Assembly: GCF_020523925.1 (NCBI RefSeq)
Contig: NZ_JAJAPW010000004.1
Location: 372,001-436,000 of the forward strand
Reading direction: 5' to 3'
Source of the DNA: Neotamlana laminarinivorans
GTDB lineage: Bacteria; Bacteroidota; Bacteroidia; Flavobacteriales; Flavobacteriaceae
DNA: 64,000 nucleotides
Both the position numbers and the translations under genes were made by a program. Position 1 is the stretch's first letter. The number at the start of each line of letters is the position of its first letter. This document shows, piece by piece, positions 1-64,000 of this stretch. The notes beneath the pieces were generated by a model, which had not been told where the DNA came from, made no database searches, and saw only the letters and a list, made by a program, of their open reading frames with translations.

Positions 1-1
1 G

Positions 2-430
2 GCTGAAAAAAATATTAAATATAACGATAGAGATGACATTTCGATAAAAGAGACATTAGAAGCTATTAAGACGACATTAAACGATAGTTTTGAATGTATT
101 GTTCCAGGAACACCATATGATGATTTGTTTTCAGAGTACGATGATTCCAGAAAAAATAATTTTCTTTCAAATCTTGACGACTTCATAGAAGATGCTACGA
201 AAGCAGTTGAAGATGAGCCTAATCAGTTAAAATCAAGTAAACTATGGAGGAAACACTTTGGAGATAAGTTTCCATTAGGAGCAGATGAAGATGTTGACGC
301 TAAAGAAAAAGCATTACTAGCTCAATCAGCAAGTATTCTATCAGGTACTGCGCATACAAAAAGAGATGGGTCAATAAGTGATTCAGGAAGTGTGAAAAAT
401 AAACCGCATACTAATTATGGCGGGAAGTAA
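2..430 (+). CDS. CD-NTase (CBASS cyclic-oligonucleotide synthase), C-terminal part
   Basis: The frame is open from the window edge, so only the last 142 residues are present and the catalytic nucleotidyltransferase core lies outside. The visible part contains LWRKHFGDKFP, matching the conserved W-x-x-x-FG-x-x-FP segment near the C-terminus of CD-NTases (SMODS family). These enzymes make cyclic di- or trinucleotides after phage infection and activate an abortive effector. The C-terminal tail ends in NYGGK. Such tails are the part that E2 or E1-E2 partner proteins act on in type II CBASS. The next gene is an E2-like protein overlapping by 14 bases, which strongly supports the call. An internal TTG at 125 is not the start, because the homology-like region continues upstream of it. 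Confidence 0.7.
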   Translation, partial: AEKNIKYNDRDDISIKETLEAIKTTLNDSFECIVPGTPYDDLFSEYDDSRKNNFLSNLDDFIEDATKAVEDEPNQLKSSKLWRKHFGDKFPLGADEDVDAKEKALLAQSASILSGTAHTKRDGSISDSGSVKNKPHTNYGGK

Positions 431-887
431 ATTTCATAAAAATAGAACCCAAAAATCATCAAGAGCAGATTTAATTAAAAGAGCTATTTTAATCCGTGAA
501 AAAAAATTACTAAAGACGTATTTTGATTTTTTGGATTGCAGTATTAGTAAAGGTGTACTTATTGTAAAAGGTATTTGTAAGCCAACAGACCAATCACCAG
601 AATACCATTATACTTTAACTTACAATGCTTTGACACCACCAAAGATTTTAGTTGATTCACCACAAATTGAGTACAACGACGAAATACATATGTTTCCATC
701 AGATAACTCACTTTGTCTATATCATGCTAAGTCAGATGATTTAGTTTGGGATTCACGAAATCATAATCTCTATGATACTATTATCCCTTGGACTCAAGAA
801 TGGTTCGTTTATTATGAACTGTACAATATAACTGGTAAATGGGAACATCCGCATATAGATCATAGGCTAAACAAATTAGTAGAATAA
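417..887 (+). CDS. E2-like ubiquitin-conjugating-fold protein of type II-short CBASS
   Basis: This 156-residue protein carries the hallmark of prokaryotic E2-like proteins that accompany CD-NTases. There is a histidine at HMF (91), the candidate catalytic cysteine at SLCLY (Cys100), then TIIPW and EWFVYYELY, then TGKWEHPHIDH at the end. The family links the CD-NTase C-terminus to a target through a thioester-like intermediate and primes the cyclase; in short type II systems no E1 or deubiquitinase-like gene is present. The ATG at 417 overlaps the end of the CD-NTase gene by 14 bases, so the two are translationally coupled. The N-terminal 30 residues are basic. I see no E1-like or JAB-type gene downstream, which fits the short subtype. 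Confidence 0.8.
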   Translation: MAGSKFHKNRTQKSSRADLIKRAILIREKKLLKTYFDFLDCSISKGVLIVKGICKPTDQSPEYHYTLTYNALTPPKILVDSPQIEYNDEIHMFPSDNSLCLYHAKSDDLVWDSRNHNLYDTIIPWTQEWFVYYELYNITGKWEHPHIDHRLNKLVE

Positions 888-915
888 TTGCTGTAAAAAT
901 TAAAGTATTAATACA

Positions 916-1647
916 ATGCAAGAAGTAACTTTTATTAATTTATCTAAAGCAAAATCTAAAGATTTAAACATTAACATCTTTGAAAATGCAAAACGTTTAA
1001 AATCTGATTCTTCAGTATTAGTTGATGTAAACAAATCATATAGCAGCGCAAGTTCTTTACTTATTTTGAGTTCCGAAGAAGTCATAAAAGCAATATTGGT
1101 ATTATTGCATAGTCATGGGTACAGAGTGTATTTACTTAAAGATGCTAAAGGGTTTTTTAAAAATCATGAAATAAGACATTCACTTCAAATGCTTATTGAA
1201 ACTGGAATGTCTCTATTTGATACAATTGATAACTGGGAAAACAGAAAATTAAAAAAGCAAATTCCTAACACGAAAAAGAAATGGCTTAATAATACATTAC
1301 AATTTTTATCTGATGCAGCATTTGTATTGTCAAATGTTAGTACTGCAATTAATAGGATTGAGGGAATCAAAAAGTTCAACGACTTAAAAAATGCAGGTTT
1401 TTATGTAGATTATAGAAATGAAATTTTAATTCCACAAAAAACTGTCAATAAGGAGGATTATAATTCGATTTTAGATACATCAAACCGACTGATTATATTT
1501 TATAAACAATTGAGAATTTTATTTCATCCTTCAATCACAAAGCATTTGTCAAATGATAAGATTGAAGAAATAAAAAATGGGCTACATACCTTCATAAATG
1601 AAGCTTTAAAAGACTTTTCTTTTAAGGAGATAAATAAAATTAAGTAG
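916..1647 (+). CDS. AbiV-like HEPN-family protein in the CBASS operon
   Basis: This 243-residue protein begins 28 bases after the E2-like gene on the same strand. Residues of about 20-75 read FENAKRLKSDSSVLVD, then SYSSASSLLILSSEEVIKAI, then FFKNHEIRHS. That is the pattern of AbiV proteins (NA-x-x-L, A-x-x-L-x-x-x-x-x-EE, then a downstream H). AbiV is an abortive-infection protein with a HEPN-type helical fold. No clear R-x(4-6)-H ribonuclease motif is visible, so nuclease activity is uncertain. It could be the CBASS effector, an accessory gene, or an independent phage-defence gene; an effector upstream of the cyclase, outside the window, cannot be excluded. The gene ends one base before the remnant of an EEP gene. 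Confidence 0.5.
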   Translation: MQEVTFINLSKAKSKDLNINIFENAKRLKSDSSVLVDVNKSYSSASSLLILSSEEVIKAILVLLHSHGYRVYLLKDAKGFFKNHEIRHSLQMLIETGMSLFDTIDNWENRKLKKQIPNTKKKWLNNTLQFLSDAAFVLSNVSTAINRIEGIKKFNDLKNAGFYVDYRNEILIPQKTVNKEDYNSILDTSNRLIIFYKQLRILFHPSITKHLSNDKIEEIKNGLHTFINEALKDFSFKEINKIK

Positions 1648-1648
1648 T

Positions 1649-1775
1649 TTAAATATCAATATTCCCCCAAACCAAAGGATGTTCACTAGCAGCAACATTT
1701 CTATTTGATACAGATTTGTAGATTAACCATTGTGGATGTTTTTCTGGTCACATCGCTTTGCGATTTAAGTAATGC
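1649..1775 (-). pseudogene. Decayed copy of the 3' end of the EEP nuclease gene
   Basis: On the minus strand this stretch encodes the C-terminus of the protein encoded at 4271-5392. It includes SNRNVAASEHPLVWG and ends at a stop at 1649-1651. About 110 bases align to 4281-4396 with roughly ten differences. One change turns the Trp of KAMWPEK into a stop (TGG to TGA), and homology ends abruptly near 1775. The copy is a direct repeat of the functional gene's end, with about 2.6 kb of cargo between them. It marks a recombination or insertion joint and is not expressed as a protein. Confidence 0.85.
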
Positions 1776-1934
1776 CTATAATTTAGACTTAGTATATCCT
1801 TAAAGTATTAAATTGATGTAAAATTAATGACTTAAAGTTACTCTTTTAAAGTAAAAAAGAAAAATTATCTTTACGGGATAACAACGACTAAAAACTTACT
1901 TTATCCTGACGTATATGCGGGATATGAAACAAAG
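1776..1934. other. Non-coding spacer before the cassette-like gene
   Basis: This is AT-rich sequence with no convincing reading frame. A weak -7-like TATCTTTA lies near 1867-1875 and could serve the gene at 1975. A short inverted pair, GGATAA and TTATCC, lies around 1876-1908. Nothing else is recognisable. Confidence 0.4.
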
Positions 1935-1974
1935 AGGTTGTTATATAACACATTGCCAGTAATTTGAACAACCT
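1935..1974 (+). repeat. Leader hairpin immediately upstream of the start codon at 1975
   Basis: AGGTTGTT (1935-1942) is the exact reverse complement of AACAACCT (1967-1974), which abuts the ATG at 1975. The loop contains one arm of the longer inverted repeat that flanks the gene. In RNA this could fold just before the start codon and limit initiation; in DNA it resembles a cassette-boundary structure. Confidence 0.55.
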
Positions 1975-2973
1975 ATGTACATTATTAACTTCAGTAAATT
2001 AAGAGTTGGAGATATTCTTCTGACTCGAAAACATGACAGAGAGTGTGAATTGATTAGAAAATCAACCAAATCTGATTATTCTCACGCAATTCTTTACGTT
2101 GGTGTCGGAAGTGGAATCGAATCTAATGGTCTTGGCGTTCAATCAATAAATACTGCACGAACGATATATAAATTCCCAAATGATGTCCAAATATTAAGAT
2201 ATAACAAATCAAATTTTGAGAGCATTATTGAAGATGTAATAAATTTTGCAAGACAAAAAATAGGAACTGAATATTCAACAAAGGAAGCAAGATTATCGAG
2301 GTTGGAAGAGACTATTCAAGCAAAAGAAACAAACAGACAATTTTGCACACGTTTTGTGGCACAGTCGTATAAAAACGCTGGAATTAAAGTTGTTCCAAAT
2401 CCAGATTATTGTTCACCAAAAGAATTAATAGAATCTGATTTTTTTGACTTAATAGATAGTTGCTTAGAAAAAGGAACTAAAGAACAAATTGATTATGCAA
2501 ATGAAAAGGACAATCCTATTAGTCAACAGACTGATATAACTAACGATATCTTTGAATTTGCAAGAAGCATTTCCAATACAGATATTCAAACTTTTGAACA
2601 ACTATCTAAATATGTTTTAGAGAATAGAACGAAAGAACCTGAAATAACGGAATTTATTCGCAATTCTGGATACCTAACGATGTGGAAAAAAGACATTAAA
2701 AGGAATCCTTGGTATTATGATTATCAAAAGGCTATAGAACATTATAAATGTTCGGAGGAAAGAAAAGGAAATGGAAAGTTTTTTTCAGATACAGAAGAAT
2801 ATACAAGACATCGATTTTTGGTGTCATTAGATGCAATGAAATTTGGATATAGTTTTTATGAACAAGATTTTTTTAAAGACCAAATTGAACTTTGCGAAAA
2901 ACTAATCGAATTAAGTAAGCAAAGAGAATATGTAGGAAATAAACTTTTGAGCGAATAAAAAATTACTGGCAAT
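1952..2973. repeat. 14-bp perfect inverted repeats flanking the gene at 1975-2958
   Basis: ATTGCCAGTAATTT at 1952-1965 is the exact reverse complement of AAATTACTGGCAAT at 2960-2973. The arms enclose exactly one gene, with 9 bases between the left arm and the start codon and one base between the stop codon and the right arm. Such an arrangement suggests a mobile gene cassette or a MITE-like unit rather than a terminator pair. Confidence 0.7.
1975..2958 (+). CDS. Permuted NlpC/P60 (YiiX/LRAT-like) papain-fold protein
   Basis: The first 150 residues match the circularly permuted NlpC/P60 family. VGDILLT is followed by SDYSHAILYVG with the candidate catalytic His37, then ESNGLGV. The candidate nucleophile is Cys124 in QFCTRFVAQSY, followed by NPDYCSPKEL. 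The His-before-Cys order is what defines the permuted group, whose members hydrolyse amide or ester bonds in peptides or lipids. Residues 160-327 form a charged helical extension that I do not recognise. No signal peptide is visible, so the protein should be cytoplasmic. The gene stands alone inside a 14-bp inverted repeat within defence-type cargo, so a toxin or defence role is possible but unproven. Confidence 0.65.
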   Translation: MYIINFSKLRVGDILLTRKHDRECELIRKSTKSDYSHAILYVGVGSGIESNGLGVQSINTARTIYKFPNDVQILRYNKSNFESIIEDVINFARQKIGTEYSTKEARLSRLEETIQAKETNRQFCTRFVAQSYKNAGIKVVPNPDYCSPKELIESDFFDLIDSCLEKGTKEQIDYANEKDNPISQQTDITNDIFEFARSISNTDIQTFEQLSKYVLENRTKEPEITEFIRNSGYLTMWKKDIKRNPWYYDYQKAIEHYKCSEERKGNGKFFSDTEEYTRHRFLVSLDAMKFGYSFYEQDFFKDQIELCEKLIELSKQREYVGNKLLSE

Positions 2974-3110
2974 AAAGCCGTGTATAATTAATGGCTAATT
3001 CTTGCCTACTTACGAAAATTCTCTCGCCTTCTATTCGATTTTTATTTGCTAAATTAGGTACTTAAAACACGCAACAAACCATATACAATCACATTAGTAG
3101 AAATTATGAC
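2974..3110. other. Structured non-coding tail after the cassette-like gene
   Basis: This stretch begins just after the right inverted-repeat arm. It runs from GTGTATAATTAATGG to AACCATATACAA, with internal partially complementary parts (GGCTAATT and GCTAAATTAG). From memory it resembles a recurring intergenic sequence seen after accessory genes in flavobacteria; I could not verify this. It contains no reading frame of note and separates two cargo genes. Confidence 0.35.
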
Positions 3111-3128
3111 AGAAAACTTTGGATACAA

Positions 3129-4223
3129 ATGAATATTTATTTTGATGAAGCTGGAAATACTGGCCAAAACTTACTTGATGAAAATCAACCTGTTTATGTT
3201 TTAGTTTCACACAATTTTTCAATTGAAGAAGCAGAAGCTATATTATCCCCAATAAAAACAAATTCCTCAGAAGTTCATTTTAAGAATCTAAAAAAATATC
3301 CAAAATATCAAAAACCAATAAAGGAAATATTAAATAATCCCTTGATTAAATATGAACGCATCAAAATTGCTTATTATAATAAAAAGTATGCTCTTTGCGC
3401 ACATTTAGTTGACCAGTTAGTCGAAACAACCTTTTACAATCTAGGTCTAGAATATTATGAAAACGGACTGAATATTATGTATGCTCAGTCTCTCTATTTA
3501 CAAGCTCATTTGTTTGAATCAAAATTTGAATACACCGAATTATTAGAACGATTTCAAAAAATGATTAGAAACAAAGATTTTGAATCGATAGATTCCTTCT
3601 ATTTGAAAGCAGAAGAAATTTTTAATCACATTAAAAAAGAAAGTGAAAAAAACTTTTTCTTTCCAATCCTAAAAAGTAAAGACTTTATTGAGGACATACT
3701 AACATCAATCAATAAGTTTTCTATTGATTTAGCATTGCCATCCTTAACAATATTGAGTGATGTTTGGTATAAAAATGAAAATGTTAGTATTAAAATTATT
3801 CACGATGATTCAAAACAAGTTGAATTTTGGAAAGACTACATTATTTTTATGGCAAAAGACATTTCAAAGAAAAAAGTAGATGTTGGATTTGACGACAGAA
3901 AAATGACCTTTCCATTGCAAATAGATTCAATCGAAATGGTTGACTCGAAAAATCATATTCAAATACAACTTTCGGATTTAATTGGAAGTTCATTCGCCTA
4001 TTACGCTAAAAACATCTTACTTGAACAAAATGAAAAAGATACACTTTCTAAGATAATTTCTGATTCGACATTGGCTAAAATGAATGTTCATCCATTACAA
4101 CCCGATTTGTCATTTTTTGAGAAAGACTTTGAGAAAGGAGAAAATGATATAAATCCACTTGATTTTTTAGCTGAAAAAAGTTTAGATAATAAAGATAAAT
4201 TTAATGATTCATACCCAAAATAA
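3129..4223 (+). CDS. DUF3800 domain protein
   Basis: The 364-residue protein opens with MNIYFDEAGNTG, the D-E-x-G-N-x-G signature of DUF3800 with acidic residues 6 and 7. Later it carries HFKNLKK and, near residue 280, QIQLSDLIGSSFAYY, the second acidic motif of the family. DUF3800 proteins adopt an RNase H-like fold and are frequent in phage-defence and mobile regions; their biochemical role is not established. The middle 150 residues are helical and variable. The gene is monocistronic and lies between the cassette-like gene and the intact EEP gene, which it faces convergently. No signal peptide is present. Confidence 0.7.
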   Translation: MNIYFDEAGNTGQNLLDENQPVYVLVSHNFSIEEAEAILSPIKTNSSEVHFKNLKKYPKYQKPIKEILNNPLIKYERIKIAYYNKKYALCAHLVDQLVETTFYNLGLEYYENGLNIMYAQSLYLQAHLFESKFEYTELLERFQKMIRNKDFESIDSFYLKAEEIFNHIKKESEKNFFFPILKSKDFIEDILTSINKFSIDLALPSLTILSDVWYKNENVSIKIIHDDSKQVEFWKDYIIFMAKDISKKKVDVGFDDRKMTFPLQIDSIEMVDSKNHIQIQLSDLIGSSFAYYAKNILLEQNEKDTLSKIISDSTLAKMNVHPLQPDLSFFEKDFEKGENDINPLDFLAEKSLDNKDKFNDSYPK

Positions 4224-4270
4224 CTTCTGCTAACATCCGAATATAACATATAGATTGGTTAATTAATAAG

Positions 4271-5392
4271 TTAGTGTAAATCTATCTTACCCCAAACCAA
4301 AGGATGCTCACTAGCAGCAACATTTCTATTTGAAACAGATTTATAGATAGACCATTGCGGCTGTTTTTCTGGCCACATCGCCTTGCGATTTAAGCCACTA
4401 TCTTTCATTTTATTGAATAAAGCAGGAGAGAACAACATGTAGTCTTTTTGCTTAATATTTACACCCATTCTGTAAGCGCCTAATCTAAAATAAGTGCTAT
4501 CATTTCCCTTATCAATATCCACTTCAAACGAGAGATGTTTTGTAATGTCTTTAAGGTCTGTATCTTGTATTAGCGGCGATAGAGAATTACAATAAGATGG
4601 CGCGTTGAATGTACCTGCAATTATGATATTATTTTTGCCTTCAGCAATCAACTTTTTGTAAACTTCAGCAATCTTATAAACTTGTTTTTTTCTAATTTTA
4701 TCAGACCGTTTTCTATCTTTTGTAGGCTTTCTTAAATAAGTATTTAGTAACCAAATAGTTTCTTTTGATGGTGTGCTAATTTCATATTCAATCAAATTTT
4801 TGCCATCATCATTTGTCGCTGCATTGATATTATGTGTTCTAACAGCTTCTAGATTATAGCCTTGTCGCAATGCTATTCCCATTTCTAAACTATTCATATC
4901 ATTGCCTTGAATCACAAAAGAGTGGTTAAAAGGTTTGCAGTCAAATTCTGGTAGAATGAGCTGGTTAAAGTCCTCAAATGAAGCTCTATCCTCAATTTCT
5001 TGTAGCAGTATAATATCTGGATTTACAGTTGCGATAACTTGTGCTTTATGTTGTGTTGATTTAGGATGAATAGGAACGGTTTGTAGTTTTATCCATCCAT
5101 TCCAATCTGTGAGATTACCAGCTTTATTGTCAATGGAATGGCTTAAACCTTTCATAAACAGAAAACCTGCTTTTCGTCTCAAAACAGCATAAGGACGAGG
5201 ACTTGATTTTTCAAAACCAATTAAAAATGATAATTCTCTAATCCGATCTTGCTGGTTCAATGATTTAGAAGGTTCAAGCATGAGTTCGTCAAGCTCAATT
5301 GTCCAATTGGCAGTTAGATTTTTGGTTAGTTTTTCTAGAAGACTTCTGTCTCTATGGAATAAGTTCTGGACATTAAAAGTTGCTATTTTCAT
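4271..5392 (-). CDS. Endonuclease/exonuclease/phosphatase (EEP) family protein, degenerate active site
   Basis: The 373-residue protein has the EEP (APE1/DNase I-like) layout: FNVQNL with Asn7, LLQEIED with Glu132, AGTFNAP around Asn263, KDYMLFS with Asp317 and SEHPLVWG with His363. Two usual residues are replaced. The GDFN motif reads GTFN, so the acid-base Asp is Thr261. The N-x-H-L strand reads NTYL, so the His is Tyr219. Activity on nucleic acid is therefore doubtful. The gene is last in a minus-strand set with the ATPase and replication-type genes of the element, 13 bases after the ATPase. A decayed copy of its 3' end lies at 1649-1775. Confidence 0.75.
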   Translation of the reverse strand: MKIATFNVQNLFHRDRSLLEKLTKNLTANWTIELDELMLEPSKSLNQQDRIRELSFLIGFEKSSPRPYAVLRRKAGFLFMKGLSHSIDNKAGNLTDWNGWIKLQTVPIHPKSTQHKAQVIATVNPDIILLQEIEDRASFEDFNQLILPEFDCKPFNHSFVIQGNDMNSLEMGIALRQGYNLEAVRTHNINAATNDDGKNLIEYEISTPSKETIWLLNTYLRKPTKDRKRSDKIRKKQVYKIAEVYKKLIAEGKNNIIIAGTFNAPSYCNSLSPLIQDTDLKDITKHLSFEVDIDKGNDSTYFRLGAYRMGVNIKQKDYMLFSPALFNKMKDSGLNRKAMWPEKQPQWSIYKSVSNRNVAASEHPLVWGKIDLH

Positions 5393-5405
5393 AATTTCTT
5401 AGTTT

Positions 5406-6062
5406 TTATTTTCTTTTATCGCAAGAGTCTTCATCGAATGCTACCAGATTAAATAATTCTCGCATTCTGCTTCTTACTCTATTGCCATACAAATCTTCCA
5501 GTTCTTCAGCATTTAGATTTGTGGTAGCATGTGTTTTAATTTTGTGGTCTATGAAAAGTTCGTGACGTGAGAGAAGAATTTCGCCCATGACATTACAATC
5601 TTTTCCGTAGTGTCTTCCAATGGGTTCAATACCCAAATCATCAAAACAGAAAAACTGCCTACACCCATAATCCTCGATAGTTTTGTAGCCAATGTGATTG
5701 AAACCAAATACGATATTTCTGGAAGGAATCAGGATGTATGGTTTTTGTAATGGAACAATGTTTTTTAGCAATAGCATCAAGCTCGTTTTGCCACAGCCAA
5801 CAGGTCCAGAAAGTAAAATGCCTTTATCTGGATCTATCTCGTTTTTCTCGCAATTTTCTTTGTCTTTTATAAAATAATGGCAGAGTTTTAAAATGATTGG
5901 ATGGTCTTCTTCGTAGATTTTAAAACCGTTACCAAAGAGCATTTTTCCTTTGACATCGAGGTAAATTAAGATTTTTTCAAAATCGTACGTCACTTCTTTG
6001 CCATCAAACGTACCAATGTCATACGTTTTGTGTTCTTCGACTATTTTACAAGGGTTGACCAT
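5406..6062 (-). CDS. DnaC/IstB-like AAA+ ATPase of the integrative element
   Basis: This 218-residue protein has a Walker A motif GPVGCGKT (86-93) and a Walker B motif FFCFDDLG (Asp141, Asp142). Next comes a sensor-type HATTNL segment and an arginine-rich GNRVRSRMRELFN near the end. This is the DnaC/IstB-type P-loop class, which loads helicase or assists replication and transposition. Its start overlaps the replication-type gene by 17 bases, so the two are coupled and probably act together in replication of the excised element. It lacks a long N-terminal domain and is shorter than host DnaA. No zinc finger is visible. Confidence 0.75.
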   Translation of the reverse strand: MVNPCKIVEEHKTYDIGTFDGKEVTYDFEKILIYLDVKGKMLFGNGFKIYEEDHPIILKLCHYFIKDKENCEKNEIDPDKGILLSGPVGCGKTSLMLLLKNIVPLQKPYILIPSRNIVFGFNHIGYKTIEDYGCRQFFCFDDLGIEPIGRHYGKDCNVMGEILLSRHELFIDHKIKTHATTNLNAEELEDLYGNRVRSRMRELFNLVAFDEDSCDKRK

Positions 6063-6693
6063 AATCTTTGTTTTTACTGGTTCTCAGGTTATCCTTTTTT
6101 TGAGGAACTGCATCTGCAGTTTCAAATTCATTGGCTTTAAGCATCCAATTACTTGCAGTAGCATGCCAATCTTCTATTTTTATTTTGCCACCAATTTTCC
6201 AACCAATGCCTTGGTAGTGGTTGTAGAATTTCTTGGCTTCATTATCTGGCCATTTTTTCTTTTTAAAAAAATCAATGACTTCAAATTCATTTTTTGGTAG
6301 CTTAGTTTTATTTATGTTTTCTATTTGTTTATTAATGTTTGTATTACGTATCAATGCTTGTTCACTACTTGTTTCAAACTCATTCACAACTTGTTCAGAG
6401 GTTGTACCGAAATTGAACAACTTGATTTTACTGCCTTTATATGGATTGTGTGAAGGGAAATATTTTAGATAATCCCATGAATCCATTTGTTTTAAACAGC
6501 GATGATAAGTTGCTGTCGAACCAATTTTTGAAAGTTCCATAACTTCTTGTCTGTCTATGTAAAATTCTTCTCGAAATCGGTTTAAATTCCAAAACTGAAA
6601 CAAAGCCATATATAAGCTTACATGAGTTGTATTTAACCTTTTGTCTGCATAGACTTTTTGAAATACAGCATTGAGATGTTTTATATAATTCAT
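6046..6693 (-). CDS. Replication-type winged-helix protein of the element
   Basis: The 215-residue protein begins with a helix-rich N-terminal part: VSLYMALFQFWNLNRF, then a likely recognition segment in VMELSKIGSTATYHRCLKQM. It ends with a DnaD-like C-terminal part in which FYNHYQGIGWKIGGKIKIEDW is the conserved core around residues 158-178. This pattern is common beside DnaC-like ATPases in Bacteroidota mobile elements and fits a replication initiator or helicase loader adaptor. The gene lies 6 bases downstream of the excisionase-like gene and overlaps the ATPase gene. The assignment rests on layout and motif shape, not on an identified homolog. Confidence 0.6.
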   Translation of the reverse strand: MNYIKHLNAVFQKVYADKRLNTTHVSLYMALFQFWNLNRFREEFYIDRQEVMELSKIGSTATYHRCLKQMDSWDYLKYFPSHNPYKGSKIKLFNFGTTSEQVVNEFETSSEQALIRNTNINKQIENINKTKLPKNEFEVIDFFKKKKWPDNEAKKFYNHYQGIGWKIGGKIKIEDWHATASNWMLKANEFETADAVPQKKDNLRTSKNKDYGQPL

Positions 6694-6699
6694 ACATCC

Positions 6700-6981
6700 T
6701 TAATCGATTTTGTGGTGTACTCGGTTATTGTCCATGACTTTCTGAATTTCTTCGGAATCATAAAAAATGATGCCACCAACTTTTGTGTAGGGTAGTGTAC
6801 CTTTAATTCGAAGATTCTGTAGAGTGCCAGGACTAATTTGGAGTAAGTCCATGAGTTCTGAAGATTTTAGATATTTCTTCAGCTTACCTTGCGCTTGTTT
6901 ACTTAAAAGTTTTTTGATGTCATCAAGTAGTTCAAGTTTGAAATCCATTAGATCATCTGTAGTAATAATTGTTGCTGGCAT
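6700..6981 (-). CDS. Excisionase-like helix-turn-helix protein
   Basis: The 93-residue protein has an N-terminal helical stretch (DFKLELLDDIKKLL). It is followed by a HTH_17/MerR-like domain: KYLKSSELMDLLQISPGTLQNLRIKGTLPYTKVGGIIFYDSEEI is the full region, at residues about 39-82. The last strand is the wing typical of excisionase-type proteins. In Bacteroidota elements this gene heads the replication or excision operon, as here, with the replication-type gene 6 bases downstream. It probably binds DNA near the element ends or its own promoter. Its family makes it a candidate recombination directionality factor. Confidence 0.75.
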   Translation of the reverse strand: MPATIITTDDLMDFKLELLDDIKKLLSKQAQGKLKKYLKSSELMDLLQISPGTLQNLRIKGTLPYTKVGGIIFYDSEEIQKVMDNNRVHHKID

Positions 6982-7261
6982 AGTAGAACTGTTTTTAGAA
7001 AAGAACTACCATTTTGCTTTCAATTAAAATGATAGTCCTTGACCTGATTTGACTTTCGTTCTACAAATTTGAATAGTATTGATGGATTTTAATCACAAGT
7101 AAGACCAGAGTACGGTCAAATTTTAACATTATTAAATTTGATGCTATTTGTTGGGTTTTGATGTTGTTATGAGTGAATTGCTGATTGGAAAAAGTCGATA
7201 ATTGGTATAAAAACATGAAAGCAGGAGGTCAACCGTATGTGGTTAAAAAATGAAGATTTTT
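6982..7261. other. Intergenic spacer of the element, promoter side of the excisionase operon
   Basis: This 280-base AT-rich stretch separates the excisionase operon from rteC, both on the minus strand. It should hold the operon promoter. I see no convincing reading frame or iteron array. Confidence 0.3.
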
Positions 7262-8089
7262 TTATTCTTCAGCGCTATCCATTTGCAGAAGTAAACCATT
7301 GGATAAATCATCCAAAAATTTGGTTCTGCTTATTTTCCGAGATTTAATTTCAGAGAATATTTTATAGAAATCCCCAATATCAAAATGTAATACTTTTTGT
7401 AAAGCTGTTGCAATTTCTTTAATATCTACATTACCATTATTAATTACACGATTAAAATAAAGTGCATAGATTAATTCGGTTAATGCAGATTTAGAAGATG
7501 TCCATTTTAGATTTGTATTATCAATTTCATTTGTAGATTTTCTATTCTTTATTTTATCAAGCCTCAATTTTAGGTAATTCATAAAAAGCTTGTAGGCTTT
7601 AATCTTACCTAAAAGCATATCACGAGGCGTACTAAAATCTGGATCTTGGAAATAAAACTTAGATGATGTGATTGAGAAATTGTCTAAATGCCTTCTAGTG
7701 TAATATTGCTTATCAAAATGATAGAGGTTTGCTTCTACATATTGGTTAAAATCAATATTGTATAAATAAAATCGATTTAGCTTTCGAAGTTTTTTCTTTA
7801 ATGTTTTTTCTTGGTCTTGAACATTTGATTTTGGAAACTGAAGCTCAAAAGAGCGAATTTCGGTATAATAGATAAGTTGAATTAAAGAGGTTTGTTTTTG
7901 ATGTTTGAAGAATTCTACTTCCTTTGGAATTGAGACAAAATCAGTTTTAATAATAGCTTTTCTAAAATCATTTAATGTATTGCGTGATAGGATGATGATT
8001 TGTCTAGACGTGTCAAGAATGGATGAAGAACTTTGTTCAATTTTTTCAAGTTTATTAGTGTAAATAGTATTGCGTAAGGTAAAATCCAT
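7262..8089 (-). CDS. rteC: RteC family protein
   Basis: The 275-residue protein matches RteC along its length. The C-terminal signature is clear: LKWTSSKSALTELIYALYF, then VDIKEIATALQKVL, then FYKIFSEIKSRKISRTKFLD. In CTnDOT, RteC activates excision genes in response to the RteAB two-component system; other family members sit in integrative elements of many Bacteroidota. Here no rteA or rteB is adjacent. The ATG at 8089 is preferred over the GTG one codon earlier. The gene stands alone, upstream of the excisionase operon on the same strand, which is where a regulator of excision would be expected. Confidence 0.85.
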   Translation of the reverse strand: MDFTLRNTIYTNKLEKIEQSSSSILDTSRQIIILSRNTLNDFRKAIIKTDFVSIPKEVEFFKHQKQTSLIQLIYYTEIRSFELQFPKSNVQDQEKTLKKKLRKLNRFYLYNIDFNQYVEANLYHFDKQYYTRRHLDNFSITSSKFYFQDPDFSTPRDMLLGKIKAYKLFMNYLKLRLDKIKNRKSTNEIDNTNLKWTSSKSALTELIYALYFNRVINNGNVDIKEIATALQKVLHFDIGDFYKIFSEIKSRKISRTKFLDDLSNGLLLQMDSAEE

Positions 8090-8278
8090 CACAAAAGTTT
8101 AGTTATACACGCGGCACCCAATAGATAATCTATTGATTTTTAATAGTATTTGGTAGATTTTAGGTTAGTTTAATAAAGATGACTAGAAAAACATGAATTA
8201 AGGATAATAAACTGTGTAAATTTTGCGTATTTGCTATGTGAATTTTATACACAATTCATAAATACTATTCAAATTAGT

Positions 8279-9196
8279 TTATTTATTCACTTTATCAATA
8301 AGTTCTTGTCTGCTCGAACAGTTTGATTTGTTAAAGATATTAGAAGCGTGCTTTCTAACTGTACCATAGGATATAAACATGTTTTCAGCTATTTTTTTAT
8401 AACTGTAGCCTTCTATTATCTGAAGTACAATTTCATTCTCTCTATTTGTAAGACCGTATAGGTCTGCAATATCTTGATCCAATTTGTAGGTGTTCTTTAA
8501 TCGATATAAATAACTATTTACTTCCATTATGGTCACAAAAAAGAAAGAGGATGTCATTATGGAATGCGTTATGGGTTGAAAATCGCCAAAATAAGTTAAT
8601 GCTGGAAGCATAACTAAAGAGAATATTGAACTTAAACCTAAATTCGTTTGGATTTTAAAATAGCTGTCTCTTTTAGTTTTCTTTTTAATCACTAGAAAGA
8701 AATACACAATAAAAACTATGGAAAGTATAGTAGGGAAAATTAGAAATAGACTTCTAGCGAAGTCTAGAGAACCTGTATAGTAGTATGGAATAATAAAAAG
8801 TAACGCAAAACAAAGGGAAAGAATGATAATCAAGTTCTTTATTTTGAAAAATGTATTTGGTGTTTTAATATTGAATTCTTTATATAAATACCAAACTAGA
8901 TAGATGCACATTAATATTGAAATAGCATAAGTTATTACATATTGAATTATTTTAGGACCAGGAAAGTTGTCGTCTGGTAACAAGCCATTCAAAATATTGT
9001 ACAGTAGAAAAATAATAGCTAAAATTAGATAGCGATACTTGGATTGAATGTTTTGACGCTTCCCTAATCCAATATTAAAAAGTTGAAAAACAATGATAAT
9101 GCCAATAACAATACACAAGAATAGCACCACCCAATGCATAGATGAAGCATAGGTGTATTCTGGGACAAATCGATATTTTTGTATTAAGTAAAACAT
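8279..9196 (-). CDS. Membrane-anchored LuxR-type transcriptional regulator
   Basis: The 305-residue protein has about seven hydrophobic segments in its first 230 residues (for example VVLFLCIVIGIIIVFQLF and LIIILSLCFALLFIIPYYY). A LuxR/GerE helix-turn-helix follows at about 245-302: LTNRENEIVLQIIEGYSYKKIA, then GTVRKHASNIF. Membrane-embedded one-component regulators of this design sense a signal in or near the membrane and bind DNA from the inner face. It is divergent from the D-cysteine desulfhydrase-like gene across 92 bases, so it may control that gene. The predicted signal is unknown. Confidence 0.75.
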   Translation of the reverse strand: MFYLIQKYRFVPEYTYASSMHWVVLFLCIVIGIIIVFQLFNIGLGKRQNIQSKYRYLILAIIFLLYNILNGLLPDDNFPGPKIIQYVITYAISILMCIYLVWYLYKEFNIKTPNTFFKIKNLIIILSLCFALLFIIPYYYTGSLDFARSLFLIFPTILSIVFIVYFFLVIKKKTKRDSYFKIQTNLGLSSIFSLVMLPALTYFGDFQPITHSIMTSSFFFVTIMEVNSYLYRLKNTYKLDQDIADLYGLTNRENEIVLQIIEGYSYKKIAENMFISYGTVRKHASNIFNKSNCSSRQELIDKVNK

Positions 9197-9288
9197 ATAA
9201 CCACATGTACAACAATATTTTAACTTAAAATTTCGAGAGTAATAAATATAACTTATCTTAGTGTAAATTGAAAATAGTAGAGCGTAAA

Positions 9289-10269
9289 ATGCTGAATAAC
9301 AAATATAAACTAGGTTTTTTCCCTACGCCTTTGGAGAAAATGAATAACTTATCTCAAGTTTATCCAAACTATAATTTGTATATAAAAAGAGATGATAACT
9401 CAGGTTTGGCATCTGGTGGAAACAAGGTAAGAAAACTGCAATTTTTCATTTATGAGGCTTTAAGCAAAGGTTGTGATACCATTATTACTGCTGGAGCACA
9501 ACAATCTAATCATTGCCGACAAACAGCAGCAGCTTGTGCTAAATCTGGATTAGAATGTCATTTACTGCTAGGAGGTAAAGAGCCTAAAAATTACAATGGT
9601 AATTTGTTGCTTTCTCATTTATTAGGAGCCAAAATTCATTTTACTGGAGATAATAGAAAAGGAGAGGACATAATCAAATTAAAACAAGACTTAGAAGTAC
9701 AGAAAAGAAATGTTTATGAAATCCCTTATGGTGGCTCGAATATGCTAGGAGCTTATGGTTTTATAGATGCAGTTAAAGAATTAAAGAAGCAACTCTCAGA
9801 AAAGAACTTAAAAATCGATTATATTTTCTTCGCTTCAAGCTCTGGTGGTACACAGGCAGGACTTAAGCTTGGTGTGGATTTATATAATCTTGATATAAAT
9901 TTAATGCCTATCAGTATAGATAAAATTGGTTTAGGAGATAAAACATTAGACGATGTTGTTTTAGAAATACTTAATCAAGGTCAAAAAGAATTAGGTATTA
10001 AAAAAGTATACTCAATTAAAGATGCAACACTTATTAGGGATTACGATAAACCTGGTTATGGAGTAATTACTCAAAACGAAAAGATGTCCATAAAACAATT
10101 GGCTCAAAGTGAAGGTATATTGTTAGACCCTGTTTATTCTGGTAGAGCTTTTTACGGAATGATAGATCATTTGAAAAGTAATAAGATAGAAAAAAACTCT
10201 AATGTCCTCTTTTGGCATACAGGTGGTTTACCAGCAAATTTTTATTATTCCGAAGAACTTTTAAAATAA
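9289..10269 (+). CDS. D-cysteine desulfhydrase / ACC deaminase-like PLP enzyme
   Basis: The 326-residue protein belongs to the fold-type II PLP enzymes of the ACC deaminase/D-cysteine desulfhydrase group. It has YIKRDDNSGLASGGNKVRK with the PLP-binding Lys in GGNKVRK. It also has TAGAQQSNHCRQTA, SSGGTQAG for phosphate binding, and LDPVYSGRAF then FWHTGGLPA at the end. These enzymes break down D-cysteine or related amino acids to pyruvate, ammonia and sulfide. The ATG at 9289 is chosen over an upstream TTG at 9268 because it gives the usual family length. A second family member is encoded at 53450-54361. Here the gene is metabolic cargo of the element and ends one base from the convergent integrase gene. 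Confidence 0.75.
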   Translation: MLNNKYKLGFFPTPLEKMNNLSQVYPNYNLYIKRDDNSGLASGGNKVRKLQFFIYEALSKGCDTIITAGAQQSNHCRQTAAACAKSGLECHLLLGGKEPKNYNGNLLLSHLLGAKIHFTGDNRKGEDIIKLKQDLEVQKRNVYEIPYGGSNMLGAYGFIDAVKELKKQLSEKNLKIDYIFFASSSGGTQAGLKLGVDLYNLDINLMPISIDKIGLGDKTLDDVVLEILNQGQKELGIKKVYSIKDATLIRDYDKPGYGVITQNEKMSIKQLAQSEGILLDPVYSGRAFYGMIDHLKSNKIEKNSNVLFWHTGGLPANFYYSEELLK

Positions 10270-10270
10270 C

Positions 10271-11602
10271 TTAAAAGTTAATTACTTCTTCTAAGGCATC
10301 ATCAGCTTCTTCATGGATAAAGTTAGCTTGATAGATTAAAGTCGTTTTTAAATCACTATGTCTATATAGTTTCTGAAGCATTCTAGGATGAATCTTATTA
10401 CCAGCGATATTTCCAAAACTATGTCGAGCAATATGGTTAGAAAGATTTTTGTCAATTTCACACATATCGCCAATTCGCTTCAAATATTTGTTAAGCAATT
10501 TAGTTGCGTTTCTAGTTTTTCTAAAAATATCTTCAGTATCAGATTGATTCACATCTTTCAGGAAAGGAAAGATAAAGCTATTGTTAGCTTCCTTTTCTTG
10601 TTTGTAATATTCTAGTATTGCTTCCGCCTTCTCAGATACTTTAAGACTTAATGGTTTTTCATTCTTATTCATTACGTAGAACAAACGTCCATCTTTAAAA
10701 TCTGACCATTTTAATTTTATTGCATCCGAAATTCGTATTCCAGCGAAGTAAAAAGCAAATAGCCATACGTTTTGAGTGTGCCATATTGAGGTGTTAGGTT
10801 CTAATTCTAAAAGTTCAATCTGCTCTACCTCGTTTACAATGAGACCTATCTTATGACTAGAGCCAATACGAATTTTTTCTTTTTCACCACCGAAAGGATA
10901 AAATTTGGAATCTACTATACCATTTTTAATAGCCTTATTAAAAAGAGTACGGATAAATATGAGTTGATTAGTTATGGTACGTGTTTTTTGTTCAAGATAG
11001 ACCGCACAAAAATCTTTATACCTATCCAAAAAAGATTCATTTATATCTTGAAACTTCAAGGATTTATTCTTTTTAAAGTGTTCAACAGAATCCATAAAAG
11101 TATGCTCACCTTTTCTTCCTTTACTAACTCGTGTCTTTCTACGTTCTTTAATTCCGTTAATAACTACATTTTTTTCATGTGAGTTATTATGGTTTAAAAA
11201 TTCTTCTAAGTTGTATAAAATTGATAATTCAGATTTTGCAACTGAAAATACATCACGTTCATATTTGCTTTTAATTCTACCTGAGGCAACATTGAAAAAT
11301 GATTTAGAACCACCAGCACCTCTTAGTTTTAACTTGACCTGCTTTGGTGTGATTTTGTCTTTAGAATCGAAGTAAACATCATTAGCTTCAGTAAGTTTTT
11401 TTAAAAGAAAATTATTAAGTTTTTTAGCGTTTGGATGTGTTTTTTTTACTCTTCCTGCATTTTTATCCCAATCTTTTTCTAGCACATACTGTCCAAGCCA
11501 TTTATAATTTGTCTTATAATTTTCACTAATACGAATTGCAAGTGGGATAGTTTTATCTTTGCGAATCATATTTTTCCGAAGTACTATTTTAATAATCGCC
11601 AT
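10271..11602 (-). CDS. Tyrosine recombinase (integrase) of the element
   Basis: The 443-residue protein has three parts. The N-terminal arm-binding part contains PLAIRISENYKTNYKWLGQYV and is followed by a SAM-like core-binding region at about 160-260. The catalytic domain shows the first Arg in AGIRISDAIKLKW, the H-x-x-R pair in NHIARHSFGNIAG, the second His in KLYRHSDLKTT and the nucleophile Tyr in TLIYQANF. All active-site residues are therefore present. This is the Bacteroidota integrase class that inserts elements into tRNA 3' ends. The ATG at 11602 is preferred to the GTG at 11608. It lies 170 bases from the half-tRNA, the usual position of the recombinase gene. Confidence 0.9.
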   Translation of the reverse strand: MAIIKIVLRKNMIRKDKTIPLAIRISENYKTNYKWLGQYVLEKDWDKNAGRVKKTHPNAKKLNNFLLKKLTEANDVYFDSKDKITPKQVKLKLRGAGGSKSFFNVASGRIKSKYERDVFSVAKSELSILYNLEEFLNHNNSHEKNVVINGIKERRKTRVSKGRKGEHTFMDSVEHFKKNKSLKFQDINESFLDRYKDFCAVYLEQKTRTITNQLIFIRTLFNKAIKNGIVDSKFYPFGGEKEKIRIGSSHKIGLIVNEVEQIELLELEPNTSIWHTQNVWLFAFYFAGIRISDAIKLKWSDFKDGRLFYVMNKNEKPLSLKVSEKAEAILEYYKQEKEANNSFIFPFLKDVNQSDTEDIFRKTRNATKLLNKYLKRIGDMCEIDKNLSNHIARHSFGNIAGNKIHPRMLQKLYRHSDLKTTLIYQANFIHEEADDALEEVINF

Positions 11603-11647
11603 AATCACTTAACTTAGAATATAAAGATAATCAATTTTAAAATAGTT

Positions 11648-11669
11648 AGTACAGAATAAGTACAGAATA
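11648..11669. repeat. Tandem 11-bp direct repeat between integrase and att site
   Basis: AGTACAGAATA occurs twice in direct tandem. It lies just upstream of the integrase gene and about 100 bases from the half-tRNA. This is a plausible integrase arm site or an operator for the integrase promoter; function is inferred from position only. Confidence 0.5.
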
Positions 11670-11772
11670 ATTTGATTTTAATTGTATTTAAATGCTATCG
11701 TTTAAAATGTAAAGTAGTGAATAACATAAGTTTTACTAGAGAATGAGGTGTTTACTGTCTTGATACCTTTAA

Positions 11773-11818
11773 GCTCATAACCCGAAGGTCACTGGTTCGA
11801 GTCCAGTTCCCGCTACTA
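11773..11818 (+). tRNA. tRNA-fMet, 3' half only (att site remnant)
   Basis: The sequence runs from the anticodon loop CTCATAA (anticodon CAT) through CCCGAAGGTC, the T-arm ACTGGTTCGAGTCCAGT and the acceptor strand TCCCGCTA. GCTCATAACCCGAAGGTC is identical to the anticodon-arm 3' side of bacterial initiator tRNA. The pairing 5' strand CGGG, the D-arm and the 5' acceptor strand are missing; the upstream bases are TTTAAG. It therefore cannot fold as a tRNA. It is best read as the attachment-site half left when the element recombined into tRNA-fMet near the anticodon loop. Confidence 0.8.
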
Positions 11819-11820
11819 AG

Positions 11821-11852
11821 AAAAGCCAAGTACATTTGTATTTGGCTTTTTT
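11821..11852 (+). terminator. Terminator of the interrupted tRNA-fMet gene
   Basis: AAAGCCAA and TTGGCTTT form an 8-bp stem around a 12-base loop, followed by a T-run. It directly follows the half-tRNA and belongs to the original chromosomal tRNA gene. Confidence 0.8.
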
Positions 11853-11874
11853 ATTTTATAAACTTATTTAAAAA

Positions 11875-12333
11875 ATGAACAATAACTTTGTAAACGAGTT
11901 TTTTGGCATAGGGATATTAAATGGAAAAACACCAGAAAATTTAGGTGTGTTATGGCGTTCTGCTCAAAATTTAGGTGCTAGTTTTATTTTTACAATAGGT
12001 AATCGTTATGCCAAACAAGCTTGCGATACACACAATGCAGTAAAATCGATGCCATATTTTCATTACGAAAATTTTGAAGAATTTTTTAATAATTTACCCA
12101 AAGGAGCAAGAATAGTTGGTGTAGAACTTCATGAAAATGCAGAAAACTTGGAATCATTCAAGCATCCTAGGCGCTGTGTGTATTTATTAGGTGCTGAAGA
12201 TCATGGTTTAACTAATGAAGCTATTCAAAAATCTCATTTTTTAGTTAAATTTAAGTCGCAGTTTAGCCTTAATGTTTCAGTAGCTGGTAGTATTGTTATG
12301 TACGATAGGCAGCTCAACAAAGCAAGGAGTTAG
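11875..12333 (+). CDS. TrmH/SpoU family RNA 2'-O-methyltransferase
   Basis: The 152-residue protein is a minimal SPOUT methyltransferase. Motif 1 is GKTPENLGVLWRSAQNLGA with the conserved Asn and Arg, motif 2 is YLLGAEDHGLT and motif 3 is SLNVSVAGSIVMYDR. These build the knotted S-adenosylmethionine site. The size is that of TrmL-like enzymes that methylate the tRNA wobble ribose, but the exact target cannot be told from sequence. It begins 23 bases after the terminator of the interrupted tRNA gene and is the first clearly chromosomal gene on this side of the element. Confidence 0.85.
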   Translation: MNNNFVNEFFGIGILNGKTPENLGVLWRSAQNLGASFIFTIGNRYAKQACDTHNAVKSMPYFHYENFEEFFNNLPKGARIVGVELHENAENLESFKHPRRCVYLLGAEDHGLTNEAIQKSHFLVKFKSQFSLNVSVAGSIVMYDRQLNKARS

Positions 12334-12435
12334 GTTAAGTGTTTTTTTGCATACTGTTAAAATAGACGAATTCAAATCACTAAAGTCAGGCAATCATTAT
12401 ATTTGTTAAAAGTAATTTGTTTTAAAATTTAATAC

Positions 12436-13518
12436 GTGAATACAAAAAAAATAACTTCTCTCGCAATATCTATATTACTAGTTACATTATTGTTTAGCTG
12501 CAAAAAAAAATCAAACTCCAATAATCAAGAAAATGATTTGGTTAAAATTGAAGTTCCAAAGGCACCAGAAGGTATGGTTTGGGTAGAGGGTAAAACCTTT
12601 ACACAAGGCGCAAAACCTGGAGACAAATACGCTATGCCTAGAGAAAAACCAGCTCACCAAGTAACTGTTAACGGTTTTTTTATAGATATTACCGAAGTAA
12701 CAAATAAACAGTTTAAAAAGTTTGTTAAAGAAACAGGTTATATTACAATAGCAGAACGCCCAATAATTTGGGATGAAATGAAAAAAGATTTGCCTCCAGG
12801 AACTCCTAAACCACACGATTCTGTATTACAACCAGGAAGTTTAATTTTTAATAAAAATGTAAATCAAGTAGCAACCATGGATAATTATACCCAGTGGTGG
12901 ACATGGAAAATAGGAGCAAACTGGAAACATCCCGAAGGTCCAGAAAGCAGTATAGAAGGAAAAGATGATTATCCTGTAGTGCACATTGCATATCAAGATG
13001 CCTTGGCTTATTGTAAATGGGCGAACAGACGATTACCTACCGAAGCAGAATGGGAAGCTGCAGCTCAAGGAAATTTAAAAGATAATATTTATACCTGGGG
13101 AAATAATCCAGAACTATTAACCCAAAAAGCAAATACATGGCAAGGTGTATTTCCAATAAAAAACCAATCAGAAGATGGATTTGAACTTATTGCTCCGGTA
13201 AAATCATTCGAACCTAATAGTATAGGTTTGTACGATATGATGGGAAATGTTTGGGAGTTAACTAGCGATTTATTTAACGTAAATTATTACCAACAAATTA
13301 GTAACAACGAGCCATTAATAAACCCTACGGGAGCAAGTACAAGTTACAGTCCTAGTAATCCTTATCAAGAAGAGCATGTAATAAAAGGAGGTTCATTTTT
13401 ATGTCATGCATCTTATTGTGCTAGCTTCAGAATCTCTGCTCGAATGGGTTCAAGTCCAGATTCAGGCTCCGACCATTCAGGGTTTCGTACTGTAGCCACT
13501 TTAAACATGATAAAATAG
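12436..13518 (+). CDS. Formylglycine-generating enzyme (SUMF1) family lipoprotein
   Basis: The start is a GTG. The first residues, NTKKITSLAISILLVTLLFSC, form a lipoprotein signal with the lipobox LFSC, so the protein is membrane-anchored outside the cytoplasm. The rest is an FGE-sulfatase domain: GMVWVEGKTFTQGA, ITEVTNKQFKKFVKETGY, RRLPTEAEWEAAAQG, YDMMGNVWELTSD, and GGSFLCHASYCASFR near the end. Cys323 and Cys328 correspond to the active-site pair (336 and 341) of human SUMF1, so oxidase-type catalysis is possible. Most bacterial relatives lack this pair. No sulfatase gene is nearby. The gene is monocistronic. Confidence 0.8.
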   Translation: MNTKKITSLAISILLVTLLFSCKKKSNSNNQENDLVKIEVPKAPEGMVWVEGKTFTQGAKPGDKYAMPREKPAHQVTVNGFFIDITEVTNKQFKKFVKETGYITIAERPIIWDEMKKDLPPGTPKPHDSVLQPGSLIFNKNVNQVATMDNYTQWWTWKIGANWKHPEGPESSIEGKDDYPVVHIAYQDALAYCKWANRRLPTEAEWEAAAQGNLKDNIYTWGNNPELLTQKANTWQGVFPIKNQSEDGFELIAPVKSFEPNSIGLYDMMGNVWELTSDLFNVNYYQQISNNEPLINPTGASTSYSPSNPYQEEHVIKGGSFLCHASYCASFRISARMGSSPDSGSDHSGFRTVATLNMIK

Positions 13519-13630
13519 AATATTTATTATTTATGGGTTAGTTTTCTGATTTGTAGTGTTTTAAATATCTAATATGTAAGTTTTTACACCGGTATTTTAA
13601 GGCCATGACTTCATAATTAATGGCTGTAAA

Positions 13631-13721
13631 ACCATTCAACTATGTTAAACTCCCATTCATCTACAGATAACTATGAGTTGCCGAAAACCATATTTTTCAG
13701 ATTCAATTCCTGTTATTTTTG
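13631..13721 (+). promoter_or_regulatory. Promoter A with direct-repeat operator, upstream of the H-NOX/LytTR operon
   Basis: There are two direct repeats 21 bases apart: ATTCAACTATGT (13634-13645) and ATTCATCTACAG (13655-13666). CCGAAA follows at 13681 and a -7 box TATTTTTG at 13714-13721. The proximal repeat lies 63 bases before the TTTG. The same arrangement occurs at four other promoters in this window. The motif resembles LytTR/AlgR sites (AlgR: ACCGTTCGTC). If the last gene of this operon, a LytTR regulator, binds here, the operon is autoregulated. Confidence 0.75.
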
Positions 13722-13748
13722 TTGGTGATTAATTTAATAATGGGGACC

Positions 13749-14165
13749 ATGGCCAAGAAATTGAATATATTGTTAATAGAAGACGATATGATTGAAGTGA
13801 TGAAATTGAATAGAGCAATAACATCACTAGATCTTAAACATAGAATAATTGAAGCTAATAATGGAGAAGAGGCTTTAAAAATTTTACAAAAAAAAGACGA
13901 ATTACCTGACATTATTTTGTTAGATTTAAACATGCCAAAAATAAACGGTATTGAATTTTTAAATATTTTAAAAAGTGATGATGTTTTAAAATATATACCA
14001 ACTATTATTTTAACAACATCTTCAAATCAAAAAGATTTAGAAGAATGTTACAAAATAGGTATTGCAGGTTATATTTTAAAACCTTTAAAGTATGAAGAAT
14101 ACGTAACAAAATTACAAACAACCTTGGCATATTGGAGTATTAATGAATTAAAGCAAGTATTTTGA
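13749..14165 (+). CDS. Single-domain response regulator (receiver only)
   Basis: The 138-residue protein is one CheY-like receiver with no output domain. Acidic residues are in LIEDD, the phospho-acceptor Asp59 is in LLDLNMP, the switch Thr is in ILTTSS and the Lys is in LKPL. The form with a long loop and C-terminal helix is like Rcp1-type regulators. The ATG at 13749 is chosen (13740 is an alternative); an earlier TTG overlaps the -7 promoter box and cannot be the start. It heads the operon and can serve as the intermediate Asp between the hybrid-less histidine kinases and the separate Hpt protein downstream. Its stop codon overlaps the H-NOX start. Confidence 0.85.
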   Translation: MAKKLNILLIEDDMIEVMKLNRAITSLDLKHRIIEANNGEEALKILQKKDELPDIILLDLNMPKINGIEFLNILKSDDVLKYIPTIILTTSSNQKDLEECYKIGIAGYILKPLKYEEYVTKLQTTLAYWSINELKQVF

Positions 14166-14701
14166 AAGGCATCGTTTTTACAGAGTTTCTAGATTTAGTT
14201 GAAGAAAAATTTGGGTTAGAAATGGTTGATAAAATAATAACCAGCTCTAACTTAAAATCTGAAGGTATCTACACCTCTGTAGGAACATACGAGTTTTCAG
14301 AAATGTTGCAGCTTTTAACAAAGTTGAGCGAAAACACTAATATTGCAATTGACAACCTACTGCAAGTTTATGCAGAACATTTTTTTAGTGTAATAAAGCG
14401 AAGTTATTCTGGAATTTTACAAATGTATTCAGATCCCATCGAAATGTTAGCTTCAATAGAAAATCATATTCATGTTGAAGTTAGAAAAATTTATCCAGAC
14501 GCCGAGTTACCAACCTTTCAAGTTCTAGAAAAAACACCAACCAAATTAGTTTTAATATATAAATCTAGCAGAGCAATGCATGCTTTTGGTTTAGGTTTAA
14601 TGAATAAAACATTCGAACATTTTAACACTGCATCAACAATAGAGTTTGAAAAACTTAATGATGCTGCTACCGAAGTAAAGTTTATCGTCAATAAAATCTA
14701 A
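14162..14701 (+). CDS. H-NOX heme protein, nitric-oxide sensor
   Basis: The 179-residue protein matches H-NOX along its whole length. It starts MKGIVFTEFLDLVEEKFG and has the proximal heme ligand His104 in HIHVEVRK followed by IYPDAELP. The heme-propionate motif Y-x-S-x-R is Tyr133, Ser135, Arg137 in IYKSSR. H-NOX proteins of this size bind NO on ferrous heme and control a partner kinase or signalling enzyme. The start is TTG, fixed by the conserved N-terminus, and overlaps the receiver stop by four bases (TTGA). The next gene, immediately adjacent, is a histidine kinase, the usual H-NOX partner. Confidence 0.92.
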   Translation: MKGIVFTEFLDLVEEKFGLEMVDKIITSSNLKSEGIYTSVGTYEFSEMLQLLTKLSENTNIAIDNLLQVYAEHFFSVIKRSYSGILQMYSDPIEMLASIENHIHVEVRKIYPDAELPTFQVLEKTPTKLVLIYKSSRAMHAFGLGLMNKTFEHFNTASTIEFEKLNDAATEVKFIVNKI

Positions 14702-16681
14702 ATGAGTCAAGATAAAATTGACATATTAGAACGTGCCCTTCAACGAGAAAAGGCGGCTAGAAAACAAGCCGAAAAAATTCTAGAAGAAAAATCTGCAGAG
14801 TTATACGAATCCAATCAAAAGCTAGCAAAAGCATATTCACATTTAGAGTCTACTTGGTCTAAAACAGATTCTCAACTTCAAGGTGTTTTCGAGCATATAG
14901 TAGATGCTTATGTAGTTGCCGATGTAGATGCAAATATTATAAAAATGAATGCTGCAGCTGTAAAGCTTTTAGGTTTAAAAAGTACCAAAGATAGTTGCAA
15001 TTTAATGGAGCTAGTAAGGCCAGACCAATTTGAAGATGTTTACAATGCATTTAATATAGTATATAAACAAGGTGGTTCGGTAAGCGATTTAGTGGTTAAT
15101 ATAACAACAAAAGACAACAGAGGCCTAATAATTCAAATTAATGCAAGTGTTATATACGATAACGGAATACCAATAGCTTCACACGGTATATTTAGAGATA
15201 TCACCGAATCTAAAAACGAAAAGGAAAAGCTTATAGAATCCGAAGATCGATTAGCAACTTTAATTTTAAGTTTAGAAGAAGGTGTGCTTTTAGAAGATGA
15301 AAATCGTAGAATTAAAGTTATAAACAATAGGTTTTGTGAGTTTTTTAATATCCCAATTTCACCAGAAAAGTTAGTAGGTGTAGATTGCTCAAGAGCAGCA
15401 AGAAGATTAAAACACTTATTTAAAAATCCTGAAAAATTCATGCAAAATATTGAAGCAGTTTTGCAAAAAAAACAAGCTGTTTTAAATGAAGAGTTTCAAA
15501 TGGCAGACGGCAGAATTTTTGAGCGCGATTTTATTCCCATTTATAGAGATGGGATTTATAAGGGGCATTTATGGAAGTATAGCGATGTTACCATAAGAAA
15601 GCATTACAGTAAAAGTCTAGAAATAGAAAAACACAAGTACTCGAGCATCATTTCTAATATGAATTTAGGTTTAATAGAAATAGACTTAAATGATAAAATT
15701 TTGATGGCCAACAATAGTTTTACTGAAATTACAGGATATTCAGAAAAAGAACTCATAGGCAAACGAGGTGTAGATTTAATGACCTTTGACCAGGACAGAA
15801 GAGTAATTGAAGGAAAAATTGCTGAAAGAAAAAAAGGTAAAATTGACTCTTACGAATTAAAAATTATTAGAAAAGACGGAGAAACTAGGCATGTGTTAAT
15901 AAGCGGAGCTCCAAATTATAACCTAAAAGGTGAAACTGTAGGTTCAATAGGAGTTATATTTGATATAACTCAAATAAAAAACCTTCAACTACAAAAAGAA
16001 AATCTTCTAAAAAAATTAGAAAAAAGTAACGATGAGTTATACGAATACGCACATGTAGTGTCTCACGACTTAAAATCTCCGCTTAGAAGTATAAATGCCT
16101 TAGTAAGTTGGTTAAAAGAAGATAATAAAGATAATCTAGACGCAGTTAGTTTACAAAACATAGCCCACATTGAAACAACTCTAGAAAAAATGGAACAATT
16201 AATAACAGATGTTCTAGAATACTCTAGTATTACGTTTAATGAAGAGGAAATGAAGCTCGTAAATTTAAACACCCTAGTTACAGATTTACTAAAAATTCTG
16301 CATAAACCAAACCATGTAGAAATTAAAGTAAATAATGTTTTGCCAGAGGTAAAAGGAAACAAAATTAAGCTTCAACAATTATTTCAAAATTTAATAAGTA
16401 ACGCTATTAAATTTATAGATAAAGACAAAGGTTTAGTAGAAATTAATGTAGAAAAACAAGATGAACATTTCGTGTTCTCAGTAAAAGATAATGGTGTAGG
16501 AATTGAAAAGAAATTTCATGATAAAATTTTTAAAATTTTCCACGCTTTAAATAAACGTAAAGATTCAACAGGAGTAGGACTTTCAATAGTTAAAAAAATA
16601 GTTGAATTACATGAAGGAGAAATTTGGCTAGAAAGTGAGCCAAATATAGGTACAACCTTTTACTTTACTTTAAAAAAATAG
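14702..16681 (+). CDS. PAS-domain histidine kinase, likely H-NOX partner
   Basis: The 659-residue soluble kinase starts with a charged coiled coil (residues 1-60: ERALQREKAARKQAEKILEE). Three PAS-like domains follow at about 65-175, 180-295 and 310-430; the last has NMNLGLIEIDLNDKILMANN. The HisKA helix has phospho-acceptor His455 in VVSHDLKSPLRS. The ATPase domain has NLISNAIKF, DNGVGIEKK and GVGLSIVKKIV. No membrane segment and no receiver domain are present. It directly abuts the H-NOX gene, and the N-terminal coil resembles that of H-NOX-associated kinases. It probably passes phosphate to the receiver encoded at 13749 when NO status changes. Confidence 0.88.
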   Translation: MSQDKIDILERALQREKAARKQAEKILEEKSAELYESNQKLAKAYSHLESTWSKTDSQLQGVFEHIVDAYVVADVDANIIKMNAAAVKLLGLKSTKDSCNLMELVRPDQFEDVYNAFNIVYKQGGSVSDLVVNITTKDNRGLIIQINASVIYDNGIPIASHGIFRDITESKNEKEKLIESEDRLATLILSLEEGVLLEDENRRIKVINNRFCEFFNIPISPEKLVGVDCSRAARRLKHLFKNPEKFMQNIEAVLQKKQAVLNEEFQMADGRIFERDFIPIYRDGIYKGHLWKYSDVTIRKHYSKSLEIEKHKYSSIISNMNLGLIEIDLNDKILMANNSFTEITGYSEKELIGKRGVDLMTFDQDRRVIEGKIAERKKGKIDSYELKIIRKDGETRHVLISGAPNYNLKGETVGSIGVIFDITQIKNLQLQKENLLKKLEKSNDELYEYAHVVSHDLKSPLRSINALVSWLKEDNKDNLDAVSLQNIAHIETTLEKMEQLITDVLEYSSITFNEEEMKLVNLNTLVTDLLKILHKPNHVEIKVNNVLPEVKGNKIKLQQLFQNLISNAIKFIDKDKGLVEINVEKQDEHFVFSVKDNGVGIEKKFHDKIFKIFHALNKRKDSTGVGLSIVKKIVELHEGEIWLESEPNIGTTFYFTLKK

Positions 16682-16684
16682 AGG

Positions 16685-17818
16685 ATGAAAATTACACAAC
16701 TTAAAAAACAAAAAAATACTAATTGGGAATATTTAGGAGATAAAATTTCTTTAAATAACCCTTTGGTTTTAGTATTTGGTAATAGGTTTTTACTGGAAGA
16801 AGATACTATTTACAAAGAGGTAAAAGAAATATTTCCAACAGGAAACATTGTTTTTGCATCAACTAGCGGAGATATAACAGCAGAATCTGTAGATGATAAT
16901 AGTGTAACAATTACAGCAATAGAGTTTGAAAAAAGCACTTACGAAATAAAAACCAGCAATGTAGCTAATTTAACAGAAGACAGCTTTAAAACAGGAGAAG
17001 ATATTGTTAAACAGTTTAACACAGAAAATCTCAAGTTTATTTTTATAGTGTCAGAAGGGAGCTTTATAAACGGAAGCCAACTTACTAAAGGCATGAATTC
17101 GGGAACAAACAATAATGTTTTAATTACAGGTGGTTTATGTGGTGATGCAGCCAGATTTGAAAAAACATTAGCATCATATAACGAAACCCCTAAAGAAGGA
17201 GAAATTGTAGCTATTGGTTTTTATGGCGATACATTGGAGGTTTCATTTTCCATATTTGGAGGCTGGACACCATTTGGTCCAGAGCGAACCGTTACAAAAT
17301 CTGAAGGTAATGTACTTTATGAGTTAGATGGATTACCCGCACTAGATTTATATAAAACATATTTAGGTGAAAAGTCTAAAGATTTACCTGCAGCAGCTTT
17401 GTTGTATCCAATGAATGTTAAAATTGAAAATGAAGATCACTCTATTGTTCGAACAATTTTAACCATAAATGAAGAAGATCAATCCATGATATTCGCTGGA
17501 GACATACCCGTTAACTCCAAAGTACAACTTATGATGACTAATGTTGATAATATTGCAAACGCATCAGAGCAAGCAGCCAAACAAGCCTTAGTAAATCGTA
17601 AAAATAATCCAGAAATAGCCTTTTTAGTTAGTTGTATTGGTAGAAAGTTAGTTTTAGACCAACGTGTTGAAGAAGAAGTAGAAGAAGTAATTTCTGTAGT
17701 GGGAGAAAACACTGTAATTTCTGGGTTTTATTCCTATGGAGAAATAGCGCCTTTTAATGGAGAAAATAATTGTCAGTTACATAATCAAACCATGACAGTG
17801 ACTTTAATAAGCGAATAA
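16685..17818 (+). CDS. FIST domain protein, candidate NosP-type NO sensor
   Basis: The 377-residue protein is a FIST_N plus FIST_C protein with no other domain. The FIST_N part holds VFASTSGDI, VSEGSF and LITGGLCGDAARFE; the FIST_C part holds SCIGRKLVLDQRVEEE, GFYSYGEIAP and CQLHNQTMTVTL at the end. FIST proteins of the NosP group bind heme and NO and regulate an adjacent histidine kinase. The following gene is such a kinase and starts on the last base of this gene's stop codon, as in nosP-nahK pairs. Heme binding is inferred, since not all FIST proteins bind heme. Finding H-NOX and FIST in one operon is unusual. Confidence 0.85.
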   Translation: MKITQLKKQKNTNWEYLGDKISLNNPLVLVFGNRFLLEEDTIYKEVKEIFPTGNIVFASTSGDITAESVDDNSVTITAIEFEKSTYEIKTSNVANLTEDSFKTGEDIVKQFNTENLKFIFIVSEGSFINGSQLTKGMNSGTNNNVLITGGLCGDAARFEKTLASYNETPKEGEIVAIGFYGDTLEVSFSIFGGWTPFGPERTVTKSEGNVLYELDGLPALDLYKTYLGEKSKDLPAAALLYPMNVKIENEDHSIVRTILTINEEDQSMIFAGDIPVNSKVQLMMTNVDNIANASEQAAKQALVNRKNNPEIAFLVSCIGRKLVLDQRVEEEVEEVISVVGENTVISGFYSYGEIAPFNGENNCQLHNQTMTVTLISE

Positions 17819-18867
17819 TGAATTCTCTTTTAAAACGACAAATTCGAAAATATTTAAATAAAGATCTGGCTAATAGTAAAGAGCTTGAAGCTTTCATTTC
17901 TGCTGTAAATCATTCATACAATAATTTTGACGAGCAGTTTATAATGTTGCAACGAGCAATGACAATAAGTTCAGACGAGCTTTTTAAAGCTAACCAAAGT
18001 CTGCAAAAGAAAACAGAAGCTCAAAAAAAAGTAATATCTAAATTAAATAGCGCTTTTGAAACTCTTAAATCTAAAAAACAATCTAACGAAAAGGAGATTG
18101 ATTTAAAAGATTTAGATGGCCTAAAATTAGCCGAATTTATAAATGAGCAGGCTCAAAAAGTAGTAGAAGTAAACCAACAACGCGAAAAACTTTTAGAAGA
18201 ATTATCATATCAAAATCAAGAGCTAAACGATTATGCTCACATGATTTCACACGATTTAAAAACACCTTTACGAAGCATAGATACTTTAATTGTTTGGCTG
18301 TACGATGATAATCAAAAAGTGTTTAACCAAAGCGATAGAGAAACCATTTATCAAATAAGAAACAATGTTGAAAAAATGGAACTCTTAATAAATGGTATAT
18401 TAGAGTATTCCACTATAGGAAAAAGTCAGGCAGGAAAATATAATGTAGATGTCAATTACGCAATAAACGAAATTTTAGGAAGGTTAAATATACCATCAAA
18501 TATTACAATAGTAAAAAAACAAGAATTCCCGCTTATTAAAGCAGATATGTACAGAATTCAGCAAGTGTTTCAAAATTTAATATCAAATGCTATTAATTTT
18601 AATGATAAAAAGAAAGGCTTAGTTGAAATAGGATTTGAAAACTTAGATAACTACTGGCAATTTTACGTAAAAGACAATGGCCAAGGTATAGAACCGCAAT
18701 ATTTTGACAAAATTTTTAAAACATTTCAGAAGCTAGAAAATAAGGTCGGATCAATAGGTATGGGGCTATCTGTAGTAAAAAAAATAGTAAATATGTATGA
18801 TGGAGAAGTATGGGTAGAGTCTGAAATAGGTAAGGGCTCCACGTTTTTCTTTACAATAAAAAAATAA
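17818..18867 (+). CDS. Soluble histidine kinase, likely FIST (NosP) partner
   Basis: The 349-residue kinase starts with LLKRQIRKYL and IMLQRAMTISSDELFKANQ, a helical N-terminal region found in kinases that accompany FIST proteins. A coiled coil runs to about 130. The HisKA phospho-acceptor is His145 in MISHDLKTPLRS. The ATPase domain has NLISNAINF, DNGQGIEPQ and GMGLSVVKKIV. No membrane segment, PAS or receiver domain is present. Its ATG overlaps the FIST stop (TAATG). The kinase core is closely similar to that of the upstream PAS kinase (both have SHDLK-x-PLRS), so they probably share the same receiver partners. Confidence 0.85.
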   Translation: MNSLLKRQIRKYLNKDLANSKELEAFISAVNHSYNNFDEQFIMLQRAMTISSDELFKANQSLQKKTEAQKKVISKLNSAFETLKSKKQSNEKEIDLKDLDGLKLAEFINEQAQKVVEVNQQREKLLEELSYQNQELNDYAHMISHDLKTPLRSIDTLIVWLYDDNQKVFNQSDRETIYQIRNNVEKMELLINGILEYSTIGKSQAGKYNVDVNYAINEILGRLNIPSNITIVKKQEFPLIKADMYRIQQVFQNLISNAINFNDKKKGLVEIGFENLDNYWQFYVKDNGQGIEPQYFDKIFKTFQKLENKVGSIGMGLSVVKKIVNMYDGEVWVESEIGKGSTFFFTIKK

Positions 18868-18871
18868 AAAA

Positions 18872-19189
18872 ATGGAACAACCCAATTTATCATACATACA
18901 TAGTATGTCTGGAGGAGACAAAGCTTTTGAACAAAAGTTAATTAACATTATAAAAGAAGAGTTTCCACAAGAAAAACAGGCTTATTATAACAGTGCTTCT
19001 GCTAAACAATTAAAAGAAACAGCAGAGAATGTACACAAACTTAAACATAAAATTAGTATTTTAGGGCTTGAAAAAAGTTATGAAATTGCAAGGGAATACG
19101 AAGAAAACTTAGTTGAGGGCAATACAAACCTTGAAAATGAGTTTAACAATATCCTACAAAACATAACAGATTATTTAGAGCAACTATAA
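18872..19189 (+). CDS. Histidine phosphotransfer (Hpt) protein
   Basis: The 105-residue all-helical protein has the Hpt signature VHKLKHKISILGLE, with phospho-acceptor His55. It starts 4 bases after the second kinase. As a free Hpt protein it can carry phosphate from the single-domain receiver (13749) to the LytTR regulator (next gene), completing a His-Asp-His-Asp relay built of separate proteins in one operon. No other domain is present. Confidence 0.85.
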   Translation: MEQPNLSYIHSMSGGDKAFEQKLINIIKEEFPQEKQAYYNSASAKQLKETAENVHKLKHKISILGLEKSYEIAREYEENLVEGNTNLENEFNNILQNITDYLEQL

Positions 19190-19198
19190 TAAAAATTT

Positions 19199-19915
19199 AT
19201 GAATTGTATAATTATTGATGATGAGTTAACCGCACGTGCCATCATTAATCAATTGTGCGCTAGCACCACATCAATAAATGTTTTAGGTGAATTTTCTAAT
19301 GCTATTCAGGCCATAAAATATTTAAATCAAAACGAAGTAGATTTAATATTTCTTGATATTCATATGCCTGATTTTACGGGCTTCGATTTTATTGAAACTA
19401 TAAAAAACCCACCAAAAATTATTTTAACAACCTCCGATCCTCAGTTTGCCATTCAAGCTTTTGAGTATAGTTGTATTGTAGATTATCTTGTAAAACCAAT
19501 TACCATAGAGCGTTTTAATAAAGGTATACAAAAAGCAGAGGCTTTTACTAAAGTTACAAATAATACAACCGCAGACACACCAGAAGAAAGTGAGGCAAAC
19601 ACAGATAACCATTTATATATTAATATAGATAGGCGGTTAATAAAAATTGAAATTCCTAGTATTTATTTAATTGAGGCAAAAGGCGACTACATACAAGTAA
19701 AAACAGAAGATAAAAATTATACAGTACATTCTACATTAAAAAAAATAGAAGAGAAATTACCACCCGATTTGTTTTTAAAAGTACACCGTTCCTATATAAT
19801 AAACATAAAAAAAATAATAGATATAGAAGATAACAGCGTGCTAATCAAACGAGATGTCATCCCTGTTAGTCGTTCTAATCGTCCTGAATTAATGAAGCGT
19901 TTAAATCTTTTGTGA
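19199..19915 (+). CDS. LytTR family response regulator
   Basis: The 238-residue protein has a receiver (acceptor Asp53 in FLDIHMP, Thr in ILTTSD, Lys in LVKPI) and a C-terminal LytTR DNA-binding domain at about 135-238: LIEAKGDYIQVKT, VHRSYIINIKKI and IPVSRSNRPEL. LytTR proteins bind imperfect direct repeats upstream of promoters, often of extracellular polysaccharide or fimbrial genes. It ends the H-NOX/FIST operon, 9 bases after the Hpt gene. Five direct-repeat operators in this window, all at the same distance from their -7 boxes, are its likely targets. The link between 115 and 135 is short and hydrophilic. Confidence 0.92.
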   Translation: MNCIIIDDELTARAIINQLCASTTSINVLGEFSNAIQAIKYLNQNEVDLIFLDIHMPDFTGFDFIETIKNPPKIILTTSDPQFAIQAFEYSCIVDYLVKPITIERFNKGIQKAEAFTKVTNNTTADTPEESEANTDNHLYINIDRRLIKIEIPSIYLIEAKGDYIQVKTEDKNYTVHSTLKKIEEKLPPDLFLKVHRSYIINIKKIIDIEDNSVLIKRDVIPVSRSNRPELMKRLNLL

Positions 19916-19916
19916 A

Positions 19917-20005
19917 TTTCATCGTTTGTTTTAAACCATTCATCTACAGTTAAACTGTATTAACCGAAATAAAATCCTACAAAAAGAGTTTTAAGATTAA
20001 ATTTG
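19917..20005 (+). promoter_or_regulatory. Promoter B with direct-repeat operator, upstream of the type IX secreted protein
   Basis: TTTCATCG (19917-19924) and ATTCATCTACAG (19938-19949) are direct repeats 21 bases apart. CCGAAA is at 19964 and the -7 box TAAATTTG at 19998-20005. The proximal repeat is 64 bases before the TTTG. The leader to the ATG at 20027 is short. The layout is the same as at promoters A, C, D and E. Confidence 0.75.
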
Positions 20006-20026
20006 TGATATAAACCTACTTATGTC

Positions 20027-22606
20027 ATGAAAAAAACTTTACTTTTTTTATTTTTAATCAGTTCGCTGGTTAATGCACAAGAACCATTTAACTGCGATTA
20101 TAACGCATATTTGTTTCAATACAATGATGTGTATGCAGTCGATTTAGCATCAGGAAACTCTTATCTTGTCGCTCAAGATGTAACACCTGGAGATATAAAT
20201 GCAGCAGCTTATAACCCTGCTGATGGTTATATTTGGGGCTCTTTAAAAACACCAGCAAAAACCATAGTTAGAATTGGTAAAGATTTTAGTACCACAACTT
20301 TTTACATAGATGAACTACCAACTAGTAATAGATATGTAGGCGATGTAAGTAGTAATGGTATTTACTACTTAAAAGGCGGAGGGACTACATATTACGCCAT
20401 AGATGTAAATCCAGAATCTGCAACATATGGAGAGCATTTAGCAACTAAAACATTATCACAGAATATAAATGTTCATGATTGGGCATTTAATGCTGTAGAT
20501 GGTAAGTTGTATACTGTTGAAAAAAACACTAATATTTTATATAGAATTGATGCAGAAACAGGAATTGTAAATAACCTAGGTGTAGTGCCTATAATTTCTG
20601 GTTTAACCTACACTTATGGTGCCGTTTATTTTGATGCATCAGGACGTTTTTATGTGTCTGCCAACCAAACAGGAACAATTTATGTTATACAATCAGTTCA
20701 AGATATAAACGGTTTAAACGTAATAGAGTCTAATCTATTTGCTTTTGGGCCTTCTAGTGCTTCAAACGATGGGGCACGTTGTCCTACAGCTCCAGTACCA
20801 CAAGAAGATTGTACAAATGGTATTGATGATGATGGAGATGGCTTAGTAGATTGTGAAGATCCGTCATGTTCTGGTTACGCATCATGTCCAGTTATCGAGG
20901 TTACAAGTACTTCTAGTTCTAACGAAGGCGGTTTAGAAAGTAACAACCGTTTGGCACAGCAAATATCTAAAAGAAACTTTAATAGATCTAAAACAAGCTA
21001 TAAGTTTAATAAAACAACAGCTAAAAAATTAGTTAAGCCAACATCTTATGGTAAAACAAAAACAGGCAAAGGAAATGGAGGAGCTTCCTTAAGAGATTTT
21101 ATTCCGTTTGGTACTATAAACGAAGATGAGGTTATCGAGGCAACTCCTTCAGATTTAATTGGTATAACCAATGCCGTAGACATTTACTCTGTAGACTATT
21201 TAAAAAATGATGAAACTATTGCTTCTATTTTATTACTTGAAACAGAAAACGGCGTTTACGAACACACAAAATATATCTGTGACAGATTACTAGGAGCAGA
21301 ATTAATATCAGTATCAACATTACAAATAAAAGATCAACCTTTTATAAGAGCTTTAATTAGAAATCCTGAAGGTGCTTTAGAGTTTGCCTTAAGTTTTTCG
21401 GCAACATCAACAAATAACGATGCTAATTTTGGTATAGAAAGTCATTGGACTTTAGATAAATACACAGATAATGCTGGGTTTTACAACTTTCAAATATGGT
21501 CTAATTCATTAGATGACCTATTAGCACTAAGTGATGAAGTTTTAAATTTACTTGAAGCACAGCAACCAATTTCAGGATATTCAAATTCTACACCACCAAC
21601 AGTTTTTGTTAGAAAAGGTAATTACAGAAACGGGAAATTAGATTTACAAATTGTTAATACAAACAGAACCGATGCTGTTGCGTTTGATGGAGGTTTAAGA
21701 GCTACAGAAACAGAAACGGTTGAAAACGTAACTACAAGTATAGATTTAGATGGAAATTTTATTACTTCGCTTGAAGTTGATGCGGGTAATTTATTTGACA
21801 TTGGGTTTAGAATTGGTGATGGTATTGCTACACCAGACGATTTATTTATGTCTGATGGACCATGGGGCTATGATGATGCTGCTTCTGGAACAGAAGTATT
21901 ATCATACACCGTTCAAGAAAACGAAGAAACCTTTAATGATAATGATTTTGCCGTAGAGCGTAATATAAATGTTGAAGCAGAAATAGATGACTATGTAGCG
22001 GTTTACAGAGCATTAACTCCTAAATTTAATGCTTTAGATTTAACTAATTATGAGACTTTAAACTTTCAAGCTAAAGGAACTGGAAACGTTATAATTAGAT
22101 TAGTTAAAGAAAGTGTAACCGATTGGCAACAGCAATACAAAACAACTATTGCATTAACAGAAAATTTACAAAACTATTCAATCTCATTTAATGATTTTAA
22201 AGATTTAAATGGAAATAGTATTGATGCATCAGATATAACTTCAATAGTATTTACAATGTTAGCAGAAAACCACGGACAGGTAGAATCTAAAAGTTTAAAC
22301 TTAAAGCAAGTAAGTTTTTCATCTGTAAATCAGTCGTTATCCACAAATGAAGTAGCTGCAAATACCTTGTTATCTTACCCTAATCCGTTTAAAAATAGAA
22401 CGGTAATTCAACTAGAGGATAATGAATCAACTAGTGTAAACATTCAGGTTTATGATATGTTAGGTAGAGTTGTAGACGAACAAATACTAACTGTAAATAA
22501 TAAAGAAGCTGTATATAATGCACCCAAATTATCAAAAGGAGTTTACAAGTATAAATTAGTTAATAGCGCAAAACAAGTTTATTCAGGAACATTTATGAAA
22601 GAGTAA
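20027..22606 (+). CDS. Secreted protein with type IX secretion sorting domain
   Basis: The 859-residue protein starts with a signal peptide (MKKTLLFLFLISSLVNAQ). Residues of about 20-260 look like a beta-propeller or DUF6923-like domain. A Ca-binding-like CTNGIDDDGDGLVDCEDPSC follows at 263-282. A Ser/Lys-rich link precedes a beta-rich middle region at about 350-620, and a carbohydrate-binding-like beta sandwich lies at about 640-770. The C-terminus (YPNPFKNRTVIQLEDN, then VYDMLGRVVDEQ, then KGVYKYKL) is a type A sorting signal for the Por secretion system. It is therefore exported and attached to the cell surface or matrix. Its promoter carries the shared operator, which points to a matrix or adhesion role. 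Confidence 0.8.
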   Translation: MKKTLLFLFLISSLVNAQEPFNCDYNAYLFQYNDVYAVDLASGNSYLVAQDVTPGDINAAAYNPADGYIWGSLKTPAKTIVRIGKDFSTTTFYIDELPTSNRYVGDVSSNGIYYLKGGGTTYYAIDVNPESATYGEHLATKTLSQNINVHDWAFNAVDGKLYTVEKNTNILYRIDAETGIVNNLGVVPIISGLTYTYGAVYFDASGRFYVSANQTGTIYVIQSVQDINGLNVIESNLFAFGPSSASNDGARCPTAPVPQEDCTNGIDDDGDGLVDCEDPSCSGYASCPVIEVTSTSSSNEGGLESNNRLAQQISKRNFNRSKTSYKFNKTTAKKLVKPTSYGKTKTGKGNGGASLRDFIPFGTINEDEVIEATPSDLIGITNAVDIYSVDYLKNDETIASILLLETENGVYEHTKYICDRLLGAELISVSTLQIKDQPFIRALIRNPEGALEFALSFSATSTNNDANFGIESHWTLDKYTDNAGFYNFQIWSNSLDDLLALSDEVLNLLEAQQPISGYSNSTPPTVFVRKGNYRNGKLDLQIVNTNRTDAVAFDGGLRATETETVENVTTSIDLDGNFITSLEVDAGNLFDIGFRIGDGIATPDDLFMSDGPWGYDDAASGTEVLSYTVQENEETFNDNDFAVERNINVEAEIDDYVAVYRALTPKFNALDLTNYETLNFQAKGTGNVIIRLVKESVTDWQQQYKTTIALTENLQNYSISFNDFKDLNGNSIDASDITSIVFTMLAENHGQVESKSLNLKQVSFSSVNQSLSTNEVAANTLLSYPNPFKNRTVIQLEDNESTSVNIQVYDMLGRVVDEQILTVNNKEAVYNAPKLSKGVYKYKLVNSAKQVYSGTFMKE

Positions 22607-22631
22607 TTATTGTTAATTTGAATTAGTGGAA

Positions 22632-22663
22632 AAGGCCAAAGCTTTAAGTTTTGGTCTTTTTTT
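22632..22663 (+). terminator. Terminator after the type IX secreted protein gene
   Basis: An imperfect hairpin pairs GGCCAAA with TTTTGGTC around GCTTTAAG, followed by seven T residues. It lies 25 bases after the stop codon. Confidence 0.7.
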
Positions 22664-23132
22664 ATACTCTAAATTTTAGAGTAATATCTATTTTTCATGA
22701 ATTAAGAGTAGAGATGTTTTACGATTGTAATTATTCTACAAATAAGGTTTATTTAATAAAATTGCAGAAAAGAAAGTGAAATTTTTAACTGTTAAATGAA
22801 CAAGAACATTTTTTTATTTATACACGCTAGCCAAACTTTTAAAAATTAAACTTTTGTTTTAAGAGTACCAATATTTTTATTTAAAATGGTTTAAAGAATA
22901 CTTTTTTGAAAAGCTTTAAATCTTTAAAATCTTTTGGTTTTTTAAGTAATCTAACCAATTTTAACCTCACCTCATACAAAGACCTTAATTTTTTCATTAA
23001 AACAAAATAAAACTGAGGCTTAATGTTTTTATCTATAATAGGTAATTGAATGTTTAAATAGCCATTAATCTGTTTAATTACTAATTATAATTAAATAATA
23101 CTGTTATTAATCAGAAATAAAAATAAGATGTT
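22664..23132. other. AT-rich intergenic region between convergent genes
   Basis: This 470-base stretch lies between two convergent genes. On the minus strand a 67-codon open stretch (22881-23084) contains an ATG at 22997 and encodes mainly Lys, Leu and Phe. It has no recognisable motif and I do not call it a gene. No strong terminator for the minus-strand gene is visible. Confidence 0.4.
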
Positions 23133-25199
23133 TTAATTCTGCTTTTTAAATAACGGTAAGTTGGTTAAATACCATTTAAACCTAATTCCAACTTCGGTAT
23201 AGGTAAAGCCAGCAGCAGTAGCAGATGCAATGTTACTTCTTGTTCCAAAAAGGTTGGCTAAGCAGCGTTCAGAAAATTTATAACCTAATTTACCTTGAAC
23301 TCTGTATGTGCTTTGGCTAGCATCGTTATCTATATATTGTAATCCGGTGGCAGCTGTAAGTTCGTAAAACCATTCTTTTGGTTTTGTAATAGCTTCATCT
23401 TTAATAATATTAGCAAAAATTTCGGCAGCATTAAATTTTTCAGGACTAAAATAAATAGTAGGAACTTGATTTTTAAAAGTAATATATTGGTAATTTAAAC
23501 CCGCTTTTAAAGAGGGTTTACTTAAAATATTGTAGTACAAAGAGGTGAAAAGCAAGTTTCTGGCATTATTATCGTTTTGCCAGGTATAAAAATATTGCGT
23601 AAACCAACCTAAATTAAAGTTTGTGCTTAAACTGTAGTTTGCATAAATGTTGTTCATTACAATTTCTCTATCTAATAACTCTGCGTTAAAGCTTTGTATT
23701 TCACGTTTATAACCTATATCTAAAACTTGTAATTTTAATGGTTTTATATTAAGTGAAACATCAGAAACTAATTGGGTATAGCTATCATTATTTGCGTTAG
23801 CAGCTGTTATACCTGCTATGGCTTTTAGCGTAATTGTATTTAAAAGCTGGTATGAAAATCCACCAGAAAATGTGTGAGATGTAGCATCATTGTCTGTTAC
23901 TTTATTACTTGTATTGCGGTATGCATAATTGGCTAACCATTTAAATTTAATTGAGGTAGGAAGCTCTAAACTTGTTTGTAGGTTGAAAGCTTTGTTATCG
24001 CCATTATCAAATGAATAAGAGGCTTTAGATTCTAAAAAAGGAGTAAAACTTCTATCTAAAGTAGATATAAAGTTACTAGCGTCTTTTTGTTTTTTGTAAA
24101 ACTTTAAAGTATTTTCTGCCCAAGTGTATGCTTTTTTATAAAACCCCTGTGCTTTTAAAGCGTTGGCTTTTCCTAAGTTGCCATCAAAAGAAGTACTATC
24201 ATTTTTCAATATTTTATCATAATCTGTAACACTGTCGTTAAAATTACTTTTATAAATATTTAAAGTGGCTCTTAAGGATAAAACCCAATTTTGGTTAGGA
24301 TATTCTTCGTTTAAATTAGATATTAATGCATCAGCTTGTTTAAATTTTTTATTCCAAATTAAAGCTTGAGCATACCGTTCTGTTGTGGCTTGTTTTAAAT
24401 TATTATTTATATCGGTATTTAGGCTAGAATATGCTTTTTCGCTAATGTTTAAGGCTTCTTTATCTTTACTTTTTAAATGCATTACTAATGCTAATCCATT
24501 TAAAGATATAAGTTTGTTTTCGGGGTTTTTGCCTATTAAGTTATATGTGTTTTCTGCATCATCAAGTCGGTTGGCAATTAAGTATAAATTGGCAAGGTTT
24601 ATAAGTGCATCTTTATCATTATTAAAGAGTTTAAGACTTTCTTTTAATAATGTTTCAGCTTCATTATAATTTTGAGATTGTTGCTTTTGGTATGCATAAC
24701 CTAAATAAATAAATTTTTTTGAAGTTAATGCATTGGGGTTACCAGGAGATACGGCAAGAGCCTTGTCTATATAAGTTAAGGCATTTTGATATTCTTTTAA
24801 ATTTGAAAGCGTATTGGCATAGCTTAACAAAGCCGCAAAACTTTCAGGATCTTCATCAATTAGAGTTTTAAAAAAGGTTTTGGCTTCGTTAAATTTTTTG
24901 TTCCATAATAAGGATTCTCCATAATTTAGTTTCACTTCAAAATCGTTAGGATAATCTTCAAGTAATTTTGTAAACAATACTTTAGCTTCAGGAGCTTTAC
25001 CGTTTAAACCAATAGCACGACCGTAGCATAATCTTGCTGTTTTGTTATTTGGGTATGTTTTTAAAACTTCCTGAAAAAAACTTTCGGCCTTATTGTATTT
25101 TCCTGTTTCTAAATATTTAAAGCCTTCATTCATGTCTTGAGAAAAACAAAAGTTAAAAGCTATAAGTGTTATAAATAGGGCATATTTTAGTTTACACAT
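23133..25199 (-). CDS. TPR-repeat protein with YaiO-type outer-membrane barrel
   Basis: The 688-residue protein has a signal peptide (MCKLKYALFITLIAFNFCFSQ). At least eight TPR-like repeats follow at about 25-370, for example YLETGKYNKAESFFQEVL and LWNKKFNEAKTFFKTLI. A C-terminal beta-barrel at about 390-688 is similar in layout to YaiO proteins, ending in IRFKWYL. TPR plus barrel proteins act as periplasmic scaffold and outer-membrane pore in exopolysaccharide export (as in AlgK/AlgE or PgaA). The ATG at 25199 is chosen over an upstream TTG because the signal peptide starts there. It is divergent from the STAS-flippase operon across a shared intergenic region that contains operator C, so it may be co-regulated. 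Confidence 0.75.
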   Translation of the reverse strand: MCKLKYALFITLIAFNFCFSQDMNEGFKYLETGKYNKAESFFQEVLKTYPNNKTARLCYGRAIGLNGKAPEAKVLFTKLLEDYPNDFEVKLNYGESLLWNKKFNEAKTFFKTLIDEDPESFAALLSYANTLSNLKEYQNALTYIDKALAVSPGNPNALTSKKFIYLGYAYQKQQSQNYNEAETLLKESLKLFNNDKDALINLANLYLIANRLDDAENTYNLIGKNPENKLISLNGLALVMHLKSKDKEALNISEKAYSSLNTDINNNLKQATTERYAQALIWNKKFKQADALISNLNEEYPNQNWVLSLRATLNIYKSNFNDSVTDYDKILKNDSTSFDGNLGKANALKAQGFYKKAYTWAENTLKFYKKQKDASNFISTLDRSFTPFLESKASYSFDNGDNKAFNLQTSLELPTSIKFKWLANYAYRNTSNKVTDNDATSHTFSGGFSYQLLNTITLKAIAGITAANANNDSYTQLVSDVSLNIKPLKLQVLDIGYKREIQSFNAELLDREIVMNNIYANYSLSTNFNLGWFTQYFYTWQNDNNARNLLFTSLYYNILSKPSLKAGLNYQYITFKNQVPTIYFSPEKFNAAEIFANIIKDEAITKPKEWFYELTAATGLQYIDNDASQSTYRVQGKLGYKFSERCLANLFGTRSNIASATAAGFTYTEVGIRFKWYLTNLPLFKKQN

Positions 25200-25242
25200 A
25201 AGTATGATTTTTATTACGTGCAAGTTAATACCAAATTAGCTA

Positions 25243-25312
25243 ACATTCATCTATAGTAATACGTAACTCACCGAAATTAACAAGTTTTCTATTACATATT
25301 GCGAGATATTTG
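25243..25312 (+). promoter_or_regulatory. Promoter C with operator, upstream of the STAS-flippase operon
   Basis: The proximal motif ATTCATCTATAG is at 25245-25256, CCGAAA at 25271 and TTTG of a weak -7 box at 25309-25312. The spacing from motif to TTTG is 64 bases, as at the other sites. The distal repeat is weak here (GTTAAT at 25224). The region is shared with the divergent TPR/YaiO gene. Confidence 0.65.
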
Positions 25313-25351
25313 TCTTGAATTTTAGATTTATAATTAATTAAACATAATAAA

Positions 25352-25612
25352 ATGTCGTTTAGAATTAATACCCAAAATAGTATGTTTTTTATAGAAGGAA
25401 CTTTAGATGCTACTACGGTTAAAAAATTTAAAAATGATTTAAAAGAAATACTTGAATTACATAGTGAGATTACTATTAATTTCGAGAAACTAGAGTATGT
25501 AAGTTTCTCAGGTTTAAAAGCTCTTATAGAGTTAAATCTGTTTGCTTTTGAAAACAAAAAGTTAATAAAAGTAGAAGGTAAGCAATTAAAAGAGTTTTAT
25601 AAAATTGCATAA
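25352..25612 (+). CDS. Single-domain STAS protein
   Basis: The 86-residue protein is a minimal STAS domain of the anti-sigma-factor-antagonist type. It has the strand ITINFEKLEYVSFSGLKAL, in which Ser at the FSG position is the usual phospho-site, and the last strand LIKVEG. Such proteins switch partners by phosphorylation. In other bacteria STAS proteins control exopolysaccharide production, for example SypA of Vibrio. No cognate kinase or phosphatase gene is adjacent. It heads an operon with a flippase 33 bases downstream and is under operator C. Confidence 0.75.
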   Translation: MSFRINTQNSMFFIEGTLDATTVKKFKNDLKEILELHSEITINFEKLEYVSFSGLKALIELNLFAFENKKLIKVEGKQLKEFYKIA

Positions 25613-25645
25613 AAAGTAGTTGGTTTTTAAAAAAATAACAACGAT

Positions 25646-26890
25646 ATGGAGCTTTTAGCTAAATTAAAAACAAAAAAAATTACACCAGAACAATTATTCA
25701 TGCTAAGTGTTTTAGTTGTAAACGGAGGTAATTACTTATATAATTTAATACTAGGGCGAATTTTAGGTCCAGCTCAATTTGCCGATGCGGCAGTTTTAAT
25801 AACATTTCTGTTGGTATTAAGTTTTGCTGCCATGACTTTTCAGTTAGTAACAGCAAAATTTTCGGTACTTTTTGAAAACGAAATTTTTAAAAGCTTTATA
25901 TCTAGAATTTATAAAAATGCACTGTTAACAGGCGCTGTTATGGGTATGTTAATAGTGGTTTTTTCTAAACATTTACAAGTTGTTTTTAATACATCATCAT
26001 CAACAATGTTTATGGTTTTTGGTTTTGGTGTTCCGCTTTATTTTTTAATGAGTGTAAATCGTGGTGTGTTTCAAGGTAAAAAGGCTTTTAAAAAGCTTTC
26101 TATAACTTACCAAAGCGAAATGTTAAGTCGTTTAACAATTACACTTGGTTTAATTTTTTTATTTAAAATACAATCGTCGGTAGTAATTTCCATTGGGATA
26201 TTATTGTCTTTTGTTTTTGGGCTTATACCTTTTAAAAAACCAGAAATAAAATCAAATAAAATATTTAAGCTTAGTAAAGAAAACTCGAAAGCCATAAAAA
26301 ATTTTTTTGTAATAACTGCATTTTACGAACTCACTCAAATTATAATAAATAATAGTGATATACTTTTAGTGAAGCATTATTTCGAGTCTTACGATGCTGG
26401 TTTGTACGCTTCTTTAGCATTAATAGGTCGTATAGTTTATTTTATAGCGTGGATGTTTGTAATGTTATTATTGCCAACAGTTATTCAGCTTAAAAAAGAA
26501 GGCAAAGAAACGGCTCCTGTGTTATTTAAATATGTGTTATACATTGCAGGAATTGCAGTTGCAATAATATTAGGTTGTGTGTTTTTTCCAAGAACAGCAA
26601 TAATTATATTATTTGGCAAAAGTTATTTAGCCATGGCTCCTTTATTATGGAAATATGCTTTAGCAACATCTATGTTTGCAATATCTAACATTTTTGCATA
26701 TTACTACCTGTCTTTAGATAAATACGTGCCTGTAGTTATTTCTGGATTATTTGGCGTTTTACAAATGGGATTAGTTGTTTTTTTTCACGATAGTTTAGAG
26801 CAAGTCGTGCACATGCAAATTTTAGCTATGTTTTTACTATTAGTTATACAGTTAGTCTTTTTTAAGCTAAATCAAACCAAAACAGCCTAA
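25646..26890 (+). CDS. Polysaccharide/oligosaccharide flippase (MATE-like, MOP superfamily)
   Basis: The 414-residue protein has about 12 hydrophobic segments. Its N-terminal part, FMLSVLVVNGGNYLYNLILGRILGPAQFADAAVL, matches the start of the Polysacc_synt family. MOP-superfamily transporters of this type flip lipid-linked oligosaccharides or help to pass a polymer over the inner membrane; PelG is another member. The gene lies in the STAS operon and next to a glycosyltransferase, which supports a role in exopolysaccharide export. Length is normal for the family and no truncation is visible. Confidence 0.85.
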   Translation: MELLAKLKTKKITPEQLFMLSVLVVNGGNYLYNLILGRILGPAQFADAAVLITFLLVLSFAAMTFQLVTAKFSVLFENEIFKSFISRIYKNALLTGAVMGMLIVVFSKHLQVVFNTSSSTMFMVFGFGVPLYFLMSVNRGVFQGKKAFKKLSITYQSEMLSRLTITLGLIFLFKIQSSVVISIGILLSFVFGLIPFKKPEIKSNKIFKLSKENSKAIKNFFVITAFYELTQIIINNSDILLVKHYFESYDAGLYASLALIGRIVYFIAWMFVMLLLPTVIQLKKEGKETAPVLFKYVLYIAGIAVAIILGCVFFPRTAIIILFGKSYLAMAPLLWKYALATSMFAISNIFAYYYLSLDKYVPVVISGLFGVLQMGLVVFFHDSLEQVVHMQILAMFLLLVIQLVFFKLNQTKTA

Positions 26891-26974
26891 TCTATAGTTA
26901 AATACCATTCGTCTATACTTTGAGGTTTTCTAACTAAAATCAACAAAAAGAACAAGACGTTTTTGTGTTATTTG
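26891..26974 (+). promoter_or_regulatory. Promoter D with direct-repeat operator, upstream of the glycosyltransferase
   Basis: TCTATAG (26891-26897) repeats as TCTATAC (26912-26918) at a 21-base step. The proximal motif ACCATTCGTCTATAC (26904-26918) is one base from the AlgR site ACCGTTCGTC in its first ten positions. CTAAAA is at 26934 and TTTG at 26971-26974, 64 bases from the motif start at 26907. The leader to the ATG is 34 bases. Confidence 0.7.
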
Positions 26975-27008
26975 TATTACAATTAATCAGACTTAATAAA
27001 TATCTATT

Positions 27009-28235
27009 ATGAAATTAGCTATAGTAACAGCATATCCACCAAGTAAGGTAACATTAAATGAGTATGCATACCATTTAGTTAAACAGTTTAGAAAAAAAGA
27101 AGATGTTACAGAACTTATTTTACTAACCGATAAAACTAAAGATAAAAAAGATATTACGTTTACCGAATTAGGCTGCGATATTACAATTAAAGAATGCTGG
27201 AGCTTTAATAGTTACAAAAATATTTTAAGTGTAAATAAAGCTATAAACCAAACAAAGCCAGATGCTGTGTTATTTAATTTACAGTTTATGAAGTTTGGAG
27301 ATAAAAAAGTAGCTGCAGCTTTAGGTTTAATGTTACCATTAGTTTGTAAGTTAAAAGGTATACCAAATATTGTTTTGTTACACAATATTTTAGAAGAAGT
27401 AGATTTAGGGAGTGCTGGTTTTACCAACAGTAAACTAATGCAAAAAATATATGGTTTTATAGGGACATCTTTAACCAAATTAATTTTGCAAGCCGATACT
27501 GTAGCCGTTACCATGCAAAAATATGTAGATATTTTGCAAGAAAAATATAAAGCTCAAAACATAACACTTATACCGCATGGTACTTTTGAAATAGCCGAAG
27601 AACCTAACTACAAAATACCAACTAACCCAATGCAAATAATGACTTTTGGAAAGTTTGGTACTTATAAAAAAGTTGAAGGGATGATTGAAGCTGTAGAAAA
27701 AGTAAGAGCCAAAACAGGTTTGGATTTAGAAGTGGTTATAGCAGGAACTGATAACCCAAATGTGCCAGGATATTTAGCGCAAGTAAAAGAAGCTTACAAG
27801 CATGTGTCTCAAGTGGTTTTTACAGGCTATGTTGAAGAACATGAGGTGCCTATGTTGTTTAATGAAAGTGCAGTGGTAGTTTTTCCTTATACATCCACAA
27901 CAGGTAGTTCCGGAGTTTTACACCAAGCAGGAAGTTATGGTAAAGCAGTAGTTATGCCAGATTTAGGGGATTTAGCTTTGCTTGTACAAGATGAAGGTTA
28001 TAGAGGCGAATTTTTCGAACCTAATTCTGTTGAAAGTTTAGCCAATGCTATTGAAAATATTGTTACAAATGACGCCTATAGAATTGAGTTAGGTAAAGCA
28101 AATTATAAAGCAGCCACAGCTTATCCTATGGATGTTATAGCTGATATGTATTTAAACAGATTTAAAAAAAATATAGAAACAAAACGCGGTGCAAAAACTC
28201 CTAAGGTTAATAGCACAAATGAGATTATTCTATAG
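27009..28235 (+). CDS. GT-B glycosyltransferase (GT4-like)
   Basis: The 408-residue protein has the two-domain GT-B layout. The N-terminal Rossmann-like part is MKLAIVTAYPPSKVTLNEYA. The C-terminal GT1-type domain starts near LIPHGTFEIAEE and has IMTFGKFGTYKKVEGMIEA, VFTGYVEEHEVPMLF and the nucleotide-sugar site FPYTSTTGSSGVLHQAGSYGKA (about residues 295-316). These are retaining transferases that add a sugar from an activated donor to a growing glycan on the cytoplasmic face. It has its own promoter with operator D. Its 3' end overlaps the convergent GH5-like gene by 11 bases. Confidence 0.85.
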   Translation: MKLAIVTAYPPSKVTLNEYAYHLVKQFRKKEDVTELILLTDKTKDKKDITFTELGCDITIKECWSFNSYKNILSVNKAINQTKPDAVLFNLQFMKFGDKKVAAALGLMLPLVCKLKGIPNIVLLHNILEEVDLGSAGFTNSKLMQKIYGFIGTSLTKLILQADTVAVTMQKYVDILQEKYKAQNITLIPHGTFEIAEEPNYKIPTNPMQIMTFGKFGTYKKVEGMIEAVEKVRAKTGLDLEVVIAGTDNPNVPGYLAQVKEAYKHVSQVVFTGYVEEHEVPMLFNESAVVVFPYTSTTGSSGVLHQAGSYGKAVVMPDLGDLALLVQDEGYRGEFFEPNSVESLANAIENIVTNDAYRIELGKANYKAATAYPMDVIADMYLNRFKKNIETKRGAKTPKVNSTNEIIL

Positions 28236-29745
28236 TATTTATATATTTAAACGCTGGTTTAGTCTCTCCTTTTTGGTTTATAAAACCAAAATTACCTTGA
28301 ACCCGTTTTTTCCAAGGAAGTCTTCCAACGACTTCCTTTGGTATTTCTACAAAGTCGTATAATGTCCAAGACATAAATTGTAAGTTATTTTTAGCAATTA
28401 TTTCTTGGATTTTTTTATGATAGTTGGCTTGATCTTCTTCTGTACTTCCAAAGGGCTTCCATAAGCCTCTGTAACTCGATAGCCCAAACTCTTGCATTAC
28501 AAGCGGTTTGTTAGGTAAAAGTTTTTTTAAATGTTTTACTTCATCGTTTAATACTTCTAAATCTTCATAATAGTGAAAGGATATAAAATCTACTTTGTCC
28601 TTTAAAATAGTGGCACTTTCTGTGTTAGACCATCCTATAGTTATCGGGTGCTTTTCATCTATAGATTTAACTAAAACAATCATGTTTTCAAGCCAAGCTA
28701 TAACATTATCTTTTCCTCTAGATTCAAAATCTAGATTGGGTTCGTTTTTAATATCATAGGCCAATAGTGCTTTATGGTTTTTAACGGCTAATACTATTTT
28801 TTCTGCGTGGCGTTGGTTTAAAGTCCAATCCATTATGGAGTAATTACCATAAAAATCGAATAAGGTTAAAATTACTTTTAGGTTGTTAGCTTCAGCAATA
28901 TCTAGTGTTTTAAGTAGTTTACTTACCTTATTATAATCTATAGTTGCTTTTCCAAAATCTTCATATTGTATAAAAATTCGTATTGAATTTAAACCTGCAT
29001 TTTTAATTATTTTAAAATCTTTATTAATAGTGTCTGCAGAGAAATCATCGCCAAACATTTTCCAAGGAGTTGCTTGTGGGTAGTAATTAATTCCTTTAAT
29101 TTTAAAATTGTTAAGAGGGCTTGTTTGGGGTATATCGGTATTATCTTTTTCATTTTCTTTTACCATATGCCTAATGCGCCAAAAACCATCTTCTAATAAA
29201 AAAACTACTTTGTATGTAGAGATTTCAGTGGTTTCGTAAACTAAACTATCATTTTTAAAAACACGTTTGTATTCTTTTACGTCCTTATCTGTTAAAACAG
29301 CTAATTGACCGTCTTCGCTAAAGAACTCAAGTTTAGGGTTGTGTTTTAAAGTGGTTGCTTCAATAGTTATGTTTTGTTTTTTATTTAGTTCTATATACTC
29401 AAATAGATTTTCTCTAGCATGTTCAGTATAATAATCTTTAATGCCAGCTGTTTTGTTGGTTTTGTAAGCAATTTGTTTAACGTACCAAGCATCTAAATAA
29501 TCGTTTTGTAAGGCGTTTAAGTTTTCTTTATCCATTGGGCGACCTTCATTGTTTAAGGTTTCCCACGTCATTTTAGGTAAATATTGTTCAACTTTTGCAA
29601 TTTCTGTGTGCAGCATTTTACTACGATCGGCACCGGTGTTTAAATAACTAAAAATACCGCTAAGTGCAGATACTATTAGGGCAATAAGCAAAATGTAAGA
29701 TGCTAATAAAACCGTACGCATTATATTTTTATTAATACTTACCAT
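28225..29745 (-). CDS. Membrane-anchored GH5-like glycoside hydrolase
   Basis: The 506-residue protein has one N-terminal membrane anchor (TVLLASYILLIALIVSALSG) and a region at about 40-220 that I do not recognise. A TIM-barrel glycosidase domain follows at about 225-500. The barrel shows GINYYP, NSIRIFIQY, the acid-base Glu in DIKNEPN, FISFHYY and the nucleophile Glu in VMQEFGLSS, with a Trp-containing SWTLYDF strand at the end. This is the layout of GH5/GH2-type hydrolases of clan A. Polysaccharide operons often include such a hydrolase to trim or release the polymer. It is the last gene of a three-gene minus-strand operon and overlaps the gene before it by seven bases. Confidence 0.8.
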   Translation of the reverse strand: MVSINKNIMRTVLLASYILLIALIVSALSGIFSYLNTGADRSKMLHTEIAKVEQYLPKMTWETLNNEGRPMDKENLNALQNDYLDAWYVKQIAYKTNKTAGIKDYYTEHARENLFEYIELNKKQNITIEATTLKHNPKLEFFSEDGQLAVLTDKDVKEYKRVFKNDSLVYETTEISTYKVVFLLEDGFWRIRHMVKENEKDNTDIPQTSPLNNFKIKGINYYPQATPWKMFGDDFSADTINKDFKIIKNAGLNSIRIFIQYEDFGKATIDYNKVSKLLKTLDIAEANNLKVILTLFDFYGNYSIMDWTLNQRHAEKIVLAVKNHKALLAYDIKNEPNLDFESRGKDNVIAWLENMIVLVKSIDEKHPITIGWSNTESATILKDKVDFISFHYYEDLEVLNDEVKHLKKLLPNKPLVMQEFGLSSYRGLWKPFGSTEEDQANYHKKIQEIIAKNNLQFMSWTLYDFVEIPKEVVGRLPWKKRVQGNFGFINQKGETKPAFKYINTIE

Positions 29746-30944
29746 AGCTTTTTATTAAATTGTTTGGTTATTCCTGCTGTTTCAATTTTAAAATTGTAGT
29801 TGTTATTTTTATATATGGCAGGCTTTAAGTTAAAATATACGTAACCATTAAACGTAGTTTTGGTTAGTATTTTAACCAACTGGTTGTTAGAATAAATGTG
29901 AAGTTTTACGTGTAAACCATCGGGAATCATTTGGTTCATAAAACTTTGTATAGGACCAACAGAAATGATTCGGTTTTTATTTGTAAATGCAACATTAAAA
30001 TCTTTAACTACTTGTTTGTAGTTTAAAGTTATGGTGTTACTTTCTGCCATACCATTAATGTAAGCTTTTACAGACCAATTATCGGCGTGGTCTGGATGTA
30101 TAATTTTAGAATTAGCAACTCCATTTAGTGTTAAGCCAGATGTTTTTAAAACGTTTCCTTCTGCATTTTTTATAAAAAAATCAACATAAGTACCGTCGCT
30201 AACTACATTATTAAATCTGTCTTTTATAACAGAAGTTGTAAAGTTGGTAATTTGATTTCCATCGGCATAATTATGAGGACTTGAATACGAAATTTTAAAA
30301 CGAGTTGGAACTGCAGGCATAGCATTAATTGTAAATTCTTTTGAATTCGTGCCTAAAGCTTCAGAAGACACCAAAATACGACCATCTTGTTTTTTTGAGT
30401 ATATGTTTTTAAAAGCAATTAGATTTTTAGTGAAAATGTTATCAACTTCTTCTGAATTTAAAAACTGATTTTTAACTTTTACAGGCGTATTTGTAGGTAC
30501 AGGGTTATCTAAAGAATCGGTAGGAATTACAACAAGCATACTATAATCTGTTCCTCCAGCTTCAATACTAGGAGGACCAATATAGGTTTCCATTGTGGCA
30601 ACTTCAGCTTTGGGTTTTATGTATAGTTTACCTGAAGTTGGATAATTTTTGTCTAAAATTTTCCAATTTATCACACCTATTTTTTTTGCTATATTTTCAG
30701 GTAAAGTATATTCTAAATTTAAATTGTTTATGGTGCCTGTTACCAAAGTAGTGCCGTAACTGTTTGAGCAGTAAAGTAAAGGTGTGTTATTATTTGCGTT
30801 TTTAAACTTTAAAACAATGTGGCTGCCTACGGTAAACTCTGTTTTAGTTGTTAAAAGTTTAACTGAAGTGTTTTTCTGAGCAAAAACCAAAGGCGAAGCT
30901 AGCCAAATACTTAAAAGTAATATGTAAATGGATTTAAAATTCAT
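29739..30944 (-). CDS. Secreted Ig-like beta-sandwich protein of the polysaccharide operon
   Basis: The 401-residue protein has a signal peptide (MNFKSIYILLLSIWLASPLVFAQ). It appears to be built of three or four beta-sandwich domains. The third resembles invasin/BIG-type Ig repeats: PTRFKISYSSPHNYADGNQITNF, then VIKDRFNNVVSDGTYVDFFI. No catalytic motif is visible. Its start codon overlaps the stop of the large membrane-protein gene (TAATG), and its end overlaps the GH5-like gene, so the three are tightly coupled. A periplasmic scaffold or glycan-binding role is inferred from this context only. Confidence 0.6.
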   Translation of the reverse strand: MNFKSIYILLLSIWLASPLVFAQKNTSVKLLTTKTEFTVGSHIVLKFKNANNNTPLLYCSNSYGTTLVTGTINNLNLEYTLPENIAKKIGVINWKILDKNYPTSGKLYIKPKAEVATMETYIGPPSIEAGGTDYSMLVVIPTDSLDNPVPTNTPVKVKNQFLNSEEVDNIFTKNLIAFKNIYSKKQDGRILVSSEALGTNSKEFTINAMPAVPTRFKISYSSPHNYADGNQITNFTTSVIKDRFNNVVSDGTYVDFFIKNAEGNVLKTSGLTLNGVANSKIIHPDHADNWSVKAYINGMAESNTITLNYKQVVKDFNVAFTNKNRIISVGPIQSFMNQMIPDGLHVKLHIYSNNQLVKILTKTTFNGYVYFNLKPAIYKNNNYNFKIETAGITKQFNKKLW

Positions 30945-33900
30945 TAAAAAGGGCTGCCAATGTAAGTGTTAATTTCAATTTTAATATAGCTAAAATCTGG
31001 ATGATTTATAGGTTGTAATTCGTTATTTATATGGTTTGTAATTCTGTTTGGAATAATTTTATTTGAAATATCGCTGTTGGGTAAACCGTTAACAAAAATG
31101 TTTTCCATGCTGGTATTTATAATTTTTACGGCACCAGGTTCTAAAATTTGATATTCAAAATTTTGTTTACGTTCTTGTCTTACGCCTTCTTTAACAAAAA
31201 AATGATCAACCCAAACCATGTTTTTATTATCATCGTAATAAGAAATTAAAAGCTGAGGTATTGTTATTTCTTGAATACCACTATTAAATAAGTTTCCAAA
31301 AATATAGTTTTCAGTAATATTAACATCACTTAAAACGACACCTTTATATAAATCTGAACCAGCAACATTTCCAGCAGCTTGCAGGTTAAATTTTGTGGGT
31401 TGTTCTTCAAATTCAACTGGAGTAAATTCGTCTGGATTAAAAGTATCTGGAATAGAATCTTGGGTTTTGGACCACGCTATGCCTTCAAAATTAATTCTAA
31501 AGCAGCTTGATTCTTTTGGCATTAATTTATGTTTAATATGATATTTTGCATTGTACGTTGCTAATTGTTTGTTATCGTTGTTATAGAGGGTGCCTTTTAA
31601 AATAACATCGGCAGGAACATTATCTATATTTTGTACTTCTCCAATAATGGCATAACTACCATTGTATTTTACTAATTTGGCCGAAATAACTTCTAAAACG
31701 GGTTGCTTTAAAATATCTTCATGATGGGTTTGTTCTGTAGTAATTCGGCGTCTACCTTGGTTGTAATATTTTGTAACATTGTCTGAGTATAGTTGGTCTG
31801 GCGGTAAATCATTGTTTAAATCATCGGGTTGTAAATACCATTTTCCTTTAATTTTTGATAAGGATTTATAATCTATCTTCTCAATTTTTTCTAGTGGCGT
31901 AATCCATTGGGTAGTTACTTTAGCCGAAACAGTACTGTCGTTATGTTTTGTTATTTCAGATTCTATAGCATCCATTTTGGCGTAGCTACTTAAAAGTCCA
32001 TCTGTTACCGATATTTCTAACATATACTGTGCTATAGGTAAATTACTTGCAGGATTTATTAAACTATGAGCTTTTTCAAATTCTTTAAAATCTAAGGCAT
32101 CGTAATATGCTATTATAGCATTTTCAGGACTTCGTTGCGAGTCATTTTTTATATAAAAAAGGTATATGCCATAAAATATAATAATGGTTAATATTAAAGA
32201 CCAAACATGTGTTATTCTTATTACATTTCTATTAAATTTATTGTATTGTACAGGGAATTTTAAGAATTCTGGAATGGGCTTAAATCGAGTTTTTAACATA
32301 ATAACCCATAACATTTGTATGTTTAGAATAAAAGCTACTATTACTGTTAAAAAAGGCATGATGCCCCAGTGTATTTTTAACCACTTAGCTACATCTTCTT
32401 TAGGCAATATTTCTGATACAGGAGGGATGTTTAAACGTTCCCATACCATAATGCCGTTTTCTAGTTGTCTTAAGCGTTGCCAACCGCAGAAATATAAAAT
32501 AGGATCGTAAAATTTATCGTTTGAAAAAATGTATTTTAAATTATATTTTTCTGGAGTAGTTAAAAATTGTTGTAAAGAGCCAATACCGGCTACACCTTTA
32601 AATTTTGAGTTTTCTAGGCGCTCTATAGGTCGCGTTGTTAATTCAGGTAATCTTCTTGCAGAGTGGTAATTACCGTCTACAGTCATGGCGTTAGTTTGCG
32701 CACTTAACCAAGCCATTTGGTCGCCAAAGCCAAGAGTTAAAAATCGCCATTTATCATGATCATCTTGATTTAAAAAATTCACAATAGGAAGCATTTTTAT
32801 TTTTTGAGGTTGTGATGGCCTAAAATAATTTAAACTCATAGTGAAAATTACCATAAATACGAACAAACCTGCTAGAATACCTCCAATTATTCTGTGATAA
32901 ACACCTCCAAATTTTTTCTGAATAGCATCTTTCATATCTCCTTCTACAAAACGATAGGCAAACTCACCCATCATAGGAATAGAAAGTATAGAAGCCCAAA
33001 GTGTAAAACGGTCTAATGTTAAAATATTAAAAGCAGTTTCGCCTAACATTTTTAAAGGAACGGGTGTTGTACCTCCGGTTCCTAAAATGGTACATATAGT
33101 AACCGATAAACCAAAAAACAAATAGCGTTTACTGTAATATCGGTAAAAAATATACGGTAATAAAACAAGTAATATTCCCCAAGGAATTAAAAAGAAAACG
33201 AGACCAGATGAGGTGATTTCTAAAAAATTATCGCGCGACCCATGCGGAATAGGAACCTGTGTAATAGGGTTGGCTTTAGAATTTAACCAATAAGGAAAAA
33301 TACAACCAACAATAAGCACCAAAGACAACATGCCAAAAACAACAATGCGTTTAAATAATTTAAAAAAACTATTTAAAAACACTTTAAAAGTAACGGCTTT
33401 CATGGTGCCTACTTGCTCTTTAGATACATCCATTAAAACCATTCCTATTAAGGGGAAAATAAAGAATACCATTCCAAAAATAGGCGTAACATGGTGCGAG
33501 GTTACAGTAACCGATATTAAAGATAAACAAGTAGCTAAATACCACTTTTTGCCGGTTTTAAGCCATAAATAAATTTCTGGTAAGGCGTGCATTAAAACCG
33601 AAACACCAACAATACTTGGTAGTTGCCCAAAAATATGCAGCGTTTCAACAAAAGATGACGAAAACACAGCCAACACACACGCATAACCAGCAACAGTTTT
33701 ATTAGCCGTCATCATTAAAGAAAATCGGTAGGTTCCTGTAATAAATAAGGTTATTGCAATTAATGCCACGGTAAACATACCAAACTTAACGCCTCCTATA
33801 TAAGAAAGCACGCCTATAGATTGATGTACTAATGGCGGATAACTCTGTACTGTAAAACCTGTATACCATTCGTAATTCCAAGGTTCAAACCAACTATTAG

Positions 33901-34036
33901 CATAATGGTCTGCAAAAAATAAATGAATTAAAGCATCATAAGTAGTTTCTAGGGTAAAAAAAATAGAACTACCATGGAATGCTAAACCTAGTAAAAGTGC
34001 AGCAATTAAAAATTTATTTGATTTTTCGGGCTTCAA
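30944..34036 (-). CDS. Large GT-C-like membrane protein (PF10131-type, 6-pyruvoyl-tetrahydropterin synthase-related membrane domain)
   Basis: The 1030-residue protein has about 12 membrane segments in the first 600 residues. Near its start are TTYDALIHLFFADHYANSW and YEWYTGFTVQSYPPLVHQ, the luminal acidic loop and Y-x-P-P motif found in PF10131-type and GT-C membrane glycosyltransferases. A further TM pair lies at about 550-660, followed by a periplasmic region (670-1030) with NTF2-like and beta-sandwich parts. GT-C enzymes transfer sugars from lipid carriers on the outer face of the inner membrane, so polymerisation or modification of the exopolysaccharide is plausible. It heads the operon with the Ig-like and GH5-like genes. 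Confidence 0.65.
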   Translation of the reverse strand: MKPEKSNKFLIAALLLGLAFHGSSIFFTLETTYDALIHLFFADHYANSWFEPWNYEWYTGFTVQSYPPLVHQSIGVLSYIGGVKFGMFTVALIAITLFITGTYRFSLMMTANKTVAGYACVLAVFSSSFVETLHIFGQLPSIVGVSVLMHALPEIYLWLKTGKKWYLATCLSLISVTVTSHHVTPIFGMVFFIFPLIGMVLMDVSKEQVGTMKAVTFKVFLNSFFKLFKRIVVFGMLSLVLIVGCIFPYWLNSKANPITQVPIPHGSRDNFLEITSSGLVFFLIPWGILLVLLPYIFYRYYSKRYLFFGLSVTICTILGTGGTTPVPLKMLGETAFNILTLDRFTLWASILSIPMMGEFAYRFVEGDMKDAIQKKFGGVYHRIIGGILAGLFVFMVIFTMSLNYFRPSQPQKIKMLPIVNFLNQDDHDKWRFLTLGFGDQMAWLSAQTNAMTVDGNYHSARRLPELTTRPIERLENSKFKGVAGIGSLQQFLTTPEKYNLKYIFSNDKFYDPILYFCGWQRLRQLENGIMVWERLNIPPVSEILPKEDVAKWLKIHWGIMPFLTVIVAFILNIQMLWVIMLKTRFKPIPEFLKFPVQYNKFNRNVIRITHVWSLILTIIIFYGIYLFYIKNDSQRSPENAIIAYYDALDFKEFEKAHSLINPASNLPIAQYMLEISVTDGLLSSYAKMDAIESEITKHNDSTVSAKVTTQWITPLEKIEKIDYKSLSKIKGKWYLQPDDLNNDLPPDQLYSDNVTKYYNQGRRRITTEQTHHEDILKQPVLEVISAKLVKYNGSYAIIGEVQNIDNVPADVILKGTLYNNDNKQLATYNAKYHIKHKLMPKESSCFRINFEGIAWSKTQDSIPDTFNPDEFTPVEFEEQPTKFNLQAAGNVAGSDLYKGVVLSDVNITENYIFGNLFNSGIQEITIPQLLISYYDDNKNMVWVDHFFVKEGVRQERKQNFEYQILEPGAVKIINTSMENIFVNGLPNSDISNKIIPNRITNHINNELQPINHPDFSYIKIEINTYIGSPF

Positions 34037-34090
34037 GATATTTATTTAAAGAAGTGTAAATATATAAAATACATTAACTAAAGTTTTTTT

Positions 34091-34179
34091 AATCGTCTAC
34101 ACTAAATAGCGTTTCATCTACACTTCATATTTCATTTAACTAAAATATGGATTTTCGTACAATAACTGTAATATTTTTG
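34091..34179 (+). promoter_or_regulatory. Promoter E with direct-repeat operator, upstream of the receiver-glycosyltransferase gene
   Basis: TCGTCTACAC (34093-34102) and TCATCTACAC (34114-34123) are direct repeats at a 21-base step, differing at one base. CTAAAA is at 34140 and the -7 box TATTTTTG at 34172-34179. The proximal repeat starts at 34112, 64 bases before the TTTG. The region also serves as the upstream region of the divergent operon starting at 34036. Confidence 0.75.
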
Positions 34180-34213
34180 AAGCGTAATAACCCCAACCAA
34201 ATCAATCCAGTTT

Positions 34214-35404
34214 ATGAAAATTTTAGCAATAGATGATCAGCAGCTAGTTTTATTGCCTTTACAAAAAAGGCTTGAAGAACTAGGGTACGATGTTGTTATA
34301 GAAACTAATGCCAAAAGTGCTCTTGAAATTTTTAAAGGCTTAAGACCCGACTTAGTTATTGTAGATATTAATATGCCTGAGATATCAGGTTTAGAGGTTG
34401 TTGAATTTATTAGAAATTCAGCAAAACCTAAAACACCAATAATGGTGCTTTCTGGTAACACTCAAGATGATGTAATTACCAAAGGTTTCGATCTGGGAAT
34501 AGACGATTACATGAAAAAGCCTTTAAGTTTAAACGAAGTTTGCGCACGTGTAAAACGTTTAATAGGTGCACCAGAAATAGAAAAATCTGCAATAGAAAGT
34601 AATGTAATGATACAGCAGCGCTGTGTAGGGGTAGTAATTCCATGTTACAATGAAGAAGAACGTTTGTTAAGCGACGAGTTTTTAAGCTACATAGATAAAT
34701 ACTCTGGGTACCATTTATGTTTTGTAAACGATGGCAGTAAGGATAAAACTTTAGAAGTTTTAAAGAAATTACAAAAAGGACGAGAAGATTTTATTTCGGT
34801 TTATGATTGTGAAAAAAATGGTGGAAAAGCCGAGGCTGTAAGATTAGGTATGTTGTATATGGCTAAAAAAGTTGATTTAGATTTTATAGGCTTCCTTGAT
34901 GCCGATTTATCTACAGATTTAGCAGATTTTGATGATTTAGTAAAAACAATAGAAACGTCAGATTTTAAAATTGTTAGCGGTTCAAGAATATCCAGAATGG
35001 GAGCTGATATAACAAAAGAATCTGCAAGAAAAATTATTAGTTTAACCATAAACTATATAATTAGAAAAATATTAAAAATGGATTTTAAAGACACCCAATG
35101 TGGGGCTAAAATTTTTAGAAAAGATGTTATTAAAATTGCATTTAACGACAAGTTTGTAACCCAATGGATTTTTGATGTTGAAATATTTAAACGCATAAGT
35201 CAACATTTCGGACTCAAAAAAGCAAAATCCCTGTTATGTGAACAGCCATTAAAACGATGGATTCATGCAGATGGCTCTAAGCTATCAATGAAAGATTCCT
35301 TTAAAATTATATTTCAATTAGGGCAAATAGCTTGGGTGTATAGAAAAAATAAAAATATTAAAGTAATAGGCGTGAATGATGTTTTAATGAATGAAAGCCT
35401 ATAA
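34214..35404 (+). CDS. Receiver domain fused to a GT2 (DPM1-like) glycosyltransferase
   Basis: The 396-residue protein joins two families. Residues 1-120 form a complete receiver with acceptor Asp51 in VIVDINMP, Ser in MVLSGN and Lys in YMKKPL. Residues from about 135 form a GT2 catalytic domain: VVIPCYNEEERLL, CFVNDGSKDKT, GFLDADLSTDLADF for donor and metal binding, and DTQCGAKIFRK. No membrane segment is evident. GT2 enzymes of this group transfer a sugar to a polyprenyl phosphate. The fusion suggests that phosphorylation controls sugar transfer directly. The phosphate source may be the kinases or Hpt protein at 14.7-19.2 kb. Its promoter carries operator E. Confidence 0.85.
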   Translation: MKILAIDDQQLVLLPLQKRLEELGYDVVIETNAKSALEIFKGLRPDLVIVDINMPEISGLEVVEFIRNSAKPKTPIMVLSGNTQDDVITKGFDLGIDDYMKKPLSLNEVCARVKRLIGAPEIEKSAIESNVMIQQRCVGVVIPCYNEEERLLSDEFLSYIDKYSGYHLCFVNDGSKDKTLEVLKKLQKGREDFISVYDCEKNGGKAEAVRLGMLYMAKKVDLDFIGFLDADLSTDLADFDDLVKTIETSDFKIVSGSRISRMGADITKESARKIISLTINYIIRKILKMDFKDTQCGAKIFRKDVIKIAFNDKFVTQWIFDVEIFKRISQHFGLKKAKSLLCEQPLKRWIHADGSKLSMKDSFKIIFQLGQIAWVYRKNKNIKVIGVNDVLMNESL

Positions 35405-35421
35405 GTTGATTGATTGTTTGG

Positions 35422-35454
35422 AAAAAGAGATGCGTAAAGCATCTCTTTTTATTT
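35422..35454 (+). terminator. Terminator after the receiver-glycosyltransferase gene
   Basis: AAAAAGAGATGC and GCATCTCTTTTT form a perfect 12-bp stem around GTAAA, followed by ATTTAT. It ends the regulon block. Confidence 0.9.
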
Positions 35455-35586
35455 ATATTCAAATCAAACCTAAACGTTTGTTAAGAAATATTTAACACAT
35501 CTAGTTGTAATCATAAAAATATATTCTTCACACTTGATTATAATTTTGTTACTTTTGGGCAAACAATAAATAAATAAACACAAATA

Positions 35587-36282
35587 ATGAGATTTTTAAG
35601 TTTAGCTTTAATAGCGGTATTACTTGTTTCTTGTAACAAACAAGGCGTTACAAATAAACCTTTACAAACAGAAATAGATTCTGTTAGTTATGCCATAGGT
35701 ATGGATGTAGCAAAAAATGTAAAAACAAGTTTTGACGAGTTCGATAACGATTTGTTTATACAAGGTTTTATGAATGTTACAGACTCTGTAGATATGCAAA
35801 TTGATGCAGAAAAGGCACAACAAATAATTAGAGCGTTTTTTCAGAAAAAACAAAAAGAAGAATTAGCTAAAAAACAAGAAAAAGCTAAAGCAAATAAAGA
35901 AGAAGGCGAAAAGTTTTTAGCCGAAAACAAGGATAAAGATGGTGTTGTAACTACAGAAAGCGGTTTACAATATATTGTTTTAAAAGAAGGAACAGGGGCA
36001 ATACCAACAACTACAGACAGAGTTAAAGTACATTATCATGGTACATTACTTGACGGAACAGTGTTTGATAGTTCTGTTGATAGAGGAACTCCAGCCGAAT
36101 TTGGCGTAACACAAGTAATTAAAGGATGGACAGAAGGTTTACAGTTAATGAAAGAAGGTGCTAAATATAAATTTTTTATACCAAGTAATTTAGCATATGG
36201 CTCTAACCCAAGACCAGGAGGAAAAATAGAAGCAAATTCAACATTAATTTTCGATGTAGAATTACTAGAAATATTAAAATGA
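35587..36282 (+). CDS. FKBP-type peptidyl-prolyl cis-trans isomerase, lipoprotein
   Basis: The 231-residue protein has a lipoprotein signal with lipobox VSC (Cys16) and an FKBP_N helical dimerisation region at about 25-115 ([13 protein letters not shown], then a Lys/Glu-rich helix). The C-terminal FKBP domain has [43 protein letters not shown] and [10 protein letters not shown]. This is the Mip/FkpA layout, which folds proline-containing proteins outside the cytoplasm. The gene is monocistronic between two terminators. Confidence 0.9.
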
Positions 36283-36300
36283 TAAAAGTTTATCTTTTTT

Positions 36301-36332
36301 AAAAGGTGCTAATTCAATTAGCGCCTTTTTTT
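36301..36332 (+). terminator. Terminator after the FKBP gene
   Basis: AAAAGGTGCTAAT pairs with ATTAGCGCCTTTT around TCA with one G-T pair, followed by a T-run. Confidence 0.85.
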
Positions 36333-36388
36333 ATGGAATAAATTAAAATACCAAATTGTACCTTTGCAATAAATTAAAATAGTAGTAA

Positions 36389-37270
36389 ATGAAACATAAA
36401 GCTGGTTTTGTAAATATTATAGGTAACCCAAATGTGGGTAAATCTACTTTAATGAATGCTTTTATAGGTGAAAAGCTATCCATAATAACCTCTAAAGCAC
36501 AAACCACCCGTCATCGCATTTTAGGTATTGTAAATGGCGACGATTTTCAAGTGGTTTTAAGTGATACACCAGGAATAATTAAACCAGCATACGAGCTTCA
36601 AGAATCTATGATGGGGTTTGTAAAATCGGCGTTTGAAGATGCAGATGTACTTATTTACATGGTAGAAATAGGCGAAAAAGATTTGAAAGACGAAGCGTTT
36701 TTTAATAAAATCACAAACTCTAAAATTCCAGTTTTATTATTACTCAATAAAATAGATACATCAAATCAAGAACAGCTAGAAGAGCAAGTTCAAATTTGGT
36801 CAGAAAAAGTGCCAAATGCAGAAATTTTTCCAGTATCGGCACTTGAAGGCTTTAATGTAAAAGAGGTTTTTAATAGAATTATAGAATTAATTCCAGATTC
36901 GCCACCGTTTTACCCAAAAGATCAGCTAACTGATAAACCAGAGCGCTTTTTTATTAACGAAACCATTCGCGAAAAAATTCTAATACATTACAAAAAAGAA
37001 ATTCCGTACGCCGTTGAGGTAGATACAGAAGAATTTTTCGAAGAAGAAAATATTATACGCGTTCGTTCGGTTATTATGGTTGAGCGTGAAACACAAAAAG
37101 GTATAATAATTGGCCATAAAGGAAGTGCTTTAAAGCGAGTTGGTGTAGAAGCAAGAAAAGATTTAGAGCAATTTTTTGGAAAACAAATTCACCTAGAATT
37201 GTACGTTAAGGTAAATAAAAATTGGCGTAGTAATCAAAATCAATTAAAACGCTTTGGATACAATAATTAA
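36389..37270 (+). CDS. era: GTPase Era
   Basis: The 293-residue protein has the G domain motifs GNPNVGKST (12-20), TTRHRI switch, DTPGI, and NKID. A C-terminal KH domain follows, with VERETQKGIIIGHKGSALKRVG as its core (about 231-252). Era binds the 3' end of 16S rRNA and assists 30S subunit maturation. Length is typical. It lies between terminators and has its own short upstream region. Confidence 0.97.
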   Translation: MKHKAGFVNIIGNPNVGKSTLMNAFIGEKLSIITSKAQTTRHRILGIVNGDDFQVVLSDTPGIIKPAYELQESMMGFVKSAFEDADVLIYMVEIGEKDLKDEAFFNKITNSKIPVLLLLNKIDTSNQEQLEEQVQIWSEKVPNAEIFPVSALEGFNVKEVFNRIIELIPDSPPFYPKDQLTDKPERFFINETIREKILIHYKKEIPYAVEVDTEEFFEEENIIRVRSVIMVERETQKGIIIGHKGSALKRVGVEARKDLEQFFGKQIHLELYVKVNKNWRSNQNQLKRFGYNN

Positions 37271-37374
37271 ATAATAGTAAGTTTTTGTTGCCATAACAAT
37301 TAGTTAATATAATAATTCAATATTTGCGCTGTCAAAATAAATATATTTGACACGTTTTGAGTTAGTTAGTTTTT

Positions 37375-37424
37375 AAAAAAGCTTTAATTGATGTTTCTTC
37401 ACTTTTCAATTAGGGCTTTTTTTT
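37375..37424 (+). terminator. Terminator after era
   Basis: AAAAAAGC with TTTAATTGA pairs with TCAATTAGGGCTTTTTT around a loop of about 14 bases. The long T-run follows. The stem has a few mismatches. Confidence 0.7.
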
Positions 37425-37559
37425 ATTTTATAAAACAAACTTTTTTTTCATAAATAAATAAAAACCACGTTGCCTAATTAAGTTTTCCTATTTTTGCAAA
37501 ATATTTCAGGAAAAGAAATGTATCTTAATCAGTATTAAGCTGTTTTATACAACAAAGTT

Positions 37560-38867
37560 ATGAGTAATATAGTAGCCATAGTAGGAAGACCAAATGTAGG
37601 TAAATCAACGTTTTTTAACCGTTTAATACAACGTAGAGAAGCCATTGTGGATGCAGTTAGTGGTGTAACTAGAGATAGGCACTATGGTAAAAGTGATTGG
37701 AATGGTAAAGAATTCTCGTTAATTGATACTGGCGGTTATGTAGTTGGTAGCGACGATATTTTTGAAGCCGAAATAGATAAACAAGTTGAGTTAGCTATTG
37801 ATGAGGCAGATGCCATAATTTTTATGGTTGATGTTGAAACAGGTGTAACAGGCATGGATGAAGATGTGGCAAACTTACTACGTAAAGTAAAAAAGCCCGT
37901 ATTTTTAGTCGTAAATAAAGTTGATAACGGTAAGCGTGCAGAAGATGCTGTAGAATTTTATTCATTAGGGTTAGGCGATTATTATACCATTGCTAGTATA
38001 AATGGAAGTGGAACAGGCGATTTATTAGATGCTTTAGTTGAAGCGTTACCTGAAAAAGAAGATGAAGTTATTGAAAATGAACTGCCACGTTTTGCTGTGG
38101 TTGGTCGCCCAAATGCTGGGAAATCATCATTTATAAACGCTTTAATTGGTGAAGATCGATATATCGTTACAGATATTGCTGGCACTACAAGAGACTCGAT
38201 TGATACTAAATACAACCGTTTCGGGTTCGAGTTTAATTTAGTGGATACAGCCGGAATACGTCGTAAATCTAAGGTTAAAGAAGATTTAGAATTTTACTCG
38301 GTAATGCGAAGTGTTCGTGCTATAGAACATGCCGATGTGTGTTTGGTAGTTCTCGATGCCAACAGAGGTTTCGATGGGCAAGTGCAAAACATTTTTTGGT
38401 TAGCCGAACGTAACCGAAAAGGTATTGTTATTCTGGTTAATAAATGGGATTTAGTAGAAAAAGATCATAAATCGGTAAAAGATTACGAAAAAGCCATTCG
38501 TAAGCAAATAGAGCCGTTTACCGATGTGCCAATTATTTTCATATCGGCACTTACTAAACAACGTATTTTTAAAGCGATAGAAACGGCTGTTGAGGTTTAT
38601 AAAAACCGTAGTAAAAAAATAAAAACTAGTAAGCTAAACGAAATTTTATTGCCAATTATAGAGCATTATCCGCCACCAGCTTACAAAGGTAAATTTGTAA
38701 AAATTAAATATATTATGCAATTGCCAACACCACAACCGCAATTCGCATTTTTCTGTAATTTACCACAATATGTAAAAGATCCTTACAGACGATTTTTAGA
38801 GAATAAACTACGCGAACACTTCGATTTTAATGGCGTGCCAATTTCTGTTTATATGCGTAAAAAGTAA
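37560..38867 (+). CDS. der: GTPase Der (EngA)
   Basis: The 435-residue protein has two tandem G domains: the first P-loop GRPNVGKST (8-16) with DTGGY and NKVD, the second GRPNAGKSS with DTAGI and NKWD. A C-terminal KH-like domain follows ([15 protein letters not shown], then [11 protein letters not shown]). Der is an essential factor for 50S ribosome assembly. It is close to era, as in many Bacteroidota, but is separated from it by a terminator. The gene has the normal length. Confidence 0.97.
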
Positions 38868-38955
38868 TTTTCTTACTTTTTAACATTTTGCCAACATTTT
38901 AGATTGCTTGCTTTGAGTATCTTACAACTCTAAATCAATCAATCAAAAAATTTCT

Positions 38956-41736
38956 ATGCATAAACGTTTTGTTCTTGTAGCAACCTTTTTGTGTTGCTTG
39001 TGCACTTTTAGTCAATCAAATCAATTTAAAATATCAGGTAAAATAATTTCAGATGATGATAAAATGCCTCTGGAAGCAGCCACTGTTTTTCTTCAAACAA
39101 TTAAAGATAGTAGTTTAGTTACCTATACTATTACCGATAAAAATGGCGATTTTTATTTGGAAGATCGTGTTTACAATAAATCTTTAAACCTATTAGTGTC
39201 TTACGTAGGCTATCAAACATTACGGAGAGAAATTCAATTAAATAAATCAGAAATAAACTTAGGAGAAATTAATCTTAAAATTAGTTCTGCGCTCGATGAG
39301 GTTGTTATAAAAGCATCAGCTCCTGTAACCATAAAAAAAGACACATTAGAGTTTAATGTAAGTTCTTTTAAAACAAAAAAAGATGCCACTGTTGAAGATT
39401 TGCTTAAAGAATTACCAGGGGTTGAAGTAGGCGATGATGGAAAAATAAAAGTAAACGGTAAAGAAGTAAATCAAATTTTGGTAAACGGAAAGCCTTTTTT
39501 TGGTAACGATCCATCAATAACAACTAAAAATTTAACTAAAGAAATTATAGAAAAAATTCAGGTTGTAGATACAAAAACAAAAAGTGAAGCTTTTACAGGA
39601 GAAGAAGGAGATTCCGAGAATAAAACCATTAATTTAACCATAAAAGAAGAAAACAATAAAGGTGTTTTTGGTCGAGTTTCAGCTGGTGTAGGAACAGATA
39701 AGCGTTACGAGTTTGCAGGCATGTTTAACCATTTTGATAACGACCAGCGATTAAGTGTTTTGGTTGGTGGTAATAATATAAACTCTCCTGGATTTAGTTT
39801 TGGCGAAATTGAAAAAATGTTTGGTGGTGGCAATTCGTGGTTTAATAGTAACGGAAGTTTTAGTATTAATGGCAGGCAATTTGGCGGAGGAGAAGGTATT
39901 ACAACATCTAAAATAGGAGGTGCAAATTATGCCGATTCGTTTGGAGATAAAACCGAGTTTTCTTCCGATTATTTTTACTCTGGAAGTAGTTCAGAGAACG
40001 ATAAACTATCAGAGCGAGAAGTTATTTTATCCGATTCTAGGTACTACGTTAATTCAACATCAAGTTCTTTAAACGAAACCGATAGTCATACATTTAATTC
40101 TGATTTAGAAATTAAAATTGATAGTACACTTTTAATTAATATAAAACCATCATTTTCATTTACTAAAACCATAACAGAATATACAAGTAATGATGAAACT
40201 TTAGATGAAGAATTTAATTTAACAAATCAGTCAGATGTAAAATCTTTTGTAGAAAATCGTTTAAGTAATTTTTCTAATGCTTTAAGTATTACCAAAAAAT
40301 TTGGTAGTAAAGGCGCATTTTTACGCTTCAATATTAATAATAAAATATCTAAAACCGAAGGGGACGACTTTATTAATTCGCTATCCGAAGTGTTTGGTAG
40401 CGACCCCGAAGCTATAGATAGAAATCAGTTAGCAAATAATAGCAACCAGAGTAACGATTTTACTAGTAAAGTACGTTACAGGTGGCCTATAATAGCCAAA
40501 AAGTTATTTGTAAATTTTGATTACGAATACCAACATAATAAAGATGAAAACGTAAAAAGTACTTTCGATTTTGATGATGTTACAAACGATTTTACAAGTT
40601 TTAACGAAGATCAAAGTACAGATTTTAATTATACCGATATTAAAAGTGCTCCAGGAACCGAAATAAGTTATAGAGATAAAAAATTGTCAACAAGTTTAGG
40701 GGTAAATTATGTTTTTAGAACCTTGAAAAATTTTGATGGTTTACGGCCAGAATATAATATAGAGCGTGATTTTGAAGCTGCCGAATTAAACACTAGGTTA
40801 AATTATAAATTCAGTAAAAAAGCGTCTATTTACGCTAGTTACCGTTTAGCAAATAGGCCACCAGAAATACGTTATTTACAAGCTTTTGAAGATGTGTCTA
40901 ACCCTTTAAATACTATTGTAGGAAACCCTAATTTAAAGCCTACAAACGAAAATAGATTTTACTTTAATTTTAACTCATATAATTGGCAAGAGCGCTCTGG
41001 GTTTTATATGTATTTAAGTGCAGAGTCGTTTAATAATGCCGTAGTATCTAAATCTACAATAGATGCAGAAACACTAACCCGAACTACAACCTACGAAAAT
41101 GTAAATGGGAATAAAAGTGGTTATTTTGGTTTCGAGTACAGTAAAAATGTAAAGTTAGATTCTCTAAATTCCATCCGATTTAAAATAGGAACATGGGCTA
41201 ATTTAAGAAAAAACATTAATTTTAATAACGACGTAAAATATGCGAGTAACAGTTTTACGTTTACACCAAATATTGGCTTTGATTATGTTTTGAAGGGTAT
41301 TTTTGAGTTTAAACCTAGATATAATATTGGTTTTACCAATACAAAATACGATATAGACGATTTTGATGATGTAAAATTTGCATCACATAATTTAATGTTA
41401 AGAACAGGTTTTTTTCTTCCAAAAGGATTGGAGTGGCGTAACGAGGTTACATATACATACAACCCTAATGTGTCTGACGATTTTCAAAAAAGTGCTTGGT
41501 TTTTTAATTCTACCGTGAGTTATTCTGTATTAAAAGATAAAGGTTTAGTAAGCTTAAAGGTTTACGATTTACTTAATCAGAATACTAATGCTATACGAAC
41601 TGCAACACAAGATTATATTGAAGATGCTCAAAGTACGGTATTGCGGCGATATTTTATGCTAAGTTTTAGTTGGAAATTTAATAGTCTTGGCTCAAAAGGA
41701 GAAACCGGTGGTAATGGTATGTATATTATAGATTAA
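38956..41736 (+). CDS. TonB-receptor-like outer-membrane beta-barrel protein
   Basis: The 926-residue protein has a signal peptide (KRFVLVATFLCCLCTFSQ) and a carboxypeptidase-regulatory-like domain at about 24-112 (ISGKIISDDDKMPLEAATV, then VSYVGYQTL). A plug-like domain follows: ATVEDLLKELPGVEV, then ILVNGKPFFGNDP. The rest is a large barrel whose final strand is YFMLSFSWKF. This is the OMP beta-barrel family 3 layout, related to TonB-dependent receptors. The substrate is unknown. No SusD-like partner is adjacent. It ends 2 bases from the convergent type IX protein gene. Confidence 0.85.
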   Translation: MHKRFVLVATFLCCLCTFSQSNQFKISGKIISDDDKMPLEAATVFLQTIKDSSLVTYTITDKNGDFYLEDRVYNKSLNLLVSYVGYQTLRREIQLNKSEINLGEINLKISSALDEVVIKASAPVTIKKDTLEFNVSSFKTKKDATVEDLLKELPGVEVGDDGKIKVNGKEVNQILVNGKPFFGNDPSITTKNLTKEIIEKIQVVDTKTKSEAFTGEEGDSENKTINLTIKEENNKGVFGRVSAGVGTDKRYEFAGMFNHFDNDQRLSVLVGGNNINSPGFSFGEIEKMFGGGNSWFNSNGSFSINGRQFGGGEGITTSKIGGANYADSFGDKTEFSSDYFYSGSSSENDKLSEREVILSDSRYYVNSTSSSLNETDSHTFNSDLEIKIDSTLLINIKPSFSFTKTITEYTSNDETLDEEFNLTNQSDVKSFVENRLSNFSNALSITKKFGSKGAFLRFNINNKISKTEGDDFINSLSEVFGSDPEAIDRNQLANNSNQSNDFTSKVRYRWPIIAKKLFVNFDYEYQHNKDENVKSTFDFDDVTNDFTSFNEDQSTDFNYTDIKSAPGTEISYRDKKLSTSLGVNYVFRTLKNFDGLRPEYNIERDFEAAELNTRLNYKFSKKASIYASYRLANRPPEIRYLQAFEDVSNPLNTIVGNPNLKPTNENRFYFNFNSYNWQERSGFYMYLSAESFNNAVVSKSTIDAETLTRTTTYENVNGNKSGYFGFEYSKNVKLDSLNSIRFKIGTWANLRKNINFNNDVKYASNSFTFTPNIGFDYVLKGIFEFKPRYNIGFTNTKYDIDDFDDVKFASHNLMLRTGFFLPKGLEWRNEVTYTYNPNVSDDFQKSAWFFNSTVSYSVLKDKGLVSLKVYDLLNQNTNAIRTATQDYIEDAQSTVLRRYFMLSFSWKFNSLGSKGETGGNGMYIID

Positions 41737-41738
41737 GT

Positions 41739-42872
41739 TTATTTAATCATTTTTTTTATAAAGCGTTTGTTTTCTTGTTCAATAGAAATAAAATATAAAC
41801 CAGATTTAAGACTGGCCGTCTTAATTATATCACTCTTATTCTGTTGTAAGATGCATTGTCCAATTTTATTATATATTTTAATACTGTCGGCTTTTTTATT
41901 CAGTTTTATTTCGTTTTTAAACGGATTTGGGTAAATATTTAAGCTATCAGCTTCAATGTTTTTTTTTGGTGCTAACGTAGAATTATCAATAATAATTTCT
42001 CTTAATTTTGAAGGAAATGTGAAGACATTATAAGTTAGCTTTTCGTTTGATAAATATAGGGTATCCGTATTTTCGTTACTTTCAATAAAGCATATACCCT
42101 CAACCTGGTTTCCAAAAGGAATAAAGTTGTCTAACCTTGCTGTATTGCTATTTTCAAAAACATTTAAATTTGAAGGTGTAGTAATGTTTAGGTTATAAAT
42201 TTCAAATAAAAACGGTATAATTTGGTCTTCAGAATAACCCGATAAGTATATTTTGTTTGGGCCAGCCATATCGGCGCCAGTAACTAAACCTTGTACATTA
42301 AAATTGCTAACTTTTTTCGCTGTATGTGTGCCAATGGTTTTTGGTAGGGCATAAACATCAACCTCATTATTTTCCCAGTTTTTTGTAAAAATTAATAAGT
42401 AGTCATTATAAACTACAAAAGCTTCAGCATCCCAATTGTTGTCATTTAATTTTGAAGTAAAACTTGTTTGGTTTTCGTACGTATAGTTAATAATTTCAGC
42501 ATTTACTGAATTACTAGAGTTAAATTCAGATTTTAAAACTCTGTAAAACTTTAAATCGGTTCGGTTGCCAAAATTGTTACCTATGTCTCCAATGTATATA
42601 TAATTATCATCTTCACCCAAATCTTCCCAGTCAAAATTAGTGGCATTATTTATTGTAATGGTTCGCTCCAGATTTCCAATAATATTAAATTCATAAAGTT
42701 CAGCACTGTTTCCGCTATCGTTATGGGTGATTAATTTATTGTTAATGTAAAGAAGTCCTGAGGTTTCGCTAGCTATTTCTGGGAAAGTAAACTTTGCTGA
42801 TGTAGTTACATTTTGGGCATTTAATTGAAATACACAAATTGAGAATGTTATAAAAATACAATAACGAATCAT
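41739..42872 (-). CDS. Secreted type IX sorting-domain protein, propeller-like
   Basis: The 377-residue protein has a signal peptide (MIRYCIFITFSICVFQLNAQ); the ATG at 42872 is chosen because this peptide begins there, although the frame is open to 42914. The body (about 25-290) is beta-rich with repeats such as SGLLYINNKLITHNDSG and DWEDLGEDDNYIYIGDIG, suggesting a propeller of the esterase-like or SdiA-regulated kind. The C-terminus (YPNPFKNEIKLNKK, then SGLYFISIEQEN) is a type A sorting domain. The protein is therefore exported to the cell surface. I cannot name a function. A glycine-rich TPM gene lies upstream on the same strand. Confidence 0.7.
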   Translation of the reverse strand: MIRYCIFITFSICVFQLNAQNVTTSAKFTFPEIASETSGLLYINNKLITHNDSGNSAELYEFNIIGNLERTITINNATNFDWEDLGEDDNYIYIGDIGNNFGNRTDLKFYRVLKSEFNSSNSVNAEIINYTYENQTSFTSKLNDNNWDAEAFVVYNDYLLIFTKNWENNEVDVYALPKTIGTHTAKKVSNFNVQGLVTGADMAGPNKIYLSGYSEDQIIPFLFEIYNLNITTPSNLNVFENSNTARLDNFIPFGNQVEGICFIESNENTDTLYLSNEKLTYNVFTFPSKLREIIIDNSTLAPKKNIEADSLNIYPNPFKNEIKLNKKADSIKIYNKIGQCILQQNKSDIIKTASLKSGLYFISIEQENKRFIKKMIK

Positions 42873-42922
42873 TCTGTTTAATGTTTGATTTACAGAAAGA
42901 TAATAAAAAAACATTTAAACTG

Positions 42923-43729
42923 TTACCATCCGCCAGAGGCACCGCCACCGCCAAAGCCACCGCCGCCAAAGCCACCACCAAAGCCGCCACCACCAAAGCT
43001 TCCACCGCCAGAGCTTCTGCCCCAGCCGCTAGAGCCACTTCTATAGCTCCCTCGACCCATATTACTTAAAATTATAGCTTCTAAAATATCGGCACCTGTA
43101 TTTCTATGACCACGATTTCCGCCACCGCCACCACGATTATTTTTAGAAATAGAAATGATTATAATTATAACTATAAAGAACAGGAAAAACGCAACAGCTA
43201 CAGGAAAACCAGAAGAATTTGACTGTCTAGTGCCTTTGTATTCTCCTTGAAGAACTTCAAAAATAGCATCAACTCCGCGGTTTAAACCGCCATAGTAATC
43301 GTTTTGTTTAAAATAGGGTATAATGTCACGATTTATAATGCGTTTACTCATGGCATCGGTTAGTAAATGTTCTACGCCATAACCGGTATTAATTCCAATT
43401 TTTCTATCGGCATTAGCTAATAAAATTAAAATACCGTTGTCTTCTTTTTCTTGTCCAATGCCCCAAGCTTGTCCCCATTTTGCACCTAAAAAATTAATGT
43501 CTTCGCCTTTAGTAGAATTAATAATGGCTACAACAATTTGAGTGGAAGTGGTATTGGAATATTTTATAAGCTTTTGTTCCAAACTACTTTTTTGAGAAGC
43601 AGATAGCAGGTTTTCGTAATCGTAAACGCTGGTTTGAAAACTTGGTTTTTTAGGAATATCAAACTGAGCAAAGGTTTTACTAGATGCTGTTAATAATAGA
43701 ATTAAAGTTAAAACTACTTTAAAAAGCAT
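42923..43729 (-). CDS. TPM domain protein with glycine-rich C-terminus
   Basis: The 268-residue protein has a signal peptide (MLFKVVLTLILLLTASSKTFAQ) and a TPM domain at about 35-160 (DYENLLSASQKSSLEQKL, STQIVVAIINSTKG, GVEHLLTDAMSKRI). A membrane segment follows (FPVAVAFFLFFIVIIIIISI), then a Gly/Ser-rich tail of about 60 residues that ends in GGGGASGGW. TPM proteins with this layout are usually near LemA and are thought to act in envelope or photosystem maintenance. ATGs at 43774 and 43825 are alternatives; 43729 gives a clean signal peptide. It is third in the LemA-TPM-TPM set. Confidence 0.8.
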   Translation of the reverse strand: MLFKVVLTLILLLTASSKTFAQFDIPKKPSFQTSVYDYENLLSASQKSSLEQKLIKYSNTTSTQIVVAIINSTKGEDINFLGAKWGQAWGIGQEKEDNGILILLANADRKIGINTGYGVEHLLTDAMSKRIINRDIIPYFKQNDYYGGLNRGVDAIFEVLQGEYKGTRQSNSSGFPVAVAFFLFFIVIIIIISISKNNRGGGGGNRGHRNTGADILEAIILSNMGRGSYRSGSSGWGRSSGGGSFGGGGFGGGFGGGGFGGGGASGGW

Positions 43730-43784
43730 GTGTTGTTTGTAAACGGACTTATAGCTAAATATTAATTTGTGCATATTAAAACGC

Positions 43785-44222
43785 TTATCCTTTTGAAATT
43801 TCGTTACTAAGTTCGTTAATATCATCGTTAGAATATGGGAAATGTTTTTTTAGCTGTTCGCCAGATTTTAAAATACCTTGAACTAACCCTTGTTTAAATT
43901 GCCCTTTTTTAAAGTGCGATTGAATAACATCTTTCGTGCTATCCCAAAAAGTAGTTGCTACTACATCGTTTATGCCTTTATCACCATAAATAACAAATGT
44001 TTTGTCGTTTATAGCAACATAAATTAGTACACCGTTTTGCAATTTTGTGTTATCCATTTTGAGTTCATGAAAAACTTCTAAGGCACGCTCGGTAGCATCT
44101 CCGTTAGAAGTTTTTTCAATGTGTACACGTATTTCGCCTGAGGTGTTTAACTCGGCTAAACGAATAGCTTCAACAATTTCTTGTTCTTCTTCAGTAGAAA
44201 GAAATGCTTCAATTTTCGACAT
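43785..44222 (-). CDS. TPM domain protein, cytoplasmic
   Basis: The 145-residue protein is a TPM domain without signal peptide: FLSTEEEQEIVEAIRLAELNTSGEIRVHIE is its start (residues 6-35), followed by NGVLIYVAINDKTFVIYGDKGIN. The ATG at 44222 is chosen over an upstream TTG. The gene lies 4 bases after lemA and 55 bases before the secreted TPM gene, so the three form one operon. The acidic and small residues of the TPM fold are present. Its exact role is unknown. Confidence 0.8.
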   Translation of the reverse strand: MSKIEAFLSTEEEQEIVEAIRLAELNTSGEIRVHIEKTSNGDATERALEVFHELKMDNTKLQNGVLIYVAINDKTFVIYGDKGINDVVATTFWDSTKDVIQSHFKKGQFKQGLVQGILKSGEQLKKHFPYSNDDINELSNEISKG

Positions 44223-44226
44223 TTTA

Positions 44227-44811
44227 TTAAAAGTCAAATTTTACCTCAGGAGCTTTTTCAGCGCCAGCTTCAGACTCAAAATACGCTTTTTTGTCAAACC
44301 CAAATATTCCAGCAAATAAACTGTTTGGAAAAGACCTGATGGTTTGGTTATAAGGTTTTACCGCTTCATTAAAACGATCTCTTGTAACATTAATGCGGTT
44401 TTCGGTACCTTCAATTTGCGATTGTAATTCTAAAAAGTTTTGGTTAGCTTTTAAATCTGGATAACGTTCTACTGTTACTAATAAACTTTTTAAAGCACCA
44501 CTTAAACCGCCTTGTACTTCATTAAATTTAGCTAATTGTTCTGGTGTAATGTTAGAAGGATCGATACTTACCGAAGTTGCTTTTGCTCTGGCATTAATTA
44601 CAGCTTCTAAAGCACCTTTTTCATAATCGGCAGCACCTTTAACGGTGTTTACTAAGTTATCAATTAAATCGGCTCTTCTTTGGTAAGAACTTTCTACTTT
44701 TCCCCAAGCTTCATTTACGTTTTCATCTAGCCCAACTATAGAGTTGTAGCTTTTAATTCCGAATAAGGCTAATAATGCAATGATTACAACGGGAATAATC
44801 CATTTTTTCAT
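44227..44811 (-). CDS. lemA: LemA family protein
   Basis: The 194-residue protein has one N-terminal membrane segment (IIPVVIIALLALFGI) and the LemA signature: VNEAWGKVESSYQRRADLIDNLVNTV (about 32-57) and then LKANQNFLELQSQIEGTENRI. The fold is a long helical bundle on the outer side of the membrane. It heads an operon with two TPM genes, a common arrangement in this phylum. Its molecular function is not settled. Confidence 0.9.
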   Translation of the reverse strand: MKKWIIPVVIIALLALFGIKSYNSIVGLDENVNEAWGKVESSYQRRADLIDNLVNTVKGAADYEKGALEAVINARAKATSVSIDPSNITPEQLAKFNEVQGGLSGALKSLLVTVERYPDLKANQNFLELQSQIEGTENRINVTRDRFNEAVKPYNQTIRSFPNSLFAGIFGFDKKAYFESEAGAEKAPEVKFDF

Positions 44812-44889
44812 GATATAAAATTATTTTTGCGGTTATATATTAGTTAGAAACACAAAGTGTGGAAAAGTTACAAATAAATAAAATAAAAG

Positions 44890-45219
44890 TTACAGATTCT
44901 CTTTTATTTTTATGAGTTGAACCTTAATGTTTTCAAGCTTACTTATAATATCAAAATTACTAAGTGCTTGCTTTTTTTCTTCTTTTAAATGGGTTTTTGC
45001 ACCTTCAAGTGTAAAGCCACGTTCTTTAACCAAATGATATATAAATTTAAGGTTTTTTATATCGTCTGGTGTAAATTTACGGTTGCCTTTTGCGTTTTTT
45101 TTAGGTTTTAAAACATCAAATTCTTTTTCCCAAAACCTAATTAAAGAGGTATTTACCTTAAAGGCTTTGGCAACTTCACCAATGCTGTAATAGCGTTTTT
45201 CAGGTAAATCTAAGTGCAT
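44890..45219 (-). CDS. MerR family transcriptional regulator
   Basis: The 109-residue protein has a MerR-type winged helix at about 8-78: YYSIGEVAKAFKVNTSLIRFWEKEF, then NRKFTPDDIKNLKFIYHL. A short coiled coil follows and there is no ligand-binding domain. Its ATG overlaps the stop of the M23 peptidase gene (TAATG), so the two are co-translated, as commonly seen in Bacteroidota. Its target is unknown. Confidence 0.85.
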   Translation of the reverse strand: MHLDLPEKRYYSIGEVAKAFKVNTSLIRFWEKEFDVLKPKKNAKGNRKFTPDDIKNLKFIYHLVKERGFTLEGAKTHLKEEKKQALSNFDIISKLENIKVQLIKIKENL

Positions 45220-46190
45220 TAGTCTAGAGATTGGTTTTCTAAAGATGCGTGTTCTAATAATTTATTAAATTCTTCGGCAGTTAAACTTCCGTAGTAAAAG
45301 TTTATTGGGTTTATACGTTGGCCATCTTTAAAAACTTCGTAGTGTAAATGTGGCGCCTCAGAGCGTCCAGTACTTCCCACAAAGCCAATTAAATCGCCAC
45401 GTTTAACCTTTTGGTTTTTGCGTACGTTATATTTGTATAAGTGAGCATATAAACTAATGTAGCCGTAACCATGGTCTATTCTAATATGGTTTCCATAACC
45501 CGATGAGTTGCTGTCTGCACGTTTAACAACACCATCGCCAGAGGCATAAATAGGTGTGCCTCTTGGAGCTGTAAAATCCATTCCCCAGTGCATTTTTCTA
45601 ACTTTAGTAAAAGGGTCAGATCGCATGCCGTAACCTGAGGCCATTCGTGTTAAATCCTCGTTACTTACAGGTTGTATAGCAGGAATTGCAGCCAAAAGTT
45701 TTTCTTTTTCTTCGGCAAGTTTTGCAATCTCGTCTAAAGAGCGCGATTGTACAACAATTTGTTTTTGTAAAACATCTAAGCGTTTGTTGCTTTCTATAAT
45801 AAGTTTAGAGTTGTCAAAGCCTTCTAAATCTTTATATCGGTTTATACCTCCAAAACCAGCTTTACGTTGTTCGTCTGGTATAGGGTTGGCTTCAAAAAAA
45901 ACACGATAAATATTGTTGTCTCTATCTGCAATATTATTCAAAACGGTTTCGGCTTGCTGCATTTTTTTGTTAAGCAATTCATATTGCAATTCCATGTTTT
46001 GTAATTCGCGTTTTAAGGCACGTTCCTTGGGCGATTCAACATATTGGCTAGTAACAAAAACCATTAAAAATCCAAAAAATGCAGAGGCTAATAAAAAAAT
46101 AAAAGTATACTTGAACGCTCTTCCTTTTTTACGTTCAATTTTCTTGTAGGAAAGTGATTCGGAATCGTAATAATATTTTACCTTACTCAT
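45219..46190 (-). CDS. M23 family metallopeptidase, membrane-anchored
   Basis: The 323-residue protein has one membrane segment at about 27-50 (YTFIFLLASAFFGFLMVFVT), then a coiled coil (about 60-175), then a lysostaphin-type M23 domain. The zinc ligands lie in MHWGMDFTAPRGTPI and HLHYEVF, with HIRIDHGYGYISLYAHL between. The enzyme cuts peptidoglycan cross-links, or activates other cutters, in the periplasm. It is divergent from alaS across 150 bases and leads the two-gene set with the MerR regulator. Confidence 0.9.
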   Translation of the reverse strand: MSKVKYYYDSESLSYKKIERKKGRAFKYTFIFLLASAFFGFLMVFVTSQYVESPKERALKRELQNMELQYELLNKKMQQAETVLNNIADRDNNIYRVFFEANPIPDEQRKAGFGGINRYKDLEGFDNSKLIIESNKRLDVLQKQIVVQSRSLDEIAKLAEEKEKLLAAIPAIQPVSNEDLTRMASGYGMRSDPFTKVRKMHWGMDFTAPRGTPIYASGDGVVKRADSNSSGYGNHIRIDHGYGYISLYAHLYKYNVRKNQKVKRGDLIGFVGSTGRSEAPHLHYEVFKDGQRINPINFYYGSLTAEEFNKLLEHASLENQSLD

Positions 46191-46341
46191 GTCGCAATTT
46201 ATGCTATTTTTGCACTTTATTTATTTGGAAATTATGAAGCCTAAATTAAATTTATGCTTAGTTTAGTCGTAATAAACGAGTAAAGATAAAAATTGTTTTC
46301 AAATAAATATAATTTAACAAAACTGTAACTATTTTAAGTTG

Positions 46342-48966
46342 ATGAAATCTCAAGACGTTCGAGCCAAATTTTTAAGTTTTTTTGAAGATAAAAAGCATGC
46401 CATTGTACCATCGGCACCTATGGTTGTTAAAAACGATCCAACCTTAATGTTTGTAAATGCTGGTATGGTACCGTTTAAAGAATATTTTTTAGGTAATACC
46501 AAAGCAAAAAACAGTAGAGTAACCGACTCTCAAAAATGTTTACGTGTTTCTGGAAAACACAACGATTTAGAAGAAGTAGGGTACGATACTTACCATCATA
46601 CTTTATTTGAAATGCTAGGTAACTGGAGTTTTGGCGATTATTTTAAGGAAGAAGCCATAGCTTGGGCATGGGAATTACTTACCGAAGTTTACAAAATAGA
46701 TAAAGACATTTTATATGTTACGGTTTTTGAAGGTGATGAAGCAGATGGAACAGAAATGGATACCGAGGCGTATAATATTTGGAAAAAATATATTGCCGAA
46801 GACCGCATTTTAAAAGGAAATAAAAAAGATAATTTCTGGGAAATGGGCGATCAAGGACCTTGTGGACCGTGTAGCGAAATACATGTTGATATTCGTTCTG
46901 CTGAAGAAAAATCAAAAATCTCAGGTAAAGAATTGGTAAACGAAGATCATCCGCAAGTGGTTGAAATTTGGAACCTAGTTTTTATGCAATACAACCGAAA
47001 AGCTAACGGAACGCTTGTTGAATTGCCGAATAAACATATTGATACCGGTATGGGCTTCGAGCGTTTGTGTATGGTGTTGCAAGGCGTACAATCTAACTAC
47101 GATACCGATGTTTTTATACCTTTAATTAGAGAGATTGAAACCATAACAAATACAAAATATGGTGCCACAAAAACTGAAAATAATGAGGTTGATGTTGCTA
47201 TTCGTGTAATTTCAGATCACGTTCGCGCCGTAGCATTTTCTATAGCCGATGGGCAATTGCCAAGTAACACTGGAGCAGGTTACGTAATTCGTAGAATTTT
47301 ACGTCGCGCTGTGCGTTACGGTTTTACATTTTTAAATAAGCAAGAACCATTTATCTACAAATTAGTAAATGTTTTAAGTGAAAAAATGGGAGATGCTTTC
47401 CCAGAAATGGTAGCTCAAAAACAATTAGTTGAAAACGTAATTAAAGAAGAAGAACAGTCGTTTTTACGAACTTTAGATCAAGGTTTAGTGCTTTTAAACA
47501 AAATAGTTGAAGATACTAAAGGAAGTACTGTTTCTGGTGAAAAAGCTTTCGAATTGTATGATACTTACGGATTTCCAATTGATTTAACCGCCTTAATTTT
47601 ATCTGAAAAAGGTTTAAAACTAGATGAAAAAGGTTTTGAAGCACAATTACAAAAACAAAAAGATAGATCGCGTGCAGCTAGCGAAACTAGTGCAGACGAT
47701 TGGACAATTTTAATTGATGATACTGCTGAAGAATTTATTGGCTACGACGCACTCGAAGCTAATGTTAAAATAACTAAATACCGTAAAACAACATCTAAAA
47801 AAGATGGTGATATGTATCAATTGGTATTTAATTTAACGCCGTTTTACGCAGAAGGTGGCGGACAAGTAGGCGATAAAGGGTATTTAGAAGATGCACATGG
47901 CGATGTGGTTTATATTTTAAACACTAAAAAAGAAAACAACGTTATTGTTCATTTCACAAAGAATTTACCAAAGCACTTAAACGAAAGTTTTAAGGCCGTG
48001 GTTAACGAGAGCGAACGTTATAAAACCGAATGTAACCATACCGCAACACACTTATTACACCAAGCTTTACGTGAAATTTTAGGAACACATGTTGAGCAAA
48101 AAGGAAGTGCTGTAAATGCTAAACAATTACGATTCGATTTTTCTCATTTTTCAAAATTAACCGAAGAAGAATTAACCGATGTTGAAGCCTTTGTAAATGC
48201 AAGAATTTCGGAGAAATTAAGTTTGGTTGAAAAACGAAATGTGCCAAAGGAAGAAGCTATTGCCGATGGCGCTATGAGTTTGTTTGGCGAAAAATATGGC
48301 GATACTGTTCGTTCAATTCGTTTTGGACAATCTATTGAGCTTTGTGGTGGGACTCACGTAAAAAACACCAGCGATATTTGGCATTTTAAAATCGTATCAG
48401 AAGGTGCAGTTGCATCTGGTATTCGCCGTATAGAAGCCATTACAAATGAAGCTGCTCAAACTTATTTTATTGAAAATAGCAAGGTGTATTCAGAAATGAA
48501 AGCTTTGTTGAATAACACCAAAGAACCTGTAAAAGCTCTTGAAACATTGCAAGAAGAAAATGCAAGTTTAAAAAAGCAAATAGAAAACTTATTAAAAGAT
48601 AAAGCTAAAAACATAAAAGGCGAATTAAAAAGCGAAATTACCCAAGTTAATGGAGTAAACTTTTTAGCCAAAAAATTAGATTTAGATACAGCAGGTTTAA
48701 AAGACGTAGCTTTCGAGTTGGGTGGAGAAACCAATAATTTATTTTTATTATTTGGTAGCGAAAAAGAAGGAAAAGCATTTTTAACTTGTTATATTTCAAA
48801 AGAGCTTGTTGCTGAAAAAGATTTAAATGCAGGGCAAGTAGTTCGTGAATTAGGTAAATTAATTCAAGGCGGTGGTGGCGGCCAACCGTTTTTTGCAACA
48901 GCAGGAGGAAGAAAACCAGATGGTATTGCCGAGGCTCTTGAAAAGGCGAAGGAGTATATTAGCTAA
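46342..48966 (+). CDS. alaS: Alanyl-tRNA synthetase
   Basis: The 874-residue protein is a complete AlaRS. The class II core has [15 protein letters not shown] and [13 protein letters not shown], with [13 protein letters not shown] nearby. The editing domain has zinc ligands in [11 protein letters not shown] and CGGTH. The C-Ala domain ends with [14 protein letters not shown]. The ATG at 46342 follows an in-frame TTG that is not needed. The enzyme charges tRNA-Ala and removes misloaded serine or glycine. The gene stands alone. Confidence 0.98.
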
Positions 48967-49013
48967 AACCAATGTTTTTAGAATAGCTGAGTTTTCAAAT
49001 AAGAATTAATGTC

Positions 49014-49034
49014 ATCCCGAACACGTTTCGGGAT
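49014..49034. repeat. Short palindromic element, possible terminator after alaS
   Basis: ATCCCGAA and TTCGGGAT are perfect inverted repeats around ACACG. A short T-rich stretch follows. From memory, sequences of the type GTCATCCCGAA are recurrent palindromes in flavobacterial intergenic DNA; it may act as terminator and as dispersed repeat. Confidence 0.6.
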
Positions 49035-49046
49035 TTCATTTTAATT

Positions 49047-50018
49047 ATGAATCTACAAACCAAAATACCATTAAGCAAACAGTCTGGTAATTTAATAAAT
49101 TACCATTCTAATATTTTGTTGCTAGGATCTTGTTTTTCAGAAAATATTGGAGATAAGCTAGAGTATTTTAAATTTAAAAATTTCCAAAACCCATTTGGTA
49201 TTTTATTTCATCCTATAGCGATTGAAGTCTTAATTACTGATGCTTTAAACAATAAAATATATACCGATAATGATGTGTTTTTTCATAATGAACAATGGCA
49301 TTGTTTTAACGCACATTCTAAGTTAAGTAATACTTCAAAAGAAGAGTTGCTTAATAAATTAAATCTTCAGCTTCAAAATACTAAAATACAATTGCAAACC
49401 GCATCTCATATTGTAATTACGTTGGGTACAGCCTGGGTTTATCGTTTAATAGAAAACAATTCAATAGTAGCTAATTGCCATAAAATTCCGCAGAAAAATT
49501 TTAAAAAGGAACTCTTGTCTGTTCAAAATGTTTCAGAATCACTTCAAAACATAATAAATCAAATCCGTACGATAAACAAAGATTCTTCAATTATATTTGC
49601 GGTGTCTCCGGTGCGTCATTTAAAAGATGGATTTATTGAAAATACCCGAAGTAAGTCGCATTTAATTTCAGCTATTCATCATGTTATTAACGTGCAATCA
49701 GCAAATAAAATAGGTTCAACTAACTATTTTCCTTCTTTTGAGATTATGATGGACGAACTTCGTGATTACCGATTTTACAACATAGATATGTTGCATCCTA
49801 ACCAACTCGCTATCAATTATATTTGGGAAAATTTTAAACAGGTATGGATTAACGAAAAAGTATATTCAGTTATTAATGAGGTTGATAAGGTTCAGAAATC
49901 TTTGCAGCATAAACCGTTTAACGAAAATTCAGAATCACATAAGAAATTTCTTGAAAAAATAAAGGTCAAAATAGAAGCAATACAATCTCAATATCCGCAT
50001 TTATTGTTCAGTATTTAA
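49047..50018 (+). CDS. GSCFA domain protein
   Basis: The 323-residue protein shows the family-defining LLGSCFSENIG near residue 26 and NPFGILFHP. Near residue 250 it has DMLHPNQLAINYIWENF, similar to block V (D-x-x-H) of SGNH hydrolases. VITLGTAWVY and SPVRHLKDG are further conserved blocks. The family is common in Bacteroidota. A hydrolase or esterase role is likely from the Ser, Asp and His arrangement, but no substrate is known. No signal peptide is present. Confidence 0.85.
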   Translation: MNLQTKIPLSKQSGNLINYHSNILLLGSCFSENIGDKLEYFKFKNFQNPFGILFHPIAIEVLITDALNNKIYTDNDVFFHNEQWHCFNAHSKLSNTSKEELLNKLNLQLQNTKIQLQTASHIVITLGTAWVYRLIENNSIVANCHKIPQKNFKKELLSVQNVSESLQNIINQIRTINKDSSIIFAVSPVRHLKDGFIENTRSKSHLISAIHHVINVQSANKIGSTNYFPSFEIMMDELRDYRFYNIDMLHPNQLAINYIWENFKQVWINEKVYSVINEVDKVQKSLQHKPFNENSESHKKFLEKIKVKIEAIQSQYPHLLFSI

Positions 50019-50115
50019 CTTTTAAACTTTTTTTGTAACACTTAATCGAAAAATTAACTTTTGTTAACATAATTCTTTTACATTTAGAGTGCTATTAATC
50101 AGTTCATATTTAAAG

Positions 50116-50163
50116 CACCAATTACTAAATTCAATTCAGTTGATGCGTAATTGGTGTTTTTAA
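50116..50163 (+). terminator. Terminator after the GSCFA gene
   Basis: CACCAATTAC (50116-50125) and GTAATTGGTG (50147-50156) form a perfect 10-bp stem with a 21-base loop, followed by TTTTTAATTTT. Confidence 0.8.
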
Positions 50164-50227
50164 TTTTATTAAGTTTTATTTAAAAATTACTTAACCTAAA
50201 TCTAATAGTGCTAGGGGTAATCTCTTC

Positions 50228-50303
50228 TATATTTGTGTTGTTAGAAATAACATACTATACATTAGTTAGGCTTCATACGTCGAAGTAAACTAATGTTTTT
50301 TTA
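50228..50303 (+). ncRNA. Candidate short RNA or leader between two terminators
   Basis: A TAnnTTTG-type box, TATATTTG (50228-50235), is followed about 24 bases later by a hairpin. ACATTAGTT (50259-50267) pairs with AACTAATGT (50288-50296), CTTC pairs with GAAG inside, and seven T residues follow. A transcript from this box would be about 60 nt and end at the hairpin. It lies on the DUF4230 side, so it could also be an attenuator leader. No known RNA family is recognised. Confidence 0.4.
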
Positions 50304-50406
50304 TGCGTTTATTTATTAGAAACAAAACAAGTTTTTATTTTTAATTTAGAGACACTTCATTAGCGAAAAAATAAAAAATCACAAAAATATTTCTTTAACT
50401 TAGCGT

Positions 50407-51021
50407 ATGCGAAAAATTCTTTTTGGTGTAATAATTACTTTGGTTGTATTATTCACCTTTAAATATTGTGGCGATAAACGCGAAGATAAAATTGTGCTTC
50501 AAGAAAGTTCGGCGCTTATTCAAGAACAAATAAAAAATGTTGGTAAACTTATAGTTACAGAGGGACATTTTAGCGAGGTTTTTAATTATAAGAACTCTAA
50601 AGACATTTTTGGAGATTTAGTTTCGGTTGAAAAAAAAGCTTTAGTGGTTGTTAATGCCGATGTTACGGTAGCTTACGATTTAAGTAAAATTGAATTTGAA
50701 TTAGATGAAGTAACTAAAACACTTACTATTTTAAAAATACCTGAAGAAGAGATTAAAATAAATCCGGATTTTGAGTATTATGATATTCAAGCAGATTTTT
50801 TAAATCCTTTTGAAGCGAAAGATTACAATGAAATTAAAAATATTGTAAAAAAATCGTTGAGTAAAAAAATAGAAGCATCCGATTTAAAAAAGAATGCCAA
50901 AAACCGATTAATTAGCGAGCTTTCTAAATTTTATATATTAACCAATTCGTTGGGCTGGACACTTAAATACAACGAAAATCCGGTAAAGTCTGCTAATGAT
51001 TTAGAGCGGGTTAAATTGTAA
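50407..51021 (+). CDS. DUF4230 domain protein
   Basis: The 204-residue protein has one N-terminal hydrophobic segment (ILFGVIITLVVLFTFKYCG), a signal anchor or lipoprotein-like start. A DUF4230 domain follows: VGKLIVTEGHFSEVFNY, VVVNADVTVAYDLSKIEFEL, LTILKIPEEEIKINPDFEYYD. The family is widespread and its function is unknown. The last 21 bases overlap the end of the convergent rhodanese gene. Confidence 0.85.
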   Translation: MRKILFGVIITLVVLFTFKYCGDKREDKIVLQESSALIQEQIKNVGKLIVTEGHFSEVFNYKNSKDIFGDLVSVEKKALVVVNADVTVAYDLSKIEFELDEVTKTLTILKIPEEEIKINPDFEYYDIQADFLNPFEAKDYNEIKNIVKKSLSKKIEASDLKKNAKNRLISELSKFYILTNSLGWTLKYNENPVKSANDLERVKL

Positions 51022-51321
51022 TTTTTTATTTAAACTAATCCAGCCGCCGCCATTAATAGCTTTAATACCATTAGTTTTTAAAATATTAGCAGCAGTTCTA
51101 GAACGCACACCAGCAACACAGCAGGTTATTACTGGTTTGTTGTAGTTTTTTATTGTATCAATTTTTTGCCCAATCTCATTCAAAGGAATATTTATAGCGT
51201 TTTTAATGCCGCCTGTGGCAAACTCTTCCTTGGTACGAACATCAATAATAATAGCATTTCTTAATTGAAATGCTTTAATTTTTCTTTTACTCGATCCAAA
51301 AAAAATATTTAAAAAATGCAT
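51001..51321 (-). CDS. Rhodanese-like domain protein
   Basis: The 106-residue protein is a single rhodanese domain: IIIDVRTKEEFATGGIKNAINIP (about 24-46) and the active-site loop TCCVAGVRSRTAA, with the catalytic Cys directly before VAGVRS. Rhodaneses carry sulfur as a persulfide. No signal peptide is evident, so it is probably cytoplasmic. Its 3' end overlaps the convergent DUF4230 gene by 21 bases, with no terminator between them. Confidence 0.85.
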   Translation of the reverse strand: MHFLNIFFGSSKRKIKAFQLRNAIIIDVRTKEEFATGGIKNAINIPLNEIGQKIDTIKNYNKPVITCCVAGVRSRTAANILKTNGIKAINGGGWISLNKKLQFNPL

Positions 51322-51450
51322 AGTTGCTTATTTATGTCAAATTAAAGGAAATAATATTAAACAATATCAATATGTAATATGAGCCTGTTTAAAGATGATT
51401 AATAATTTGTGTATCTTCACTTTTTACAACTATAAAGTTTTAGAATTATA

Positions 51451-52206
51451 ATGATAGAGCCTTACGTAACATTTAATGAAAAAAATAATGTTGGTTATAT
51501 TGAGTTTTTTCATCCTAGCCATAATGCCATGCCAAGTAATGTTTTAAAACAATTAGAACAAACCTTTGTAAATGCTGAAAATAGTGATGTTAAAGTACTA
51601 GTTTTAAAAAGTGGAGGAGATAGAACGTTTTGTGCAGGAGCAAGTTTTAATGAATTAATTAAAATTGAAGATGAAGCTACCGGAAAAGCTTTTTTCTCTG
51701 GTTTTGCCAATGTAATTAATGCGATGAGAAAGTCTAGTAAAATAATTATTGGTCGTGTGCAAGGAAAGGCAGTTGGTGGCGGTGTTGGTTTAGCCGCAGC
51801 AACCGATTATTGTTTGGCAACACAATACGCATCTATAAAATTAAGTGAGTTAAGTATTGGTATTGGGCCATTTGTTATAGAACCCGCAGTTACTAGAAAA
51901 ATAGGAGTTTCTAATATGTCGGAAATGACATTGAATGCTGAAACTTTTTACTCTGCAGAATGGGCAAGAAGTAAAGAGTTTTTTGTTGATGTTTTTAAAA
52001 CTACTGAAGATTTAGATGTAGCTGTTAAAAATTTAGCAGAAAAATTAGCAAGCTATAACCCAGAAGCTTTAAAAGAAATGAAGCGTGTAATTTGGCAAAA
52101 CACTACCCATTGGGATGATTTGTTGAGTAAACGCGCAGAAATTAGTGGTAAATTAGTATTAAGTAAGTTTACAAAAGAAACATTACAACGATTTAAACAA
52201 AGTTAG
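51451..52206 (+). CDS. Enoyl-CoA hydratase/isomerase family protein
   Basis: The 251-residue protein is a crotonase-fold enzyme. The oxyanion-hole segments are FCAGASFNEL and GKAVGGGVGLAAATDYCLA. The SIKLSELSIGIGPF segment carries the Glu corresponding to a catalytic residue of hydratases. The second Glu is not obvious in the VIEPAVTRK segment. The reaction could be hydration or isomerisation of an acyl-CoA in beta-oxidation or amino-acid breakdown. It is monocistronic with a strong terminator shared with the convergent DUF4136 gene. Confidence 0.85.
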   Translation: MIEPYVTFNEKNNVGYIEFFHPSHNAMPSNVLKQLEQTFVNAENSDVKVLVLKSGGDRTFCAGASFNELIKIEDEATGKAFFSGFANVINAMRKSSKIIIGRVQGKAVGGGVGLAAATDYCLATQYASIKLSELSIGIGPFVIEPAVTRKIGVSNMSEMTLNAETFYSAEWARSKEFFVDVFKTTEDLDVAVKNLAEKLASYNPEALKEMKRVIWQNTTHWDDLLSKRAEISGKLVLSKFTKETLQRFKQS

Positions 52207-52214
52207 AGTACATT

Positions 52215-52250
52215 AAAAAAGCGTTCTTATTTCAGAACGCTTTTTCTTTT
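52215..52250. terminator. Bidirectional terminator between convergent genes
   Basis: AAAAAGCGTTCT and AGAACGCTTTTT form a perfect 12-bp stem around TATTTC. A-run and T-run on both sides make it work in both directions. Confidence 0.9.
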
Positions 52251-52263
52251 ATTAAAAGATATT

Positions 52264-52824
52264 TTATTGCATAGCTTCCGGCGGGTATTTTTTCATTATT
52301 TCTGAAACAAACTCTTTAATGCGTTCTTCTTTTTTCTCAACATTTCTACTTAAATATCCAGTTCCCATACCTTGCCATATAAGTTCTTTTTTGTTAGCAT
52401 CAATAAGGTCAATAAACAAAGTGCCCTCTGTGCTAACCGAAGTTGTAGGTTGGTTCCAACCCCAGCCCCAACCAGGACCAAAACCAGGACCCCAGCCACC
52501 CCAACCCCAAGCGCCGTTGCCCCAGGTATTGTTGTAAACATCTACACGTTGGTTCGATTTAGTAAAAAGGCTAACCAGTAAATCTGGATTTTCAGACTTA
52601 GTAAATCCTTTAGCTAAAAGTTCGGCTTCAATGGCTCGTAAAATACGACGTTTATCTAGGTCGCTTATTTCTGCTTTATCTATGCCTGTTTTAAAAAAGG
52701 CGAAAGTTTTGTAATTATTAAAATCTGCTTTTTTATCATAATCGGCAGCAACTCTTACAGAGGTGCATGACGAAAAAACCATAAAAAAAGCTAAAAGAGG
52801 TAAAGTTTTTAAAAACGTTTTCAT
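52264..52824 (-). CDS. DUF4136 lipoprotein with Gly/Trp-rich insert
   Basis: The 186-residue protein has a lipoprotein signal (LLAFFMVFSSC) and a DUF4136 domain: DYDKKADFNNYKTFAF, LRAIEAELLAKGFTKSENPDLLVSL (about 63-87) and then GTLFIDLIDANKKELIWQG. A low-complexity insert of Gly, Trp and Pro at about 101-126 (GAWGWGGWGPGFGPGWG) interrupts the domain. The family is a predicted outer-membrane-associated lipoprotein of unknown role. Confidence 0.85.
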   Translation of the reverse strand: MKTFLKTLPLLAFFMVFSSCTSVRVAADYDKKADFNNYKTFAFFKTGIDKAEISDLDKRRILRAIEAELLAKGFTKSENPDLLVSLFTKSNQRVDVYNNTWGNGAWGWGGWGPGFGPGWGWGWNQPTTSVSTEGTLFIDLIDANKKELIWQGMGTGYLSRNVEKKEERIKEFVSEIMKKYPPEAMQ

Positions 52825-52912
52825 AGCAAAGTTTTTTAGTTAATTCTTAAGAAAATTTCATTAAACTTAAATATCAATAATTATACCAACCTATTGTATT
52901 TAAAAATTTTAA

Positions 52913-53071
52913 CTAATAGCTGTTGGTTTTTTTATTATAGCCGTAAGGGCAATGCCTACAACCACTTTCGCAACAATAACCACGTTTTAAATGGTATTGT
53001 TCGGTAAAACAACGATAGCCTTCGGGCGTTAAATAGTAATCGCCTTCTTCAACTGGAATTATTTTTTTCAT
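52913..53071 (-). CDS. DUF5522 small cysteine-rich protein
   Basis: The 52-residue protein has the DUF5522 core GDYYLTPEGYRCFTEQYHLKRGYCCESGCRHCPYGY (about 9-44), with five cysteines in its last third that could bind a metal. The ATG at 53071 is chosen because the conserved sequence MKKIIPVEEGDYY starts there; the open frame continues upstream to 53137. The function is unknown. It is divergent from the HExxH membrane protein gene. Confidence 0.8.
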   Translation of the reverse strand: MKKIIPVEEGDYYLTPEGYRCFTEQYHLKRGYCCESGCRHCPYGYNKKTNSY

Positions 53072-53121
53072 CTTAATCAAAGATAATGTAATTTGGATTG
53101 ATTTTTGAAAAGCTTTTGTTA

Positions 53122-53460
53122 ATGATTTTTGTTTCAAAATATTTAGTGCCCAATGGTTATTTAGGTTTAACCCTTTTTCCTTTTGTATTTTTAAAAAAGA
53201 AGGAGTTAAAACAAGATGCTGTTTTTATTAATCATGAGCGTATTCATTTAAAACAACAATTAGAGTTGTTGGTTATACCGTTTTATTTTTGGTATGTTAT
53301 TGAGTTTGTATTTCGTTTATTTCAATACAAAAAGTGGCATTTAGCTTACCGAAATATATCTTTCGAGCGCGAGGCTTATCTGCAAGAAAAAAAACTAGAA
53401 TATATTAAAAATAGACCGTTTTGGGCTTTTTTAAAGTATCTTCGCAGGCATGATTTTTAA
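53122..53460 (+). CDS. Small membrane protein with HExxH motif
   Basis: The 112-residue protein has two hydrophobic segments (YLGLTLFPFVFL and LLVIPFYFWYVIEFVFRLF). Between them lies NHERIHLKQQLELL, which contains H-E-x-x-H. The motif suggests a zinc-dependent site like that of minimal M48/M56-type proteins, but the protein is very short for a peptidase. The ATG at 53122 is chosen over a TTG at 53098. It overlaps the following PLP enzyme gene by 11 bases. The function is not known. Confidence 0.65.
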   Translation: MIFVSKYLVPNGYLGLTLFPFVFLKKKELKQDAVFINHERIHLKQQLELLVIPFYFWYVIEFVFRLFQYKKWHLAYRNISFEREAYLQEKKLEYIKNRPFWAFLKYLRRHDF

Positions 53461-54361
53461 GCTAGAACATAGCATAAACCAGCGCATAAATTTACCAGAA
53501 AAATATGGTATTGAACTTTATATTAAGCGAGAGGATAGAATTCATTCGTTTATTTCTGGGAATAAATACCGTAAATTAAAATACAATCTTCAAGAAGCAC
53601 AGCATTTAGGTTTTAAAACTTTATTGACTTTTGGTGGGGCTTATTCCAATCATATTGCTGCTGTTGCAGCTGCAGGTAAAGTTTTTAATTTTAAAACTAT
53701 TGGCGTAATTCGTGGCGAAGAGCTTCTAAATAAAATCAGTCAAAATTCTACTTTAAGTTTCGCTAAAAAAGAAGGGATGCAATTTAAATTTGTTACTCGA
53801 GAAGCTTACAGAAATAAAACAAGTGAATCATTTTTAAATCATTTAGAAAACCAATTTGGAAGTTTTTTTGTTATTCCTGAAGGTGGCACAAATGACCTCG
53901 CAGTAAAAGGCTGTGAAGAAATTTTAAATGAAACAGATAAAGATTTTAATTTTATCTGTACTGCAGTTGGTACAGGCGGCACTATTTCTGGTTTAATAAA
54001 TGCATCAAACCAAAATCAGCAAATTTTAGGCTTTCCGGCGCTTAAAGGTGACTTTTTAAAAGAAGATATTAGTAAATTTGCATCGAAGAGTAATTGGAAA
54101 ATAATTACAGATTACCATTTTGGCGGTTATGCTAAAATAAATGAGGATTTAATTGATTTTATAAATAGATTTAAAGCAGATAGTAATATACCGCTCGATC
54201 CGGTTTATACTGGAAAAATGATGTTCGGAATTTTTAATTTAATTGAAAACGGCTATTTTCCGAAAGGCTCAAAAATACTAGCAATTCATACAGGTGGTTT
54301 GCAAGGAATTTCCGGGATGAATACATTATTAAAAAAGAAAAATTTACCCTTAATAAAGTAA
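53450..54361 (+). CDS. ACC deaminase / D-cysteine desulfhydrase-like PLP enzyme, second copy
   Basis: The 303-residue protein has YIKREDRIHSFISGNKYRK with the PLP Lys in GNKYRK. It also has TFGGAYSNHIAAVAAAGK, VGTGGTISGL for phosphate binding, and LDPVYTGKMMFGIF then AIHTGGLQG. It is clearly of the same group as the enzyme at 9289-10269, but the two are distant: the phosphate loop is GTGGT here and SSGGT there. It is the chromosomal paralog. The gene overlaps the HExxH gene and is followed 8 bases later by the glucosaminidase gene, so they form one transcription unit. Confidence 0.8.
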   Translation: MIFKLEHSINQRINLPEKYGIELYIKREDRIHSFISGNKYRKLKYNLQEAQHLGFKTLLTFGGAYSNHIAAVAAAGKVFNFKTIGVIRGEELLNKISQNSTLSFAKKEGMQFKFVTREAYRNKTSESFLNHLENQFGSFFVIPEGGTNDLAVKGCEEILNETDKDFNFICTAVGTGGTISGLINASNQNQQILGFPALKGDFLKEDISKFASKSNWKIITDYHFGGYAKINEDLIDFINRFKADSNIPLDPVYTGKMMFGIFNLIENGYFPKGSKILAIHTGGLQGISGMNTLLKKKNLPLIK

Positions 54362-54369
54362 CTTTTTAA

Positions 54370-55170
54370 ATGAAAAAAATATTATTGATTTGTTGTTTAA
54401 GTTTAATTGTATTTAGTTGTAAAACAAAAAAGACAGCTACAACAAAACGACCAACGCGAACTACACAAACAACCAAACAGACTTCAACCCGCAATAAAAC
54501 TGAAGAATCTACACCTAAAACTGTTACAAACAGTCCTAAAGTTTATGCAAGTAAAACTGAAGAATATATTGATTTATACAAAGAAGTTGCTCAGCAAGAA
54601 ATGCAATTATATGGTATTCCTGCAAGTATAACTTTGGCCCAAGGTATTTTAGAATCGGCCTCTGGTTATGGAAGATTATCGGTTGAAGCTAATAATCACT
54701 TCGGAATTAAATGTCATGGCTGGACTGGAGCAAAAATTTATCATGATGATGATGCATTGCAAGAATGCTTTAGGAAATATAAAGATCCAAAATATTCATT
54801 CAGAGACCATTCATTATTTTTAAAAGATAGAAAACGCTATGCAGCTCTGTTCGATTTAAAACAAGAAGATTATAAAGGTTGGGCAAAAGGCTTGCGAGCT
54901 GCTGGTTACGCTACCGATAGAAAATACCCGGATAAATTAATTAGCTTAATAGAACGCTATAATTTAGACGAGTTTGATAAAAAAGTACTTGGTAAAAGTT
55001 ATACGCCATATAAAGCACCAACTTATAACCAAACCTATACCGTATCGAAAGGTGATACACTATATTCTATTTCTAGAAAGTATAATTTAACGGTAAAAGA
55101 ATTGCAAAAATTAAATGGTTTACGTAGTACAAACTTAAGTATTGGGCAAGTTTTAATTGTAAAACCTTAA
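54370..55170 (+). CDS. Glucosaminidase-LysM lipoprotein (peptidoglycan hydrolase)
   Basis: The 266-residue protein has a lipoprotein signal (CCLSLIVFSC) and a Thr/Lys-rich linker at about 18-55. A glucosaminidase (FlgJ-like) domain lies at about 65-205: SITLAQGILESASGYGRLSVEANNHFGIKCH is its core (about 76-106), with the candidate catalytic Glu in LESASGYG. A C-terminal LysM domain (YTVSKGDTLYSISRKYNLT, residues about 219-264) binds peptidoglycan. The enzyme cuts the glycan strand in the periplasm during growth or division. It is in an operon with the PLP enzyme. Confidence 0.9.
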   Translation: MKKILLICCLSLIVFSCKTKKTATTKRPTRTTQTTKQTSTRNKTEESTPKTVTNSPKVYASKTEEYIDLYKEVAQQEMQLYGIPASITLAQGILESASGYGRLSVEANNHFGIKCHGWTGAKIYHDDDALQECFRKYKDPKYSFRDHSLFLKDRKRYAALFDLKQEDYKGWAKGLRAAGYATDRKYPDKLISLIERYNLDEFDKKVLGKSYTPYKAPTYNQTYTVSKGDTLYSISRKYNLTVKELQKLNGLRSTNLSIGQVLIVKP

Positions 55171-55193
55171 TTTTAAAAACATAAAAAATAAAA

Positions 55194-56480
55194 ATGATTT
55201 ATAAGAGAAGTAGCGCATTATTTGCAGAAGCCGAAAAAGTAATTCCAGGAGGTGTAAACTCACCAGTAAGAGCATTTAAAGGTGTTGGAGGAACTCCAAT
55301 TTTTGTAAAAGAAGCAAAGGGCGCTTATTTGTTTGATGAAGATGATAATAGATTAATAGATTATATAAATTCTTGGGGTCCTATGATTTTAGGTCATGCT
55401 TTTAAACCTGTGGTAGATGCGGTAGTGGAAAAAGCACAAAAAGGGACATCGTTTGGAATGCCAACCGAAATTGAAACTAAAATAGCAGAATTAGCAGTTT
55501 CAATGGTTCCTAATATAGATAAAATCCGTTTTGTAAACTCAGGAACTGAAGCTTGTATGAGCGCCGTAAGGTTGGCACGTGGTTTTACAGGAAAGGATAA
55601 AATTATAAAGTTTGCTGGTTGCTATCATGGCCATTCCGATTCGTTTTTAATTCAAGCGGGTAGTGGTGCTAGCACCTTTGGAACACCAAACTCACCAGGT
55701 GTTACTCAAGGTACAGCAAAAGATACCTTGTTGGCAAATTACAATGATATTGAAAATGTAAAAGCTATAATTGAAGCTAATAAAAACGAAATAGCTTGTA
55801 TTATTATCGAACCAGTTGCTGGAAATATGGGCTGCATCCCACCAAAAGAAGGTTTTTTACAAGCGTTAAGATCCGTTTGCGACCAAAATAATATTTTGCT
55901 GATTTTTGATGAGGTTATGACAGGCTTTCGTTTAGCAAAAGGAGGCGCACAAGAACTATTTAATATAAAAGCAGATATAGTTTGTTTTGGAAAAGTTATT
56001 GGTGGTGGTTTACCTGTTGGAGCATTTGCAGCTAGTCATGAAATTATGGATTATTTAGCTCCAGTTGGTCCTGTTTATCAAGCAGGAACTTTAAGTGGAA
56101 ACCCGTTAGCTATGGCAGCAGGTTTAGCGATGTTAACCGAGTTGAATAGCAACGGAAGTATTTTTGATAGCATTAACGAAAAAACAGAATATTTACACAG
56201 AGGTATTACAAAAGTATTGAACGATAATAAAGTGGTGCATACCATAAACCGTGTAGGTTCTATGATATCTGTACATTTTGATGAAGCAGAGGTTTACGAT
56301 TTTAATACGGCTGCAAAAGGTAATAATGAAACCTTTAAAAAATTCTTTCATGGTCTGTTAAGCGAAGGTGTTTATATTGCACCAAGTGCTTTCGAAACTT
56401 GGTTTATAACAGAAGCATTAACTTATGAAGATTTAGATTTTACTATAAATGCAATAAACAAAGTAGCAAAAACTTTGTAA
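55194..56480 (+). CDS. hemL: Glutamate-1-semialdehyde 2,1-aminomutase
   Basis: The 428-residue protein is a class III PLP aminotransferase. It starts [23 protein letters not shown], the typical HemL start. [20 protein letters not shown] and FDEVMTGFR bind PLP, and the Schiff-base Lys267 lies in FGKVIGGG. It makes 5-aminolevulinate for heme, which the H-NOX and other heme proteins need. Length is that of the family. It ends at a large hairpin shared with the convergent gene. Confidence 0.96.
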
Positions 56481-56486
56481 AAAAAG

Positions 56487-56520
56487 CACAGCGTATTCAA
56501 AATGTTTTGAATACGCTGTG
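56487..56520. terminator. 16-bp perfect hairpin, bidirectional terminator
   Basis: CACAGCGTATTCAAAA and TTTTGAATACGCTGTG are perfect complements with a two-base loop. On the minus strand a T-run follows, so it best serves the convergent gene at 56567; it also ends hemL. Confidence 0.85.
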
Positions 56521-56566
56521 TTATCAATCAATCAACTAAAATAATTGAACCAACTCAATTATATTT

Positions 56567-57028
56567 TTAGGCTTTTTTACCTTCGCCTTTATTTTTTTTA
56601 CCGCGTTTACCCATGCGTTCTTGGTGTTCTTGCCATTTTGCATACTGGTCATCGTTTAAAATATCTTTCATTTTAGCTTTCATAGCTATTTTATGATCTA
56701 AACGAGCGTTCTCCATAGCTAAACGTTCTTCGGCTGTTGGTTTTTTACGTTCTTCACCGCTTTCTTTTTTAGCTTTACGCTCCTCCATCATGGCTTTGCG
56801 TTTTTTTGCATTTTCTAAATTTATAGCTTGAATTTTTTCTTGTTGCGACTTTGTTAAATCTAACTCAAGTACCATTCGTTTTGTTTGTAAAGTGGCAATT
56901 TCTTCAGCAGAAAGATTCATCATTTTGTCTCCTCTATCTTTTCTGTGGTTTCTTCTTTCTCCATCTTCATTTTGCGCTACAGCTTGTAATCCTACCAATG
57001 CAATAGCAATTAAAAGTATTTTTTTCAT
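56567..57028 (-). CDS. Exported Spy/CpxP-like helical protein
   Basis: The 153-residue protein has a signal peptide (MKKILLIAIALVGLQAVAQ). It is rich in Lys, Glu and Arg. LDLTKSQQEKIQAINLENAKK resembles the LTxxQ repeat of Spy/CpxP periplasmic chaperones, and a second one (ILNDDQYAKWQ) follows. The basic tail is KKNKGEGKK. A metal- or protein-binding periplasmic role is inferred from the family. The gene is monocistronic. Confidence 0.65.
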   Translation of the reverse strand: MKKILLIAIALVGLQAVAQNEDGERRNHRKDRGDKMMNLSAEEIATLQTKRMVLELDLTKSQQEKIQAINLENAKKRKAMMEERKAKKESGEERKKPTAEERLAMENARLDHKIAMKAKMKDILNDDQYAKWQEHQERMGKRGKKNKGEGKKA

Positions 57029-57257
57029 CTTATTTTGTTTTTAAATTATTTGTCTTTAGGACTTATAAATTTTAAAATAGTTTAATAACTATTGCTACTT
57101 TAACTTGAGCTTAACAAATTGTAAATAAGAGTGAAAGATTGTGAAGTGTAATAAATACAAGGGGTTTAAAGGAGTTTTGTTTTTAAAAGTGTGGTAATAA
57201 TTTTGAATAAAATTTATATTACGATTTAATAAAAAAAGAAACTTTTTATTAAATACA

Positions 57258-59336
57258 TTAATTATTGTAGTTGTTAAAATGAAAATTTAAAAGTTTGGCT
57301 ATGTGTTCCTTTTTAAATGGCTTAGAAAGGTAGTTATTCATTCCATTTTCAAGTGCTTTACTTATGGCTTCTGGAGTTACATTTGCAGATAAACCTAGTA
57401 TAATTACATCTTTATCTAATTTTCTAATTTCTTTAGTAGCTTCCCAACCATCCATAACAGGCATATGTATATCCATGAAAATTAAATGGAAGTTTCCTGA
57501 TTTAAACTTGTCGAGTCCTACTTTGCCGTTATCGGCTGTTTGTGCCTTGATATTAAAACTTTCTAAGAATTTTTTTAGTACTATAACATTCAGTTTGTTA
57601 TCGTCTACAATAAGGACATTTAGCTTAGAAAGGTTAGTAGAGTCTTCGCTTGTTAACGATTTAATTTTAAATTCATTTTGATTGGGTAGGATAGGGAAAA
57701 CAACATTAAACTTAAATGTTGTGCCTTCGTTTAGTTTACTTTTTACTGTAATATCTCCATCCATCATATTAATGAAAATTTTACTAATAGCTAAGCCTAA
57801 TCCGCTGCCTTCGTATTGTTTTTTTATACTATTTTCAATTTGTTTGAAGCGCTCGAAAATAGAATCCATTTTATCGGGTGGAATGCCTATACCAGTATCT
57901 TTAATAGAAATTTTTATTTCTAATTTATTGTTTTGTGTAACTTTTTCGTTATAAATTAATGTAATACCACCATGATTTGTAAACTTTAATGCGTTTTTAA
58001 GTAGGTTGTTTATTATTTGAACAAACTTACCCTCATCTCCTGTAACAAATAAATCTTTTACCTTTTTATACTTTGATTTAAGATAAAGGTCTTTTTTTAA
58101 GAATATAAACTGGTTTACTTCAATAAGATCCTTAACTTTTTGAAAAGGATTGAACTTGATTTCTGAAAGTTCTATTTTTCCAGATTCAATTTTATCAATA
58201 TCTAAAATATCATTTACAATATTTAAAAGGTTACTAGAAGATTTTTCCATTAAACCTAAATACTCTTTATTCGTTTTATTTAGTTTACTTTCTTTTAAAA
58301 GTTCAATAAAACCTAATATGGCATGTAGCGGTGTTCTAATTTCATGACTCATGTTAGATAAAAACTCTGTTTTAGCTAACGATGCTTTTTCAGCTTTTTT
58401 ACGCTCTTTATTTAACTTTTTATTAGTTGTTATAAGTTTGTTGTTTGTTTCTAAAGCCAATTTACGTTCATTAACAACACTTAAATAAAAATAAACTAAT
58501 AATGAAATTAATAAGCTAAATAATAACCCTATTATTAATGTTATACTAGTTAGCTCACGTCTTTTTGTGGATTGAAATTTTTTACTAGGAAAGAGTTTTA
58601 AAGTCCATTGTTGATTGTCTAAATCATCAACGAGTATATTAAATGTAAAGCTAGCTGGTGTATTTAATTTGTTGTTTGAGTTAAGTTGGAAAAATAATGT
58701 ATTAGTATGGTCGTAAAGCTCAATGGCATAAAAATTATTTAAGCTAGAACTAAATTTTGTGAATTTTGCATTAAAATCCATTCCCGCAGAAATTGTGCCT
58801 TGAAAAGTGTTATTAAAGTAAACAGGTACATCAACTAGAAATGCATGACCTCCTTGTGTTAATGCACTCCAGGGTGTGATGTTTGTTTCGTTAAATTTGG
58901 CGTGGTTTATCCATTCGTCTCGGCGATATTCAACTTTAGATATGTCTAGGTTTAATGCACTTTCGTTACCAACTAATGGAGTTATTTTGCGAATTACCAT
59001 TGTACTGTCTATCCATTCTAAAAACCTAAAGCTTTGGGTTTGTTCAATAAGTAATTCGGCATCTTTTTCCCAATAATTAAGAAACATGCCATTAGTAAAC
59101 TCAATTCTATTTTTTAAGTTTTCAAGCTTGCCTATATCACTATTTAAAATATTTTCAAATTCTTTTGATGTAAGTTGGCCAACTTGATCAATGTTATTTT
59201 CTACTGAAGTATTTAAAGAGTTTAAACTACTTTTAAAAACTGTAAAAACTATTGTAATACATAAAATAAAAGTAAAAAGAGGTAGTAAAACTATTTTGCT
59301 TTTTAATTTATAAGGTATTTTTTGAGATTTAATCAT
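57258..59336 (-). CDS. Hybrid histidine kinase with periplasmic sensor
   Basis: The 692-residue protein has TM1 (IVLLPLFTFILCITIVFTVF), an extracytoplasmic CHASE/Cache-like sensor at about 30-270, and TM2 (LIIGLLFSLLISLLVYFYL). A coiled coil and HisKA with NMSHEIRTPLHAI follow, then the ATPase (NLLKNALKF, DTGIGIPPD, GSGLGLAISK). A C-terminal receiver has its acceptor Asp in IFMDIHMPVMDG and Lys in LSKPF. There is no Hpt domain, so phosphate probably leaves to a separate Hpt protein. No response regulator gene is adjacent. Confidence 0.9.
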   Translation of the reverse strand: MIKSQKIPYKLKSKIVLLPLFTFILCITIVFTVFKSSLNSLNTSVENNIDQVGQLTSKEFENILNSDIGKLENLKNRIEFTNGMFLNYWEKDAELLIEQTQSFRFLEWIDSTMVIRKITPLVGNESALNLDISKVEYRRDEWINHAKFNETNITPWSALTQGGHAFLVDVPVYFNNTFQGTISAGMDFNAKFTKFSSSLNNFYAIELYDHTNTLFFQLNSNNKLNTPASFTFNILVDDLDNQQWTLKLFPSKKFQSTKRRELTSITLIIGLLFSLLISLLVYFYLSVVNERKLALETNNKLITTNKKLNKERKKAEKASLAKTEFLSNMSHEIRTPLHAILGFIELLKESKLNKTNKEYLGLMEKSSSNLLNIVNDILDIDKIESGKIELSEIKFNPFQKVKDLIEVNQFIFLKKDLYLKSKYKKVKDLFVTGDEGKFVQIINNLLKNALKFTNHGGITLIYNEKVTQNNKLEIKISIKDTGIGIPPDKMDSIFERFKQIENSIKKQYEGSGLGLAISKIFINMMDGDITVKSKLNEGTTFKFNVVFPILPNQNEFKIKSLTSEDSTNLSKLNVLIVDDNKLNVIVLKKFLESFNIKAQTADNGKVGLDKFKSGNFHLIFMDIHMPVMDGWEATKEIRKLDKDVIILGLSANVTPEAISKALENGMNNYLSKPFKKEHIAKLLNFHFNNYNN

Positions 59337-59401
59337 TAATTGTTTTGCAAATAGTAATTTCTTACCAAATAAATTTAACTAAAAAAAGCACTAAAACTAG
59401 A

Positions 59402-59436
59402 AAAACCTTACACTTTTTAATATGTAAGGTTTTTTG
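59402..59436. terminator. Terminator after lysS
   Basis: AAAACCTTACA and TGTAAGGTTTT form a perfect 11-bp stem around ctttttaata, with T-runs on both strands. It lies between lysS and the histidine kinase gene, both on the minus strand. Confidence 0.9.
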
Positions 59437-59453
59437 TAGGGTAAAACAATGGT

Positions 59454-61148
59454 TTATAAAACTGTTACAAATAAGCCCTCGTCTGTTTTTTCAACTTTGG
59501 CTAAATTATTTTTAGTTAGTTCTTTAATGGTTTTATCCCATTTTTTATTAGATAAACCAGATGTGGTTTTTAATTCTGTTAATTCTATTTTTTCAGCTTT
59601 GGTTAAAACTTCAAAAACAGCCTTAGCATCTTCACTTATTTCTAAAGGTTTCTTTTCTGGTCGCATTTGCGGGAAAAATAAAACCTCTTGTATAGATTGG
59701 TTATTGGTTAAGTACATAATTAATCGGTCCATACCAATACCCATTCCAGAAGTAGGAGGCATACCATATTCTAAAGCACGTAAAAAGTCGTAATCAATAA
59801 TGCCATTAGCTTCGTCGTCACCCTTTTTAGCCAATTCCATTTGGTGCTCAAAACGCTCACGTTGGTCTATTGGGTCGTTAAGTTCAGAATAGGCGTTAGC
59901 AATTTCTTTACCACAAACCATAAGCTCGAAACGTTCGGTTAATTCAGGGTTTTCACGGTGTTCTTTACACAATGGGCTCATTTCCTTTGGATAATCTGTA
60001 ATAAAGGTTGGCTGTATGTAGTTACCCTCGCATTTTTCACCAAAAATTTCATCAATAAGTTTACCTTTTCCCATAGTATCATCAACCTCAATACCCATAC
60101 TCTTAGCAGCTTCACGAATTTCGGCTTCTGTTTTACCAGTAATATCAAAACCAGTAAAATGTTTTATAGAATCGGCCATAGTAACACGAGCGTAAGGCGC
60201 TTTAAAATCTATTTCATGCTCACCAAAAGTAACTTTAGTTGTTCCGTTTACAGCAGTAGAACAATATTCTAAAAGCTTTTCACAGAAATCCATCATCCAG
60301 TTATAATCCTTGTATGCCACATAAATTTCCATGGCAGTAAACTCAGGATTATGCGTTCTGTCCATACCTTCATTACGGAAGTTTTTACTAAACTCGTAAA
60401 CCCCATCAAAACCACCAACAATAAGGCGCTTTAGGTAAAGTTCGTTAGCAATACGCATGTATAAAGGCACATCTAAAGCGTTGTGATGTGTAATAAATGG
60501 GCGCGCAGCAGCACCACCAGGAATAGGTTGTAAAACCGGAGTTTCAACCTCAAAATATCCAGCATCGTTAAAAAACTTACGCATGGCGTTAAACAGTTTT
60601 GTACGTTTTACAAAAACCTCTTTAACATTTGGGTTAACCACTAAGTCGGCATAACGTTGTCTGTAACGTAATTCTGGATCGTCAAATTTATCATGAATAT
60701 TTCCATCGGCATCAACTTTAGGTAAAGGTAGTGGTTTTAAAGCCTTGCTTAATAGCGAAAAATCTTTAACCATAACCGTTTTTTCACCAACTTTAGTTGT
60801 AAAAAGCTCACCTTCAACACCAATAAAATCACCTATATCAAGTAATTTTTTGTAAACGGTATTGTATTTTGTTTTATCGTCTCCAGTACAAATTTCATCT
60901 CTGTTAAAATACACTTGTACGCGCCCTTCGGCATCTTGTAATTCGGCAAAACTAGCATTACCTTGTATACGTCTAGACATTAAACGTCCTGCGATAATAA
61001 CCTTTTTACCAGCTTCAAAATTGGTTTTAATCGTTTTCGAGCTATCATTTACCGGATAAAGATCGGCCGGATATGGATTAATACCTAACTCTCGTAATTT
61101 TCCTAATTTGTCTCTTCTTACAATTTCTTGCTCTGATAATTGCGCCAT
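59454..61148 (-). CDS. lysS: Lysyl-tRNA synthetase, class II, with C-terminal extension
   Basis: The 564-residue protein has an OB-fold anticodon-binding domain (about 55-160: AGRLMSRRIQGNASFAELQDAEGRVQVYF is the core at about 50-78). The class II core has RYRQRYADL, FRNEGMDRTHNPEF and GMGIGMDRLIMYLT. It is about 60 residues longer than the Escherichia coli enzyme. The extra C-terminus (LTKAEKIELTELKTTSGLSNKKW) looks like a winged helix, as seen in Bacteroidota homologs. It charges tRNA-Lys. Confidence 0.97.
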   Translation of the reverse strand: MAQLSEQEIVRRDKLGKLRELGINPYPADLYPVNDSSKTIKTNFEAGKKVIIAGRLMSRRIQGNASFAELQDAEGRVQVYFNRDEICTGDDKTKYNTVYKKLLDIGDFIGVEGELFTTKVGEKTVMVKDFSLLSKALKPLPLPKVDADGNIHDKFDDPELRYRQRYADLVVNPNVKEVFVKRTKLFNAMRKFFNDAGYFEVETPVLQPIPGGAAARPFITHHNALDVPLYMRIANELYLKRLIVGGFDGVYEFSKNFRNEGMDRTHNPEFTAMEIYVAYKDYNWMMDFCEKLLEYCSTAVNGTTKVTFGEHEIDFKAPYARVTMADSIKHFTGFDITGKTEAEIREAAKSMGIEVDDTMGKGKLIDEIFGEKCEGNYIQPTFITDYPKEMSPLCKEHRENPELTERFELMVCGKEIANAYSELNDPIDQRERFEHQMELAKKGDDEANGIIDYDFLRALEYGMPPTSGMGIGMDRLIMYLTNNQSIQEVLFFPQMRPEKKPLEISEDAKAVFEVLTKAEKIELTELKTTSGLSNKKWDKTIKELTKNNLAKVEKTDEGLFVTVL

Positions 61149-61230
61149 AGCTTACTTACTTGATAAAATTTTAATGGCGCAAAGATACACATTTGCCATT
61201 GTTTTTAAACATCATATTTTTACTATTTTT

Positions 61231-61315
61231 TAGGGCGTTACCACAAGGGTCGGGCTTTCGCTACTCGCTGCCTTCTGCGGCGGCGAGCTCAAACACACCG
61301 CTCAATCCCTAACGC
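61231..61315. repeat. GC-rich palindromic intergenic element
   Basis: This 85-base stretch stands out for its high G+C in AT-rich DNA. It runs from AGGGCGTTAC via AAGGGTCGGGCTTTCGC and GCCTTCTGCGG to CAATCCCTAACGC. The ends GCGTTA and TAACGC are inverted repeats. From memory it resembles a dispersed, structured element common between genes in flavobacteria; I could not compare it with other copies, and I see only one in this window. Confidence 0.6.
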
Positions 61316-61378
61316 AACTTGTAACAAACCAAAAACTTTTTCGTCAAATAAATATCAATCAATAAAAAATCAAAAAAA

Positions 61379-61537
61379 ATGAGTTTCTGGAGAGTTTTAC
61401 TATCAATTATTTGTCCGCCTTTAGCAGTTCTAGATAAAGGCTGTGGTTCAATTATAATCGTGTTTTTATTATGGCTTTGTGGTTGGGTGCCTGGTGTAAT
61501 TGCGGCGTTGGTAATACTTAATAATCCTAATAATTAA
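61379..61537 (+). CDS. YqaE/Pmp3 family small membrane protein
   Basis: The 52-residue protein (MSFWRVLLSIICPPLAVL, then GSIIIVFLLWLCGWVPGVI, then AALVILNN) has two membrane segments. It has the CPPLAV and W-x-PG-x-I-x-A motifs of the YqaE/Pmp3 (UPF0057) family. Such proteins affect membrane potential and salt tolerance. It lies between the GC-rich repeat and a lipoprotein gene. The short gene is easily missed by length filters. Confidence 0.85.
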   Translation: MSFWRVLLSIICPPLAVLDKGCGSIIIVFLLWLCGWVPGVIAALVILNNPNN

Positions 61538-61571
61538 TTTATCTTTGTAAAGTACAACCAAATCTATAACA

Positions 61572-62333
61572 ATGTTAAAAAACATTACTATTCTTATTTG
61601 CTCATTCTCTTTATTTTTAACAAGTTGCCAATTCAGTGAAGACATTTACATAAATGAAGATGGCTCTGGAAAAATAGCCTTTTCGTTTGATGGCTCCCAG
61701 TTCATGCAAATGGCTGGAGATGCAATGGGAGAAGAAGCTCAAGAATCTATAGATTCTACTTTTAGTTTTAAAGAAATTTTAAACAAAAAGAAAGATAGTA
61801 TAGCAACTTTGTCTGTAGAAGAACAGAAAAAACTAAAAAAATTCGAAAATTATGATATACACATGATAATGGATTCTGAAACCAAAATCATGAAATTAGA
61901 GGTATATACAGAGTTTACAGATGCTTCTAATATGCAAGATATGTTTAAAGCTATGACTACTTTTAGCGAACTTGAAGCTAATAAAAAAGAAACCCCTATA
62001 GGAAACGATAAAGCTAATCCGCTTTCATCATTAAATAATAGTGATTATACAAATGTATCATATACATATAATGGAAATAAATTTACACGAAATGTTCAGT
62101 TTATAGATAAAGAAGGGTATAAACAACTTACAGATAGCTTAAAACAAATGTCTGCAATGTTAGGGACTTCTGTTTACAAGTTAAATTATCATTTTGCTAA
62201 ACCTATAAAATCGATTAATAATGATAATGCCATGTTTAGTGCAGATAGAAAAACAGTAACGGTAGAGTTTCCTTTTATGACATATATGTTAGACCCAGAA
62301 GCATTAAACCTAGAAGTAATTTTAGAAGATTAA
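61572..62333 (+). CDS. Hypothetical lipoprotein
   Basis: The 253-residue protein has a lipoprotein signal (LICSFSLFLTSC). The rest is acidic and beta-rich, with EDIYINEDGSGKIAFSFD near the start, a Lys/Glu-rich segment (LSVEEQKKLKKFENYD) and VTVEFPFMTYMLDPEAL near the end. I do not recognise the family, although this type of secreted lipoprotein is common in the group. The TTG start of lipB lies 4 bases downstream, so the genes are probably in one unit. Confidence 0.6.
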   Translation: MLKNITILICSFSLFLTSCQFSEDIYINEDGSGKIAFSFDGSQFMQMAGDAMGEEAQESIDSTFSFKEILNKKKDSIATLSVEEQKKLKKFENYDIHMIMDSETKIMKLEVYTEFTDASNMQDMFKAMTTFSELEANKKETPIGNDKANPLSSLNNSDYTNVSYTYNGNKFTRNVQFIDKEGYKQLTDSLKQMSAMLGTSVYKLNYHFAKPIKSINNDNAMFSADRKTVTVEFPFMTYMLDPEALNLEVILED

Positions 62334-62337
62334 TACA

Positions 62338-63042
62338 TTGAATAAAAAAGTAATTTTAGAAGATTTAGGCCATAAAGATTATAAAGAAACTTGGGACTAC
62401 CAAGAAAGTTTATTTAAAGGCATTGTAGATACCAAAATAAAAAATAGGCGAGAAGAAGCTGGTTTAAAAACCAAAAACTACTTTTTATTTGTAGAGCATT
62501 CGCATGTTTATACTTTGGGTAAAAGTGGCGATTTATCTAATTTACTTCTAGACGAAAATCAGCTTGCTAAAAAAGGGGCAACGTTTTATAAAATTAACAG
62601 AGGGGGAGATATTACCTATCACGGTCCGGGGCAAATTGTTGGTTACCCTATTTTAGATTTAGAAAACTTTTTTACCGATATACACAAGTATTTACGTTTG
62701 CTAGAAGAAATGATAATTTTAACTTTAGCTGAATACAACTTAAAAGCAGAACGAAGCCCTGGAGAAACAGGAGTTTGGTTAGATGTAGGAACACCGTTTG
62801 CTCGCAAAATTTGTGCTATGGGTGTTCGTGCAAGCCGTTGGGTAACCATGCACGGTTTTGCTTTAAATGTAAATGCCGATTTGGGGTATTTCGATAATAT
62901 AATTCCTTGCGGTATTCGCGGTAAGGCAGTAACATCTTTAAATGTTGAGTTAGGTAAAAAAACAGTAGATGAAGCCGAAGTTAAAACCAAACTTTTAAAG
63001 CATTTTGAAACCTTATTTGGCGCATATTTTATTACTAAATGA
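62338..63042 (+). CDS. lipB: Octanoyltransferase LipB
   Basis: The 234-residue protein starts at a TTG. It has the LipB signature: INRGGDITYHGPGQIVGYPI (about 83-102), RKICAMGVRASRWVTMHG with the catalytic Lys, and NIIPCGIRGKAVTSL with the catalytic Cys. It moves octanoate from acyl carrier protein to lipoyl domains. No LipA gene is adjacent. The following gene starts within its stop codon (ATGA). Confidence 0.95.
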   Translation: MNKKVILEDLGHKDYKETWDYQESLFKGIVDTKIKNRREEAGLKTKNYFLFVEHSHVYTLGKSGDLSNLLLDENQLAKKGATFYKINRGGDITYHGPGQIVGYPILDLENFFTDIHKYLRLLEEMIILTLAEYNLKAERSPGETGVWLDVGTPFARKICAMGVRASRWVTMHGFALNVNADLGYFDNIIPCGIRGKAVTSLNVELGKKTVDEAEVKTKLLKHFETLFGAYFITK

Positions 63043-63542
63043 AATTAAAACGCATTTTTAAAATAACTTTACTAATATTCTGCATACTTATAGCAGGGCT
63101 ATTTAATTTTGCGTTGTTTTATTTTGTTTTTGGTGGAGGTTTTAGTTTTAAGAACAGGCAGTTTTTATTGGTAGCAGTAGCTTTTACAGGTATATCAAGT
63201 GTAATCTACCATATAAAAACGTTACCCATGTATAAACCTAAAGCAAAAAAAGTAGCAGAAATAAACTACGTACTATGGGTTTTAAACGGGCTATTTGCTT
63301 TAGCCGTATTATATCTTGCGATACGTTTATGGTATGATATGTTTTATAAGGTAAATTGGAAAGGTACTAATGAAGATTATCTTATTATACTATTGTTTTT
63401 TATACCTATGCTATTTACTGCAATTTCTATTCTTATTGAGGAGCGTGTACTTTATAACATAATTATAACATCTCGAAAGCATTCTCACTTCAATAAAATT
63501 AATCAAATTGGTACTAAACAACATAACGAAAATTCTAATTAA
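63039..63542 (+). CDS. Hypothetical multi-pass membrane protein
   Basis: The 167-residue protein has four hydrophobic segments (ITLLIFCILIAGLFNFALFYF, FLLVAVAFTGISSVIYHI, YVLWVLNGLFALAVLYLAI, IILLFFIPMLFTAISILI). It overlaps lipB by four bases, so the pair is co-translated. No family or motif is recognised. It contains no charged active-site-like motif. Confidence 0.6.
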   Translation: MKLKRIFKITLLIFCILIAGLFNFALFYFVFGGGFSFKNRQFLLVAVAFTGISSVIYHIKTLPMYKPKAKKVAEINYVLWVLNGLFALAVLYLAIRLWYDMFYKVNWKGTNEDYLIILLFFIPMLFTAISILIEERVLYNIIITSRKHSHFNKINQIGTKQHNENSN

Positions 63543-63678
63543 ACACAGTAAGTTTAATAAGCTAAATTTTTGTTAAAACCGTGTTGTAAACTTCTAATTA
63601 ACAATTTCTACGGTTAAATTTTTGCATTTTTGCTTTTTAGAATCAGCCTATCTAAATTTAAAAGACCATCCTAAATAT

Positions 63679-64000
63679 ATGAACTTTCAATTCATTAAGC
63701 TTTTTGCATTTTCTTTCCTATTATTATTTGTGAGCTATTCGCATGCACAAAGTATTGAAATTAAAGGAAAAATTTTAGATGAAACCAGCAACGAACCTTT
63801 AGCATATGCAACAGTTTTAGTTGCAGATTCAGAAACTAAACAACCAATTTCAGGTACAACAACAGCTGAAGATGGTTCGTTTTACCTAAACACAGATGCA
63901 AAAAGCTTTTACATAGAAGTAAGTTATATTGGTTTTATTTCAAAAACCTTTAATCAATTCAATATTAAAAATAATACGATTGATTTAGGCACATTTACGT
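63679..64000 (+). CDS. Outer-membrane protein with carboxypeptidase-regulatory-like domain, N-terminal part
   Basis: The frame is open to the window edge. A signal peptide (FIKLFAFSFLLLFVSYSHAQ) is followed by IEIKGKILDETSNEPLAYATV, TTTAEDGSFYLNTDAKSFYIEVSY and IGFISKTF. This is the CarboxypepD_reg-like beta-sandwich that precedes TonB-dependent or family-3 outer-membrane barrels, as in the protein at 38956. The rest is outside the window, so the function cannot be fixed. It starts at an ATG at 63679, about 135 bases after the membrane-protein gene. Confidence 0.75.
   Translation, partial: MNFQFIKLFAFSFLLLFVSYSHAQSIEIKGKILDETSNEPLAYATVLVADSETKQPISGTTTAEDGSFYLNTDAKSFYIEVSYIGFISKTFNQFNIKNNTIDLGTFT

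Follow-up and report, generated by a model that had tools for sequence, protein, structure and literature searches.

The window analysed here, a 64-kb stretch from a marine flavobacterium whose genome comprises 3.62 Mb in 125 contigs, carries a seven-gene signalling operon and five related promoter regions, designated sites A to E; the features described below lie on the forward strand unless stated otherwise. Site A (13634–13721) precedes the operon, which is ordered as receiver protein, H-NOX, PAS kinase, FIST protein, second kinase, Hpt-like protein and LytTR regulator. The first gene encodes a receiver-only response regulator (13740–14165, Response_reg; by eye, the start is at 13740 or 13749) and is followed by those for an H-NOX haem gas sensor (14162–14701), a PAS histidine kinase (14702–16681), a FIST protein distantly resembling NosP (16685–17818; FIST and FIST_C), a second histidine kinase (17818–18867), an Hpt-like phosphotransfer protein (18872–19189; Hpt 22.7 bits, under the cut-off of 24.6) and a LytTR response regulator (19199–19915; Response_reg 65.4 bits, cut-off 30.2; LytTR 78.8 bits, cut-off 22.6), both kinases being assigned by domain search. 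By Pfam, the LytTR domain is the sole DNA-binding domain in the operon, and the protein that carries it has a receiver domain and no sensor domain, which sets it apart from one-component gas sensors.

The remaining sites lie downstream. Site B (19917–20005) is located directly after the LytTR gene and ahead of a gene for a secreted protein with a type IX sorting tail (20027–22606; DUF6923, by domain search). Site C (25224–25312) lies between divergent TPR and STAS genes, and the gene immediately after it encodes an 86-residue STAS-domain protein (25352–25612; STAS, 4.9e-7), which adds STAS to the target units and is followed by a flippase-like polysaccharide protein (25646–26890; Polysacc_synt_3). 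Site D (26886–26974) precedes a group 1 glycosyltransferase (27009–28235), and site E (34091–34179) a receiver domain fused to a family 2 glycosyltransferase, hereafter RR-GT2 (34214–35404), both enzymes likewise assigned by domain search. A 1030-residue protein encoded at 30944–34036 gave a predicted structure with a mean pLDDT of 54, too poor for any claim of function.

Operator architecture and promoter geometry

The original prediction described a core motif starting at 13655, 19938, 25245, 26907 and 34112, with TTTG 63, 64, 64, 64 and 64 bp from the motif start and a CCGAAA or CTAAAA element 26–28 bp from it at sites A to E, and on recheck all of these positions proved exact, the element being found at +26, +26, +26, +27 and +28, respectively. 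The copies at −21 were also confirmed as described, three of them being clear (A, D and E), one partial (B) and one weak (C). The sites had been read as two-copy direct repeats; the repeat and its 21-bp period stand, whereas comparison across relatives shows three copies instead of two, and the CCGAAA/CTAAAA element, indeed present at all five sites, is better read as a diverged third copy in the same period. The repeats thus begin at 13634, 13655 and 13676 in site A, at 19917, 19938 and 19959 in site B, at 25224 (weak), 25245 and 25266 in site C, at 26886, 26907 and 26928 in site D, and at 34091, 34112 and 34134 in site E, where the last repeat is shifted by one base.

The architecture was derived from 38 promoter sites in 15 genomes including the source. 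In the 18 loci of relatives that were searched, 33 of 56 motif matches were judged by eye to be promoter sites, and the other 23 were dropped as lying within genes, on the opposite strand or in genomes lacking the cluster, or as representing a neighbouring copy. In the 38 sites, which were chosen via the middle copy and position, information is concentrated in three blocks at 21-bp intervals and in the −7 box. The middle copy is the strongest and reads ACCATTCRTCTACA, copy 1 retains T, R and C at the equivalent positions, and copy 3, which corresponds to the CCGAAA/CTAAAA element, approximates TYANCKAAA. The match to the middle copy peaks at offsets −21 and +21, with 6.3 and 5.6 of 9 positions in the first 38 sites and 6.1 and 6.6 in the best 60 of 122 held-out sites listed, against about 4.2 for the next best offset and a mean of 3.0. 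LytTR proteins are described as normally recognising two repeats of 9–11 nt with spacers of 11–13 nt (PMC4847170), a definition with which the 21-bp period agrees, and the three evenly spaced direct repeats also correspond to the RcoM/CoxC type of arrangement. As the copies are 21 bp, or about two helical turns, apart, all of them would face the same side of the DNA.

The sigma-A promoter of Bacteroidota has a −7 box of the form TAnnTTTG, numbered −12 to −5 in Flavobacterium psychrophilum (PMC9723704). This sequence is found exactly at sites A (13714–13721), B (19998–20005) and E (34172–34179), and C and D carry TTTG in register without the TA (at 25309 and 26971, respectively). With the −7 box set at −12 to −5, the three copies begin near −93, −72 and −51 and the last one ends near −41, so that the end of copy 3 adjoins the place of a −33 element. 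No enrichment of such an element was detected, TTG being found in its slot in 8 of 98 sites compared to 16 in a control slot.

Distribution of the operator in the source genome

The core motif alone is a poor guide to the locus. It occurs 72 times in the whole genome versus 54 times for the reversed pattern, and within the window the five sites stand, but a sixth exact motif had been overlooked at 28653, inside a GH5-like gene on the reverse strand (28225–29745) and without TTTG in register. When the flanks of all 72 core motifs were read, TTTG was found at +63 to +65 in five of the six motifs within the window and in 2 of 66 elsewhere, where 1.8 were expected (hypergeometric p of about 9e-6, worked by hand). 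The bare motif was consequently rejected as a regulon finder, and it is the motif and the spacing jointly, not the motif alone, that mark the locus. A random scatter of the motif without spacing to −7 boxes, named in the original prediction as evidence against a regulon, is therefore true of the bare core and false for the full operator.

A position weight matrix built from 22 sites of other genera only recovered sites A, B, C and D at 32.3, 36.9, 28.4 and 34.8 bits, respectively (28–37 bits overall), versus 8.9 for the best of twenty simulated sequences of 64 kb. Site E, which begins with T and has the third repeat displaced by one base, reached only 3.7 bits. A second, sequence-only operator model was built from 33 sites with the source genome's own excluded and ends before the −7 box, and of its 17 matches in the whole source genome D, the top match, B and A took ranks 1 to 3, C was fifth and E tenth (E of 0.36). 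A genome scan of this kind had been proposed in the original prediction as its own check, and the held-out model places this locus first in the genome.

Three further high-ranking matches are not claimed as members. Rank 4 (C59:523522) lies before a gene with a tetrahydrodipicolinate succinyltransferase domain of the dapD type and has its TTTG at +84; an extra repeat-like copy is seen there 21 bp downstream. The match at rank 6 (C81:213917), ahead of a gene for a large surface-protein-like product, was left out despite a TAnnTTTG in register; by eye, no operator was found ahead of its sole detected orthologue, in genome G001. Rank 7 (C59:252277) has TTTG at +86. Judged from these matches, the regulon in the source genome would consist mostly of this one locus.

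Conservation of the operator in related genomes

Close relatives of the LytTR protein, 60–86% identical, are found in several genera, with the further matches listed at approximately 30–51%. The loci of the 18 best relatives were fetched; 12 of the retrieved stretches include flippase and glycosyltransferase genes, and the same promoters again carry the motif. Scanning of relatives with the operator model bore out what had been foreseen for them: the same signalling and polysaccharide promoters are recovered across many genera, their −7 spacing unchanged, and the matches track the LytTR gene. Among the best 60 of 122 held-out matches listed, which come from 41 genomes and are held out by genome and not by genus, TTTG starts at +63 in 12, at +64 in 34 and at +65 in 2 (48 of 60), against a mean of 0.15 sites per position elsewhere, and several of the remaining 12 carry a near variant such as TTTA in the slot. 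In the same best 60, the first downstream match is a glycosyltransferase in 20, the type IX protein in 11, the signalling operon in 11, the flippase in 7, the STAS protein in 4, RR-GT2 in 1 and none in 6, the class being the first tblastn match at E ≤ 1e-6 with identities down to 29%.

The minimal enrichment of the core motif by itself would suit an origin in chance or simple AT-rich repetition; however, this explanation is contradicted by the held-out spacing result, and with the register, the three-copy structure and the conservation in other genera also against it, its probability appears negligible.

An operator match lies just upstream of the RR-GT2 gene in 35 of its 67 named relatives, a set which overlaps partly with the genomes already used and is not independent, and this places site E, weak as it is in the source genome, in a real class.

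Co-occurrence with the LytTR regulator

An orthologue of the LytTR protein is present in 113 of 299 Flavobacteriaceae genomes. At E ≤ 0.003 the operator is found in 101 of these 113 genomes and in 12 of the 186 without an orthologue, where the E-values are evidently rough, as about 0.6 genomes would be expected to pass. With the training genomes and the source removed (n = 286), the counts are 88 of 100 against 12 of 186, and at E ≤ 1e-4 they become 74 of 100 against 3 of 186; 12 of the 100 held-out LytTR-positive genomes have no operator match at E ≤ 0.003. These counts ignore kinship and the genomes are related by ancestry, hence the Fisher values are not taken as probabilities.

From the 12 operator-positive genomes without an orthologue, the three strongest were inspected. 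G075, which is 100% complete, carries the operator ahead of a response regulator/H-NOX/kinase operon with TTTG out of register, and its best match to the LytTR protein is 41% identical, so that the operator is present there without an orthologue and the genome is a genuine exception. In G184 an Hpt-like gene lies at a contig end and a LytTR fragment (residues 1–53, 53% identical) at another, which indicates that the gene was probably cut by the assembly. The match in G120 lacks TTTG in register, none of the known target genes is seen within about 1.5 kb of it, and it is probably due to chance. A further genome, G132, has RR-GT2 and no LytTR orthologue, and the model scores no operator on its 5.5-kb contig; it was nevertheless dropped as an example lacking the operator, as repeat-like copies with a 21-bp spacing, together with a TTTG, are visible by eye ahead of RR-GT2. 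Together with the 12 matchless LytTR-positive genomes, the exceptions G075, G132 and G184 keep the link between the operator and the LytTR protein short of proof.

The operators could be real and yet be recognised by a different LytTR paralogue, either alone or besides the LytTR protein of the operon, which would then be only correlated through inheritance of the block. The LytTR protein has 28 matches in the source genome, G075 has the operator with no closer relative than 41%, and 100 of the 122 held-out matches listed are no more than 40 kb from the LytTR gene, all of which would fit this explanation. Conversely, the operator follows the orthologue in the 286 held-out genomes even though paralogues are widespread, and it is kept in 38 of 48 LytTR-positive genomes that have no RR-GT2 (63 of 65 with it). 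Of the other held-out matches listed, 5 lie farther away on the same contig, 1 is in a genome without an orthologue and 16 are on another contig, although separate contigs of draft genomes may be neighbours. In G005, examined separately, the gene for the type IX protein (65% identity across an alignment of 854 residues) is on another contig, and an operator is found 86 bp ahead of its start with TTTG at +64. Two matches in G313, likewise on another contig, each have TTTG at +64; one stands ahead of an OEP gene that has a Wzz-like gene (Wzz under the cut-off) behind it, and the other ahead of a Wzy_C gene. Binding by a paralogue therefore appears improbable, and the LytTR protein encoded at 19199–19915 is the likely binder of all five sites.

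Proposed regulatory model

We consider it quite probable that all five sites serve as operators in a single conserved regulon, activated by the LytTR protein, with a polysaccharide matrix as its output and a nitric oxide-gated relay as its input. In such a model, the regulator would bind the three direct repeats, the middle copy being the strongest, and would recruit RNA polymerase by direct contact. It would drive its own operon in a positive feedback, while the other driven units, namely the type IX protein, the STAS protein with the flippase, the glycosyltransferase and RR-GT2, would constitute a polysaccharide matrix programme. The occurrence of the same operator code in relatives that have the likely regulator gene suggests that the gas-sensing operon probably switches on the matrix genes.

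The presence of a predicted −7 box and the absence of a −33 element suggest that the regulator most likely activates through recruitment of RNA polymerase, and activation by contact is the best reading of the promoter geometry. The opposite mode of action, in which the regulator represses and the signal lifts repression, has a precedent in CoxC, which is described as binding three repeats and repressing (PMC11347149). The CoxC repeats overlap the −35 box, whereas here copy 3 ends near −41 and there is no −33 element, an arrangement that suits activation, and the activating LytTR repeats that have been described sit just upstream of −35 (PMC6193735). Repression is accordingly unlikely.

Signal input

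The hallmarks of H-NOX proteins are a haem-ligand histidine and a YxSxR motif. The H-NOX protein of the operon has the HNOB domain (7.7e-39, 133.7 bits; cut-off 25.5), a histidine at position 102 or 104 and YKSSR at 133. The FIST protein scores 69.9 bits with the NCBIfam NosP equivalog model, well below the cut-off of 450. The input is probably a phosphorelay of the kinases, the receiver protein, the Hpt-like protein and the LytTR regulator, gated by H-NOX and FIST, with its endpoint probably in the LytTR protein of the same operon.

Nitric oxide is inferred to be the likeliest signal because of the H-NOX and FIST genes. Alternatively, the regulon could be real and the signal another one, with H-NOX responding to a different gas or to redox state, or with the second kinase setting the input. 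Ligands other than nitric oxide are possible for H-NOX proteins, and the FIST protein, below the NosP cut-off, is found in the operon in only 7 of the 18 relatives' loci. On the other hand, H-NOX is present in the operon in 14 of the 18, its haem-binding motifs are intact in the source genome, and in Vibrio, NO-bound H-NOX or NosP is described as inhibiting kinases that feed an Hpt protein (PMC6769237). A signal other than nitric oxide is a plausible alternative, judged somewhat less likely than not.

Comparison with known systems

Several features of the proposed regulon have counterparts elsewhere. First, AgrA, ComE, VirR, YpdB and PlnC/D are also described as REC-LytTR proteins acting on direct repeats that lie upstream of the promoter at intervals of about 21 bp, with the exact spacing being important (PMC4847170, PMC4064291); here, in contrast, there are three copies of another sequence, a Bacteroidota promoter with the −7 box only and a polysaccharide output. 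Next, RcoM and CoxC likewise recognise three direct repeats, 18–21 bp apart, and the RcoM repeat also begins with TTC, but both are described as one-component CO sensors (PMC11347149), whereas the protein here is a response regulator. The LytTR Regulatory Systems share autoregulation by a LytTR protein through direct repeats just upstream of −35, and differ, as they are described, in having a membrane inhibitor protein and two repeats (PMC6193735) instead of a phosphorelay and three.

AlgR of Pseudomonas also has an exopolysaccharide output and a comparable half-site, CCGTTCGTC against CCATTCGTC here; its sites, however, are presented as single and variably placed and without regular repeats (PMC4064291), while those of the window are of the CCATTCGTC type, in three copies and at a fixed distance. 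The locus hence does not have the variably placed CCGTTCGTC half-sites of an AlgR regulon, orthology with AlgR having been considered at the level of family models. Finally, the Vibrio relays similarly have H-NOX or NosP beside a kinase feeding an Hpt protein, and a biofilm output (PMC6769237); the likely endpoint here differs in being a LytTR protein that is encoded in the operon itself and would act on the promoters of polysaccharide genes.

Among the matches listed by one open library, as judged from titles and the beginnings of abstracts, there was no LytTR operator or H-NOX/LytTR regulon in Bacteroidota. What would be new is the association, in Bacteroidota, of a response regulator with a three-repeat operator, at a promoter with only the −7 box, linking an H-NOX operon and polysaccharide genes family-wide. 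To our knowledge, Bacteroidota offer few examples of a known activator binding code. The present one can be read from the DNA, has a fixed geometry and predicts targets in many genera, other polysaccharide operons included; it links an operon for gas-sensing signalling with the production of matrix in a family common in the sea, with steps that are testable in culturable relatives.

A more extended proposal, in which a nitric oxide-gated phosphorelay operates across Flavobacteriaceae through a three-repeat LytTR operator that replaces the −33 element and controls a matrix regulon together with RR-GT2, is put forward tentatively, its chances being judged a little under even. If it holds, a single relay may determine how much of the polymer machinery is present as well as how active it is. 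For the RR-GT2 protein, the best named match, in a scan that may exclude the source genome and those near it, is from Tamlana nanhaiensis and is 84% identical.

Divergent genes at sites C and E

Two of the operators, which are built of three direct repeats ahead of a -7 box, lie between divergent genes. The sequence CAAGTTAA (window 25199-25228), on the upstream margin of site C between the divergent TPR and STAS genes, is conserved across several genera. Its minus-strand reading, TAACTTGC, falls approximately 20 bp ahead of the TPR gene and resembles the TAnnTTGY box given in PMC9723704. Transcription may therefore run both ways from a promoter served by site C. Site E likewise sits in the interval at window 34037-34213, between the gene for RR-GT2 and the divergent gene at 30944-34036 (minus strand), and therefore it might act in both directions, serving both genes. 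RR-GT2 (34214-35404) joins a receiver domain to a family 2 glycosyltransferase, a fusion in which sugar transfer is possibly under direct phosphorylation control. The divergent gene encodes a 1030-aa protein without a Pfam match, which is 58-98% identical in the nine relatives aligned with it; its predicted structure, a poor model, is helix-rich in the first half and strand-rich in the second.

Operators and operons in relatives

Within the H-NOX signalling operon, the FIST protein and the second kinase (window 16685-18867) form an optional pair, with a FIST match found in the operon of 7 of the 18 relatives. In genomes G001 and G003, operator matches precede a small protein that looks STAS-like on inspection by eye, and in G027 a similar gene is located directly upstream of the H-NOX operon (loci L143, L144 and L147). 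Locus L183 (G311:C1) carries tandem operators, one ahead of each of two near-identical 86-aa proteins with a signal-like N-terminal start, and the -7 place is occupied by TACTTTAG.

The LytTR gene and its operators are present twice on the same contig of G003 (C2, 151227 and 340122) with equal scores, reflecting either a duplication or an assembly error. In G075, a LytTR orthologue was not found in the genome, though its H-NOX operon (L360, contig C9) has two operator-like repeats; a substitute regulator may take its place. Finally, an exact core motif followed by CTAAAA, with no -7 box in register after it, occurs at window 28653 within the GH5-like gene, and this motif is also present in G001.
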